64,000 nt of DNA. Origin: Basidiobolus meristosporus CBS 931.73. Taxonomy: Eukaryota > Basidiobolomycota > Basidiobolomycetes > Basidiobolales > Basidiobolaceae. Within the stretch, counting starts at the first letter, position 1; each line of letters opens with the position of its first letter. The notes beneath the pieces were generated by a model. It was not told where the DNA came from. It ran no database searches and saw nothing but the letters and a program-made list of their open reading frames with translations. The stretch covers positions 124,001 to 188,000 of the forward strand of contig MCFE01000037.1 of the NCBI GenBank assembly GCA_002104905.1, read 5' to 3'. This document shows positions 1-64,000 of this stretch, piece by piece. A program made the position numbers and the translations under genes.

Positions 1-245
1 GATTCAGCATATTGGCAGGTAAATACAGAGGAAAGACATATATAGGAGAAAACAGCAGAATAGGTAAAATAGTTAAGATACTTATTAATGCACAGTATTC
101 TCATACAAGAAGACATCCACTGAGAGAAATGTTTCTGGAGCATTATGAAGAGTAAATAAAGCAAGGAAAGCACTGTTCTGAGCAAAAAAAGTAAGATTGA
201 GTAAAATTACCAGTAACTGTATCATACCACTGGTATCATGGTAGA
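1..245 (-). repeat. Transposon-derived segment, inverted copy of 10,665-10,912
   Basis: Read on the minus strand, this segment matches bases 10,665-10,912 on the plus strand with scattered substitutions over its whole length; both contain ctgctgttttctcc followed by tatttacctgccaatatg. It lies beyond the 3' end of the first Plavaka-type transposase. In the second copy the matching segment instead sits at the 5' side of the transposase remnant, so at least one copy is rearranged. No coding potential is seen. Confidence 0.75.
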
Positions 246-338
246 AACTATAGTGCCAGATAGTGCCATAGAGTGCCAGATCAATCCAGCACTATATACA
301 GGCTGGCACTATGTGGCACTATCCAACAGAACAAGTCT
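246..338. repeat. GTGCCA/TGGCAC subterminal repeat cluster of a DNA transposon
   Basis: Many short copies of tagtgcca or its complement tggcacta are packed here in both orientations, ending in acaagtct at 338. The same cluster type and the same terminal word occur in the MITE at 5,395-5,605, and the cluster type recurs at 10,600-10,660. Arrays of short direct and inverted motifs near the ends are typical of CACTA/CMC-type DNA transposons, where they bind transposase. This is probably one end region of the Plavaka-like element. Confidence 0.55.
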
Positions 339-523
339 AATATATTCCTTCTCCCTGCTGGACTCTAGTCCCACTTATAGGTGCGCTCTTGCTTTTGTTT
401 GTGTGAATTCTGTATTGAACGGTGTGGAAGTTGGCTTGTGACCACAAGAAATCCGGCATATCTTGGTGGAGTTTTCCTGATAAAAATTAGTTGCTTGTTG
501 CACCCAACCCAACTTTGCATTAC

Positions 524-2758
524 TTAACTGATTACCCATGCATTGGGGCTGCTTAGCTTCTTAATGCCATAGGCATAGATGTCTCCATGTGCACATCTGT
601 CCTCAGTATTTTCCAATGCTTTCTGGCTGTCCTCCATGTGCCAACTCATCACATCAATGACAGACTTGAAGGTAATATTTTTGATGAGATTGGGATATAG
701 TAATACCTGCAACTTGACTTGTCTTCCTATCTCCCCACACATCTGCTTCATAGGAGACTCCCAAAAGGTGACACAAGGCCTGATATTCTCCACAGACTGT
801 GCAAGATGGAGTAGAGAATGGATAGAGTAGCAGCAGTGATCTACGCATTCAGCTTTATGTTTGTAGTATAGCCGCTCAAATCCTGTCACAAACTCCTCAC
901 ACAACAGCTGTAGATGCGTTAAGTTGGCATTGGTGATCTGCTTCTGGATAAATATTTGTACAATGTCCACATATAACTCCCAATGCTTCCAATGTACTCT
1001 TGGTAGGAATGGCTTCAGAACACCACTTGAATAAATACAAATCCAGTTCATCCTGTCTTTGCATTTGTATTGTTGCATATGTGTATGAATATTAATTGGA
1101 GCCTGTGAGAAGTACTTAGGGTAGAGGATACTCTGTAATATCTTGTCAATTTTTTCAAATTTCTCCAGTATCTCAAAGGGCTCATTTAGCTTGAAGTGCC
1201 CAGTGTACAACTTGGTCATCAGTATAGGGATATTGTTGAAAAGCAAATGCAATGCTCCCAGTGGAAAGCTTTTGCTCCAACAGATACCCTCTATCTTAAG
1301 TATCTCCAGTTTCCAATTGATTCCATATTTTGGCCAATGGCTTATAGCTTGCCAACTTTGCTGCAATTGCATGCTTACTTCTGTACATTCTCTCTGTAGA
1401 AAGATGATGCTCTTAGTGCTGGTGTTTGGGTAATAATAATGTGTGTGAGTTATGGAGTAAATCCCCTAGATCCCACACATTCAACAGCAATACCATCCAT
1501 TGTGCCCAGAAAAACCTGATATCTTGCTGATGGCTGGGGTATCTCCAATGCAGATATTAATATGCACTTTTTCATGATGGCTATTTACCATTATCCTGCT
1601 GGAAAGCATACAAAATTCATCCAGCAATGGATACAGGTAGCTATCTAGGTTGGACTGTGATTTAGGCCCAGATACCAGTGAGACTACCATCAGATTATTG
1701 CTCTGATACTGTAAGATGGGCAGCAGATTCAGATTGATGAGAATCAGTGGCCAGCAGGATTTTCTGGTAGAGTACTTGTTTAATGAGAATCCATCAAGTG
1801 CTAAAGCAAAGGCATGGTCATACATACCTTCAAAGTAGCCCTTGCTTCTTAGCTGTTTGTAATGTTTACCAGCAAATATATTGAATATGTTTTCACTTGA
1901 TTGATACTGAGTGTGGTACTGTATAGCTTTGCAATATTTGTCAGGCTGCATCAACTTCCTCAGACAGGGTATGGCCGGAATATATCCGGAGCTTGAACAA
2001 TGTTTTCCCTCAATGGTGGTGGATTCCTGACAATTTGGATACACTGCAATGGTAGTATTTTTGGATGTGAATGCCATGCAACTGTTAACACATGCTGGAA
2101 TCAGGACAGTCTCTGGATCATATGTTGCCAGCCGCATGACAGTTGTCCACTTGTACCATGTACATGGTAAGTTGCATCCTGGTATGATTTTGGTAAGAAG
2201 TAGTAATAAATCCTCAAAGCCCTCATTGCTGATATTAGTGGAAACGCACCACTTCTCTAGCCACAACATTATATCATTCACCAGTAGATGGATTACTGGG
2301 CTCACTTAGCACCATAAAGTATCCTTGGCATTTGTTTCAATGGGTGCTGTCTCATTGCATATAGGGGTTTGACCAGGCTCATACGTGGTACTGTTGTTAG
2401 GGGAGATAGGCTTGCAATCCATCAGTGTACCTTCTTTGTCAGAGCTATCACTCTGCATGCCATATTCAGAAGGATGAGGTGAGCCTAAAGGCATCACAAA
2501 CTCACCTGACTCAGTTTGCGCAAGGTGACAAAGACAGCCAGGTGCCAATATAGAAATATCAACTAGCCAGCAAGATAATGTTGGTACAATAGTGACCAAT
2601 GAATGGTCAAATATGACTTGGGTGGCAAAACACTGGCCATGATCCTTGTAATACTTCCTATGCTGTCTACGTGCTTCATGGCTGAGAGGCTTGCCACAAT
2701 AGCCACATGGTCTTTTTTCTCTTCTCTTACAATGTTGAGTCAAAGTAGTCTTGTCCAT
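524..2758 (-). pseudogene. Plavaka/Tnp2-like DNA transposase with in-frame stop codons
   Basis: One reading frame of about 745 codons runs from an ATG at 2758 to a stop at 524. It is broken by in-frame stops at 2306-2308 (TAA), 1481-1483 (TGA) and near 1463 (TAG), without frameshifts. The N-terminus carries a zinc-finger-like CGYCGK...HEARRQHRK segment. The middle has the block ICIGDTPAISKISGFSGHNG, followed by WYCC, typical of fungal Plavaka/Tnp2 transposases. The C-terminal part has the HLLFNNI and FWESPMKQMCG blocks of the same family. The closest relatives by motif are the CMC-type elements common in basidiomycetes and zygomycetes. The element cannot encode an intact transposase. A divergent accessory ORF begins at 2981, so the 222 bp between them were probably the element's shared promoter. 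Confidence 0.8.
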
Positions 2759-2980
2759 GGGGCAAACAGCTTGACCTTCAACAATGTAATGCTATTATAT
2801 CACTTTTTGGTCAATACTCATGTGAACTTAAGACGGTGTTGTATCTGAGACATTGCACGTACATGTATGTAAGATTCAATGATGACCTGCCATAGTAAGC
2901 ATTATAAATAAAGTTGTGGCACCACATACACACGTATATGTAACACTCTTTCCCCTTTGGTTTGACTCACTTCCATATAT

Positions 2981-3658
2981 ATGCCGCCAAAAAATAAAGC
3001 AAAGTTGTCTGGTTCTCAACCAAACCCCACCGCTGACTGCAACAGAAGAACAGATGGACAACAGCTTGCTTTGACATTCAGTGCAACAAGCGGGGCTGTA
3101 TCCAAAAAAGGCCCTGTGGACAGTGTGCCCATTGAAGGTAATAATGCGGACTCCTCAGGCTCTCAGCCAAGTAGGCAATTGAGAACCTCTGCGGAGCCAC
3201 AAGCTGACCGTTATGCTCAGGCAGATGAGAATGTAGCAAACGCAGTACCCTCTGTTGAAGATCAGCAAGTGGCCATGATAACATCACCACCACCCATATT
3301 AGCAAGTATGTTGTCAGCTCATACCAAAGCATTAATGAGGCAATTAGGTGCAGTGGCTGATAGGATAGATGCAATGGCCCAGAGAAGTCAGGAAGTAGTC
3401 CAGAAACAGGATGAGCAGATAATATGTGTAGAGCAATCAATATCCCAGGTAGAGAAAGCAGTATCTTTGCTGCAAAGAAGGAACTCAAGTAGCTCAATGT
3501 CACAGCCAAGAATTGAGCCATTTCCCAATGTAATAGCAGAGGAACACCGTACAGTCTTCAAAGCACAACAACAGTGCCCAAAGATAAAGCCAACAGAAAA
3601 ACCTATCACAGCATGGGAGGGAGTCAACGTGGTGTTTATACCAAAGCCTAAAAATTAA
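2981..3658 (+). CDS. Transposon accessory ORF, unknown function (225 aa)
   Basis: This open frame starts at the ATG in ccatatatatgccgccaaaa, just downstream of a TATA-like run, and is transcribed away from the transposase. The product is hydrophilic and low in complexity, rich in Gln, Ser and Ala. Residues about 105-165 (LASMLSAHTKALMRQLGAV, DRIDAMAQRSQEVVQKQDEQ and the region after) have heptad spacing compatible with a coiled coil. I do not recognise the family. Matching 3' sequences recur beside the second transposase copy at 12.2-13.2 kb, so the gene is probably the second gene of the Plavaka-like element rather than a host gene. The stop at 3656-3658 may be a lesion, because similar sequence character continues downstream. 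Confidence 0.45.
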   Translation: MPPKNKAKLSGSQPNPTADCNRRTDGQQLALTFSATSGAVSKKGPVDSVPIEGNNADSSGSQPSRQLRTSAEPQADRYAQADENVANAVPSVEDQQVAMITSPPPILASMLSAHTKALMRQLGAVADRIDAMAQRSQEVVQKQDEQIICVEQSISQVEKAVSLLQRRNSSSSMSQPRIEPFPNVIAEEHRTVFKAQQQCPKIKPTEKPITAWEGVNVVFIPKPKN

Positions 3659-3664
3659 AAGACA

Positions 3665-4936
3665 TTGAAGATCCGTGAAGCCATTGAGTGCAATAATGAA
3701 GAGTGGGCTAATATACAAGAGGCCGTCAGAAGTCTAGCACTCCATCACCTTAAGGCCAGCATACCATGGGACCATCAGGAACCCAAGGCCAAGCAGAATG
3801 CACTAGACTTGTTCCATGAGCATCATCCTGGATTCAAATGGGTAAACAGATTTTGGGCCAGCATTGGTATGCTAAGAAACTATCTCAAGAATAGCAGAAA
3901 CTATCAAAGGCAGAAGAACAAGGGTGCCATGGCTAAAAACCAGTGGCTTCCTCAAGAGCCCATTACAAGCAGGGCCAAAAGCCCCAGACAAGTGTCATAG
4001 AGACGTCAGGCAGCTGGAAGAGTGCAAATTATGGGCAAGCAGGCAGACATGGATGCGCCAGCACAACATTTATCAAGGAAAAAGTGTAGTACCACTCAAG
4101 AAGCACCCAGTCAAAGTAGCAGTGAAGGACCTGGCAGTGATAAAAACCAGCTGCTTTTACAGGAGCCCATCACAACTATGGTTGAGAGCTCAAAACAAGC
4201 TGAAAAGAAATGTCAGCTTGCCAGAAGAGTGCCAGCAAGGGACAAGTAGGCCAAAACAGATGCGTCAGAGCAGAATTTTTCCAGGAGAAAACATAGTTCT
4301 TTATAAGAAGCACTCAGACAAAGTACCAGTGAGAGACCTGGCAGTGATAAAGGAAAAGGTAAAGGGAAAAATGTCTACTCAAGCCTGAGACAGGGAGGCA
4401 TGCAAAAAAAACTGCAGTTCTTGCCAATTAATGCTGCAAGCCAGGAACAGACTGAATCCCATCACAGCCAAGAAGAATTACCAACAAGAAAACAGCTGTT
4501 TTCACAAGAGCTGGAAGCGCAGCCAGTTGAGCTGCACTCCAGCAAGGTAGATGAGTTTGCTGAAAAAGGCAATTTGTCTACCACAGCCTCCACAGCCTCC
4601 ATTGTAGACAGAGTGGATATCCCACTGACAGTCAAGGCTACAATGTCAAGAGCTTGAAAGACTATCACAATGCCTTCAGTGGAGTTTTGGAACATTAATA
4701 GGCACACCAAAAGGTTGCAGCACTTCTTCAAGAGCAGTGCTCAAGAAAACACACTGGAATATTGCAAGGATTTATTGCAAAGACTGGCAGATGAGGAGCT
4801 AGACCTTGCAGTGCCAGCTGAAGACCAGGACGTGTGGGAGCCAGTGAATGAACAGTGGCATAAAGCTGTTGGGTTCCCACCAAAGTTGTGGAATCAGAGT
4901 GTTACAGCAGAAATACTTATTGAGTGGTGGATTTAA
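3665..4936 (+). pseudogene. Continuation of the accessory ORF, broken by frameshifts and stops
   Basis: Open segments in differing frames cover 3665-4000, 3924-4388, 4400-4657 and 4670-4936. The first encodes a Trp-containing stretch (EEWANIQEAVRSLALHHLKA) with a DNA-binding look. The middle contains imperfect direct repeats of about 220 bp, in which the motif aagcac(c/t)cag(t/a)caaagta recurs near 4090-4130 and 4300-4330. The last segment ends in HKAVGFPPKLWNQS followed by a short tail. Homologous fragments lie at about 12,200-12,470 and 12,750-12,900. This is probably the remainder of the transposon's accessory protein gene; its function is unknown. Confidence 0.4.
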
Positions 4937-5394
4937 TGGAGTTACTTGTTGAGTGTGGGGTTGGGCTTAATTTTAGTGTAGGGTATAGAGACTTGTATAG
5001 GTCAATACAACTGGCAATTGAGGTACAACTGAAGTTTCAATGGAAATAAATCAATTTGTATGCATGAAAAGTAAGAGAAACTGTTGAATCAGGAAGTAAG
5101 GAGTGTGAAAAAGAGGCAATAGCCAATCAATTCACACACGCGTAGGAGGCAATAGAGTGTCCAGGATCAGAAAGTGAACAAATTGACAGGTAACCAATCG
5201 GAAGCCACTTATACATTATTGTGATGAAAAATTTTGATGAAGTTTTTTGTGAAATCTGGGGTGCAATTATTTTTCAACGGACTCTGGACAGTGTCCTGAC
5301 AAGATCAGTACCTCTCAGTCACAGGATATTAACTCTGTGACAGCCTTTTGATGGGATCATCTCAATAATTTTTCTTAGGGTATACTTAAACATT

Positions 5395-5605
5395 AGACTT
5401 GTTCCATCATTCCAGCTGATCATAGTGCCCAATAGTGCCATAGCATGCCAGATGGTGCCTGATCATGCCTCAGAGTGCAAGATGGTGCCATACAGTGCCA
5501 ATTTGAGATCAAAATTGACATGCATATGACCCTAAAATATCAAATTAATAACAAAATATACAGCACTCTCTGGCACTATGATCAATGGCACAATGGAACA
5601 AGTCT
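5395..5605. mobile_element. 211-bp MITE with ~35-bp terminal inverted repeats
   Basis: The left end starts AGACTTGTTCCAT and the right end reads ATGGAACAAGTCT. The inverted match continues inward, with a few mismatches, to the shared word TGATCATAGTGCC. The trinucleotide ATT flanks both ends (5392-5394 and 5606-5608), consistent with a 3-bp target-site duplication. The interior is AT-rich and carries GTGCCA subterminal repeats like those near the Plavaka-type copy at 246-338. It has no ORF. It is probably a non-autonomous derivative mobilised by the Plavaka/CMC-type transposase. Confidence 0.75.
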
Positions 5606-5845
5606 ATTAGCCTTAAAGTAAAACCTATACAAAGCACTTAAAGTTCCAGATAGTCCAGGGGACCAAGATAGTGTCATGCATTTTGTGACATGATACAAGC
5701 CACAGGAGCTTGATTTGGAGTGTGATGGGTATTGAGTACCAAATGCATCTTATCAGTCCTTCTGTGTTGTTACATATCCTGCACAACGTTAATCCAAAAA
5801 AAAAGGTCAAAAATGGATTTTCTCCAGCACAGTGGGTGAGACACA

Positions 5846-6194
5846 TGTTGTAAAAGTTTGTAATTCCACCTATATATTCACCCAACTTAGTTACTTGGAT
5901 CATTACCTTCAAATTCTAGAGAATGCTGACCAAATTCCTTATCAGGATTTACTTGGAATATCTTCACCAAGATACCAGGTACCCAGAACATGAAAATTCT
6001 CAAAGTTGTCCAAACAGCCCCAAACTTTGCACACATAGTCTTGGGACCTTCCATAACCTATTCTATGTGCTTGTAATGCCAAGACCATGTAAAAGTATAA
6101 ATACTACTTTTGCATTCAATAAACCATTACATGGAAACCATATAATCTACTTGTCCTCCAAATCACTTCCTATATCTCCAAGACTCTTACAACA
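5846..6194 (+). repeat. Copia 5' LTR
   Basis: The LTR begins TGTTGTAA and ends TTACAACA, short inverted ends with the TG...CA termini expected of LTRs. A promoter-like tataaatact lies about 100 bp before the end, followed by an AATAAA-type signal (ttcaataaacc). By eye it differs from the 3' LTR at about 34 of 349 positions, mostly transitions, so the insertion is old. Confidence 0.9.
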
Positions 6195-6199
6195 GGTTA

Positions 6200-9100
6200 T
6201 GAGCCCCAAGCTGTCACTCTCTGCAATGTCTACTACTGCTATTACTGGAATTTTTCCCTCTGCTGAAAAGTTGGATGGATCTAGCTACCAAGTGTGGAAG
6301 GTGAAGATGAAGATGCTGCTACAAGAAAGAGGCCTTTGGGATATTGTCATGGGAGAAGAATGCCCTCCTAAAAATGTGGGAGAGGAAGCCTTAAAGTACC
6401 AGAAGAAAGAACAAAGTGCCTTTAGTTTCATTTACCTCAATGTTAAGGACAAATTGCAAATTCAATGCTCAAGAGCAAAAACGGCAAAGAATGCCTGGAA
6501 GGCATTAGAAGACACTTACCAGTCATGTTCAGCTGCTAAGAAAATGTATCTGAGACAAAATTTCTTCACTACAAAAATGCTGCCAGGAGAAGTAATGAAA
6601 TATCTAATTAACAGAATTACCCTGCTGGTAGAGGAAATGGAATCTGTGGGTGTACCAACTACTGATGAGGGTGTGATTATTACCATCCTGAATAGCCTCA
6701 CAGACAGGTTGCAGGTCTTGTATCAGCCCTAGAGTCTAGAACTGAAGATTTGACCTTAAAATACAAATATGGAAGGCTCCTGGACAAAGAATTAAGAAAA
6801 TCAAGCACCAATAAGAAAGAAGAAGAAAATGCTATAATAAGCAATGATAACCAACAAAGGAGGTACTCAAGACCCTACAAAGGCAACAGCAAACTGTTTT
6901 ACAACTACTGCAAAAGGAAAGGACACACATCAGACCGGTGCTTCAAAAAGAAAGATAGTCAGCAGAAAAAGCCTGAATATGGAAATGCTGCAACAACTGA
7001 GGATAGACAATTCATATCTGCACTAAATATGACCACCAACAAAGATTCTCAGATGTGGTATATTGACTCTGGAGCATCTCAACACTTTACATACCAAAAA
7101 GAACTTTTTACCCAATATCAAGAAAATCCAATTAAGAAGGTTTTCATGGGTGACAATAAAACACATGATGCAGTGGGAGAAGGAACTATCCAAGTAAACC
7201 TAAGAAGCAGTGAAGGAAGCCATACACTGACTTTTAAAGAAGTACTCTATGTACCAGAAATAGCCAAGAACCTACTATCTGTAAGCAAGGCCACTGCAGA
7301 AGGACTCAATTTCAGCTTTGACAATTCTGGATGCAAGATCACTGATCAAAATGGTGCCCATATTGCTTTGGGTATCAGAGATCAGAATATATACAATTTG
7401 ACTTATACTCCATCATATCTGGAAGCCAATATAAGTAACTTAAATGAAGACACACCAATGCTTTGGCACAGGAGATTTGGGCACATCTATTTTGATTATT
7501 TGTACAAAATGATCAAAGATCAGCTAATTTCTGGAGTAAAAATTGATCCTCCAGCTAATTTGGAGCACTGTGAGGCCTGCATATATGGGAAACAAGCCAG
7601 ACAACTGTTCAAGAGCTCTGGGTTGATCAAAACTAAGAAAAAACTAGACCTAATTCACTCAGATCTGTGTGGACCTATGCAAAATTTATCCTTAGGTAGG
7701 ATGAAGTATTTAATATCCTTTATTGATAATTATATAAGATACACATGGGTCTACTTCATGGAGAGAAAGGAAGAAGCTCTGTCTAAGCTCAAGGAGTTTA
7801 AAGCCATGGTGGAGAGAGAAACTGGTGAAAAAATCAAGAAAATATGCTCTGACAATGGTGGAGAATATACCTCAAAACTCTTCATCCACTTCTGCAAAAT
7901 TCATGGGATAAAGCAAGAGACTACTGTACCATACTCCCCACAGCAAAATGGAGTAGCAGAATGTGCTAATAGATCAATAGCTGATATGATAAGATCTATG
8001 ATCCATGATCAAAAATCATCCTGTGCTTTTTGGGCAGAATTAGTTGCCATGGCTGGATATCTTAAAAATAAAAGTTATAACAGAATACTTTGTGATTCTA
8101 CTCCATTCGAAGCATGGTATGGATACAGACCAAGTGCAGAACATCTAAGAATACTTGAGTTTACAGCATATACCAAGAAACTGCCCAGAAATCAGTCAAA
8201 ATTTGAGCCAAAAAGTATAAAATGCATATTTTTGGGCTACTGAAATGAGAGTAAAGCATACAGACTCTACAATACCTGAGCAAAGAAGCTAATCAAGTCC
8301 AGGGATGTGTTGCTTGATGAAAGTTCAAAATTTTCACAAAAATGGCATCAGTTGATGACAAAAATCAGATCTCAAATTCACCAATTTTCAGGATTGAATC
8401 AGAGCAAAACAATGACAATTCTTACACTCCAGAGGACTCTACAACCATGGTTCAGCCAGAATCAGTGTCCAGGAATATTTCAGAAGTGATCATTCCAGTA
8501 TCAAATGCCTGGAGATCCAATTGGACAAGAAATAGCCCAAATTACTATATCAATGAGGGTACAAACTTGGCCTATGCCTATTTAGTCCATATCAATGAGT
8601 CCCAGACTGTAAAAGAGGCCCTAAACAGTCCTCAGACAAAGTTCTAGAGATCTGCAATGACTGAGGAGTATCCGGCCCTGATGGAAAATCAAACTTGTGA
8701 CTTAGTCAAATTACCAATCAACCAAAAATCAATTGGATGCAGATGGGTCTTCAAGACAAAATACAAGGCTGATGGTACAATTGAAAGATACAAAGTAAGA
8801 CTTGTGGCCAAAGGATACCATCAAACAAAAGGACCTGACTATACTGAGACCTTTGCACAGGTAGCCAAGTTTAATTCCTTCAGATTATTATTGGCTATTT
8901 CAGCCAAATATAAGTTTTTTCTTCATCAAATGGATGTAAAAGCTGCATTTTTGAATGGAGAAGTTGATGAGGACATTTATATGGACCAGTCTGATGGGTT
9001 TGCTGACCAAGATAGCCCCCATTTGGTCTGCAAGCTTAAAAAGTCACTATATGGTCTCAAACAATCACCAAGAGCCTGGAATTGCAAGATAGATTCTTAT

Positions 9101-10129
9101 TTGGAATCTTTGAGTTTCAAAAGGTGTAATGCTGACTATAGTATATACTATAAGCCAGATAGAGCAAATCAAGTTCTATTAGCTCTATATGTGGATGATC
9201 TTATTATAGCCACCAATAACCTAGAAACATTGGAAGAGACTAAATCCAGCCTATCTAAGGAGTTCAAGATGTCCAATCTAGGAGAACTCAGTTACTACTT
9301 AGGGATTAAATTCTCCATAGACAGAAGTACCCACACTATTATCCTAAGGCAATCCAAGTTTATTCAAGATATACTAAAGAAGTACCAAATGGAAGACTGT
9401 AAACCAACAGCTACCCCAATGGAGACAAACCTTAACTTGGTCAAAACACAACCAAATCAAGAGAGCTTGGTGCCATCTGAAAGCCCTGACTTTCCTTATC
9501 AATCTATGGTCAGCAGTCTGATGTATATTATGCTTGGAACACGTCCAGATATCTCATATTCAGTGGGAGTTGTCAGCCAACATAATCAGAACTATGGATC
9601 TGACCATATTGCAGCAGCTAAGCGGATTTTTAGATACCTAAAAGGAACTGCTGATATCTACTTAAGATTCACTTATAAGGACTCAGAACAGGATCTTATG
9701 TGATACTCTGATGCTAATTGGGGACAAAATTTAGAAGACAGAAGATACACCACAGGATACACCTTTGTTTACAGTAAAGGAGCAATTTCATGGAATTCAA
9801 GAAAGCAACCAACCGTAGCACTTTCTACCATAGAGGCAGAGTATATGGCAACCTGTGAAGCTACAAAATACACAATGTGGTTAAGAAAGCTTTTTACAAA
9901 TTTAGGCCTATGTCAAAAAATGCCTATTACTTTATTTCAAGACAATCAAGGATGTATACAATTAGGTATAAATCCAACTTTTCATGCTAGAAGCAAGCAC
10001 ATAGATATTAGACATCATTTCATACATGAAGCTATAGAGAACAACTTAGTTAGCTTAGTTTACTGTCCTACAGAGGAATTGATTACAGACATATTTACCA
10101 AACCATTAGCCAGAGACAAGTTTGAATAA
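6200..10129 (+). pseudogene. Copia gag-pol polyprotein, degenerate
   Basis: Gag begins near MSTTAITGIFPSAEKLDG at about 6224. The frame shifts near 6725 and continues from 6750. A CCHC zinc knuckle near 6900-6950 lacks its first Cys. The aspartic protease motif DSGAS lies near 7067. Integrase shows the HRRFGH...CEAC zinc region, then the IHSDLCGPM and SDNGGEY catalytic blocks. Two TGA codons interrupt the frame at 8241 and about 8277, with another shift near 8340 and a TAG at 8645. Reverse transcriptase runs 8657-9703 with MDVKAAFLNG and the YVDD catalytic box. A TGA at 9701 precedes the RNase H domain, which ends at 10129. The many lesions show the element is dead. Confidence 0.9.
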
Positions 10130-10179
10130 CTTAGGTCAAAATTAGGACTAGTCAGTATGAGCATTTAGCTGAGTGAGAG

Positions 10180-10528
10180 TGTTGTAAGAACTTGTGATTC
10201 CACCTAAATATTCACCTAACTTAGTCACTTAGATCATTACCTTCAAATCCTAGAGAATACTGACCAAATTCCTTGTTGGGATTTACTTGGAATATCTTCA
10301 CCAAATTATCAGGTGCCCAGAACATGAAGATTCTCAAAGTTGTCCAAACAGCCCCAAACTTTGCACACATAGTCTTGGGACCTTCCTTAGCCTATTCTAC
10401 ATGTTTATAATACCAAGACCTTGTAAAAGTATAAATACTACTTTTACATTCAATAAATCCTTAAGTGAAAACCATATAATCTACTTGTCCTCCAAATCAC
10501 TTCTAATATCTCCAAGACTCTTACAACA
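10180..10528 (+). repeat. Copia 3' LTR
   Basis: This 349-bp repeat has the same length and the same TGTTGTAA/TTACAACA termini as the 5' LTR at 5846-6194. It carries the same tataaatact and aataaatcc signals. Confidence 0.9.
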
Positions 10529-10659
10529 ACGCAAGGGCTGCTTTGCATGAAGATGAAGAGGTATTTTTCACACTCTGTGGCCAGGTATAGGCTCACTTGG
10601 CCTCCCTGGCACACTATGGCATCATTTGGCACTCATGGCTCAATGTGGCACTATCTGGC

Positions 10660-10912
10660 ACTATTATTTCTACCATGATGCCAGTGGTAGGATATAGTTA
10701 CTGGTAGTTCTACTCAATCTACTTATATTGCTTGGGATAGTGCTTTCCTTGCTTTATTTACTCATCATAATGCTCCAGACACATATCTCCCAGTGGACAT
10801 CTTCTTGTATCAAAACACTGTGCATTATTAAGTATCTTAACTATTTTACCCATTCTGCTGTTTTCTCCTATATATGACATTCCTCTGTATTTACCTGCCA
10901 ATATGTGGAATC
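10660..10912 (+). repeat. Inverted counterpart of bases 1-245
   Basis: It matches the reverse complement of the window's first ~245 bases. It follows a TGGCAC-rich cluster (10,600-10,660) and runs directly into a truncated transposase at 10,905, so this copy of the Plavaka-type element has lost the 5' half of its transposase or is rearranged. Confidence 0.7.
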
Positions 10913-11951
10913 TCAGCATCATATCAGAGCACATATTATTATCTGCATTGGAGTTACCCTAGCCATTGGCAAAATAGCTGGCTCTTCTGGGCACAATAAA
11001 TGGTATTGCTGTTTAGTGTGTGGCTCCAAAACTCACACATATAAATATTATCTAAGCAGTGACACTAGGAACATCATCCTCCCACAGAGAAAACATACAT
11101 AAGTCATCATGCCATTGCAGTAAAGTTGGCAAGCTATAAGCCATTGGCCAGAATTTGCATTAATTCAGAAACTGGAGAAGCTTAAGATAGTGGGTATCTG
11201 CTGGAGCACAAGCTGTCTACTTGGATCAATGTATCTGCTTTTCAACAATATTCCTGTACTAATGAGCAAGTTGTGCATTACGCATTTCAAGCAAAATGAG
11301 CCCTTTGAGATACTGTGGAAATTTGAAAGAATTATCAAAACATTACAGAGTACTTGCTACCCAAAGTACTACTTGCAAGCTGTTATCATTATTCATACAC
11401 ATATGCAGAAATACAAATTCAAGGACTGGGAGTACTGGACATGTACTTATAAAAGTGACCTTCTGAAGCCATATCTATCAGTGGTTCATTGGAAGCATTG
11501 GGAGTCATATGTTAACATTGTAGGAATACTTATCCAAAAGCTGATTATCAATACCAACTTGATGCATCTACAGCTTTTGTGCCAGGAGTTTGCAATGGGA
11601 TTTGAGCAGCTATACTACAAGCATAAAGCTGAATGCATAAGTTTCTGCCACTACTATATCCATTCTCTACTCCATCTTACTTGGTGTGGAGAATATTGGG
11701 CCGTGCTTCACCTTTTGGGAGTTTCCCATGGAGTGGAAGTCTGAAAAGATAGAAAGACAAGTCAAGCCAAATGAAATACCTGCCCCAGTCTCATCAAGAT
11801 TATTACCTTCAGGTCTGTCATGAATATGATGAGTTGGCACATGAAGGACAGCCAAGAAGAGCTGGAAGACATTGAGGACAGATGTGCAAATGGAGAAACC
11901 TATGCCTTTGGCATTAAGAAGCTAGGCTACCCTAATGCATTGGTCAAGTAA
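10905..11951 (+). pseudogene. Second Plavaka/Tnp2-like transposase, 5'-truncated
   Basis: This is homologous to the C-terminal half of the transposase at 524-2758 but lies on the opposite strand. It opens with the IICIGVTLAIGKIAG and WYCCLVCG blocks, where copy 1 has a stop after WYCC. It continues through an in-frame stop near 11,102 and the block SWQAISHWPE, and stays open from 11,190 to 11,744. It then shifts frame before the FPMEW block and decays to about 11,951. The N-terminal zinc finger and first ~400 residues are missing. Confidence 0.75.
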
Positions 11952-13220
11952 TGCTAAATTGAGTTGGGTGCAACTTGCAACTAATCTTTAATAACACAAT
12001 GTTACCCAAGCAAGCTGGGTCTCTCTTGGTCACAAGCCAGCTTCTACACCATTCATTACAGAAAGCTCACAAACAAGAGCCAGAGTGTACCTACAAGGTG
12101 GACTAGAATTCAGCAGGGAGAAGGAGTATATTGGCTAAATGCTAAGAAGTTCTTTGCAGATATTCAGGAGGTATTCATGACAAAAGTGGTGGCAATCATG
12201 TATGTATGGCAACTGGTGAGTGAACAATGGCAAAGGCCAAGGGGTTCCCACCTTAGTCATGGAAAAAGGGCAATTCCACAGAGATAATTATTGAATGGTG
12301 AATTTTGATGGATTCACTTTTTGAGTGTGAGGTTGGGCTCAATGTTAGTCTTGGGTATAGGTACCTGAACAGGTCAGTTCAATTTGAAATTGAGCTACAA
12401 CTGAAGTTCAAAAGCAAATCAAGCAATTTGCATGCATGAAAAGTAAGAATATTGCTTGTGCCAGGAAGTAAGGACTCTGAAAACAAGGCAATAGCTAATC
12501 AATGTACACAAATGTAGGAGGTGACTAAGTTTCCCAGATCCAATAGTGGGCAAATTGGCAGAGAACCAATCAAAAGCCACTTATGCATAGCTGTGATGAG
12601 AAATTTTGACCAAGTTTTTTATGAAACCTAAGTGCAATTCTTTTAGCAGTCATGGCACAGTGTCCTCACAGCATCTAACCTCTTAGTCACAGGACTTAAA
12701 TTTTGTGATGGCCTTTTGATGGGAGCATCACAGATATTTTTCATAGGGATGAGCTACACTCCAGTGAGGTAAATGACTTTACAGAGAATGGCATTTTGTC
12801 TACCACAGCCTCTATGTCCTTCATTGTAGACAGAGTGGAGATCCTACTGATAGACAAAGCAATAACATCAAGAACAACTGGAGATTCAAGGGAAATAACT
12901 CAGTTTGTATACTTGATAAGTAGGAGCATTGGTTGTGTTTGGAAGTAAGGAGTGTTAGAAAGAGGCAATAGCCAATGAATGCACATAAGCATAGGAATAA
13001 TTGAGTGACAAGGATTGGAGAGTGAGAAAATTGGCAGAGAACCAATCAAAATTCACTGAGGTATTGCATTAAGAAATGTTCTGATCAAGTTTTTTGTGAA
13101 ATCATAGGTGTGATTTTATTTCCATAGTCTTTGCAAGATGTCCTGGGACCATCAATAGTTCTTAAGCATGGGTTTAAAGCTTTTTGACTGCCTTTGGATA
13201 AGATTGTCACAGTTATTTTG
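11952..13220 (+). repeat. Plavaka-element flank and accessory-gene remnants, partly duplicated
   Basis: Bases 11,952-12,130 match the reverse complement of about 340-530, the shared 3' flank of the transposase. Bases 12,200-12,750 match 4,840-5,390, the end of the accessory gene and its trailer. From about 12,751 the sequence restarts with the equivalent of 4,530-4,650 and then repeats the 5,040-5,300 equivalent, so this part is present twice in tandem. No intact ORF remains. Confidence 0.6.
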
Positions 13221-13387
13221 CACTTGGGTCCAGCAATAGCTTGGATTGGATCATAAGAAAGCAGTGAGAGTTTGCACTATAGGAGACAGTATAACTGTGA
13301 GTCAGGAGTATCCCAGAAGTTATCACTCTAATATCACAAGGCAGAAGATCACACCAAATTGGAAATAGCCAAATTTACTTTATCAAT

Positions 13388-13725
13388 GACCTTAAGAAAA
13401 AAATTGAGAAAAGGCCAGCCTAATACCAATATAATGTCAGCAGAATCCGAAGTTTCTCAAAGACAACAGCTCTGAATAGCTCAGGTACTGGCTGTTGGGC
13501 TCACCAGCAGATATATTTTCCTTACAGAGGCTAGGCCAGCTATTAATCATACCAAACTTGGTAGTTGGCTCATCCCTCCTTCTGCCAAAAATTGCAATTG
13601 AAAATTGGAGGAAAAAGCACCAGCTGAACATTAGCAAGCTACCATTGAAATGCTAGCAGTATATTGGCTGAGAATTAGATGAATTCCAAGTTTGAGATTT
13701 TTCATATGGAAGCAGTTCAAATGCT
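13388..13725. repeat. Short non-coding repeat inserted in Copia remnant, copy 1
   Basis: This is a segment of about 330 bp absent from the Copia copy at the corresponding point, between the words atcaatga and acttggcctatgcc. It begins ccttaagaaaaaaattgag, contains ctcaggtactggct, and ends near tttttcatatgg. The same sequence recurs at 14,338-14,650. It has no ORF and could be a SINE-like or other non-autonomous element. Confidence 0.5.
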
Positions 13726-14337
13726 CAGTCTAGAAGTATCCAAACTTAGTATATGCCTATTCAGTCCACATTGATGAACCCCAAAAGTAGAACCGGCCAT
13801 AAATAGCTGTCAGACAAAGTGTTGAAGATTGGCAATGACTGCAAACATCAAGCCTGGATGGAAATTCAAGCTTGGCACTTGGTCAAATACAAAATCAATC
13901 AAAAATTAATTAGATGGTGATTGGACTTCTAGATAAGGTACAAGGCTGATGGTACAAGTGAAAGATGAAATCAAGACTTATTGTCAAAGAATAGTCTCAA
14001 AAAAAATGACAAGACTATTCTGAAGCCTTTGTCCTGGTAGCCAAGCTTAATTCCATAAGACTGGTATTTGCTATTGCAGCCAAATATATGTTTTTTACTC
14101 ATCAAATAGATGTAAAAGCTGCTCTCTTGAAAGGGGAACAGTCACCCAAGTTTGAAATGAACTATGAACTCACACTTGGAATCCCTATGTCTCAGAAGCA
14201 GTACTGTGGACTACAGGATTTTCTTTAAGCCAGAAGGTGCAATTCCTGCTTTATTAATGCCATATATGAATAATTTCATTATAGTCACAAATAACCACAA
14301 AATATTACAAGTTACTAAATCCAGCCTATCTAAGCCC

Positions 14338-14650
14338 TGAGAAAGCAATTAAGAAAAGGTCAGTTGAATCCCATCATAATATCTGGTGAATTCTAAGCGG
14401 TTCAAATCCAGCACTCTCAATATCTCAGGTACTGGCTATTTGCCTGACAAGCAAATGTATTTTCCAAGAGGAGACTAGGCCAACCAGCTTTCATACCAGA
14501 CTTAATATCAGCTGCGCACTACTACCATCCAAAATTGCAGTTTGGAGCTTGAACAATAAACTGGTTGAATACCAGCAAAATACCATTGGAATACCAGCAG
14601 AAAATTAGATGAGATCCCAGTTTCAGATTTTTCATATGGAAGGAGTTCAA
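14338..14650. repeat. Short non-coding repeat inserted in Copia remnant, copy 2
   Basis: This segment splits the Copia sequence between agcctatctaag and gagttcaagatg, words that are contiguous in the element at 9,250. It begins ccctgagaaagcaattaag, contains the same ctcaggtactggct core, and ends at tttttcatatgg. An aag repeated at both edges could be a short target duplication. Confidence 0.55.
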
Positions 14651-15286
14651 GATGTTCAATCTAGGAGTGCTCAGTTACTGCTTAGAGATAGGGTTCACTG
14701 TAGACAGAAGTACCTGAACTATCACCTAAGTTAGCATAAGTATATTCATAATATATTAAAGAAGTAGCAAATTCAAGACTGTAAGCCAGCAACTACCCCA
14801 ATGGAGACAAACATTTACTTGGTCAAACCTCAACCAAGTCAAGAGAGCCATGTACCATCTGAAACCCAGACCTCCCTTACCAATTATGATGGACAGTCCC
14901 ATGTATATCATGCTAGGCACATATCCAGAGATCTTATATTCAATGGGAGCTGTCAGCAGCATAAATAGAACTATGGATCTGATCAGTTGAGCAGATTTTT
15001 AGGTACCTAAAAGGAACTGCTGATATCTACTATGTGCTAATGCTACACCTATAAGTACTCAGAACAGGGTCTTTTGGGATACTCTAATGCTGATTGGGGA
15101 AAAACTTGGAAGGCAGAAGATCCATCATGTAATACATCATTCTGGACCATACAGGAGCATTGTCATGGAATTCAAGAAAGCAAACAACCATGGCACTTTC
15201 CACCACAGAGGTGGAGTATATGCTAGCCTGTGAGGCTGCAAAAGAAGCAATGCAGCTAAGAAAGCTTTTTAAAGACATAGGCTTAT

Positions 15287-15614
15287 GCCTAGATATTCAC
15301 CCAACCTGGTCACTTGTATTATTACCTACAAATCTTAGAGAATGCCAGCCAAATTCCTTGCTGGGATTTACTTAGAATATCTTCACCAAAACATCAGGTA
15401 CCCAGAACATCAAATTTTGATACATTGTCCAAACAGTCCCAAATGTTGCACTCATGCTCTTGTAGCCTTGCTAAGCATATACTGGGTGTTTGTTTTGCCA
15501 AGAACATGTAAAAGTATAAATACTACTTTTACATTCAATAAATCATTAAGTGAAAACCACATAATCTACTTGTCCTCCCAATCACTTCCAATGTTTCCAA
15601 AAACTCTTACAACA
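15287..15614 (+). repeat. Copia 3' LTR remnant, 5'-truncated
   Basis: It matches the LTR at 10,180-10,528 from its atattcacc word to the ttacaaca end. It lacks the first ~30 bp and is joined directly to the RNase H remnant, so the end of pol and the LTR start were deleted. Confidence 0.75.
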
Positions 15615-16159
15615 ATCATGACAGTCAGCTCCACAGGCTGTAATCTAAGTAACTCAGTTCATGGGCTATTTATGTGCAAGTACAAAGCTTACAACAAATG
15701 AAAGTAGCTGAGTGCTGAATAGGAGGGAGTATTCTATTGCTCCATAGCATATCAAGAATTGATAGATATGCACTTTACTGAAACTGTTAAAGCAACTATG
15801 TGAGTAAGCAGTAGAGGAGAATGGAGAGATGAATGCAGTGGCAATGTGCTTGTAGGCAGGCTGATACTTCCCAACCGTTTCATTCATCCTATAATTCCAC
15901 AGGACATGAAACATGCCCTTCAAACTCAGTGGTGAAACACTATTTGGCAACATTGATCTGGTGTGGAATTGTAAAGTGCGATTATAAAAGAGGCAGATTC
16001 TCTATGCTAACATACAGGCTACAATTTCCGAGTGGTGGCATGGCCAAGTGGCTTACATCAAATGCTGGCTTAGTTTCCGTCGACCAAACGACCATGATAG
16101 CATTGCAATGAAGAGAAATGCGGTTTGATTCTAGTGTTTATTATGAACCGGTGGTATGG
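15615..16159. other. Intergenic, nothing recognised
   Basis: This is the transition from transposon-rich sequence to host genes. No convincing ORF, RNA gene or repeat was seen. A tRNA-like A-box word (tggccaagtgg) near 16,042 is discussed under rejected items. Confidence 0.5.
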
Positions 16160-17496
16160 TTAAGCATGGATATTGCATCCAAGAGTTCTTTGAATTAGCA
16201 GACCCGCTACTCGTTTCACATCACACTCCATGAACACCTCCACCCGATTTAGGGACACAGTCCAGTTGCTGGGATCCGCTTGGTTGGTCCCATCCTCGAC
16301 GACGCTGCTCGCAACCCCCTCTTGCATCGACTTGGACCAGAAGCGACGATCCCGGACACACATGCCGCGTGTGATATGACCTTCATCCTCCACCCGGATG
16401 TCAAGCCATTTACTCACCCAACCACCTTCAACGAGCGCATCGTTGGTGATGTCCACGAAACCCGCCATACAGCTAGGATCGTGAAGTTGGATGGAATCCC
16501 AGTTGAATTTGGCCTTCATATTGGAGGCAGGATGTTGGAGTAACTGGGCGAAAAAGGCCCCTGCTGGCGTCCGAAGGGTCCCGATCGGGTCCTGGATAGT
16601 CTTACTCGACAGGGACACCGATCCGGTCAAATCAGTGGGGAAGAGACGGATGTGGATGGGCAAGGTGGTCTCCACTTCTTGGTACTTTCGGTGGATGTCT
16701 GGGTGGAAGCCGCGAGAGGCGTTCATCACAATGGCCGCCGCGTGTGGGTCGGCGTAGAAGTTGAACTCGGCCACGGCGGTCACGTTTCCGGGCACGTCCA
16801 CTGCACCGCCCATGATACAGATCTGCTTCGCGCGGCCCATAGTCACCCTGTCCTTCTGCAGGGCCAACGCGATGTTGGTTAGCGGGCCAAGCGCCACGAT
16901 GGATACGGTGAATGGTGGGTTCGACTTGAGCTGGTGCAGTATCTCGTCCACGGCGTTACGACGGGTGGCTTGGTAGTACTTCGGTAGGTGCTGGGGATCT
17001 TCACCGAGGTTCACGGCCATCTCGTCGGACTTCTCGGCAGCCTTCTTGAACCAGATATGCTTCCACTCCTCCGGGGCCAAGTCGGGCATGCTTTCGTGGA
17101 TATTTCCCAGGCCATCCTGACCATGGAAATACTCGGCGGAAAACGGTTCGCACTTCATAGGCTTCTCGGCACCTAGATAGACGCGGTTAGGATTGTCTGG
17201 CAACGAAACTGGCAGGGTGATGTGGGGAAGGTTTGCCGCCTACCAAGCGCAATCACCGGGACCTGTTTCTCGAAAACCCCGAGGCCCGTTTTCTGCCTGT
17301 GTAGGCGCTCTTCCTCCATCACCTTCAGTAAGGCGACCAGATTTTTGGAACTGTTCTCAAGGCAGGTGTTCCCGTGGGTTAGGGTGCAGGCAAGTATTTC
17401 TAAGTTGGGTGAGGTGATGGCATACGCAATAGCCAGAGTGTCGTCGATACCAGGGTCGGTATCGATGATCAGCTTGGAAGGTTGAGGGATGGACAT
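16160..17496 (-). CDS. Nucleoside hydrolase (IunH family), copy 1
   Basis: Exons are 17,496-17,244 and 17,172-16,160, with a 71-bp intron (gtaggc...ctag) inside a Gly codon. The predicted product is 421 aa. The start at 17,496 is chosen because the paralogue at 20,680-22,013 starts at the equivalent place; an upstream in-frame ATG at 17,577 exists. The Ca-binding motif DTDPGIDD is at residues 12-19, followed by the family signatures LACTLTHGNTCLEN, ALGPLTNIALAL and IMGGAVDVPGNVTAVAEFNF. These enzymes split inosine, uridine and related nucleosides into ribose and free base. Purine bases so released can feed urate formation. The protein is longer than bacterial IunH (about 310 aa), with an acidic insertion after the first exon. 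It shares an identical 278-bp tract with copy 2. Confidence 0.92.
16635..16912. repeat. Identical tract shared by the two nucleoside hydrolases (copy 1)
   Basis: All 278 bases equal 21,155-21,432 at an offset of 4,520, read line by line. Sequence on both sides diverges at once, including at synonymous sites. Such an abrupt block is the signature of gene conversion. Confidence 0.85.
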
Positions 17497-18970
17497 TTGG
17501 GGAACCTGGTTCTTGGGTGGAGCTTTTATCTGCTCCGACTGGGAGTATTTTCCCCCTATGGATATACACTGGAACATTTACTCAGCATGAGTAACCCGCC
17601 ATCACCGCTGTAATGAGGATGGCTGTGCCCATTTGATCATAACATCCTAATGGAGTAGATATTCTATACATTTCCTGATTGTTTAGGGCTGGCAATATAT
17701 ATGTATATGATTGACGGGTCATCCATTTCCCACGGTTTATTTCATGAAAATTGTCATATTGGTGTGGTCAGGTAAACAAGGCCATTTCCTTTGCAGACCC
17801 TATGAGCCAAATGCACCTACTAGTTTGAATCCCCTCTTTCCCCCGCCAGCCTAACCTTGTGGAGATTGAGTCTATTGACTTTACCAAGCTTCCCCTTGTT
17901 TCCGGAAAGTCCCGATATTGCGCGTCAGCGACAGCCAGAGCTGTGTGCGATGCTTGTAAAGACTATATGGGAGCCACCCAACCACTTGTTCGCCCACCCA
18001 GGTGGCCCATGTTCATCGCTCCTTGTGAACTGCATGATAAAGGCTCCAGTCCAAGACAGCTTGGCCAGGATTTTTAGCGAGATCAAAGGTTGACTAGCCC
18101 AGAATCCCCAGTTGAAACCGGTTTGGTCAATTGCTCTTGGGCCACGTGAGCAGCATCCACAATGGAATCGTGACAGCGTTTGATCCTTGACGCATGGGCT
18201 AATGTGCACCATCTTTCTACTTGGAATCTCATCTTACAGTCCGATGACGAGAACGCACGGCGCATAGCTAGGCCAGGATGTCGAGCTGTTCCTCGGGACA
18301 ATATGCGTAAGTCTGGATGGACCCGGTGCTAAACAGCAACCTACCCCTCAACGCATGAGCGATGCATACGATGTGCAAGAGGCGCCAATGCCCACTCACT
18401 CTGACCGAATCGCATGGGACACCCACCACTGGCCGATTTTAGCAAAGATGGAGACTGGTGGCAGGGCAGTGACAGCTGGACATCGGCTTTTCTTCCACTA
18501 GGAAGCTGGATGCGAGCCAAGCCGATCCGATGTTGGAAAGCAATACACCTTCCATCCGATCCCCATTGGTCGCTCATGTGATTCCAAGGTTCTCCACCCA
18601 ATTGAGAAGAGTCTGCCCTGGGCCGTATGATTGGCTCAATGTGGGGGGTCGTTGATTGGAGCATATGGAATCAACCCAAACGATGTCAGAACATCTGGAG
18701 CACTGCATATGGTTGCTAGATCATCTGCCAGCATTCTGTGGGTGGTGGGGGAGGATGGGAATGGTCTGCGGAGAATAGTGAGTGATTGAAATGTTCCATG
18801 CACCAACCTCACAACTGCGCCGATGTTCAAGTGATGAGAATCCCATTTCAATCCAAATTTATTATATAAATCGACCAGGTGGGTTCACATTTGGAAGTCC
18901 CCATCACTGCTTTGCTCGTTTTCCACCCATCCCCACTTCTCCATAACCACCAGCATTCCACTACTTTACC
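17497..18970. other. Intergenic, nothing recognised
   Basis: This 1.5-kb gap separates the divergent nucleoside hydrolase and transporter genes and so holds both promoters. Short ORFs occur on both strands but none shows a recognisable domain or consistent frame. A tttattatataaat run at 18,858-18,870 lies about 100 bp before the transporter ATG and is its likely TATA box. Confidence 0.4.
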
Positions 18971-20490
18971 ATGACCCAATATTCACCTGTCAAAGACAGG
19001 GAGTTGCCCGAGGAGGTTGATGTCGAGCGTCGCCACAGCGATGCCTCGCCCCTGTTGGGCCAGGGGTCTTCCTCTTCGCAAAAAGCCTTTCCGGTCGCTG
19101 ACGCTCCCCAAGCGACGGTTTTCTCCTCCTGCATCAATCTGGCGAATACCATCTTGGGAGCGGGGATGTTTGCCATGGTTAGTTTTCAAGTATTGTCCGC
19201 TGTCACGAAACCGAATTGTAGTCTAACCAAACCCACCCCAGCCCTCCGCCATCGCCTCCGTGGGTTTGTTGATAGGTTCTGGCTTGATCGGGTTTTCGGG
19301 CTGCGCCTCCGGGCTTGGGCTTTATCTGCTTGCACGTTGCGCCAGCCGGGTCGACGGACGTAACGCCTCCTTCAACACCATCTCGCTGTTGAGTTATCCT
19401 GACGCCGCGATCTGGTTCGACTCGGCCATTGCCATAAAGTGTTTCGGTGTGAGCATCTCGTACCTGATTGTCATTGGGGACCTGATGCCCGAGGTGATGG
19501 ATTGGTTCGGTGTGGGTTCGGCGTACAAATTCCTGCTTGACCGCCGGTTCTGGATCACGGTGTTTATGCTCTTCATAATCCCACTCACGTTCTTAAGGAA
19601 GTTGGATTCGTTAAGGTACACAAGCTTCGTTGCGCTGAGCGCGGTGGTATATCTGCTGATCATCGTGGTGTACCACTATGTGGACCCCGAGCGACCTTCT
19701 CCACCACCGGAAGAGATTCACTGGGTGAACTTCAGTGAGAAGTTCTTGGCTCGGTTCCCGATCTTTGTTTTCGCCTTCACCTGTCATCAAAATATCTTCA
19801 CCGTGTACAACGAGCTTCACGACAACTCGGACAGACAGGTGAACTCGGTCATCTACTACTCCATCGGGGCGTCTTTTCTGGTGTACCAGACGGTTGGCGT
19901 CCTCGGGTACTTGACGTTTGGTGACCACGTGTTGGGCAACATCATCAAGATGTACGACAACGGCTTGGTGTTAACTATCGGCCGATTCGCACTTGTCATC
20001 TTGGTCATGTTCTCTTACCCGTTGCAAGCGCATCCCTGTCGTGCATCGGTCGATAAGGTGTTGAACGTGGCGTTCCATACAAATCTCGAGGTCCCACAAT
20101 ATGAGGAAGAAGACGGCAAGCCCGATGATACCCCACAGCCTCACTCATACGAGATATCGAACCTTCGGTTCTTCACCATCACGCCCATCATCATTGTAAG
20201 CACCTACCTGATCGCCATTTCCGTGTCGCAGTTAGACTTGGTAAGCCCACAAGTATCCATCTCAAGTGAACCATTAGATGATTAACCCTTTACTGGTCGA
20301 CTAGGTCCTTTCCTTTGTTGGCTCCACAGGATCGACCGCCATCTCGTTCATCCTCCCTGGTCTCTTCTACACCAAGATTCATCAGAACGACCCATGGAAC
20401 CTCACCCGGATCTTGGCCGTGATGCTCCTCGTTTACGGGGTGTGTGTGATGACCATTTGCCTTAGCTACAACATCTACCACTTGTTCTAA
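18971..20490 (+). CDS. Vacuolar-type amino acid transporter (AAAP/AVT family)
   Basis: Exons are 18,971-19,177, 19,242-20,240 and 20,305-20,490, all phase 0 with GT-AG borders, giving 463 aa. A hydrophilic N-terminus of about 50 residues (with DASPLLGQG) precedes the first membrane segment and the family block NLANTILGAGMFAM/PSAIAS, which spans intron 1. About ten further hydrophobic segments follow, with a conserved PIFVFAFTCHQNIFTVYNEL block and an acidic loop (YEEEDGKPDD) before the last helices. This matches SLC38-like and yeast AVT5/6-like proteins, which move amino acids across the vacuolar membrane. Substrate and membrane are inferred from the family. The gene sits between two purine nucleosidase genes, but a functional link is not shown. 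Confidence 0.9.
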
Positions 20491-20679
20491 AGGACCATCC
20501 ATGTCGGTCCAACCACCCCCACCACCCCCACCCCTTCACCTCACCACGTCTGTACCTTGCCATCCGATTAACCAGATACTGATTGTTATACATAGTTCGA
20601 ATGTTAATATTTAATTAAATTAGCCCACATTTAGTTCCACTACCTCTTCCGACAATGATACAAACTTCGAGAGACCCGT

Positions 20680-22013
20680 TTATGCGTGAATGTTACAGCC
20701 AAGCGTCCTTTCGATCAGCAAACTGGCCGCCCGCTTCTCGTCACACTTCAGGAACACCTCGACCCGGTTCAGCGATACGGTCCAGTTGCTGGGATCCGCT
20801 TGGTTGGTCCCATCCTCGACGGCGCTGCTCGCAATACCCTCTTGCATGGACTCGGACCAGACTCGACGGTCCCGGACACACATGCCGCGTGTGAGGTGAC
20901 CTTCGTCCTCCACCCGGATGTCGAGCCATTTGCTGGCCCAACCGCCTTCGACAAGAGCGTCGTTTGCGGTATCCACGAAGCCGACCATGCAAGTTGGATC
21001 ATGAAGCTCGATGAAATCCTGATCGTAATGGGACTTCATGATGGATGCGGGGTACTTGAGGAGCCTGCTGAAGAAATGGCCCGCCGGGGTCTCGAGGGAG
21101 CCGATGGGGTGCTCGATGGCGGCGTTTGGTAGGGATACGTTGCCGGTCAAGTCGGTGGGGAAGAGACGGATGTGGATGGGCAAGGTGGTCTCCACTTCTT
21201 GGTACTTTCGGTGGATGTCTGGGTGGAAGCCGCGAGAGGCGTTCATCACAATGGCCGCCGCGTGTGGGTCGGCGTAGAAGTTGAACTCGGCCACGGCGGT
21301 CACGTTTCCGGGCACGTCCACTGCACCGCCCATGATACAGATCTGCTTCGCGCGGCCCATAGTCACCCTGTCCTTCTGCAGGGCCAACGCGATGTTGGTT
21401 AGCGGGCCAAGCGCCACGATGGATACGGTGAAAGGTGGGTTCGACTTGAGCTGGTGCAACATCTCGTCCACCGCGTGGCGATGGGTGGTTTGGTAGTACT
21501 TTGGCAGGGTCTCGGGGTCTTCGCCGAGTTGCTTGGCCACCTCATCCGACTCTTCAGCCGCCTTCTTGATCCAGATTTGCTTCCACTCCTCCGGCACCAA
21601 GTCGGGAACACTCTCGTGAATATTTCCCAGACCGTCTCGACCGTGGAAGAATTCGGCGAACAGGGTATCGTGCTTCAACGGCTTCTCGGCACCTAGACAA
21701 CACCGGCCAGAGGTTAGAAAGGGAGGCAAGAGGAACCAAGATGCACCACTGAACACTTACCAAGCGCGATCACCGGAACATGTTTCTTGAAAGTTCCGGT
21801 GCCGAGTTTCTCTCTGTAGAGACGCTCCTCCTCCATCACCTTCAGCAAGGCGACAAGGTTCTTGGAGCAGTTTTCGAGGCAGGTGTTTCCGTGGGTAAGG
21901 GTGCAGGCCAGGATATCGAGGTTGGGTGAGGTGATGGCATATCCGATGGCTAGGATGTCGTCGATGCCGGGGTCGGTATCGATGATCACTTTGGATAGCT
22001 CGGAGTTGGTCAT
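20680..22013 (-). CDS. Nucleoside hydrolase (IunH family), copy 2
   Basis: Exons are 22,013-21,761 and 21,692-20,680, with a 68-bp intron at exactly the same codon as copy 1. The product is also 421 aa. It starts MTNSELSKVIIDTDPGIDD and has all the signatures listed for copy 1. The enzyme hydrolyses the N-glycosidic bond of nucleosides and is presumed cytosolic, since no signal peptide is seen. The two copies differ at many positions outside the shared tract (for example MKCEPF versus LKHDTL after the intron). Its start codon lies upstream of the uricase array, about 480 bp from the first uricase stop codon. Confidence 0.92.
21155..21432. repeat. Identical tract shared by the two nucleoside hydrolases (copy 2)
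   Basis: Identical over 278 bases to 16,635-16,912; see that entry. In the protein it covers the region from the QEVETTLP segment back to ALGPLTNIALALQKD. Confidence 0.85.
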
Positions 22014-22490
22014 TTTCTTGAAAAAATATTATGGTGGTTGCGGTGGGCTCATCGAGCTTTTATTTTACCATCGCCATGTCCAGGTATGCGGCAATCAAGG
22101 CTCCACTTCCTCAGGCTCCCCCGGTGGATCACCCAAAATCACCCTTCATCTGTACAAATCCGGCAGGTCCATTCAATCTGGAATACTTCCTGAAGTTAAA
22201 TGCATTTGAATGTTACCGGTTTTGGTGCCGGGTTCACTGCGATGTCAATCCCACTCATATATTAGGTTACACTCAAGGATCCCATGAGCAACCCGTTTCA
22301 ACCAATCTTTCTTTGCTCCCGACTGAAACTAGCAAATTGATCGGTTTGGGTGGAATTTTCCTACAGAACAAAGAAATTTGCGCGCACGAGATCTAGGTTT
22401 AATTGGGTTTATTATGCTGAGCTGGATGTTCAAGTGTTGGTGATGAACGATGAATGCAATTTAATTACGGGTCAACATTGATTAGTCAAG
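22014..22490. other. Intergenic between nucleoside hydrolase and uricase array
   Basis: This holds the promoter of the nucleoside hydrolase (transcribed leftwards) and the 3' flank of the first uricase. A 121-codon open stretch at 22,031-22,396 has no recognisable motif and is not called. Confidence 0.4.
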
Positions 22491-23384
22491 TTACTGGCGG
22501 CGAGCAATGGTGGCGGTGATGTAGCCAGAGGGGTCACTGATGGGTTGGAAAATGTCCATGTCCTTGCCCTCGTTGGGGAGGTTGAAAGGTTTCAAGTTAA
22601 CGCTGATGTAGTGCTTGTTGGGAAGAGCATAGCTGATCTCGGTGACATCCACATTCTCGGCCAAAACCTTCTCGCCCATCTTGTACATGGTGGCTTGAAC
22701 AGAGGCAGAGTCATCAGTGGCGAAGGTGCCGAGGGTGATTTCACGAACGCTGCCGGCGATCTCGTCGAAAGGAATCTCCTCGATCTTGGACTTCTCCAAG
22801 TTATAGGTCCATTTGGCATCGACACTGGTGGAGAAGATACGGTCGGTGGCATCTTGGAGAGTGGTATTCTCACAACGATGGAAGTTGGTGAATGAGGAGC
22901 CGGTGGACTTCAACACAAGAAGGTCCTTGAGGCGAGACTCAATGGACACCTTTCCATCACGGGAGACAGTCAACTCAACACGTCTGGTTTCGTCACCATC
23001 ACGAAGGAAGGAGTGGGGGTGGAGTTGGCCATCGATGTTGACACGGGTCCAGCGGTGTTGGACGAGCTTGATGTATACATGGTCAACATGGGAGTATCTG
23101 TTGATGAAGTGTTGGCCGATCTCGTAACCGAAACGCTCGATGGTTTGAACATTATCAGACTTCTTGGCAAGAACATAGACGGTGTTCTTGACAGTGTCAG
23201 TGGGGACGACAACTGAGTTGTCAGCCTCGGTGTAGGAGGTCTCGAACTTGCCATCGAGGAGGACTTGAGCGGTGAGCTCAATAACATCATGCCAGTTCTT
23301 GGTGTGACGGATGACCTTGGTGACGCGCACCTTGGTCTTACCGTAGGCTTGTTTCTTCAAGTAGGCACCAGAGTTAGCAGACAT
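22491..23384 (-). CDS. UOX: Urate oxidase, type A, copy A1
   Basis: This intronless gene encodes 297 aa. The start MSANSGAYLKK matches the other type A genes; an in-frame ATG 39 bp upstream would add 13 residues. Urate oxidase converts urate, oxygen and water to 5-hydroxyisourate and hydrogen peroxide; the active enzyme is a tetramer of two tandem T-fold domains. Catalytic positions known from Aspergillus flavus are present: Lys in AYGK (~16), Thr-Asp in VPTDTVKNT (~62-63), Phe in TGSSF (~165), Arg in DRIF (~182), Gln in SVQATMY (~230) and Asn-x-His in LPNKHY (~256-258). It ends ARRQ, one residue longer than its sisters, with no SKL-type peroxisomal signal. It differs from A2 and A3 at several sites (AENVDVTE, HYISVN) and resembles the distal A4-A8 group there. 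Confidence 0.96.
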   Translation of the reverse strand: MSANSGAYLKKQAYGKTKVRVTKVIRHTKNWHDVIELTAQVLLDGKFETSYTEADNSVVVPTDTVKNTVYVLAKKSDNVQTIERFGYEIGQHFINRYSHVDHVYIKLVQHRWTRVNIDGQLHPHSFLRDGDETRRVELTVSRDGKVSIESRLKDLLVLKSTGSSFTNFHRCENTTLQDATDRIFSTSVDAKWTYNLEKSKIEEIPFDEIAGSVREITLGTFATDDSASVQATMYKMGEKVLAENVDVTEISYALPNKHYISVNLKPFNLPNEGKDMDIFQPISDPSGYITATIARRQ

Positions 23385-23904
23385 AATGTTGGATAGAAGA
23401 CTGACAATATTGCTCAACCCCAACTGAGAGAGTGGGGGGATTTATATGAATCGTTCGGTTTCACATCATTCTAGATACTCTCATATCAACATCCATCTCT
23501 ATTTTGGTGAAGATTCATCTTCGGCCAAGTTACACAGGCAGAAGCACGGAGATTGTGGGTACTTTAGATCTGCGCAGTACTGATAATCGATTCAATCTTG
23601 TGTCATTTCCCGCACCATCAATGAGAAATCTGCCTGTGTCCAGATAATCAATTCCATCGACCCTCGTGAACTGGATAATTCTCTTTAGCCGTGGATGCAC
23701 GCAAATCTGGTGACATAACCATGGCTAGGATATCTCCTGCAGTGTGTTGTTCCCATTTCCGAAATCCTTCTTCGAACTCAGTATACTCATTGTGGTGGAT
23801 ATTGATATTGGATGCTGTATGAACATTAATTTATTTGCAACTTAGAGATCACAGTGAATGCATGCTTAATGGTAAGTTAGGGTTGTTCCAAAAACTTGGT
23901 CCGC
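23385..23904 (-). promoter_or_regulatory. A1 promoter region and B1 3' flank
   Basis: On the minus strand a TATAAA lies at 23,446-23,441, about 57 bp before the A1 start codon. A TCGGCC word at 23,521, 137 bp upstream of A1, is the half-site found at a similar distance in A5, A6, A7 and A8. Confidence 0.5.
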
Positions 23905-24795
23905 TTAGAACTTGTTTCCACGACGACCAATGGTGGCAGTAATGTAGCCAGAGAAGTCGGTGACTGGAGAGAAAATGGTCATCTCTTGGCCAGCGTTGGG
24001 AAGGTTGAAGGGGGCAAGGTTGGTGGTGAAGTGATGGCTGTTGGGGAGTGCGTAGTACACATCACGGACTTCTGGGAAACGCTTCAAGATCAGCTCAGCC
24101 ATGCGGTACATGGTGGCCTGGACTGAGGCAGAGTCATCATGGGCGAACACATCAAGGGTGGTCTTACGGACTCCATCGAAGATGCGGTCGAATGGAATGT
24201 TCTCGACTCCAATCGAGGTGTCAATGTTGTAGTGGGCCTTGACGGTAGTGGAGAAGATACGGTCATCAGCATCTTGGAGAGTGGTGTTCTCGCAGAGATG
24301 GAAGTTGGTGAAGGATGAGCCGGTGGTCTTCAAGACGAGAAGGCCTTCCAAGCCAGACTTGATGCTGACATCGTTGGCGCTGACAGTGACCCAGGTCTCT
24401 CTGGTCTCGCTGCCGTCACGGTAGAAGGAGTGAGGGTGGGGCTCGCCGTTGACATTGATTCTGGTCCAGCGGAGTTGAACAATGTGGACGTGGGCGTGGG
24501 TGACATGAGGGTACTTGTCAACGAAGTGCTTGCCGAGTTCGTAACCGTAACGCTCGATGGTCTGAACGTGGTTGGACTTCTTGGCAATGATGTAGCAGGT
24601 GTTCTTGACAGTGTCGGTGGGGACGACCTTGCTGTTGTCAGCCTCGGTGTAAGCCTCTTCGAAGTCACCCTCGAGGAGCACTTGGACAGTGAGCTCGACA
24701 ATGTCGTTCCACTGGGGAGTGTGGCGGATAGCCTTGGTGACTCTGACCTTAGCCTTACCGTAGGCTTGGCGTTTTAACTCAACTGCAGAAGACAT
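23905..24795 (-). CDS. UOX: Urate oxidase, type B, copy B1
   Basis: This intronless gene of 296 aa starts MSSAVELKRQAYGK. Type B differs from type A throughout but keeps the catalytic set: Lys14 in AYGK, Thr60-Asp61 in VPTDTVKNT, Phe162 in TGSSF, Arg179 in DDRIF, Gln226 in SVQATMY, and Asn252/His254 in LPNSHHF. The A-type Lys between Asn and His is Ser here. It has B-specific blocks KAHYNIDTSIGVENIPFDR and PEVRDVYYAL. It ends RRGNKF, not a canonical peroxisomal tripeptide. It lies head to tail upstream of A1, about 520 bp away. It has FHLCEN where sisters have FHRCEN or FHHCEN. Confidence 0.96.
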   Translation of the reverse strand: MSSAVELKRQAYGKAKVRVTKAIRHTPQWNDIVELTVQVLLEGDFEEAYTEADNSKVVPTDTVKNTCYIIAKKSNHVQTIERYGYELGKHFVDKYPHVTHAHVHIVQLRWTRINVNGEPHPHSFYRDGSETRETWVTVSANDVSIKSGLEGLLVLKTTGSSFTNFHLCENTTLQDADDRIFSTTVKAHYNIDTSIGVENIPFDRIFDGVRKTTLDVFAHDDSASVQATMYRMAELILKRFPEVRDVYYALPNSHHFTTNLAPFNLPNAGQEMTIFSPVTDFSGYITATIGRRGNKF

Positions 24796-25360
24796 TGTTG
24801 TATACGATTGGAACTAGGAACACTAATTATGGTGGAGTTCGTATGAAGCAATTTATACAACTCACCGAGATGAAGCGTACCACTGTTCGAGCCAATCATG
24901 GTGATTGGCGGCATAATGAATCCCACTAGATAATAACGGTGTTTGGCTCTATCAGTAGCTGCTAGATCAGATTCGAGTGTTCATCTAATCTTTCTGTGAG
25001 TAATTACCATCTTGAGCAATAGCCTAGAAAACATTACACATGTTTCAGATTGTGATTAATCTGATGATGAAATCTGGGAGATTTGATTGGAATTGCTGGC
25101 CGCGTGATCCACTGAATATGGATTCCACGAGCAGAGGTAGAGTTGGTGTGGAGCGAGTGCTAATGGCAAGCATGAATCGAGGCAATATCAATTCACAATG
25201 ATAATCAAAAGTAGCCCATAGTCAAGACCACGTGGTGTGCTATCAACGCGTTTTACAATGGCAACCTTTCATCACTTTTTAGTCGGTTTTATTACGGATT
25301 GACCAGGTCAATCAATGTTAATGGATGGTAATGAAAATGATCGTGAATACATTTACACGG
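24796..25360 (-). promoter_or_regulatory. B1 promoter region and A2 3' flank
   Basis: On the minus strand a TATAAA at 24,857-24,852 lies about 57 bp before the B1 start. No full TCGG-N6-CCGA site was found. Nothing else recognised. Confidence 0.45.
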
Positions 25361-26251
25361 TTAACGACGGGCAATAGTGGCAGTGATATAGCCAGATGGG
25401 TCACTGACAGGTTGGAAGATATCCATATCCTTGCCCTCGTTAGGAAGGTTGAAAGGCTTCAGGTTGACACTGAAGTAGTGCTTGTTGGGAAGAGCATAGC
25501 TGATCTCACTGACATCCTCAAAGCTGGCAAGAACCTTTTCGCCCATCTTGTACATGGTGGCTTGAACAGAGGCAGAGTTGTCAGTGGCGAAGGTGCTAAG
25601 TGTGATCTCACGAACACCCTCGGCAATTTCATCGAATGGAATCTCCTCAATCTTGGATTTATCAAGGTTGTACGTCCACTTGGCATCGACGCTGGTGGAG
25701 AAAATACGGTCGGTGGCATCTTGGAGAGTGGTGTACTCGCAACGGTGGAAGTTGGTGAATGAAGACCCAGTGGACTTCAACACAAGAAGGTCCTTGAGGC
25801 GGGACTCAATGGATACCTTACCGTTACGGGAGACAGTCAACTCCACACGTCTGGTCTCATCACCATCACGAAGGAAGGAGTGGGGGTGGAGTTGACCGTC
25901 GATCTCAACACGGGTCCAGCGGTGTTGGATAAGCTTGATGTAGACATCATCAACATGAGAGTATCTGTTGATGAAGTGTTGACCAATCTCGTAACCGAAA
26001 CGCTCGATGGTTTGAACTTGGTTGGACTTCTTGGCAAGGACATAGATGGTGTTCTTGACAGTGTCAGTGGGGACGACAACTGAGTTGTCAGCCTCGGTGT
26101 AGGAGGTCTCGAACTTGCCATCGAGGAGGACTTGAGCGGTGAGCTCAATAACATCATGCCAGTTCTTGGTGTGACGGATGACCTTTGTGAGGCGCACCTT
26201 GGTCTTACCGTAGGCTTGTTTCTTCAAGTAGGCACCAGATTTAGTAGACAT
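25361..26251 (-). CDS. UOX: Urate oxidase, type A, copy A2
   Basis: Intact, intronless, 296 aa, starting MSTKSGAYLKKQ and ending ATIARR. All type A catalytic positions are present. It is almost identical to A3, and the two share LASFEDVSEISYALPNKHYF and IFQPVSDPSGY, which separate them from A1 and from A4-A8. A2 and A3 also read FHRCEY where A1 and the distal copies read FHRCEN. Confidence 0.96.
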   Translation of the reverse strand: MSTKSGAYLKKQAYGKTKVRLTKVIRHTKNWHDVIELTAQVLLDGKFETSYTEADNSVVVPTDTVKNTIYVLAKKSNQVQTIERFGYEIGQHFINRYSHVDDVYIKLIQHRWTRVEIDGQLHPHSFLRDGDETRRVELTVSRNGKVSIESRLKDLLVLKSTGSSFTNFHRCEYTTLQDATDRIFSTSVDAKWTYNLDKSKIEEIPFDEIAEGVREITLSTFATDNSASVQATMYKMGEKVLASFEDVSEISYALPNKHYFSVNLKPFNLPNEGKDMDIFQPVSDPSGYITATIARR

Positions 26252-26771
26252 GATAGAGGAATGAGTAGAGAGAACCAGAACAGTAAATCTCAGTATCAGA
26301 TCCCGCGGCCTTTATATATATCCCATTGGTGGTCGAACGTTTTGCCTCCATTGATTTATCTATCTAGATGAAAAGGAAAGTTCCCATGGTTTGGTTAAAT
26401 CAGATCAGATCACTCTGCGTAGTCTGTTCTTCTCTAGGTGTGGTGGTGATTCTAGCCATGATTTTGGTGAGAACATCACCTACGGTCTAGACTATACAAA
26501 TCCAGACTGGAATAACACTCTGTCTTCAGTGTACCTCTTAATCAGCTTAACCAAAACAGCGGTAGAGTGATCCTCATGTACCAATGCTATGGAACTGCGC
26601 GAAGAACCGGCTTACGTTATACAAAATGGATTGATCATATGTTTCTTGTTTTGATATAAGCATTGTTAGGTTTAAAGTATTTATTTACGCTGTTAAGGTT
26701 GGTCGGCTCTGACAATGGAGATTAGGATGCATGCGAAAAATCATGAGTGAATTCATTAATAATGTTTTCGT
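26252..26771 (-). promoter_or_regulatory. A2 promoter region and B2 3' flank
   Basis: A strong TATATATAAA is read on the minus strand at 26,320-26,311, about 60 bp before the A2 start. No TCGGCC half-site is seen near the position used in A1 and A5-A8. Confidence 0.45.
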
Positions 26772-27662
26772 TTAGAATTTGTTTCCACGACGACCAATGG
26801 TGGCAGTGATGTAGCCAGAGAAGTCGGTGACTGGAGAGAAAATGGTCATCTCTTGGCCAGCGTTGGGAAGGTTGAAGGGGGCAAGGTTGGTGGTGAAGTG
26901 ATGGCTGTTGGGGAGTGCGTAGTACACATCACGGACTTCTGGGAAACGCTTCAAGATCAGCTCAGCCATGCGGTACATGGTGGCCTGGACTGAGGCGGAG
27001 TCATCGTGAGCGAACACATCAAGGGTGGTCTTGCGGACTCCTTCAAAGATGCGGTCGAATGGAATGTTCTCGACTCCAATCGAGGTGTCAATGTTGTAGT
27101 GGGCCTTGACAGTGGTGGAGAAGATACGGTCATCAGCATCTTGGAGAGTGGTGTTCTCGCAGTGATGGAAGTTGGTGAAGGATGAGCCGGTGGTCTTCAA
27201 GACGAGAAGGCCTTCCAAGCCAGACTTGATGCTGACATCGTTGGCGCTGACAGTGACCCAGGTCTCTCTGGTCTCGCTGCCGTCACGGTAGAAGGAGTGA
27301 GGGTGAGGCTCGCCGTTGACATTGATTCTGGTCCAGCGGAGTTGAACAATGTGGACGTTAGCGTGGGTGACATGAGGGTACTTGTCAACGAAGTGCTTGC
27401 CGAGTTCGTAACCGTAACGCTCGATGGTCTGAACGTGGTTGGACTTCTTGGCAATGATGTAGCAGGTGTTCTTGACAGTGTCGGTGGGGACGACCTTGCT
27501 GTTGTCAGCCTCGGTGTAAGCCTCTTCGAAGTCACCCTCGAGGAGCACTTGGACAGTGAGCTCGACAATGTCGTTCCACTGGGGAGTGTGGCGGATAGCC
27601 TTGGTGACTCTGACCTTAGCCTTACCGTAGGCTTGGCGTTTTAACTCAACTGCAGAAGACAT
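26772..27662 (-). CDS. UOX: Urate oxidase, type B, copy B2
   Basis: Intact, intronless, 296 aa, starting MSSAVELKRQ. The frame stays open 78 bp upstream to another ATG at 27,740, but the TATA-like run at 27,721-27,715 lies inside that extension, so 27,662 is chosen. Catalytic residues are as in B1. It differs from B1 by only a few residues (HANVHIV, FHHCEN, FEGVR) and its 3' end is nearly identical. Confidence 0.95.
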   Translation of the reverse strand: MSSAVELKRQAYGKAKVRVTKAIRHTPQWNDIVELTVQVLLEGDFEEAYTEADNSKVVPTDTVKNTCYIIAKKSNHVQTIERYGYELGKHFVDKYPHVTHANVHIVQLRWTRINVNGEPHPHSFYRDGSETRETWVTVSANDVSIKSGLEGLLVLKTTGSSFTNFHHCENTTLQDADDRIFSTTVKAHYNIDTSIGVENIPFDRIFEGVRKTTLDVFAHDDSASVQATMYRMAELILKRFPEVRDVYYALPNSHHFTTNLAPFNLPNAGQEMTIFSPVTDFSGYITATIGRRGNKF

Positions 27663-28146
27663 TGTCGTATAAGATTTGGATGATACTGATGTACGAGACT
27701 GACCGAGGAATTCCTTATATACGGAACTAGACTTCACCACTAGGGAGCAATATAATCAATATCTCCATGATCAATTGATAATCAGGGAGCATCAACTGGC
27801 TAGGCACATAAGTCTCATTCTTGTTCATCACTTTCATCAATTATGTTGCTTTACCGGTTTTTGTGGGAACGATCTATATTGGCAATCAAGATCGATGTGA
27901 GAGGATTTTCGTTCCCTCCGTTTCACTTTGTTCATTAATGCCACTCTTGGTGACATGGCGGAGACCCAAATTCCTTTATCTCTCTCTTGCAACTCGGAAA
28001 TATATAGGAATTTGCGTTCCATCTGGTTAGAGATAGTTTAAAAATGCAAGTATTTATTAGATTTTACGATTCAGGACTTTACACTACTCCGTTGTTATGG
28101 TGATGTTGGATGAAATGAATGATGTGAACAATTGTTGGTGAACAAT
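27663..28146 (-). promoter_or_regulatory. B2 promoter region and A3 3' flank
   Basis: A TATATAA is read on the minus strand at 27,721-27,715, about 55 bp before the B2 start. A CCGA word at 27,701 is a lone half-site. Nothing else recognised. Confidence 0.4.
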
Positions 28147-29037
28147 CTAACGACGGGCGATAGTGGCAGTGATATAGCCAGATGGGTCACTGACAGGTTG
28201 GAAGATATCCATATCCTTGCCCTCGTTAGGAAGGTTGAAAGGCTTCAGGTTGACACTGAAGTAGTGCTTGTTGGGAAGAGCATAGCTGATCTCACTGACA
28301 TCCTCAAAGCTGGCAAGAACCTTTTCGCCCATCTTGTACATGGTGGCTTGAACAGAGGCAGAGTTGTCAGTGGCGAAGGTGCTAAGTGTGATCTCACGAA
28401 CACCCTCGGCAATTTCATCGAATGGAATCTCCTCAATCTTGGATTTATCAAGGTTGTACGTCCACTTGGCATCGACACTGGTGGAGAAAATACGGTCGGT
28501 GGCATCTTGGAGAGTGGTGTACTCGCAACGGTGGAAGTTGGTGAATGAAGACCCAGTAGACTTCAACACAAGAAGGTCCTTGAGGCGAGACTCGATGGAT
28601 ACCTTACCGTTACGGGAGACAGTCAACTCAACACGTCTGGTCTCATCACCATCACGAAGGAAGGAGTGGGGGTGGAGTTGACCGTCGATCTCAACACGGG
28701 TCCAGCGGTGTTGGATAAGCTTGATGTAGACATCATCAACATGAGAGTATCTGTTGATGAAGTGTTGACCAATCTCGTAACCGAAACGCTCGATGGTTTG
28801 AACTTGGTTGGACTTCTTGGCAAGGACATAGATGGTGTTCTTGACAGTGTCAGTGGGGACGACAACTGAGTTGTCAGCCTCGGTGTAGGAGGTCTCGAAC
28901 TTGCCATCGAGGAGGACTTGAGCGGTGAGCTCAATAACATCATGCCAGTTCTTGGTGTGACGGATGACCTTTGTGAGGCGAACCTTGGTCTTACCGTAGG
29001 CTTGTTTCTTTAAGTAGGCACCAGAGTTAGCAGACAT
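28147..29037 (-). CDS. UOX: Urate oxidase, type A, copy A3
   Basis: Intact, intronless, 296 aa, starting MSANSGAYLKK and ending ATIARR. It is nearly identical to A2 in protein and DNA outside the first codons (SANS as in A1 versus STKS in A2), which suggests a recent duplication of an A-B unit or conversion between copies. Catalytic residues are all present. Confidence 0.96.
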   Translation of the reverse strand: MSANSGAYLKKQAYGKTKVRLTKVIRHTKNWHDVIELTAQVLLDGKFETSYTEADNSVVVPTDTVKNTIYVLAKKSNQVQTIERFGYEIGQHFINRYSHVDDVYIKLIQHRWTRVEIDGQLHPHSFLRDGDETRRVELTVSRNGKVSIESRLKDLLVLKSTGSSFTNFHRCEYTTLQDATDRIFSTSVDAKWTYNLDKSKIEEIPFDEIAEGVREITLSTFATDNSASVQATMYKMGEKVLASFEDVSEISYALPNKHYFSVNLKPFNLPNEGKDMDIFQPVSDPSGYITATIARR

Positions 29038-29578
29038 TTTGTGTATTATGTAATTCGGGGAAGCAACCCTCTTGTATTTATAGACCTAGCTCTCCCCTGA
29101 TCATGCTGCCATTTTAACTCCCCCTCACCCGCACGCAGGTTTGGAGCAATCCTATTAGTCAGGAAAGGAAGTCAGTACTTGAATTCAAGGAATCCTATTC
29201 GATGGTTAGATAAGAAATCATTCATTTATTACTATCCTTATTCGATTTGGTCACACTTTTCCGATTATCTTAATAGATTTAATCTCAACCCCCCTCACCT
29301 CCAGTTTCCTGATTTATCGTCTCTTCACGATCTAAACGCTGGGCTACTTATGAATATAGTCGAATACCATTCATGTGCATTTTTGGACATGGGTGTTAAA
29401 TCATACACGTCACGACCACTTGTGGCTAATTTGATGTTTGCTCCTGTTACTTTTTGCGTGGTTTTTTTCTTTTCTTTGTCTGTTCCTTTCTAAAACACAA
29501 TCCATTTAATTTGCGTCGAAATTTATTATGTATATAATGGTGTAGAGTTACAGATGCGAATGTAAATTGAATGATGAT
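29038..29578 (-). promoter_or_regulatory. A3 promoter region and B3 3' flank
   Basis: A TATAAA is read on the minus strand at 29,082-29,077, about 40 bp before the A3 start. A 104-codon open stretch on the plus strand (29,179-29,493) shows no domain and is not called. Confidence 0.4.
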
Positions 29579-30469
29579 TTAGAACTTGTTTCCACGACGG
29601 CCAATGGTGGCAGTGATGTAGCCAGAGAAGTCGGTGACTGGAGAGAAAATGGTCATCTCTTGGCCAGCGTTAGGGAGGCTGAAGGGGGCAAGGTTGGTGG
29701 TGAAGTGATGGCTGTTGGGGAGTGCGTAGTACACATCACGGACTTCTGGGAAGCGCTTCAAGATCAGCTCAGCCATGCGGTACATGGTGGCCTGGACTGA
29801 GGCAGAGTCATCGTGAGCGAACACATCAAGGGTGGTCTTGCGGACTCCTTCAAAGATGCGGTCGAATGGAATGTTCTCGACTCCAATCGAGGTGTCAATG
29901 TTGTAGTGGGCCTTGACGGTAGTGGAGAAGATACGGTCATCAGCATCCTGCAGGGTGGTGTTCTCGCAGCGATGGAAGTTGGTGAAGGACGAGCCGGTGG
30001 TCTTCAAGACGAGAAGGCCTTCCAAGCCAGACTTGATGCTGACATCGTTGGCGCTGACAGTGACCCAGGTCTCTCTGGTCTCGCTGCCGTCACGGTAGAA
30101 GGAGTGAGGATGAGGTTGACCATTAACATTAATTCTAGTCCAGCGGAGTTGAACGATGTGAACGTGGGCGTGGGTGACATGAGGGTACTTGTCAACGAAG
30201 TGCTTGCCGAGTTCGTAACCGTAACGCTCGATGGTCTGAACGTGGTTGGACTTCTTGGCAATGATGTAGCAGGTGTTCTTGACAGTGTCGGTGGGGACGA
30301 CCTTGCTGTTGTCAGCCTCGGTGTAAGCCTCTTCGAAGTCACCCTCAAGGAGCACTTGGCAGGTGAGCTCGACAATGTCGTTCCACTGAGGAGTGTGGCG
30401 GATAGCCTTGGTGACTCTGACCTTAGCCTTACCGTAGGCTTGGCGTTTTAACTCAACAGAGGTAGACAT
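29579..30469 (-). CDS. UOX: Urate oxidase, type B, copy B3
   Basis: Intact, intronless, 296 aa, starting MSTSVELKRQAYGK; an in-frame ATG 48 bp upstream is less likely because it lies between the TATA run and the conserved start. Catalytic residues are as in B1. It has ELTCQVLLEG like the distal B copies but retains HTPQWND and YIIAKKSNHV of the proximal B group, and it has NGQPHPHSF and LAPFSLPNAG. It is therefore slightly intermediate. It is the outermost gene of the proximal, all-minus half of the array. Confidence 0.96.
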   Translation of the reverse strand: MSTSVELKRQAYGKAKVRVTKAIRHTPQWNDIVELTCQVLLEGDFEEAYTEADNSKVVPTDTVKNTCYIIAKKSNHVQTIERYGYELGKHFVDKYPHVTHAHVHIVQLRWTRINVNGQPHPHSFYRDGSETRETWVTVSANDVSIKSGLEGLLVLKTTGSSFTNFHRCENTTLQDADDRIFSTTVKAHYNIDTSIGVENIPFDRIFEGVRKTTLDVFAHDDSASVQATMYRMAELILKRFPEVRDVYYALPNSHHFTTNLAPFSLPNAGQEMTIFSPVTDFSGYITATIGRRGNKF

Positions 30470-31656
30470 GGCTGGAAGATAGAATTTGGGATCTGCGTGT
30501 GCGAACCCTATTCCCAACCTGGTGATTTATATAATCGGGTGACAAAAATTTTCCCACCTCACACGGGATTGATGATTCGGATGATTCGGATGATTCAGAT
30601 AATCTTCGAAGATAATCAGTATGATGGGAACACTCTTCGGTGTGCACAGCAATCTAGGCTTCGTACATGATGCACTGAAATATATTCACGAGATTAACCG
30701 TTGACTATATCAACCTGTATAGCGATTTATATTCTCAGTTAGAATCATGCGTTACTGATGAACAATGCCACCATATATAGTAATACCCTGGAGGATATTC
30801 TCGGATTTCCTGCAAACACCTTCCTTAATTACCCATAATGATGCAGGAAGCAGTCACAGATTCCGATGATAGTTTCAGATAATCTTTCAATTTCGGCGTA
30901 TTTGTTGTAAAGGGTATTACGAAGCGGATAATGGTGTATCAAACAACTCGAGGCCTAATCCCATTGCCATATAACTTATGTAAATCATTGACAGAGGAAG
31001 TGGGGGCCTTCTCTATTTTAAGTAATCTGCTTGAAGGTTTGGTGGTTTCTTGGGAGGCATCTCACCCCCATCTCTTCGTTGGGATATTTGATGTACAGCC
31101 TAAATATTGAAGTACGGTTGTATGGTGCATCCACACCTCTTTGGCAACGCTTTGGAACCAATTTGATATGTTTAACATATGGGGAATTAAGATATTTTGT
31201 TTTAGGCAATTGTTTGAAGCATTGCAATATTATTTATATGTTGGTATCTTTCGGTGAATTGGAGAGCCCACAGTCATCCAAGTCTAAAGCACTAATATTT
31301 CTGATAGAGTATTTATAATTTCTGGGAAACTTCATAATACCAAAGATGAGGATGCTATATGAAAGACCCCAGGAAGCTGTTTGTAAAGTTTGAGAGCTTT
31401 TGGTCGAGTTTGAAAATATTGATAACTTCCTAATTCAAAGAATCAGCTAATATCTTACAAACCAAATCTCAAGCAAATAATTCATAACTTAGCGATAGGC
31501 CAAATAGATTTTTAAGGTATATGAATGGCTTAGGTGTAAACGGAATACTTACAACAGATACTCCAGGACCTGTAAGTACTTGCAACCAAATTGACTTCGA
31601 GCACCAATACCAAGACCATGTTTAAGTAAATATGGCAGCATTTGTCTCCAACAAAA
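30470..31656. other. Intergenic with B3 promoter; otherwise nothing recognised
   Basis: A TATAAA is read on the minus strand at 30,532-30,527, about 58 bp before the B3 start. Just upstream, 30,570-30,602 holds a short tandem of gattcggat units followed by agataatct. No gene or repeat is recognised in the rest. Confidence 0.45.
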
Positions 31657-31993
31657 TGTTGTAATAGTGTATTGACACCTAAATGTTCCATCAGCTTTGT
31701 CATTTAGATCATAGTTTACTATTTCCTGTCCAAATTTACTTTCAGCATGTACTTGGAATATCTTCACCAATATGTCAAGTGACCATACATGAAAATTGGC
31801 CAAGTATCCCAAAAGCCCCTAGACTTTGCACACATGCCATTAGGATCTTTCTAGACATATTTGATGCGTTTCTTTTGCCAAGACTTAGTAAAAGTATAAG
31901 CCTCATTTTTTCATTTAATAGGCCCTGAAGTAGAGACCATACAATCTTCTTGCTCTCCCAATCACTTCTGATATTGACAAGACCCTCACAGCA
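31657..31993 (+). repeat. Degenerate solo Copia LTR
   Basis: About 337 bp match the Copia LTR by eye, from tgttgtaat through cttggaatatcttcaccaa, actttgcacacat and gtaaaagtataa to an eroded end (tcacagca for ttacaaca). No internal Copia sequence adjoins it and no target duplication was found. It probably arose by LTR-LTR recombination long ago. Confidence 0.7.
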
Positions 31994-33011
31994 TGATATG
32001 CAAGATTTATTTGGAAGAGATTCAGTAGCATTTGGCATTCAGTAGGTTGGAAGAGTTTTATTGAGAAATGATTACAGTAAAATCTAAAGGCTACATATGT
32101 CAGAATTTTCGAAAATGGATTTTGCTTGGATCTGGTAGCTAGGCCTCATACTTTGCCTGGGATTAGTATGCATCATGGTCAGTATTTTGCGCGCAGCATC
32201 ATGCTCACATATGGACCTGATCCTCATTTTTGAGATGCTGTGAGCTTAATCCAAGTTGGGTTTCTGCCGATTGTCACATGTTATTCTTATGGCAACCATC
32301 CAAAATTTCTGATAGGATAATCATCACCACCAACATCCAGCATATGATTCACTTGCCTTATCAATGAACTCCAAGCGTATGTTCGGAGATAGAAAAGTTG
32401 AAGCCCTTGCCGATTCAAATATCACCCAACAGATCCACGGGCCCTTTGTTGTTCGAGAACGTAGTGTACCATAGTGGTTTGCCAGAGAGTGATAAGGTTG
32501 GGTAAGGCGGATTATGGAATCATCGACCCGGGTATGGATTAAGTGATTACAATCAGCACCAAAGCCAATTGATTTCAAAACAATAGATTTCCCTCCAGTA
32601 TATTTCAGTGATTCCCAGTCCACCCAAATCTGATAAGTTATCAAAACAGATCTTTCTAGATCAGAGCGTGATTTTTGCTGGGAATTCGAAGGGTTCCAAA
32701 ATTACCTAATCACTACCGCAATTGGGGAGCGTATTTTACGTCGGTTACAGAATCCTCCACTCAAATCAAGTTCCTCTAAGTAGTGAGATCGAGTTTAAAC
32801 CGTTTTCATTTTCCCGATTATTAATCAGAGGCTGAAAAAAGCCTGGATTATATAGTAGAGCGGGTGGGGTTTATTTGCGGAAATAAAAATCCCACCTTCC
32901 TTTACCTTCCTCTCATACTCTCTTCTCTAGATATATAGCCATATATATCCCTTCGGTGCCAACCCAGTTTCCAACCACACCCAGGATATTTTTGTAAACC
33001 AAACAGCCACC
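31994..33011. other. Intergenic with DRE2 promoter
   Basis: No ORF with a recognisable product. A ttatatag at 32,847-32,854 lies about 160 bp before the DRE2 ATG and may be its TATA element; the immediate leader holds tatatagccatatatat. Confidence 0.4.
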
Positions 33012-34028
33012 ATGTTCGAAATAAACGCGGGCGATAGAGTTCTCTTGGTCGGGAACCCCCAGGTGAAAATGGAAGCCCTGGTGCAATGTCGTAGCGAGCT
33101 TGACCAGAAAGTCTCCCCTAACGGAAAGGTGGATTTCGAGCAATTCGACCGCATTCCTATTCGTAAGTGCTGTTGCTACGGATCTTTCAAATGATTCGGC
33201 GTTCTGACCTGTGTTGTTCTTTTAGTTTATCTTTCACCCATCTACAACGCCATCTTGACCGGTGTCCTCCAGCCTTCAGGAACAGCCCATAACGCAGTTG
33301 TTCTTAGAAAGCTTCTAGGCGCTCTGTTGCCGGGAGGTCGGATTATCCTTCACGAGCCTGCCTTGGTTGAGGGAGAGCAGAATACTGCCGCCCCCGTCAA
33401 CCGCACAGCCAAAGATATCGTTTCGGAACTCAAGATCAGCGGCTTCATCGACATCTCGGTGAACAGCAGGATTCTCACTGAAGAGGAGCTGAACGACTAC
33501 ATCCAAAACACCTGGAGTCTCCAGGATAGAGACAATGCTCACCAAAGCCTCCAAGGGAAACTGGAGATGGTGCAAATCGTTGCCAAGAAGCCTGCTTACG
33601 AAGTAGGCGCCTCGGCCGCTCTTCCTTTCGCGCGCAAAAAGGCAGCCACTCAAGCCACCAAAAGAGCGGCAGTCTGGAAGATCAGCGCCAATGACGAAGA
33701 CGAGGAGCTGGAAGACGAAGACGACCTTTTGGATGAAGAGGATCTGGCCAAGCCTGACCCCAGCTCTTTGACCAAACCTGACGATTGCAGCAGCAAGAAG
33801 AAGGCCTGTAAGAACTGCTCCTGTGGCCTCTCGGAGGAGTTGGAGGAAAAGAAAAGGGTGGTGCCTAAGCCCACTCCAGCCCCCGCCCCCGTATCATCCT
33901 GTGGTAGCTGCTACTTGGGAGATGCTTTCCGTTGTGGTAGCTGTCCGTATTTAGGGATGCCGGCTTTCAAGCCTGGCGAGAAGGTCCAACTGGGCGGCAA
34001 CATGATGGCAGATGACATCGACCTCTAA
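33012..34028 (+). CDS. DRE2: Anamorsin/Dre2, cytosolic Fe-S cluster assembly protein
   Basis: Exons are 33,012-33,162 and 33,226-34,028, with a 63-bp intron (gtaagt...ttttag), giving 317 aa. The N-terminal half is the methyltransferase-like domain of the family ([39 protein letters not shown]). An acidic linker ([18 protein letters not shown]) follows. The C-terminus carries both cluster-binding motifs: C-X6-C-X2-C-X-C (in [16 protein letters not shown]) and C-X2-C-X7-C-X2-C ([15 protein letters not shown]), then KPGEKVQL. Dre2 with Tah18 passes electrons at an early step of cytosolic iron-sulphur protein assembly. It is convergent with CRM1. Confidence 0.96.
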
Positions 34029-34571
34029 GCGCATGCATACCCACACACGAACCCTCTAACTCTATCTAAATTCCCTTCACAATACACAGGCAGACGTTTC
34101 TCGACCTTGCATCCAAAAAATTCCTAGCGAGTTTATTACCTTGGCTACTGCTACATTTATCACCCTAGAATCTGCTCTTGCAACATGGATTTCGTTTGTA
34201 TTATTATTCCGATGTTTAGAATCATTAAAGGTCAAGAACGATCGATTTGTTTGTAGTGGTTGGTTGGTTGGTGGCCAGCGTTGGGTTGGGTATTGGATAG
34301 CTCTTTACTGACAAGAATCATCAACGATCTGCTTCGTCGCGAACAAAACAATCATGTATATATGTATATTTCAACTTGATTTGGTCTTGCTCGGTAACAT
34401 GAATGAAAAACCAAGTGGGTTGGGTTGGGGTTTGGCTTGAAAAAGAAGTATCTAGATTCATTTTGGCAGTACATACAAGGGTTGTCATTAAGATACGCAA
34501 TATCCGAGAACAAGGGAGATGGATTAAAGAAAATGCGCGCTTGTGTAAAAAGTCTTCGGAGGGGGTTGGAA
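34029..34571. other. Convergent 3' flanks of DRE2 and CRM1
   Basis: No ORF of note. The region contains gttggttggttggtgg and gtatatatgtatattt runs typical of untranslated sequence. It is expected to hold both polyadenylation sites. Confidence 0.45.
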
Positions 34572-37500
34572 TTAAATTTCCTCGTCCATGGCTGGAAGGT
34601 CCGATGGCTTCACCATACCAGGAATTCTCATGGCTGCCTCCATATCAGCCTTCTTCTTGGCCTCGGCCTCAGCCTCACGCTCGTCGAGGAAAAGATCGGC
34701 GTTGTCCCCAGCGAATTCCTGGTGGAGACGAATGAGTACGCGATGGGGATAATTAGTGGGCACATGTACTTACCTTGAGCTGGATCAGGAAATCTCTGAC
34801 GTGGAGCTTGAACTTGTGAAGGTCTTGGTCATAATCGAACATGCCCTTCACGAATCCTTGGATTTGAGCACTACATGGAGGAGGTGTTAGAGGAATGTGG
34901 TGCACAGGTGCGTGGCCTAAATGCTTACGTAGTTAGATGTGGGAAGGCGGTTTGGAGGAGATTACACACGTATTCCATGAGGAACATGGAGTTTGTCATG
35001 CTGGGGTTGCTCACTTGGGCTGGGTTGAAGAGGGGAGCACTGACGGAGCCGTTCTCAACCAACAAGAACATGCGGCTCAAGACCAGACACTGGAGCTTGA
35101 AACCACTCTTGTGGTCGGTGTCCGTCAAGACGTAGAAGATGTCCTGAAGGAGACTAAGGAAGTAGCCTTGGTAGAAGCCGTTGGCAATGCTGGGGTCGGA
35201 TGAGGCAACATTGTTGAGCAACTCTAGACAAATGCTCAAACCAATGTCGGCAATGTCACGCATGGTGTGCTTGAAAGCCCACACAACGCTGTCCATGATG
35301 AGCTTGAACTGAGGGGCGGGTAAGCCGAGAAGTGCGGGGAAGCAATGAATATCAATGGCGCGCAACAGCTTGAAAAAGCCGGAGCGATGCTCGGGGTACT
35401 CAGAGAAGTCCTTGTTGATCATGTTGAGGGTGCATTCGAACACCGCATCCAAGACTGCGGGGATCTTGTCGGTCAGTAGCGATCCCAATTTGCTAACAAT
35501 GGAGGAGATGACGCTCAGGACCTCGGGCTCCTTGGCCTTGTCAATGTTTCTGCCGTAGTCACCAAGGACAGCCTCGAAGAATGGTGGAACAATGTTTTGT
35601 GCCACAGCATTCAAGTCCTCAGCCTTGTTAATGTATGTCTCCACCAGTTTGAGGATTTCCTTCTTGATGGTACGCATGCCTCGGATCTTGGGAGTGCTAG
35701 CAGCGATGTTGCCCTCCATCTTCAATGACTCGGAAATAATCTCGCTGACGGCCCTGTAGAGGCTGAGGACATCCATGTAGATACGTCCGAGCTGACTGTA
35801 GTATCCGGAGCCAACGGAGACACAGGCAGCTACATTGGTTTTGAGAATGTTGACCAGGAGTTTGATGGTCTCAGGGTTGCTCAAGATCTCAGCATTGCTG
35901 TGGGCTTGGGCCATGGTGTTGTCCCAGGCGTTGTTGGGTAACTCCATGTACTTGGCGATCAGGCGCTCCTGGAGATTTCTCTGTGCCTGGGCCTGAATCA
36001 TGTACCCAACCGCTTCGTAGAAAGTTTGCACTTGCAGAGGGGTCAGATCAGAGGTGATCTGATCAATGGTGTTCAAGATTTCCTCGATGAACGGAACCAC
36101 TTCCCCGGATTGCTGTGTAACGAAATGGCGGCGGCACTTCTGTGAAATCTTGATGAAGGTGTCGCAGGCCATGTCTTGGACACCCTCATGGGTCTCATGC
36201 ATGAACTCGAACAGCTTGTTGACCACAGTCTTGAGGAACTTCCAGTGGGCCTTCAAGAATCGGGGGTATTGTCCAACAATGTACATGATGTTGGAGGCCA
36301 CCACCGCCTTGTTATCTTTGCCTCTCTTCATCTCACACAAACTAAGAAGATCTTTGATGACAATGACCAAGAACTTCTTCTCGGTTTCCTCGTTCATGGC
36401 TCCACTGATCGATCCCACCGCCCAGCAAAGTTTGTTCAGGTTGTTCCACGACCACTCTGAACCATCCATTTGCTTAGCAAGCTTGGTGGTCATGATAGAC
36501 TCAGTATCGTTCACATCCAAATGCGTGAGGTAAACCAAGCATTCACGCATGCTCTTGTAGAGAGTGATGGTATCAGTTTCCTTAATGTATTCTCTAACGA
36601 TCTCTCCTTCATCGTTCTCTACGATGAGGACTTCCTCGGGTCTAACCATTCTTTCGATCATCACCACTCGCAGCTGCGATAGGACCTCTGCGTAGGTGTC
36701 CTTTCTTTGTGTCCCGTTGGAGGCACCACCGAGGTTGAGAAGAGGAGCGCCCATGTTGGAGAGGTGCTGGCTTTCCTCGTACAACTCTGCAACTAGTTTG
36801 TTCCAATACTCCAGGCAGATCTTGAAGATCTCCCTGTCATCTACTCGGGAGATATTGACTAGGTACTTGTGGGCCGTCAACAAGATATCGGTTCTAGTGC
36901 GTGACTCGACGATCTTCAAGTGGGTGGAGAAGAAGCTGGTCAAGAATATGGCAAGGTTCTGGATCAGCTCTTGTTCTTCGTCAGATGCCTCTTCGAAGAC
37001 GGTCGCGATATCGGTGTTTGGAGGGATCATATTGACAACGGAAGACATGACCATTTCAAAGAGAAGTGGGAACTTCGCCTCGTACTTATCAACCACCACC
37101 AAGCCGCCAATCTCGGTAAGGCACTTCAGCGTGATGTTACGGAAAGCGGGAACCTCAAGAAAACGGCCACGAAGGTTGTCTATGATGTTGGTTTCGAAAA
37201 TGTACCCAAGTGGGATCCAGTTGAGGAATCTCAACAGTGTCTCCAGAGTAGCTTTGATAAGGCTGGGCTTCTGAGCCTTTTCCAGTACCTCGCTACATAG
37301 CTGGAAGATTTCGGAGAACTCTCCACACATTTGTTGCTTGAGGTTACGTGTTTTCACCTGGGTCATCTGTTCAGCAGAATAATCAAAGATCTCCTCACTA
37401 TACGCAAATCGGTCATTATTCAATCCGTAAGAATCCGGGATGGTGGTCTTTCGTTACCTTAGCAACTTCAAAATAGCCATGTTGTTTTCGCAAAGAGCGA

Positions 37501-38263
37501 GGTTAGTTTTACTGGACGCAACAATATCTGGAATGAACGTAGGCCAGTTTTTGGGCCATTCTTGCTTGAGGATCTACGGAGATATGTTATGTGAATGGTC
37601 ATTTGGAGTTAAGGGATGGGAAGCTTCAGCATACCTGAACCAAACTCAAGTTCAACTTGTTCAGTAATGTTCTTTCGCGATGCAGGGTGGTTTCATCAGA
37701 AGATAGTTTGATGGTGATTGCGACAATAAAGTTCTTGATTCCTGGGCAAATATTTCATTAATACAAGGCTCGAGCTATGTCCAAAAAAGTAGACCTTACC
37801 ATCACACTGCTCTCTGGGGAGAACTTTCCAACGAGTTTGAACAAGCTTGTCGAGGATTTGAAGTGCGATGAACTATATACAAATGTAAGTAAGTGAAGAT
37901 GGGCCCGGCACTGGTTACGTCGACTAACCTTTGTGTGGGCAGCTTTAGAGTTTTCTAGAATGCCGTCGACTCTTGTCCAAGCGTCAGGATGCTCTTGGAA
38001 TTGCGTTAGCACTTGTTGGGCCATGCGTTGCTAAGTAGTTTCAAAACATGAATTTCCACCCTAAAATCACTGCAAACCGCAGAATAAGCAAACCAACCTC
38101 TTCGCCCTTTCCAAGGAAAAACGTCTCGACAACTTGATCTAAGAGCTGTATATTAAGCTCACGGGAGAAATCCAAAATACCCTAGATCGATCGGAGCAGG
38201 AATCGCCCAGTTAGTCAGAAGTAATCCAATCCTCGTACCGTTGAATCTGAAACTTACGTCCAT
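34572..38263 (-). CDS. CRM1: Exportin-1 (CRM1/XPO1), nuclear export receptor
   Basis: Nine coding exons read in frame: 38,263-38,258, 38,181-38,098, 38,030-37,929, 37,872-37,800, 37,741-37,635, 37,573-37,458, 37,397-34,929, 34,870-34,774 and 34,718-34,572. Together they give 1,066 aa, the usual length (1,071-1,085). The first exon codes only Met-Asp, followed by [20 protein letters not shown]. The importin-beta N-terminal region reads [18 protein letters not shown], and the conserved central block reads [20 protein letters not shown]. Crm1 carries proteins with leucine-rich export signals out of the nucleus with RanGTP. The Cys equivalent to human Cys528 is present at about residue 517 ([13 protein letters not shown], codon 36,335-36,337), so leptomycin sensitivity is predicted. 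The open frame extending to 37,423 is intron read-through; the true exon begins at 37,397 so that [11 protein letters not shown] is continuous. Confidence 0.96.
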
Positions 38264-39321
38264 ATTGATTTATCTTTTTACAACCTAGCAAGTAAAAAAA
38301 GGGGGTTAACCGCTGGAGAGAGAGGCTGGGTGGGGTGTGAAGTACAAAAACTATCGCCAATCCGCAGCGACAAGCCGGGGAAATATTAAGAAAAGCCAGA
38401 TCCTTCACATAGATGCTAGAAACGGGCTCGGTAAAGAGATAGCAGTGAATACCCACCTGATAAGTTTAATAGATAAAAGAGAAGTCAACGTTCGATAATA
38501 AAGAGACAAAAATGGAGTTGTTTGGATAAAGGCAAAGTATATCGAAAAAAAACAATGCTTAACACACGAATCCATCAAGTAAATCTTGATACGGTTTTTT
38601 TATTACTACGATTTTTTGATTGTTCCTTCCCCTCCCCCCTATGTCAACTGTAAATGCGCCAGAAAAAAAACCCTGATTTCACGATTGCGTCTGCGTTTCG
38701 GATGGTTATATTTCTATCGATGAATACTCTCCTTCATTTCAATAACTTTGATAAACATTGTAGCAGCCAATTATCAGCCAGCAGTGTCAACTATCTTTTT
38801 GTTTATTTGACCCATAGCAGTACTGCTTACCAACCGTCCGCACGTGACCGATTGGGGTTATAGCTACGGCACCTGGATTCCTTGGGGAATCATTCGTGCG
38901 CTTGGGCGGAGTTGATTTCCGGAATTCCGGCTGTGGCCCGGACCCTCTGGCTGTGCTTGCTACAGATGGGTGGAGTAGGCATGTTTGCCGCACCTGCAAG
39001 AAATCGGGGAATTAGTACGTGAATTCAACTGGCCAATCACCTTTGCCCACACAACCACTACCCGGTTCTTGCATGCAGAATACCAGCAATTTCTACGGCT
39101 AACCGCTTGGCTATTCAGGTCAATCCAGTGGTGGAAAATACCCATAGTTGGGTATATTGGACCCGTCAGCCAATATTACCGAATCTGCTGAGCATACTCA
39201 CTCGTAATTCAAAATTTCATCACCGATTGCCTAATCACCTAGACCACTATTTCTGCTTGTTCTTCTGTTTGTTGATTACCTATCCTTTTCCTTCCTCCAA
39301 CTCCAACTTCTTCCGTAAAAG
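38264..39321. other. Divergent promoter region of CRM1 and YPT1
   Basis: 1,058 bp separate the two start codons. There is no recognisable gene. A pyrimidine-rich stretch precedes the YPT1 start (about 39,250-39,320), common in fungal leaders. Confidence 0.45.
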
Positions 39322-40268
39322 ATGAACCCTGAATAGTAAGTATACTTTTCCTTCTTTGGGCGCTTGTTGCGTATTTATTCCCTACGGCTCGTTATAAATA
39401 GATACATACCTGGCTATGTAATCCCTCTCTTTCTACCACATCTTGTTTCCCCAACTTGGGAATTATCACCTCATCTGAACAATCTAAAGTGCTAGTTGAC
39501 TGACCGTTTTTATTCCTCACTGTTGTTACTTCCAATAGCGACTATCTTTTCAAGCTCTTGCTGATCGGCGATTCTGGCGTTGGAAAATCTTGCTTGTTGC
39601 TTCGTTTTGCTGATGACACCTACACAGAAAGTTACATCAGTACTATCGGTGTTGATTTCGTAAATACCCTCACTTTCACTTCCCTTTGTCGACAGTCGTT
39701 TTAATAATGTTGTTTCTCGTAGAAAATTAGAACCATCGAGCTAGAAGGAAAGACCATCAAGCTCCAAATTTGGGATACCGCAGGCCAAGAGCGTTTCCGT
39801 ACCATTACCTCTTCCTACTATCGTGGCGCCCATGGTATCATCGTCGTTTATGATGTGACCGACCAAGACACTTTCTCGAATGTCAAACAATGGTTGCAAG
39901 AAATCGATCGTTATGCCTCTGAGGGTGTAAACAAGCTTTTGGTTGGTAACAAGAGTGATTTAACTTCAAAGAAAGTTGTGGAGTATGACAGCGCCAAGGT
40001 ATGCCTACTGATGCACACTATAACCTGCTCTATTCGTAAAAGACAATTGCTAAACCCATTTCAATAGGAATTTTCTGACCAATTAAGCATCCCATTCTTG
40101 GAGACTTCCGCCAAGGACTCCACTAATGTAGAGCAAGCTTTCCTTACCATGGCCAAACAAATCAAGGATCGTATGGGTACCAACACTGTTGCTCCCTCCA
40201 CTAAGCAAAACATCAAGATCAGCCAAGGCAGTTCTGTTCCTGCTCAGTCTAGCAGTGGTTGTTGCTAA
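39322..40268 (+). CDS. YPT1: Rab GTPase Ypt1/Rab1
   Basis: Four exons (39,322-39,335, 39,539-39,659, 39,723-39,998, 40,068-40,268), all with GT-AG borders, give 203 aa. It opens [20 protein letters not shown] with the P-loop GDSGVGKS, then switch I with STIGVDF, the switch [15 protein letters not shown] and ETSAK nucleotide-binding motifs, and a C-terminal Cys-Cys for geranylgeranylation. The sequence is very close to fission yeast Ypt1 as I know it. Ypt1 controls ER-to-Golgi and Golgi traffic and autophagy. It is divergent from CRM1 and lies next to the second half of the uricase array. Confidence 0.97.
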
Positions 40269-40627
40269 TTTTACACTTCCCCTATTCATGTCGTTTATAA
40301 AGGCCAATTTTAACCCTATTTACTGTAAATCCACAATCAAGCTTTTTTGTTTGAATTGTTCTCCTTTTACATGTTGACCTAGTCGCAATCATTCTGAACT
40401 AGTTATCGATTCTTCGTTTCACAATTTTATTCTCACTTCGAAGCTACGTTTTAACTTTTTACGATTAACATGTGACTTCACCTTTATCCATTCATCAAAG
40501 TCTTACTGAGCAAAAGGGAATGTATCTCATCCACAGTCAAGGTTATAGCACAATTCCTTTAATGTTTAACAATGTGCTTTTATTATTGGGAGTGCTTATG
40601 AGGAATGGGAGCGGTTAAAAGCCGTAA
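40269..40627. other. Convergent 3' flanks of YPT1 and uricase A4
   Basis: AT-rich untranslated sequence between two converging genes; nothing else recognised. Confidence 0.45.
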
Positions 40628-41519
40628 TCAACGACGGGCAATGGTGGCAGTGATATAGCCAGATGGATCACTGATGGGTTGGAAGATGTTCATGTCCTTG
40701 CCTTCGTTGGGGAGGTTGAAGGGCTTCAAGTTGACGCTGAGGTAGTGCTTGTTGGGAAGAGCATAGCTGATCTCGCTGACATCCACGTTCTGTCCCAACA
40801 CCTTCTCACCCATTTGGTACATGGTGGCTTGCACCGAGGCTGAGTCATCGGTGGCGAAGGTGCTGAGGGTGATCTCACGAACGCTGCTGGCGATCTCGTC
40901 GAATGGAATCTCCTCGATCTTGGACTTCTCAAGGTTGTAGGTCCACTTGGCATCCACACTGGTGGAGAAGATGCGGTCGGTGGCATCCTGGAGAGTGGTG
41001 TTCTCACAACGGTGGAAGTTGGTGAATGAGGAGCCGGTGGACTTCAACACAAGGAGGTCCTTGAGGCGGGACTCGATGGACACCTTTCCATCACGAGAGA
41101 CAACCAGCTCAACACGTCTGGTCTCATCACCGTCACGGAGGAAGGAGTGCGGGTGGAGCTGGCCATCGATCTCAACGCGGGTCCAGCGGTGCTGGATGAG
41201 CTTGATGTAGACGTCATCGACATGAGAGTATCTGTTGATGAAGTGTTGACCAATCTCGTAGCCGAAACGCTCGATGGTCTGGACATTCTCGGACTTCTTG
41301 GCGAGGACATAGAGGGTGTTCTTGACAGTAGTCAGTGGGGACAACGACAGAGTTGTCAGCCTCGGTGTAGGAGGTCTCGAACTTGCCATCGAGGAGAACT
41401 TGAGCGGTGAGCTCGACAACATCATGCCAGTTCTTGGTGTGGCGGATGACCTTGGTGATGCGAACCTTGGTCTTGCCATAGGCTTGCTTCTTCAAGTAGG
41501 CACCGGAGTTACTAGACAT
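40628..41519 (-). pseudogene. UOX: Urate oxidase, type A, copy A4, with one +1 frameshift
   Basis: The gene is full length (892 bp against 891 in intact copies) with the type A start MSSNSGAYLKKQ and a normal ATIARR end. A single extra base at about 41,329-41,331 (gacagtagtcag where sisters have gacagtgtcag) breaks the frame just after the catalytic VPTD motif. Everything else is uniformly like A5, A7 and A8. With only one lesion it is either a very young pseudogene or an assembly indel. It opens the distal half of the array, in which A and B genes are divergent. Confidence 0.85.
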
Positions 41520-42030
41520 GTTTTTGAGTTGGTCGATAAATTATTACACTATTTCAAATAGAAATACGAAGGTTTATATATACAGTATTAAATAACTTCA
41601 TGGTGATACTAGATTTTATGTAGAGATCAGATCTCAACATCGAAGTTCGTAGAAAGCCTCGACTCTCATGCGTGACAACGTAGCTGGTTTTAAATTTCCC
41701 AAACACCGCACGGAATATTGATTAGATTGAGATATTGATGCTAGCGATCCGGCCAGCTTTCCCCTACATTTACACATTAGAATCATAAGTAGTATTTCGC
41801 AATCAGACATCCAGGAATTCCAAATGCCCATTCAAATGTGGAAACATGGATAGAGATAAATTATTATGTATATTTCAAATGAGTATTCCCATGCTAGCCA
41901 CATACGAGTATTTTCACATATCACAAAGAGTACTGATACTCTAACGCTATGTGACATTCATAAAAAAACATATATAATTCAGGTGTTTTTGGCAATAGTT
42001 CTCCAGTCTTCAAAGCAATTTCTCGTTATC
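41520..42030. promoter_or_regulatory. Divergent promoter region of A4 and B4
   Basis: On the minus strand a TATATATAAA (41,582-41,573) serves A4. On the plus strand a TATATAA at 41,971 lies about 55 bp before the B4 ATG. It lacks the TCGGCC half-site present in the A5-A8 promoters and looks less conserved, matching the damaged state of both genes. Confidence 0.5.
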
Positions 42031-42922
42031 ATGTCATCCTTCGTTGAACTAAAACGTCAAGCTTACGGTAAAGCCAAGGTCAGAGTGCACCAAGGCCATC
42101 CGCCACACCGCCTAGTACAACGACATTCGTTGAGCTCACTTGCCAAGTCCTTCTCGAGGGTGACTTCGAAGAGGCTTACACCAAGGCTGACAACAGCATG
42201 GTTGTCCCCACTGACACTGTCAAGAACACCTGCTACGTCATTGCCAAGAAGTCCGACCATGTTCAGACCATCGAACGTTATGCTACGAGCTTGGCAAGCA
42301 CTTCGTTGACAAGTACTCCCATGTCACCCATGCTCATGTGCACATTGTCAAGTACCGCTGGGCCAGAATCAATGTCAACGGCGAGCCCCACCCTCACTCC
42401 TTCTACCGTGACGGCAGCGAGACCAGAGAGACCTGGGTCACAGTCAGTGCGAACGATGTCAGCATCAAGTCTGGCTTGGAAGGCCTCCTTGTGTTGAAGA
42501 CCACCGGCTCGTCCTTCACCAACTTCCATCACTGCGAGAACACCACTCTCCAAGATGCTGATGACCGTATCTTCTCCACCACTGTCAAGGCCCACTACAA
42601 CATCGACACCTCGATTGGAGTCGAGAACATTCCATTCGACCGCATCTTTGAAGGAGTCCGCAAGACCACCCTGGATGTGTTCGCTCACGATGACTCTGCC
42701 TCAGTCCAGGCCACCATGTACCTCATGGGTGATGTGATCTTGAAACGCTATCCCGAAGTTCAGGATGTGTACTACGCCCTCCCCAACAGCCATCATTTCA
42801 CCACTAACCTCGAGCCATTCAACCTTCCTAACTCCGGCCGAGAGATGACTATTTTCTCACCCATTACCGACTTCTCGGGGTACATTACTGCTACGATTGG
42901 TCGGCGTGGTAACAAGTTCTAA
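42031..42922 (+). pseudogene. Urate oxidase, type B, copy B4, multiply disrupted
   Basis: It starts MSSFVELKRQAYGK. Lesions against intact B copies are: an extra base at about 42,087 (gagtgcacc for gagtcacc); CAG to TAG within CGCCTAGTAC near 42,114; an extra base near 42,126 (gacattcg for gacatcg); and a missing base near 42,285 (atgctacg for atgcctacg). From about 42,338 to the stop at 42,922 the frame is open and ends RRGNKF. Residues LMGDVILKRYPEVQ and NLEPFNLPNSGRE differ from all other B copies, so this copy has also diverged by substitution. It is a genuine pseudogene. Confidence 0.9.
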
Positions 42923-43384
42923 TGTATCACAAAAGTTCCTTGTGTAAAATTCGGCAGTAAATATAGCATTCGTTCTAAACCATTATCCTGAGCCTGCTGC
43001 TTCATCGATCCGAAAATAGTAAGGTTAATCTGAATAGTTCGGCTCGTCAAATACATTGAAAGGCAGCCAACAAGATTGCCATATCAGCCGCTATAAAACG
43101 TGTAATCTTATTTGCACCAACATCTCAAACTTTAGCATGACAAAAAGTGAGCCTTCACGAACTCATTTAACTGGACCAATAATGCTCCGCTGAAACGAAT
43201 AGTCAGTAGTGTAGTCTACCACAAACATCCAATTAAGTATCAGCTACACACTGTTCAGTTTTCAATGTTCATTTCAACCCATTATCAATCTCACTAATAG
43301 AATTGACAGGACTTCATTAGAGATTGGTCATAGATTTAATGGTAGAGTTTATTGAATTACTAATTGCTAAAATTTACAAAGGGC
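42923..43384. other. Intergenic between B4 and A5, nothing recognised
   Basis: Convergent 3' flanks. The last ~25 bp (gctaaaatttacaaagggc) are shared with the 3' flank of A6. Confidence 0.4.
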
Positions 43385-44275
43385 TTAACGACGAGCAATG
43401 GTAGCAGTGATATAGCCAGATGGATCACTGATGGGTTGGAAGATGTTCATGTCCTTGCCTTCGTTGGGAAGGTTGAAGGGCTTCAAGTTGACGCTGAGGT
43501 AGTGCTTGTTGGGAAGAGCATAGCTGATCTCGCTGACATCCACGTTCTGTCCCAACACCTTCTCACCCATTTGGTACATGGTGGCTTGCACCGAGGCTGA
43601 GTCATCGGTGGCGAAGGTGCTGAGGGTGATCTCACGAACGCTGTTGGCGATCTCGTCGAATGGAATCTCCTCGATCTTGGACTTCTCAAGGTTGTAGGTC
43701 CACTTGGCATCCACGCTGGTGGAGAAGATGCGGTCGGTGGCATCCTGGAGAGTGGTGTTCTCACAACGGTGGAAGTTGGTGAATGAGGAGCCGGTGGACT
43801 TCAACACAAGGAGATCCTTGAGGCGGGACTCGATGGACACCTTTCCATCACGAGAGACAACCAGCTCAACACGTCTGGTCTCATCACCGTCACGGAGGAA
43901 GGAGTGCGGGTGGAGCTGGCCATCGATCTCAACGCGGGTCCAGCGGTGCTGGATGAGCTTGATGTAGACGTCATCGACATGAGAGTATCTGTTGATGAAG
44001 TGTTGACCAATCTCGTAGCCGAAACGCTCGATGGTCTGGACATTCTCGGACTTCTTGGCGAGGACATAGAGGGTGTTCTTGACAGTATCGGTGGGGACAA
44101 CGACAGAGTTGTCAGCCTCGGTGTAGGAGGTCTCGAACTTGCCATCGAGGAGAACTTGAGCGGTGAGCTCGACAACATCATGCCAGTTCTTGGTGTGGCG
44201 GATGACCTTGGTGATGCGAACCTTGGTCTTGCCATAGGCTTGCTTCTTCAAATAGGCACTGGAAGTGTTGGACAT
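43385..44275 (-). CDS. UOX: Urate oxidase, type A, copy A5
   Basis: Intact, intronless, 296 aa, starting MSNTSSAYLKKQ and ending ATIARR. All catalytic positions are present. It belongs to the distal A group, marked by RVELVVSRDGK, GQNVDVSEISYALPNKHYLS and KDMNIFQPISD. Its start region and 3' flank are closest to A6. It is divergent from B5. Confidence 0.96.
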   Translation of the reverse strand: MSNTSSAYLKKQAYGKTKVRITKVIRHTKNWHDVVELTAQVLLDGKFETSYTEADNSVVVPTDTVKNTLYVLAKKSENVQTIERFGYEIGQHFINRYSHVDDVYIKLIQHRWTRVEIDGQLHPHSFLRDGDETRRVELVVSRDGKVSIESRLKDLLVLKSTGSSFTNFHRCENTTLQDATDRIFSTSVDAKWTYNLEKSKIEEIPFDEIANSVREITLSTFATDDSASVQATMYQMGEKVLGQNVDVSEISYALPNKHYLSVNLKPFNLPNEGKDMNIFQPISDPSGYITATIARR

Positions 44276-44792
44276 TTCGTAGATAGATACTTTGTTAATA
44301 CAAGCTACTCCTGATGTGAGAGGTAGACGATGACTTCTCTTATATATATTGCATGTGGTGTCACTCGGAGTACCTTATATTAAAATAGAATCTAAATCAA
44401 ATCAAGTCTCGGCCATTCCTCACTTTAGTCCCACCAATATGGCGGAATGGTGTTTTCTACCCTCTATTGCAGATGTTCTCAGGGATTCAGATCAACTCCA
44501 CGTCCTTTAATTTGGCGACTATCGGAGATGGTATTTGTTATACGGACCATTGTGCTACTGGTATAAAAAGGCAAATCTAATCTTTGATGTTCTCTTGACA
44601 AATTGCTGTGTGCACGTACTAAGGTCTAGATCCAGGATTTGAATTTGATACCAGCACATGTGGTAAATGATTGCAATGCAAATTAGAATGTATATGCTAC
44701 AAAGGCGATGGAACTGCCCTCAAGGGTATTTAAATGCAGAGCTCGTTGTCGTTGAATAGTAATCAAGCACATCGTTCGGGAGTTATTTGAAA
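44276..44792. promoter_or_regulatory. Divergent promoter region of A5 and B5
   Basis: TATA runs lie at 44,341-44,349 (for A5) and 44,727-44,735 (TATTTAAAT, for B5). A TCGGCC half-site is at 44,409, 134 bp from the A5 ATG. A block around 44,473-44,500 (ctcagggattcagatcaact and acgtcctt) is conserved in the A6/B6 and A7/B7 promoters at the same relative place. Confidence 0.6.
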
Positions 44793-45683
44793 ATGTCTGC
44801 ATCTGTTGAGTTGAAGCGCCAAGCCTATGGTAAAGCCAAGGTCAGAGTCACCAAGGCCATTCGCCACACCGCCCAATACAACGACATCGTTGAGCTCACT
44901 TGCCAAGTCCTTCTCGAGGGTGACTTCGAAGAGGCTTACACCAAGGCTGACAACAGCATGGTTGTCCCCACTGACACTGTCAAGAACACCTGCTACGTCA
45001 TTGCCAAGAAGTCCGACCATGTTCAGACCATCGAGCGTTATGCCTACGAGCTCGGCAAGCACTTCGTTGACAAGTACACCCATGTCACCCATGCTCATGT
45101 GCACATTGTCAAGTACCGCTGGGCCAGAATCAATGTCAACGGCGAGCCCCACCCTCACTCCTTCTACCGCGATGGTAGTGAGACCAGAGAGACCTGGGTC
45201 ACAGTCAGTGCGAACGATGTCAGCATCAAGTCTGGCTTGGAAGGCCTCCTTGTGTTGAAGACCACCGGCTCGTCCTTCACCAACTTCCATCGCTGCGAGA
45301 ACACCACTCTCCAAGATGCTGATGACCGTATCTTCTCCACCACTGTCAAGGCCCACTACAACATCGACACCTCGGTTGGAGTCGAGAACATTCCATTCGA
45401 CCGCATCTTTGAAGGAGTCCGCAAGACCACCCTTGATGTGTTCGCCCACGATGACTCTGCCTCAGTCCAGGCCACCATGTACCGCATGGCTGAGTTGATC
45501 TTGAAGCGCTTCCCAGAAGTCCGTGATGTGTACTACGCCCTCCCCAACAGCCATCACTTCACCACCAACCTTGCCCCCTTCAACCTCCCGAATGCTGGCC
45601 AAGAGATGACCATTTTCTCCCCAGTCACCGACTTCTCTGGATACATTACTGCTACCATTGGTCGTCGTCGCAGCAACTTCTAA
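44793..45683 (+). CDS. UOX: Urate oxidase, type B, copy B5
   Basis: Intact, intronless, 296 aa from the ATG at 44,793 (MSASVELKRQAYGK). Catalytic residues are as in B1. Distal B-group markers are HTAQYNDIVELTCQ, TKADNSMVVPTD, KSDHVQTIERYAYELG and KYRWARINVNGEP. The C-terminus is RRRSNF instead of RRGNKF. An AATAAA at 45,715 fits a polyadenylation signal. Confidence 0.96.
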   Translation: MSASVELKRQAYGKAKVRVTKAIRHTAQYNDIVELTCQVLLEGDFEEAYTKADNSMVVPTDTVKNTCYVIAKKSDHVQTIERYAYELGKHFVDKYTHVTHAHVHIVKYRWARINVNGEPHPHSFYRDGSETRETWVTVSANDVSIKSGLEGLLVLKTTGSSFTNFHRCENTTLQDADDRIFSTTVKAHYNIDTSVGVENIPFDRIFEGVRKTTLDVFAHDDSASVQATMYRMAELILKRFPEVRDVYYALPNSHHFTTNLAPFNLPNAGQEMTIFSPVTDFSGYITATIGRRRSNF

Positions 45684-47141
45684 TTCATGCTTCGCGCATT
45701 TCATGTAACATACCCAATAAAAGTTTACACTGTTAGTGTACGTACTTGAACAAAACATTTTTGAATATCAGGATTAGAATTCGGTAGTTTAAGTAGTGTA
45801 TATGGAAGGGTCATTTGCAATCTCATTTTCAACTCTGCGCTTCATCGATGTATGATTGCATGGACTCTGTATCAATAATGAAATTGGTGACATTTACGTC
45901 TGATGAGAATATCGTGAAGAAGGTAGAGCTTGGTTTGTATCTGCGTTTGGGATTATCAGCGGGAAACTTTATATATGCAGTCTTAACGGAAGGTGATATT
46001 ACCTTTACTCCTAATTACTTGTATATCATGAATACACTCATGACCTATACCCTTGTTAGTTAACATCGTAGGATTATTGGTTTCCTGGAGCTATAAAAGA
46101 AGAGTAATAAGAGATCATCAACTACATACATACACCTCCGTAGTACTCTGCATTCAGTTCCCAATATAACATATAAAATCAGAATGTGTACCTTATTTCT
46201 ACTAACCAAAGGACTTTCAATTTATTTACAGCTGATGGAGCACACAGATCATTGCAATTAGCTAATTCATCATCTATATCATTCATACATTAGATGTCTC
46301 GACCTGTCAAATTACCAAGCTCTTGAATATTCTCAAAGGATCTAGTTAGTAAGACACTTCCTAATTTTTGGATTATTTACCAAAACATTTGGGCTTTCCC
46401 AAGCCTGTGACACTACTTCATGGTACTTTCCCCAAAAATTCTTATGTTTTCCAACTAAAAAGTTCTACCAAATTGTCCCTATAAAACAAATCAGTGAGTA
46501 AAGTGACACATAATCCGCAATTTTCCCAATTTTCCAAGTCAATAGACGACGCTTCATACCATACATAATACAAATAGATTTAAGACTTAGAAAAGGGTTG
46601 GCCATAGTTAAACCAGATCCTTTTCAGTTAGAGCACTTCCCCATTCATAAAAACCTATACATAGTGCAAGGATTATCCCATCTCAGTTTTCTCAATTCCC
46701 AAGAAGTAAGAAATCAAGTGAATTTGGGTTTTCCAAACTATTGCACCAACATTTAAAAGTCTAACATGGCTGGGAAAACCCTCAATAGGCAGAGCTGGCC
46801 ATTCGAACTTCGATCAATGTTTCTGTGCACTTGGTTATTGTCTTCAGTTGATCAATCAAATCGAACGTATCATGGCCCAGTGCGTTAATACGCATCCGAG
46901 ATTAACCAGCATACCTCCTATTGAGCCATATACCAGCAATTTCCAATCAACCATAGCCACCCGGAAATAGCTATCAGTAATGTCATTCAATAAGTTACTA
47001 TTGCGGCATAAACCTGGCTCTGTGCTACGTTCAAATGAACGCGCGTATAATTTACCAGGTAAAGTTCGAACCACTACTAATAAACGAAATTAAGTAGAAT
47101 GGGGTTTATTAAATTGCGAAATGCCAAAATTTACAAAGGGC
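45684..47141. other. Intergenic between B5 and A6, nothing recognised
   Basis: 1.46 kb of AT-rich DNA with only short unrecognised ORFs (one of 82 codons at 45,815). Many ttttcc(c)aa words occur from 46,380 to 46,740. No transposon homology was noticed. The last ~25 bp match the A5 3' flank. Confidence 0.4.
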
Positions 47142-48033
47142 TTAACGACGAGCAATGGTAGCAGTAATATAGCCAGATGGATCACTGATGGGTTGGAAGA
47201 TATTCATGTCCTTGCCTTCGTTGGGGAGGTTGAAGGGCTTCAAGTTGACGCTGAGGTAGTGCTTGTTGGGAAGAGCATAGCTGATCTCGCTGACATCCAC
47301 GTTCTGTCCCAACACCTTCTCACCCATTTGGTACATGGTAGCTTGCACCGAGGCTGAGTCATCGGTGGCGAAGGTGCTGAGGGTGATCTCACGAACGCTG
47401 CTGGCGATCTCGTCGAATGGAATCTCCTCGATCTTGGACTTCTCAAGGTTGTAGGTCCACTTGGCATCCACACTGGTGGAGAAGATGCGGTCGGTGGCGT
47501 CCTGGAGAGTGGTGTTCTCACAACGGTGGAAGTTGGTGAATGATGAGCCGGTGGACTTCAACACAAGGAGGTCCTTGAGGCGGGACTCGATGGACACCTT
47601 TCCATCACGAGAGACAACCAGCTCAACACGTCTGGTCTCATCACCGTCACGGAGGAAGGAGTGCGGGTGGAGCTGGCCATCGATCTCAACGCGGGTCCAG
47701 CGGTGCTGGATGAGCTTGATGTAGACATCATCGACATGAGAGTATCTGTTGATGAAGTGTTGACCAATCTCGTAGCCGAAACGCTCGATGGTCTGGACAT
47801 TCTCGGACTTCTTGGCGAGGACATAGAGGGTGTTCTTGACAGTGTCAGTGGGGACAACGACAGAGTTGTCAGCCTCGGTGTAGGAGGTCTCGAACTTGCC
47901 ATCGAGGAGGACTTGAGCGGTGAGCTCGACAACATCGTGCCAGTTCTTAGTGTGGCGGATGATCCTTGGTGATGCGAACCTTGGTCTTGCCATAGGCTTG
48001 CTTCTTCAAATAGGCACTGGAAGTGTTGGACAT
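47142..48033 (-). pseudogene. UOX: Urate oxidase, type A, copy A6, with one +1 frameshift
   Basis: Full length (892 bp) and otherwise uniform with A5. One extra base at about 47,963 (gatgatccttgg for gatgaccttgg) breaks the frame about 25 codons after the start, in the VTKVIRHT region. The rest of the frame is open to the normal ATIARR end. It may be a young pseudogene or an indel error. Its start region (gacatttcgt) and 3' flank are shared with A5. Confidence 0.85.
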
Positions 48034-48554
48034 TTCGTTACTAGATATTTGGCAGATACTTTGAACTCCTGATAGATACGAGTGACAATGACTTCTCTTA
48101 TATAACTGGTAGTGCCACTTGTTGATCTTAATTTACCATTGGAGTAGGTAGAATCTTTTTAGAAATATATGTGATGGCCTCGGCCAGCCCACTACGATGA
48201 TGCACAAAGTGTGTGTGTGAGATGCGGTCACAGCCCTCATTTGTAGATATTCTCAGGAATAGAGATCAACTACACATCCTTCATTACCAGCGATGGGAGA
48301 TGATTTGTGTGACAGCAACTGCGTTGCAACTAGATCCGCAAGTCCCATCTAATCTACTATGTTCTCGTGACTAGTGGCCGTGTGCAATTGCCAATGCCTA
48401 GATCCAGAAATTAGAATAACACCGAGATTGCAGTGAAATGAACATGGTGCATATCCGAGGATGTATGTGGTCGGGAACTTTCTCAGATTGTATATATATG
48501 CCGCGCTGAAGAAATGGAAAGGCCAAGCAATATCATTGGTAAGTGATTTGAAGT
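48034..48554. promoter_or_regulatory. Divergent promoter region of A6 and B6
   Basis: TATA runs are at 48,098-48,105 (A6) and 48,491-48,498 (B6). A TCGGCC half-site is at 48,180, 147 bp from the A6 ATG. The conserved block (tctcaggaatagagatcaac and acatcctt) is at about 48,249-48,280. Confidence 0.55.
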
Positions 48555-49445
48555 ATGTCTGCCTCTGTTCAATTAAAACGTCAAGCCTATGGTAAAGCCA
48601 AGGTCAGAGTCACCAAGGCCATCCGCCACACCGCCCAATACAACGACATTGTCGAGCTCACTTGCCAAGTCCTTCTCGAGGGTGACTTCGAAGAGGCTTA
48701 CACCAAGGCTGACAACAGCATGGTTGTCCCCACTGACACTGTCAAGAACACCTGCTACGTCATTGCCAAGAAGTCCGACCATGTTCAGACCATCGAACGT
48801 TATGCCTACGAGCTCGGCAAGCACTTCGTTGACAAGTACTCCCATGTCACCCATGCTCATGTGCACATTGTCAAGTACCGCTGGGCCAGAATCAATGTCA
48901 ACGGCGAGCCCCACCCTCACTCCTTCTACCGTGACGGCAGCGAGACCAGAGAGACCTGGGTCACGGTCAGTGCGAACGATGTCAGCATCAAGTCTGGCTT
49001 GGAAGGCCTTCTTGTGTTAAAGACCACCGGCTCGTCCTTCACCAACTTCCATCACTGCGAGAACACCACTCTCCAAGACGCTGATGACCGTATCTTCTCC
49101 ACCACTGTCAAGGCCCACTACAACATCGACACCTCGATTGGAGTCGAGAACATTCCATTCGACCGCATCTTTGAAGGAGTCCGCAAGACCACCCTGGATG
49201 TGTTCGCCCACGATGACTCTGCCTCAGTCCAGGCCACCATGTACCGCATGGCTGAGCTGATCTTGAAGCGCTTCCCAGAAGTCCGTGATGTGTACTACGC
49301 CCTCCCCAACAGCCATCACTTCACCACCAACCTTGCCCCCTTCAACCTCCCTAACGCTGGCCAAGAGATGACCATTTTCTCCCCTGTTACTGACTTCTCT
49401 GGATACATCACCGCAACCATTGGTCGTCGTGGCAACAAATTCTAA
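48555..49445 (+). CDS. UOX: Urate oxidase, type B, copy B6
   Basis: Intact, intronless, 296 aa, starting MSASVQLKRQAYGK (Gln6 where the sisters have Glu) and ending RRGNKF. The catalytic set is complete. It belongs to the distal B group and is the only intact member of its pair, since A6 is frameshifted. Confidence 0.96.
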   Translation: MSASVQLKRQAYGKAKVRVTKAIRHTAQYNDIVELTCQVLLEGDFEEAYTKADNSMVVPTDTVKNTCYVIAKKSDHVQTIERYAYELGKHFVDKYSHVTHAHVHIVKYRWARINVNGEPHPHSFYRDGSETRETWVTVSANDVSIKSGLEGLLVLKTTGSSFTNFHHCENTTLQDADDRIFSTTVKAHYNIDTSIGVENIPFDRIFEGVRKTTLDVFAHDDSASVQATMYRMAELILKRFPEVRDVYYALPNSHHFTTNLAPFNLPNAGQEMTIFSPVTDFSGYITATIGRRGNKF

Positions 49446-50305
49446 TTCATTCCATTAACGTATGTAAAACATCCATTAAATATCAACTACCATCAATCCT
49501 TATTGCATTTTTGAAACTTAATAGAGTAGTGTGAAAACCTAGTTGAATCAACTACAATTTTATATAAGTGCAGGAATAATAACGGTGGACTTCTGGCAAC
49601 CCTAAACCTTTCCTGGGTTGATATCTGGTGAACCTTCCATACAAATATCAAATATAGAAATGGTTCAGAGGTGATGTTTAGCTACAGAGTACGGGTTGAT
49701 AATCTGGGAGATATATAATTTAAATAAGGGCAATTTTTGTAAGCCAAATAAAATGATCGACCTCCCGGTTCGTCATTAAATGGGAACTGGAAAAATGAGT
49801 TCGTCTCATAATTCAAACTACTGAAGTTTTGTGACCACATTTTTCGCCACCACTACCGTCAAATAAAGTTACAGGAATTGGTGGTGAACTATGTTGAGAT
49901 GTAAATTGGGTTTATCTTTTAGCCACAGTGGGCCATATGCTGTTACTAATACCGGTTGTATACACACCCAGATACTTCTGTACTCATTAATAATAAAATA
50001 TTGTATCCGACTGTATTAGAAATACTCCAAAGTTTGGGTAGTATTTCATCCCCATTGAAAGATATTAATGAAAAACGGGAAGCACTGATCAATTTCAAAT
50101 ACAAACAGAGAAATCAGGCATTATAGCAGCTCGCTTTGACTGCTCACATGGCCATTGTCTGCATCAAACACACAGCGCCCATGGTGTTCCATGTCGAAGG
50201 ATGTTCAATGCGTTCGAAATTGAGTTGATATATTATTTTAATAGTGTCAGATATTACATGATGTGCAATGATACGAATGGGGTAAACGCCCAAAATACCA
50301 AAACC
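49446..50305. other. Intergenic between B6 and A7
   Basis: No gene recognised. The last 109 bp (50,197-50,305) are nearly identical to 52,981-53,089, the 3' flank of A8. Confidence 0.55.
50197..50305. repeat. A7 3'-flank duplicate of 52,981-53,089
   Basis: Both 109-bp segments run from aaggatgttcaatgcg to ccaaaacc next to the uricase stop codon, with about four mismatches. Sequence outside is unrelated. They mark one edge of a recently duplicated unit. Confidence 0.8.
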
Positions 50306-51196
50306 TTAACGACGAGCAATGGTAGCAGTGATATAGCCAGATGGATCACTGATGGGTTGGAAGATGTTCATGTCCTTGCCTTCGTTGGGGAGGTTGAAGG
50401 GCTTCAAGTTGACGCTGAGGTAGTGCTTGTTGGGAAGAGCATAGCTGATCTCGCTGACATCCACGTTCTGTCCCAACACCTTCTCACCCATTTGGTACAT
50501 GGTGGCTTGCACCGAGGCTGAGTCATCGGTGGCGAAGGTGCTGAGGGTGATCTCACGAACGCTGCTGGCGATCTCGTCGAATGGAATCTCCTCGATCTTG
50601 GACTTCTCAAGGTTGTAGGTCCACTTGGCATCCACACTGGTGGAGAAGATGCGGTCGGTGGCATCCTGGAGAGTGGTGTTCTCACAACGGTGGAAGTTGG
50701 TGAATGATGAGCCGGTGGACTTCAACACAAGGAGATCCTTGAGGCGGGACTCGATGGACACCTTTCCATCACGAGAGACAACCAGCTCAACACGTCTGGT
50801 CTCATCACCGTCACGGAGGAAGGAGTGCGGGTGGAGCTGGCCATCGATCTCAACGCGGGTCCAGCGGTGCTGGATGAGCTTGATGTAGACGTCATCGACA
50901 TGAGAGTATCTGTTGATGAAGTGTTGGCCAATCTCGTAGCCGAAACGCTCGATGGTCTGGACATTCTCGGACTTCTTGGCGAGGACATAGAGGGTGTTCT
51001 TGACAGTGTCAGTGGGGACAACGACAGAGTTGTCAGCCTCGGTGTAGGAGGTCTCGAACTTGCCATCGAGGAGAACTTGAGCGGTGAGCTCGACAACATC
51101 ATGCCAGTTCTTGGTGTGGCGGATGACCTTGGTGATGCGAACCTTGGTCTTGCCATAGGCTTGCTTCTTCAAGTAGGCACCGGAAGTGTTGGACAT
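50306..51196 (-). CDS. UOX: Urate oxidase, type A, copy A7
   Basis: Intact, intronless, 296 aa, starting MSNTSGAYLKKQ and ending ATIARR. All catalytic positions are present. It is nearly identical to A5 and A8. Its promoter holds the only complete TCGG-N6-CCGA palindrome noticed in the array. Confidence 0.96.
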   Translation of the reverse strand: MSNTSGAYLKKQAYGKTKVRITKVIRHTKNWHDVVELTAQVLLDGKFETSYTEADNSVVVPTDTVKNTLYVLAKKSENVQTIERFGYEIGQHFINRYSHVDDVYIKLIQHRWTRVEIDGQLHPHSFLRDGDETRRVELVVSRDGKVSIESRLKDLLVLKSTGSSFTNFHRCENTTLQDATDRIFSTSVDAKWTYNLEKSKIEEIPFDEIASSVREITLSTFATDDSASVQATMYQMGEKVLGQNVDVSEISYALPNKHYLSVNLKPFNLPNEGKDMNIFQPISDPSGYITATIARR

Positions 51197-51677
51197 TTTG
51201 CAGATAGGTATTTGACTTATACTTCATGTGTGGTCCTCTCTCAGTTAAATAGTAAATATTCGGCACGTGCATCCACCACCAATTCGGAGTTGTATGAATG
51301 GGAAATATGTAGGTTTCAGAGTGGCCTCGGCCTTTGCCGACTGCTGTCCTACCAAGATCAAGGAGTAAGTGGTGCTTCCCTCAAACGTAGATAATCTCAG
51401 GGTTGAGATCTACTTCTCGTCCTTAGTTACAGCCGTAGATGAATTTGTGTGACACAAATTGCTGTACTGCGAAGTCATACTGGTCAAATCTTATCTATCT
51501 TGCACCAGAACCAAGCATCAGTCAGTCCCACCGTAGGCCTAGAATCCGGATATAATTTTGGCAGCCGGATTCAGTAGCAGAATTATTAGTGGCGAAAGAA
51601 ATTTCCATGATTTTAGGAGTATATATACCGGCATTATTCAGCAGTATAGACCACACAATCATTTCAAAAGAATAGAA
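51197..51677. promoter_or_regulatory. Divergent promoter region of A7 and B7
   Basis: A TATATATA at 51,620-51,627 lies about 50 bp before the B7 ATG. The A7 side has only an AT-rich run (51,244-51,260). The conserved block (tctcagggttgagatctact and tcgtcctt) lies near 51,391-51,425. It contains the palindromic site at 51,327. Confidence 0.6.
51327..51340. promoter_or_regulatory. TCGG-N6-CCGA palindrome, UaY/Ppr1-type site
   Basis: The sequence TCGGCCTTTGCCGA fits exactly the site bound by zinc-cluster dimers such as Aspergillus UaY (activator of purine catabolism genes including urate oxidase) and yeast Ppr1. It lies 131 bp from the A7 start. One such site is expected by chance in about 65 kb, so position and context matter more than the match itself. 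Confidence 0.5.
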
Positions 51678-52569
51678 ATGTCTGGAGCTGTTGAGTTGAA
51701 GCGTCAAGCCTATGGTAAAGCCAAGGTCAGAGTCACCAAGGCCATTCGCCACACCGCCCAGTACAACGACATCGTTGAGCTCACTTGCCAAGTCCTTCTC
51801 GAGGGTGACTTCGAAGAGGCTTACACCAAGGCTGACAACAGCATGGTTGTCCCCACTGACACTGTCAAGAACACCTGCTACGTCATTGCCAAGAAGTCCG
51901 ACCATGTTCAGACCATCGAGCGTTATGCTTACGAGCTCGGCAAGCACTTCGTTGACAAGTACACCCATGTCACCCATGCTCATGTGCACATTGTCAAGTA
52001 CCGCTGGGCCAGAATCAATGTCAACGGCGAGCCCCACCCTCACTCCTTCTACCGTGACGGCAGCGAGACCAGAGAGACCTGGGTCACAGTCAGTGCGAAC
52101 GATGTCAGCATCAAGTCTGGCTTGGAAGGCCTTCTTGTGTTGAAGACCACCGGTTCGTCCTTCACCAACTTCCATCACTGCGAGAACACCACTCTCCAAG
52201 ACGCTGATGACCGTATCTTCTCCACCACTGTCAAGGCCCACTACAACATCGACACCTCGATTGGAGTCGAGAACATTCCATTCGACCGCATCTTCGACGG
52301 AGTCCGCAAGACCACCCTTGGATGTGTTCGCTCACGATGACTCTGCCTCAGTCCAGGCCACCATGTACCGCATGGCTGAGTTGATCTTGAAGCGCTTCCC
52401 AGAAGTCCGTGATGTGTACTACGCCCTCCCCAACAGCCATCACTTCACCACCAACCTTGCCCCCTTCAGCCTCCCTAACGCTGGCCAAGAGATGACCATT
52501 TTCTCCCCAGTCACCGACTTCTCTGGATACATTACTGCTACCATTGGCCGTTGTAACACCAAATTCTAA
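51678..52569 (+). pseudogene. UOX: Urate oxidase, type B, copy B7, with one +1 frameshift
   Basis: Full length (892 bp), starting MSGAVELKRQAYGK. One extra G at 52,319-52,321 (cccttggatg for cccttgatg) breaks the frame after FDGVRKTTL, about residue 214, before the catalytic Gln and His. The remaining frame reads normally to RCNTKF, an altered C-terminus. It is otherwise a typical distal B copy. It may be a young pseudogene or an assembly indel. Confidence 0.85.
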
Positions 52570-53089
52570 TCCATACTACCATTTCTCACACAGCACATTA
52601 AATAAATTCATCACTTATGACATCCGTTCATGTATTCTAGGCTTCCTAAATATGTGGTACACCATCCGAACTTAAGGTTCGAGTAGTACTTCGGAAGTCG
52701 CCACTGCAGATCTGTTACCCAAGCATACTCATTTACCCTATATCTGTATTATTCCAACGCAAATGAATGATGTATCACCGCTTTCAATGATAATATGAAA
52801 TCGTACATAGCAACTGCGTTATTCTTAGTTAAACCCTAATGTATATATTGAAATACACGTTGTTTACAGAGTACAGAAATGTGATCATCAACTTTATGTT
52901 AGTGGGTTTTAAAGTGCGCTTTGAGTGTTCAATGTTAATTGTCTGCATCGCATCAAAATTGATCATGAGATCAACAGTCCAAGGATGTTCAATGCGTTCG
53001 AAATTGAGTTGATATATTATTTTAATAATGTCAGATATTACATGATGTCCAATGATACGGATAGGGTAAACGCCCAAAATACCAAAACC
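52570..53089. other. Intergenic between B7 and A8
   Basis: No gene recognised. The last 109 bp duplicate the A7 3' flank. Confidence 0.5.
52981..53089. repeat. A8 3'-flank duplicate of 50,197-50,305
   Basis: See 50,197-50,305. The shared flank makes A7 and A8 the most recently duplicated A neighbours visible from flanking sequence. Confidence 0.8.
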
Positions 53090-53977
53090 TTAACGACGGG
53101 CAATGGTGGCAGTGATATAGCCAGATGGATCACTGATGGGTTGGAAGATGTTCATGTCCTTGCCTTCGTTGGGAAGGTTGAAGGGCTTCAAGTTGACGCT
53201 GAGGTAGTGCTTGTTGGGAAGAGCATAGCTGATCTCGCTGACATCCACGTTCTGTCCCAACACCTTCTCACCCATTTGGTACATGGTGGCTTGCACCGAG
53301 GCTGAGTCATCGGTGGCGAAGGTGCTGAGGGTGATCTCACGAACGCTGCTGGCGATCTCGTCGAATGGAATCTCCTCGATCTTGGACTTCTCAAGGTTGT
53401 AGGTCCACTTGGCATCCACACTGGTGGAGAAGATGCGGTCAGTGGCATCCTGGAGAGTGGTGTTCTCACAACGGTGGAAGTTGGTGAATGAGGAGCCGGT
53501 GGACTTCAACACAAGGAGGTCCTTGAGGCGGGACTCGATGGACACCTTTCCATCACGAGAGACAACCAGCTCAACACGTCTGGTCTCATCACCGTCACGG
53601 AGGAAGGAGTGCGGGTGGAGCTGGCCATCGATCTCAACGCGGGTCCAGCGGTGCTGGATGAGCTTGATGTAGACATCATCGACATGAGAGTATCTGTTGA
53701 TGAAGTGTTGACCAATCTCGTAACCGAAACGCTCGATGGTCTGGACATTCTCGGACTTCTTGGCGAGGACATAGAGGGTGTTCTTGACAGTGTCGGTGGG
53801 GACAACGACAGAGTTGTCAGCCTCGGTGTAGGAGGTCTCGAACTTGCCATCGAGGAGGACTTGAGCGGTGAGCTCGACAACATCGTGCCAGTTCTTAGTG
53901 TGGCGGATGACCTTGGTGATGCGAACCTTGGTCTTGCCATAGGCTTGTTTCTTCAAGTAAGCAACGGAATTAGGCAT
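53090..53977 (-). CDS. UOX: Urate oxidase, type A, copy A8
   Basis: Intact, intronless, 295 aa, starting MPNSVAYLKKQ (first residues differ from the other A copies) and ending ATIARR. All catalytic residues are present. It is divergent from B8, and this is the last fully intact pair before the array decays. Confidence 0.96.
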   Translation of the reverse strand: MPNSVAYLKKQAYGKTKVRITKVIRHTKNWHDVVELTAQVLLDGKFETSYTEADNSVVVPTDTVKNTLYVLAKKSENVQTIERFGYEIGQHFINRYSHVDDVYIKLIQHRWTRVEIDGQLHPHSFLRDGDETRRVELVVSRDGKVSIESRLKDLLVLKSTGSSFTNFHRCENTTLQDATDRIFSTSVDAKWTYNLEKSKIEEIPFDEIASSVREITLSTFATDDSASVQATMYQMGEKVLGQNVDVSEISYALPNKHYLSVNLKPFNLPNEGKDMNIFQPISDPSGYITATIARR

Positions 53978-54483
53978 AACTTTATGATTACAAGAGTTCA
54001 GTCAATGTGGTATGGTAGGCATCCAGTTCCTATTTATAGATATTGACCGCTTCCCTCATAACGGTAATGGTCGTCTTCCGGATTCCTCAATAACAACCTG
54101 AGTCTCGGCCTTTCTTATCTCCAGTAAATTCAGGAACCGGGGCCTGATGATGGTAACACATACACTTTATTCTGTTGCACCATTCAAGTTTGAAAGTCGG
54201 TCTGAGCTTCAGTCTGCGTAACCGATTATTTGAAAATGTATAAAAACTTCATCTCGGAGGTTTTCTGTACCACAATCCAGTTGGACATGCCGATCCTAAA
54301 TAGTCAAATCTCATCTTGATGAATCTCTTGGTATCATCAAATATTCTGTGCAAAGCCTGGATTCTTGAGCAATCATAATTGCGTGTCTATTGCAAAGCTA
54401 ATGTAATAATGCTGGTCTTAATAGTATAAAAGCGCTCTATCAACCAACATTATAGGTCAGAAACCTTGAGTGGAAGTACAAGA
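53978..54483. promoter_or_regulatory. Divergent promoter region of A8 and B8
   Basis: A TATTTATAG at 54,031 serves A8 and a TATAAAAG at 54,425 serves B8, about 50 bp before each ATG. A TCGGCC half-site is at 54,105, 128 bp from the A8 start. Confidence 0.55.
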
Positions 54484-55374
54484 ATGTCAGGTTCAGTAGA
54501 GTTGAAGCGTCAAGCCTATGGTAAAGCCAAGGTCAGAGTGACCAAGGCCATCCGCCACACCGCCCAGTACAACGACATCGTTGAGCTCACTTGCCAAGTC
54601 CTTCTCGAGGGTGACTTCGAAGAGGCTTACACCAAGGCTGACAACAGCATGGTTGTCCCCACTGACACTGTCAAGAACACCTGCTACGTCATTGCCAAGA
54701 AGTCCGACCATGTTCAGACCATCGAACGTTATGCCTACGAGCTCGGCAAGCACTTCGTTGACAAGTACACCCATGTCACCCATGCTCATGTGCACATTGT
54801 CAAGTACCGCTGGGCCAGAATCAATGTCAACGGCGAGCCCCACCCTCACTCCTTCTACCGTGACGGCAGCGAGACCAGAGAGACCTGGGTCACAGTCAGT
54901 GCGAACGATGTCAGCATCAAGTCTGGCTTGGAAGGCCTTCTTGTGTTGAAGACCACCGGTTCGTCCTTCACCAACTTCCATCACTGCGAGAACACCACTC
55001 TCCAAGACGCTGATGACCGTATCTTCTCCACCACTGTCAAGGCCCACTACAACATCGACACCTCGATTGGAGTCGAGAACATTCCATTCGACCGCATCTT
55101 CGACGGAGTCCGCAAGACCACCCTTGATGTGTTCGCTCACGATGACTCTGCCTCAGTCCAGGCCACCATGTACCGCATGGCTGAGTTGATCTTGAAGCGC
55201 TTCCCAGAAGTCCGTGATGTGTACTACGCACTCCCCAACAGCCATCACTTCACCACCAACCTTGCCCCCTTCAACCTCCCTAACGCTGGCCAAGAGATGA
55301 CCATTTTCTCCCCAGTCACCGACTTCTCTGGATACATTACTGCTACCATTGGCCGTCGTAGGAACAAATTCTAG
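54484..55374 (+). CDS. UOX: Urate oxidase, type B, copy B8
   Basis: Intact, intronless, 296 aa from the ATG at 54,484 (MSGSVELKRQAYGK). It ends RRRNKF and stops with TAG rather than TAA. Catalytic residues are as in B1. It shares FDGVR and much silent sequence with B7, consistent with joint duplication of the A7-B7 and A8-B8 units. Confidence 0.96.
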   Translation: MSGSVELKRQAYGKAKVRVTKAIRHTAQYNDIVELTCQVLLEGDFEEAYTKADNSMVVPTDTVKNTCYVIAKKSDHVQTIERYAYELGKHFVDKYTHVTHAHVHIVKYRWARINVNGEPHPHSFYRDGSETRETWVTVSANDVSIKSGLEGLLVLKTTGSSFTNFHHCENTTLQDADDRIFSTTVKAHYNIDTSIGVENIPFDRIFDGVRKTTLDVFAHDDSASVQATMYRMAELILKRFPEVRDVYYALPNSHHFTTNLAPFNLPNAGQEMTIFSPVTDFSGYITATIGRRRNKF

Positions 55375-55862
55375 TTCCATCATTGCCTCTGTAAATTTAT
55401 TTATTAAATATTCACATACTTGACGTGACAGCCAATCTTTTTGCATTAATGTGATGATTATTTTTTAGTTTTCGGGTATTCATTAAACTGTTGGTAGTCC
55501 TGGGTTTACCCATATAGTGAAGAACCGGTCTACTGAAATGTGAATATAGCTTGCTACGTTACACAAGTTTACATGTATTATAAGCTATAGCACTTCATAT
55601 TGCCGTACACCAATGTTAACTTTTTAACTGCTCGGCACTTCTAGATGCTACCGCATTTGAAATCTATAGAGTGTTTTCCTCAAATCCTTGGAAGTAATGC
55701 TGAAAATTTGGATTTTCGGTTTTCCAGGGATGTAAAATCTGGATTGTCCATTTTCCAATACATTCGTGTCAATCACAATTCAAACAAACCTTGTGGCAAA
55801 GTAGATTTACGACTTCGTTCGAATGCTTGCTAATCGTTAATGTTTATGTTGGATTCTGTCAA
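55375..55862. other. Intergenic between B8 and the A9 remnant, nothing recognised
   Basis: AT-rich. A 62-codon open stretch at 55,645 has no recognisable content. Confidence 0.4.
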
Positions 55863-56063
55863 TTTACCGACAGACGATAGTAGCAGCGATGTGGCCGGAA
55901 GGATCACTGATGGGCCGGAAGTGCTCACGTCCCTGAGCTTGCCATCAAGGAGGACTTGAGCAGTGAGCTCGACAACATCATGCCAGTTCTTGGTGTGGCG
56001 GATGACCTTAGTGATGCGAACCTTGGTCTTACCATAGGCATTTGCAGGAGTTGGACAAGTTTG
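55863..56063 (-). pseudogene. Urate oxidase type A remnant, A9, with large internal deletion
   Basis: Read on the minus strand, the first part (about 56,035-55,937) matches type A codons from AYGKTKVRITKV to LLDGK. It is joined at about 55,936 directly to the last ~22 codons (FRPISDPSGHIAATI...). About 690 bp between them are gone, and the start codon is lost. It keeps the A position and strand of an A-B divergent pair. Confidence 0.85.
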
Positions 56064-56587
56064 TATAGCTGATGCGGATCAGAAATTGAAACCCGAGAAG
56101 CACATCAACATTGACAATTGGGCTCTTATATTTTTGCCGACAATACTGACAACTATCAATGTACCCAAGTCTTAGAAATTCAGTGAGCCTGGACTATCTT
56201 CATAGACGAATAACGTTGTGGGTAAGGCAACAATTTTGTTCACAACTCCTAATACTGTAGATCCTATATATCTTAAATACCGTAAAGCTATATGTATGCT
56301 ATCATAAGGTGGCCTACTTAGACATAGGACCTAGGGTAGCTTTCAGAATCTAATTGCTTTCATACTGACAATTGACCAGATCTAATCTAATTGTCGACAT
56401 GTCAGGGTGTAGGAATAATTTTGCAAAATCTGTAATTCTTGGGAATTAAGATTCAAGATATAGCATGAGCGTATATCAGGTTTGCGCTTGCCTATCAGTG
56501 GCGAGTCTCATGCCCTAAGGTTTGGAAATTAATGTCCTACAAGTGGCGGTTCAATTATTATCTCCCTTTCTGAAGCCTTGAAATTGA
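56064..56587. other. Former A9/B9 promoter region
   Basis: Its length matches the other divergent promoters, but no TCGGCC half-site or clear shared block is seen. Nothing else recognised. Confidence 0.4.
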
Positions 56588-57471
56588 ATGTCTGATTCGG
56601 TTGGTAAAGCCAAGGTCATCCGCCACACTGCCCAATACAACGACGTTGTCGAGCTCACTTGCCAGGTGCTTCTCGAGGGCGACTTCGAAGAGGCTTACAC
56701 CAAGGCTGACAACAGCATGGTTGTCCCCACTGACACTGTCAAGAACACCTGCTACGTCATTGCCAAGAAGTCCGACCATGTTCAGACCATCGAGCGTTAT
56801 GCTTACGAGCTTGGCAAGCACTTCGTTGACAAGTACTCTCATGTCACCCATGCTCATGTGCACATTGTCAAGTACCGCTGGACCAGAATTAACATCAATG
56901 GCGAGCTTCACCCTCACTCCTTCTACCGTGACGGCAGTGAGACCAGAGAGACCTGGGTCACAGTCAGTGCGAACGATGTCAGCATCAAGTCTGGCTTGGA
57001 AGGCCTTCTTGTGTTGAAGACCACCGGCTCGTCCTTCACCAGCTGCCATCACTGTGAGAACACCACTCTCCAAGACGCTGATGGCCGTATCTTCTCCACC
57101 ACTGTCAAGGCCCATTACAACATCGACACCTCGATTGGAGTCGAGAACATTCCCTTCGACCGCATCTTTGAAGGAGTCCGCAAGACCACCCTGGATGTGT
57201 TCGCTCACGATGACTCTGCCTCAGTCCAGGCCACCATGTACCGCATGGCTGAGTTGATCTTGAAGCGTTTCCCAGAAGTCTGTGATGTGTACTACGCACT
57301 CCCCAACAGCCATCACTTCACCACCAACCTTGCCCCTTCAACCTCCCTAACGCTGGCCAAGAGATGGCCATTTTCTCCACTGTAACTGATTTCTCTAGCT
57401 ATATCACTGCTACCATTGTTCGTCGTGGTAACAAGTTTCAATTTTCATCAGTGCCTGCCTTCTCTGATTAG
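56588..57471 (+). pseudogene. Urate oxidase, type B, copy B9, decayed
   Basis: It starts MSDSVGKAKVIRHTAQYND. Compared with intact B genes it lacks the ELKRQAY and RVTKA segments by two in-frame deletions close to the N-terminus. The frame then stays open to about 57,332, where one missing C (ttgccccttc for ttgcccccttc) shifts it. The normal stop is also lost and the old frame runs on to 57,471. Substitutions TSCHHC, ADGRIF and PEVCDVYY lie in conserved stretches. Confidence 0.9.
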
Positions 57472-57496
57472 ATAACCGTCACAATTGGCCGCCACT
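57458..57496 (+). repeat. Extra copy of the uricase C-terminal coding tail
   Basis: Immediately after B9, ccttctctgatta followed by ataaccgtcacaattggccg repeats the tail coding DFSGYITATIGRR. This is a short tandem duplication or junction of two B-type 3' ends, right beside the telomeric palindrome. Confidence 0.6.
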
Positions 57497-57542
57497 ACCC
57501 CGTATTCGGTCATCATAAAATACGACTGGTTCGCCTCACATT

Positions 57543-57569
57543 TTAGGGTTAGGGTAACCCTAACCCTAA
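57543..57569. repeat. Head-to-head interstitial telomeric motif
   Basis: Two TTAGGG units followed by T, a central A, then the exact inverse with two CCCTAA units: a 27-bp palindrome with perfect 13-bp arms. TTAGGG is the common fungal telomere repeat. The orientation, TTAGGG leading into CCCTAA, is that of two chromosome ends joined end to end. Uricase B copies converge on it from both sides. Confidence 0.75.
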
Positions 57570-57606
57570 GCATAAAATTTGAGGTTGAGCAAAAAACTTC
57601 CATGAC

Positions 57607-57857
57607 TTATAGTTTGTTTCCCCCACGACCAATGATGGGGGTGAAGTAACCCAAGATGTCAGTAATGGGTGAGGAGATGACTATTTAGGAATGGTGTCTA
57701 TTGGGGAGAGCATAGTACACATCATGGACTTCGGGGAAGTACAAGAACAACTCAGCCAGGCGGTACATGGTGGCCTGGACTGAGGCAGAGTCATCATGAG
57801 CGAACACATCCAAGGTGGTCTTGCAGACACCTTCAAAGATACAGTGGAATAGGATGA
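57607..57857 (-). pseudogene. Urate oxidase type B remnant, B10
   Basis: Read on the minus strand it encodes the C-terminal third of type B: IFEGVCKTTLDVFAHDDSAS, VQATMYRLAEL and the VHDVYYALPN block. An internal deletion follows, then the tail GRGGNKL and a stop. The N-terminal two thirds are missing. Its strand is opposite to all other B genes of the distal half. Confidence 0.85.
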
Positions 57858-57877
57858 GTAATCCCTGATACCAGAGC

Positions 57878-58081
57878 TGACACGATGTTATTGAGCTCAC
57901 CGCTCAAGTCCTCCTCGATGGCAAGTTCGAGACTTCCTACACCGAGGCTGACACCTCTGTCGTTGTCCCCACTGACACTGTCAAGAACACCCTCTATGTC
58001 CTCGCCCAGAAGGCCGAGAATGTCCAGACCATCGAGCGTTTCGGCTACGAGATTGGTCAACACTTCATCAACAGATACTCT
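57878..58081 (+). pseudogene. Urate oxidase type A remnant, A10
   Basis: The plus-strand segment encodes type A residues from about HDVIELTAQVLLDGK to EIGQHFINRYSD and then stops matching. It includes the Thr-Asp catalytic motif. The start and the last two thirds are absent. It is the only type A sequence on the plus strand. With B10 it forms a mirror image of the usual A(-)B(+) pair, with the promoter deleted. Confidence 0.88.
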
Positions 58082-58154
58082 GACCGAGCAGAGTCCATTC
58101 GTAGAGATCAGTGATTTACTATGGTTTGTTATTAGCTTCTTTTTTGTATATTGA

Positions 58155-58963
58155 CACTTGAGCTAATAGTTTGATGATTCATTAACATTCATTAATTGTT
58201 GCGCTACCAACGTTTCAAGTATTCTCTTCTGGTATTTGGTGATTTTGGTGGCCAGTATCCCAGCATCTTGTGGTAATCACCGAGCTTTTACCCGCAGAAT
58301 TTATTGGGTAATACCCTGAGATTGTTTCAATTATGTAGGTAGTTCTTGGATGCATTTGGGGTTTCTAGAACCATGAACAGGTGCTTTGACTGACACGGAT
58401 CGGTTCTAGTTAAACACCGATTCGGGTGCCCGATATGGAGAAATCAGGTAAGAGATGTCTTTCATCTGAATATTCATCACAACATGCACTCGTTCGATCA
58501 GATTCTGTTTAATTTCCGCGTGGTAGGCCATGGCTTTTATCTTGGTGTATATCCTTTTTGATTACCTGCTCTTTCTTAAGCACACCACCCAGCTTGCCTC
58601 ATACGGACTGTTGGCGATACTTTGGAAGCAATGGAGGGGAAGTGGCGGGGAGGGCTGATGCAAGTATATTCATTATTGTAAATGTTAAACCAAACCAATG
58701 ATTAGGCTTGGCAAAGAAATAACCGGTTATTACGAGTTCTATCTGGCCCATTCTTGATCTATTATCACGCAGGGTTAGTTAAAGTGTATGGTTTGACCAG
58801 TTGCATCTATATACACATTCCTATATTTGGTTAAAGTGGGCTGATCTAACCAGAGAACTTCGCAGGGTGAGGGAAAATGTGTGCTTTGACATAAATACTC
58901 TCTCACTCCACCTTCGGCTTCTGGCGATATTTATATCTTCATCAAAATTCAACCCTCCCCAAC
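58155..58963. other. Intergenic, nothing recognised
   Basis: No ORF of note. A cataaatact at 58,889 lies about 75 bp before the zinc-finger ATG and could be its TATA element. Confidence 0.4.
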
Positions 58964-59527
58964 ATGTATCCTCATTCTATGAACACAGCAGATCGCTCAA
59001 ATATGATGGAATTGGTATTTCATTCGCTTGGGGTTTATCCTTCGATGGCCGATACTTTTCCGCCCAGGTATGCCAGTTCGGCCTCCGTTATGCCGCACAG
59101 AATGCTCTTCGAGAATAGTCTATTATTTTCACATTTCTTAGAGCTAGGTGAACAACTACCAACCTCGAATCATCGTATTTCGGGCTATTACGATTCTCTA
59201 GTCCCACAATCCACAAGCCCGCAAGTGTCAACAGTTGGCTCCAACACGGCTTCAGAGAATTCCTCACGTAAAAACAGTCAAGGGAAGGTCAAAACTCTTC
59301 AGAGAGATCGTCCATATGCCTGCACACATTGCCTAAGGACATTCACAAGAAAGTATGATTTAGAACGTCATGAAAGATTACATACTGGTGATCGGCCTTA
59401 CCAGTGTGCATTTTGTCACAATTCGTATGCCAGAGTGGACGCCAGGCAACGCCACTACAAATATGACGGCACATGCTCTTTTCTGTATACTATTACGAAA
59501 AGCAGTGGTATTGAAATGCCGTTTTAA
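58964..59527 (+). CDS. Two-finger zinc-finger protein, putative transcription factor
   Basis: A single-exon frame of 187 aa. The first ~115 residues are low in complexity with Ser, Pro and Asn. Finger 1 is classical C2H2 (YACTHCLRTFTRKYDLERHE, C-X2-C-X12-H-X3-H), followed by the TGDRPY linker. Finger 2 (YQCAFCHNSYARVDARQRHY) has C-X2-C-X12-H and then a Cys six residues later (YKYDGTC), a C2HC variant seen in several fungal regulators. DNA binding is inferred; the target is unknown. It is the first intact gene beyond the uricase array. Confidence 0.75.
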   Translation: MYPHSMNTADRSNMMELVFHSLGVYPSMADTFPPRYASSASVMPHRMLFENSLLFSHFLELGEQLPTSNHRISGYYDSLVPQSTSPQVSTVGSNTASENSSRKNSQGKVKTLQRDRPYACTHCLRTFTRKYDLERHERLHTGDRPYQCAFCHNSYARVDARQRHYKYDGTCSFLYTITKSSGIEMPF

Positions 59528-62500
59528 AGTGCATTTCGTTACCAATTCCAATTGTATATACATAGTTCATTTGCTCTCTATGCTATCATATCTCTCTACC
59601 ATTGAATCGAATTTCGTAGCGGTTTTTGGCAACACAGCTGATACCCGATCTATTTACTGTAATGCCCTTTATGTGTAGTAAGATAGTAAATAGTTCAGTG
59701 GATCTTGTTGGCGATAAACTTGTTTCAATGTCACATTACAAATAATGACGAAAGCGATTTCCGCCATAGTTGTCTCAGTGCTCAACATCACCTATATGAA
59801 AGGAGAGTTTCGGCCAAAGCATACCTGTTAATGACATTGTGTCAGCTCTAGCTCTCCTTGATCTGAATGATCTGTTACAGTAAGCAAATATTCTATAATA
59901 ATATAGACGCAATCAGTATGTGAGATGTGGAGTACAGAGGCAGTTTATAGTAAGTAACATAAATCAGGTCCTTGGCAGGAATATGCAATGCACCATGATT
60001 TGAAATACATTAGTTGTACATATTAGTGTTGGAAATATCGGATATATGATAAATAGAGAGGTCAAGGTATACCAAATTATATAGTTCCCACCAGCTACAC
60101 TCGCAGGGGTGGAGAAACATGAAAATGGCGCAGTGGTCAAAACATTCTTATCATCTGGACCTTAGGGTAAGGCACCCTATTTCCTTATATAATACGCGTG
60201 ATTTCCATCATATGATTTTATGATGATAGCTCAACTGATCGGCTAAAAGTGTGGCAAGGCAAAGGCTGGCTGGTTGATTTTCTTTGGAGCATGCCGATAA
60301 AAAAAGATGAAATGTTTAACTGGGTGGAAGTCGATATTATCCTCTTAGGATATATTATTGCTCTAAGCCGCCACAAAGTCTGACTTCTCTTGCTTGATGT
60401 ATACAGGGCTTGTTCGTGAACAAAAGGGGCTGCATGGTCTTCTGTATTTCTGGAAGAATCATTGCTCACCGTGCCGCCGAAGAGAAAGCTTCATTCCTTG
60501 GTTGGAAAACCAATCTGACAAAGGTGTAACGTCTTTCTCCTTTGATTAGTAAACTGGTTGGATATGTTACCCCAAGATATTGGGCTCTTACCGGCCATTC
60601 CTGGAAAACTGCGCGGTGGATACACCGTAAAGGGTTCACTATAAACGTGAGTGAGCATGTAGTTATGTCCTTCTTTCCAAGTCCTGGGAATGGAAAAGAT
60701 GCGTTAGGAGCAATATCGAATTACAACTTCTCACTTTTCTACCTCATGATATCCCACAGACTAAACCGTAGTCTATATTTTCCTTCCACCCTTACCGAGA
60801 GGTCAGGAAACAGAAAAAAAACGCCAGGGTTGCCGTCCATATGCCTGAGTTGATACGAGGAGGAGACGGTGCAGCCTATTAAATTTCGGACGTTAACAGG
60901 CCCGCCAAGAGATATAATAGAAGAACCTTGCCGCTCTTGACTAGACGTTGGTATGGACGCCGGATTGACTACTACGTTACAATCATGCTGGAAATCAGCT
61001 GACCAAAGGTCCGCATGTACAACAAAATTTGCGATTTCGACCGTACTTTGGAGAAGTCAGTTAGTGCAAGGGAGTCAGACGGCATTATTGAAAGGTGTGC
61101 TACTTTTCAGTGGTCGTATTGTTGGTCTTGAGTTCCAGTATCGGGAGTGGCCCAATTAGTCTACGGTCCTTGTCACCAAATCCACACATTCTCGCCCGTG
61201 TAGGCTGTTGAAGGATTTCCAAAGAGTATCTGATGGGTTGAAAATGGTTAATGAGTTGAGCACCAATGTAATCCACGCCAGCACTACCTGGTCATCGTTG
61301 TTGTAAGAATACGGTGAGGAAAAACAAAAACACGTGAATGCAAAAAGGATAAAAGCAAAAAGGATAAGGGAGTGACTTTTCCTTTCTTATAATAAATTTA
61401 CTGGGCAGAAGTGAAGTTGAAGTTACCATATCAGGTGGGACGTACCAAGTTCTATATGGCATGCAGAGCGGTGCCGTTATAAAGTAGGATCCGATATAGT
61501 TTGGGGGTTGTTGGAATACCAAGTTATCTGTCATACCTTTATGCCACCCCATTTACCTTCACTCTTAACCAACTGGTTTCTTGCTGCTAATTGGTTAGCA
61601 GCTGTTGATAATCTAGATTGAAGATGGACAAATGTATTATCAGGAATTATGGACTTTGAACCTGATTGGCCGAACGAGTTCGAGGACGCATCCGACTGCT
61701 TCAATCTTGAGCGATCATAGTCTGGTTGCCTATTTCTGCATATACCATCTGCTCTTACGATATAGCGAATGTCTAAAGGAGGCTTTACATAGGATTTATA
61801 TTTAGGCTAATGAGTCAGCAGCGTTAATTGCTTCCGCATCAATTAAACAACCCGCTCTACCTCAAGATTAGTTACCATCCTTTTCCCTCTACTGAATCCT
61901 GCTCAATTAACCTGAACATGACTGCTTTGATTTGGCAATGTGATACAATCGAACCATAAACTAAGCTTTGTTCTGGTTGTTGTTTCTGAACTCGATCTGT
62001 GGGATTTCTTGTCTATCCTCACATAGTACCCGTGAAGATTGCGATAATTAGTGGCGCACCTTATCTCATGTTTCATGTATCGTTAATCCTCCATGTATTT
62101 GTCCAAATGTAATCTTATTTGGATGACTCGCCCCCAGGGTAGGTGATAGAAAGATGGAAGCGAGAATAAAATGGTCAACACAGTTCATTCCCTATTTTGG
62201 CCATTAGTGTATGATACATGCTACGTACGTCCTAGGACCAGAACAATTGTGAAGTCTAAATGTGGCAATACATAATTAAACGAGCTATATGAAGTTCTCT
62301 GTGTGATTCCTTTTTATTCTCTGATGCATTATCCTCTCCTTATTGGAATGAATATTAGTGATTAGGCCCCAGTACACAGTTGCTGAGCCCGTATCACATT
62401 GATTCACATGATACTATCATGTTACGAACACGTTACCGCATATAGACTCCATATTGGAGGGGGAGTAATGGTGTTTGTAACACTAACGTTTACAGAAAGC

Positions 62501-64000
62501 GAAAATCAAGCTACAAACTCTTTCGAGGATAGCACTTTGGGAAGCCTAGAGATCAGCGATCATGCCAGATGAGCCGATTTGCTCGTCAATTTAATCGAAT
62601 TTTATTGGGGAGAATTGGTTGCAAGTATTCCTGTAGTCAAATTTATTCATATTCTCAATTTTATACTATTAGCCGAGAATACCTTTTCAACAATTCTCTT
62701 TCCTTATGGAAGTGTCAGAGTGTTGAGAGTATACTCACATTACATGACGCTAAACAAAATAATATATGAATATATGACAAACTTAGACATTGGTGCTGGT
62801 GTAAAATCTAATGACGAGCTTATATTTGAAAAGTATACTTCGATTCAGGTATATTACTTATTACCTCATTGATTCGAGGAGAGTTCAAAGTTATTTGGTG
62901 AGCTAGGATTATGATATCATATCCACTAGCCAGTTGACAGTGAATTAGCATGATTGCCATACTTTATAATAGGTCTGTTTTCATCAAGAGAGATTGACCA
63001 AGTTGGAGAATTTACAACTTGAAGCTTGTAAGATTATGCCTGGTAAGGATTTAGTACAGTATCACTTCTTATCTAGTATCAAATCTATTCTATGCCTTAT
63101 TTTCATGTGATAGCTGTCTCACCTTAGTATCACCTGATTTTAGGATTTATTGATTTCCCGGAAGTGATGGCAATTTTCCAGGAGAGGGAGGTCCTTCTTT
63201 CCATTGTTTGCCTGGCGCTTATTTCAATACAAATAAAAAAGCCAATCTATAGATTTAAAGTATCCTTGGTAAATATCCTTGATCTGGAGTTAGTGGGAGA
63301 TATATAAAGTGATAAACCACCCAACGCGCTGTCCCAGCAAATATTGCAGTATGACCTAGTAAGCGCAACGAAGACCAAGTCCCAATATTGTATGCCTTAT
63401 TACTAGTATGTACCTTGTCCAGAGCACAGTCCGGGTATTGAAAGAAGCTAATGGTACCTTATTAGACAGAGTCATTGTTGGCTACATCAATTGTTATGCT
63501 GTACCCTACCAAGGTGGATTACTGCGCAACAGTTGTCACCAAAAGAATCTGTTGGGGTAGATGACAGTATTCGAAATTTGCAGGAAAGTAACATGTACTG
63601 ATTTTTTCTTCAGCCAGGCTAAAAATGGCACTCCATACCTTTTTTGGATTTTCTGTGGATGAATTGCTGTCTTGTCGATTGCTTTGCCAGGTGTTGAGCC
63701 ATGCCTACCACATCAAATTTCAACCACATTGTTTTCATTGAACACATGGTTACAGAAAGCTATTGCACATACATAGGCTAAGACCACATCTCAGAATACT
63801 ATTGTTTCCAAGTACATGTTTTGTTTGATAGTAAATGTATATTTACTAACTTGGACCTGGTCTAGTCCATGTTATCAGTTATAGCTTAAGCCATATGCAT
63901 TGAGCGGCTCTGGGTCGGTAATGCTTTGACGATTTTTCTTTTAATTCCTTTTGACACAAATCAGCCACACGGTATGGATAAATTTATACCAGAAGAAACA
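59528..64000. other. Gene-poor AT-rich region, nothing recognised
   Basis: 4.5 kb with only short ORFs and no recognised domain, RNA or transposon. A 97-codon open stretch at 62,579-62,872 followed by possible splice sites is discussed under rejected items. Confidence 0.4.

Follow-up and report, generated by a model that had tools for sequence, protein, structure and literature searches.

How one fungal genome came to hold twenty neighboring loci for a single purine-breakdown enzyme, in two alternating types, and what keeps those genes alike and working, are the questions raised by a region of the genome of Basidiobolus meristosporus CBS 931.73. Fungi usually carry one uricase gene, and B. 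meristosporus is a fungus of reptile and frog guts. The window analyzed here is the whole 64,000-nt stretch at positions 124001-188000 of contig C613, from an assembly of 89.0 Mb in 1311 contigs.

Layout of the Uricase Array

The initial annotation of the window had counted twelve intact, five disrupted, and three remnant uricase copies, and a tblastn search that used an intact protein of each type as query bore out this count of 20 loci, placing them at 22497-58081. Chance is excluded for these matches, since the best Pfam Uricase E-values in the window are 1.1e-68 for type A and 1.3e-64 for type B. Six intact genes make up the left half of the array (22.5-30.5 kb), all head to tail on the minus strand: A1 (22497..23384), B1 (23908..24795), A2 (25364..26251), B2 (26775..27662), A3 (28150..29037), and B3 (29582..30469), neighbors being 487-568 nt apart across the five spacers. 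The two halves are parted by approximately 10 kb containing exons of two unrelated genes, anamorsin/DRE2 (33195..34028, plus strand; Anamorsin_N 6e-27, CIAPIN1 3.8e-21) and CRM1/exportin (34925..37453, minus strand; CRM1_C 1.9e-122).

In the right half (40.6-57.4 kb), A copies on the minus strand and B copies on the plus strand form head-to-head pairs, with 481-521 nt from start to start in the five pairs measured. These are A4x (40631..41519) with B4x (42031..42919), A5 (43388..44275) with B5 (44793..45680), A6x (47145..48033) with B6 (48555..49442), A7 (50309..51196) with B7x (51678..52566), and A8 (53093..53980), whose start codon lies one codon into the alignment, with B8 (54484..55371). 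A5, B5, B6, A7, A8, and B8 are intact, B4x has several frameshifts, and in A4x, A6x, and B7x the insertion of one base shifts the reading frame. Sequencing error is conceivable for these last three, and because three of the five disrupted copies differ only in this way, the intact count of the array could be as high as 15. The right end holds an A remnant (55821..56039, minus strand), the disrupted B9x (56570..57438, plus strand), a B remnant (57613..57855, minus strand), and a further A remnant (57881..58081, plus strand). From left to right the types run A B A B A B, the 10-kb gap, and then A B A B A B A B A B A B B A. The strict alternation described previously is therefore seen at 18 of 19 neighbor steps; it breaks down toward the right end, where B9x is followed by the B remnant, which together with the last A remnant forms an inverted pair.

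Uricases Elsewhere in the Assembly

Over the whole assembly, type A has 14 intact uricases and type B has 13, or 27 in all. Outside the window, intact A-B pairs are found on contigs C80, C510, C428, C986, C479 (two pairs), and C680, and all seven are head to head, in agreement with the earlier proposal that the amplified unit was an A-B pair. Remnants occur on C236, C222, C237, C489, and C601. Some of this material is redundant: C986 matches C428 at 95-99% identity and C178 matches the left edge of the window at 99.6%, both over kilobases, and C236 and C222 are near-identical. By this likeness, C986 is probably an allele of C428 and C178 an allele of the window's left edge; with these likely haplotigs subtracted, 24 intact uricases (12 A and 12 B) are left. 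C510 and C428 share 84-97% identity over approximately 5.5 kb, and if C510 is a haplotype too, the number would be 22.

The existence of such near-duplicate contigs could be taken to mean that the array itself is an artefact of assembly. This is scarcely credible, as no near-identical A-B spacers occur among those compared (the closest flanks, downstream of A7 and A8, are 85% identical), the CRM1 gene inside the array is found at one locus in the whole assembly, and the head-to-head pairs are found again on other contigs. The uricase array is real, large, and unusual, its enzyme being ordinary but its number of copies and its mode of evolution extraordinary. Literature searches found no paper joining Basidiobolus with uricase or urate oxidase, and, judged by title, nothing on fungal uricase turned up in searches on uricase and tandem duplication or the expansion of gene families in fungi.

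Two Types of Uricase

Types A and B share approximately 60% of their residues and are 60-69% identical in DNA, and in both, two uricase half-domains (PF01014) span the full length and score over the cut-off. The residues Lys10, Thr57, Asp58, Phe159, Arg176, Val227, Gln228, Asn254, and His256 (Aspergillus flavus numbering), the catalytic and binding positions, are kept in 14/14 A and 13/13 B copies; the earlier observation that both types retain them thus extends to all 27 intact uricases. The presence of two paralogous types is supported, as is an A/B split that predates the array; in the protein tree, the B copies form a clade with support of 100/100. The tree does not contradict the expectation of two separate clades: B is one, and A may be one, its monophyly against the outgroups (A. 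flavus and two bacterial sequences) being not rejected (AU p 0.38). The A and B subclades largely mirror one another by contig, which suggests that the A-B pair traveled as a unit, although the right-array A copies do not form a clade of their own. A bacterial origin was considered and set aside. Two relatives, with 39 and 36% identity, came out of a scan of genome contigs, and among solved structures the best matches are those of A. flavus, so there is no sign of recent transfer.

Selection on both types is purifying: among the intact copies, the set used for all dN/dS and dS values (the five disrupted copies being left out), dN/dS is mostly 0.03-0.18, with 0.28 in one near-identical, probable allele pair; in some distant pairs, synonymous change has reached saturation.

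Similar Coding Sequences with Diverged Flanks

Inside either half of the array, most copies of one type agree at 96-99% identity, the exception being A1, with a dS of 0.42-0.44 to A2 and A3. When the two halves are compared, or the array is set against C80, C510, and C428, dS is 0.3-0.8, and because synonymous sites differ to this extent, codon bias alone does not explain the likeness of the coding sequences. Ten intact same-type pairs of the array have a dS under 0.2 (0.037-0.156). In nine of these ten, BLAST finds no match in the 450 nt upstream (B5/B6 match at 69% over 189 nt), and in nine of ten none in the 300 nt downstream (A7/A8 match at 85% over 178 nt). The extent of similarity is correspondingly short, ending between -11 and 19 nt beyond the start codon in nine of the pairs (333 nt in B5/B6) and 2-41 nt past the stop codon in nine (177 nt in A7/A8). 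Control pairs of equal closeness elsewhere keep their promoters, which are 93% identical in C510/C428 (dS 0.058-0.068) and 95% identical in the two C479 pairs (dS 0.025-0.057). When spacers of the array are scored against shuffles, here first-order Markov resamples, clear residual kinship is seen among the right spacers p5, p6, and p7 (z 8-16), little for p4 and p8 (z -1.0 to 2.7), and faint similarity at most among the left spacers (z -0.8 to 3.5).

The simplest account of these comparisons would be an old array whose copies have been homogenized by gene conversion within each type, largely confined to coding sequence, since flanks are mostly unalignable at a dS at which the controls keep theirs. 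We infer gene conversion as the process. Runs of shared sites at p ≤ 0.01 were found in 4/45 A pairs and 9/45 B pairs versus approximately 0.5 expected for each, in a permutation test that takes no account of the phylogeny of the copies. As coding sequences are alike while most spacers cannot be aligned, the likeness of the copies gives no date for the duplications. A plain, recent tandem amplification for dosage, in which the copies are alike because they are young and conversion plays no part, would fit the identity within halves (A1 excepted) and the downstream stretch shared by A7 and A8. It is nevertheless very improbable and largely refuted by near-identical genes with mostly unalignable spacers, where equally close pairs elsewhere have 93-95% promoter identity, and by left spacers that are faintly similar at most.

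The restriction to coding sequence is not universal, as the two C479 pairs share a block of 2265 nt (98% identity) that includes the promoter and ends 6-7 nt beyond both stop codons. Sharp edges of this kind could point to copies that spread as cDNA or by way of a mobile element; every intact uricase is a single open frame, and homology mostly stops at the start and stop codons. Such a route is extremely unlikely, however, because untranslated ends were not carried along, the order and spacing of the array are regular, and no convincing target-site duplication was seen at the two C479 blocks, the best chance match being 5 nt.

Gene conversion from A to B is not claimed: among the 14 x 13 intact copies the longest identical A-B run is just 30 nt and lies over an active-site stretch, and codon bias is strong. 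Over codons 60-90 of the A-B alignment, fourfold differences number 51/432 (pooled) in the window versus 43/105 on C80, C510, and C428.

Promoters and Codon Usage

A shared word, CTCGGCC, is present in seven of nine non-redundant head-to-head promoters, always facing the same way, and its core is 59-146 nt away from the start of the A gene. In the window it lies between A5 and B5 (44408..44414), A6x and B6 (48179..48185), A7 and B7x (51326..51332), and A8 and B8 (54104..54110). These counts cover nine of the 12 head-to-head promoters, with those of C510, C986, and C479b left out as near-copies; the near-copies on C510 and C479b also carry the word. The first-order Markov resamples give an expectation of 0.14, an uncorrected figure, as it was a scan of every 6-8-mer in these very promoters that singled the word out. 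CTCGGCC is absent from p4 (where both genes are broken), from C680, and from all six left promoters, and its recurrence can also reflect shared descent. The word occurs elsewhere in the window too, coding stretches included. The fungal UaY-type site is TCGG-N6-CCGA, and CTCGGCC resembles one half of it; the full site is found in one of the nine head-to-head promoters. GATA sites are not enriched in either promoter set, with 21 in head-to-head promoters versus 19.0 expected and 19 in left promoters versus 14.0.

Codon usage is strongly biased. Fourfold codons ending in A or G make up 10% in the intact A and 12% in the intact B copies of the array, and of 18 other frames measured, 16 have higher values (21-53%) while the two that are lower or equal are allantoicases. 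This bias would fit high expression of the pathway.

Why Two Types?

The two types differ at their C-termini. The ending [N/T]K[F/I] is found in 12/13 intact B copies, including the most divergent pairs, with SNF in B5, and in 0/14 A copies, which end in ARR, ARQ, or the like. The usual peroxisome signal, PTS1, is an SKL-like C-terminus. A canonical C-terminal PTS1 was found in none of the 27 intact copies and a PTS2-like motif in none of their first 40 residues, and inspection by eye of 150 nt at the A stop codon gave nothing consistent for a signal hidden by splicing or read-through. B might be peroxisomal and A cytosolic, and the two might have been amplified jointly for that reason, as the contrast in C-termini would suggest; the two OHCU decarboxylases, one ending in AKL and the other in EAN, would fit two such parallel routes. 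This division is unlikely, though, since NKF, NKI, and TKI do not resemble the usual signal, B5 departs from the pattern, and PTS2-like motifs are lacking in the residues searched.

Alternatively, A and B could form a mixed tetramer, with selection for equal dosage of both. The pairs stay together, leaving equal numbers of intact A and B copies once likely haplotigs are removed, head-to-head promoters permit co-expression, and A and B have fixed differences at 39 positions. Against this, each type keeps the nine catalytic residues, so that by sequence neither depends on the other, and promoters are separate in the left half; a mixed tetramer is accordingly quite improbable. A tentative possibility embraces both ideas: two co-selected uricases, joined in a mixed tetramer or divided between cytosol (A) and peroxisome (B), whose head-to-head pair is a unit of approximately 2.2 kb bounded by two stop codons, amplified some dozen times, with gene conversion running in parallel within the two types to keep it in step.

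Purine Breakdown and Urate as a Possible Food

Other genes of purine breakdown bear on what the array is for. Two inosine-uridine nucleoside hydrolase genes (PF01156), each in two open frames, lie left of the array on the minus strand (16160..17577 and 20680..21989), and genome-wide, PF01156 matches are confined to these and their twins on C178. Purine permeases (PF00860) are found at 16 loci plus one fragment, and allantoicase at five intact loci and two with stops, counts that may include haplotigs. The middle enzymes of the pathway are not amplified, with HIU hydrolase on three contigs (C763 and the twins C134/C378) and two OHCU decarboxylases. The idea that the fungus feeds on urate gains support from the 16 permease loci and from nucleoside hydrolase matches that lie only beside the array and on C178. 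Selection for urate use is likely, with urate the presumed selecting food, and selection for uricase dosage is plausible. The strain was isolated from gecko dung (PMC7466969). An expansion of NAT/NCS2 permeases in B. meristosporus, with 16 members versus a fungal average of 2, concerns the same pathway and equals the 16 loci counted here; that report deals with transporters, and uricase is absent from its text (PMC6308229).

An Account of the Array and Comparison with Known Systems

Taken together, these observations make it probable that the array is an old, amplified head-to-head A-B pair whose coding sequences are homogenized within each type and whose copies are kept working by selection. 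A and B would have arisen from one another long before the amplification, and the head-to-head pair, present on at least five other contigs, would have been copied along the window contig. The spacers would then have drifted, most of them now beyond alignment, while same-type coding sequences would overwrite each other by gene conversion in tracts that mostly end at start and stop codons. With no convincing exchange between A and B at 60-69% DNA identity, the two types would persist, and selection, as suggested by low dN/dS and strong codon bias, would maintain working copies. Abundant uricase would most likely be the selected trait, in a fungus that lives on reptile or amphibian droppings rich in uric acid.

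The result is a very large uricase family of about two dozen intact genes, and a clean natural test of gene conversion that holds coding sequences alike while regulatory DNA drifts, with approximately 20 copies, two types, a known order, and broken copies included. It also gives the question of whether Basidiobolus subsists on uric acid from the waste of reptiles and amphibians a footing in genetics, and it provides a natural set of uricase variants that is of interest for enzyme therapy of gout.

Among known systems, the closest for the enzyme itself is the cofactor-free urate oxidase family (PF01014), represented by A. flavus Uox (PDB 2iba, 4d12), which A and B match over nearly the full length (E 4.5e-78 and 2.2e-69, respectively) and with which A shares 47% identity. 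Unlike A. flavus Uox, the Basidiobolus uricases comprise two types in one genome and approximately 24 intact genes, and B has a short extra C-terminus. In evolutionary regime, the array resembles multigene families that evolve in concert. Concerted evolution by gene conversion is known for histone, hsp70, and ribosomal-protein paralogues, and like these the uricases combine near-identical coding sequences with diverged flanks. Unlike them, however, the array consists of two interleaved types that are homogenized separately, and it does so in an enzyme of purine breakdown.

Purine-breakdown and other genes across the assembly

Genome-wide, matches to the nucleoside hydrolase family PF01156 are confined to the two genes in the window and the near-identical contig C178, a probable haplotig of the window's left edge. 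In the window, these two genes (16160-21989) flank an amino-acid transporter. Two OHCU decarboxylase genes were found, on contigs C776 (6222-6689) and C800 (4731-5201), with the C800 protein ending in the peroxisome-like AKL whereas that of C776 ends in EAN. Two allantoicase genes (C377:7898-8845 and C849:23062-24009) have a codon bias at least as strong as that of the uricases. Purine permeases also form clusters, one of three genes at C514:31687-40337 and another of two genes and one fragment at C1169:15051-19974. A tandem pair of acyl-CoA oxidase genes lies on both C152 (5302-10949) and C702 (47239-52886) with identical scores, and these two regions are probably haplotigs.

Surroundings of the uricase array

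To the left of the array, a Copia-like retroelement, recognised by eye, is split over several open frames (5920-10129, forward strand), and dispersed repeat pieces at 339-2242 and 10919-12195 match contig C479 (L005) at 77-82%. Directly adjoining the array is a C2H2 zinc-finger frame (58895-59527, forward strand) which is a candidate regulator. At the array's right edge, between the disrupted uricase copy B9x and the type B remnant, two TTAGGG repeats abut two CCCTAA repeats head to head (57543-57569), an arrangement that resembles a fused telomere end or the scar of a repaired break.
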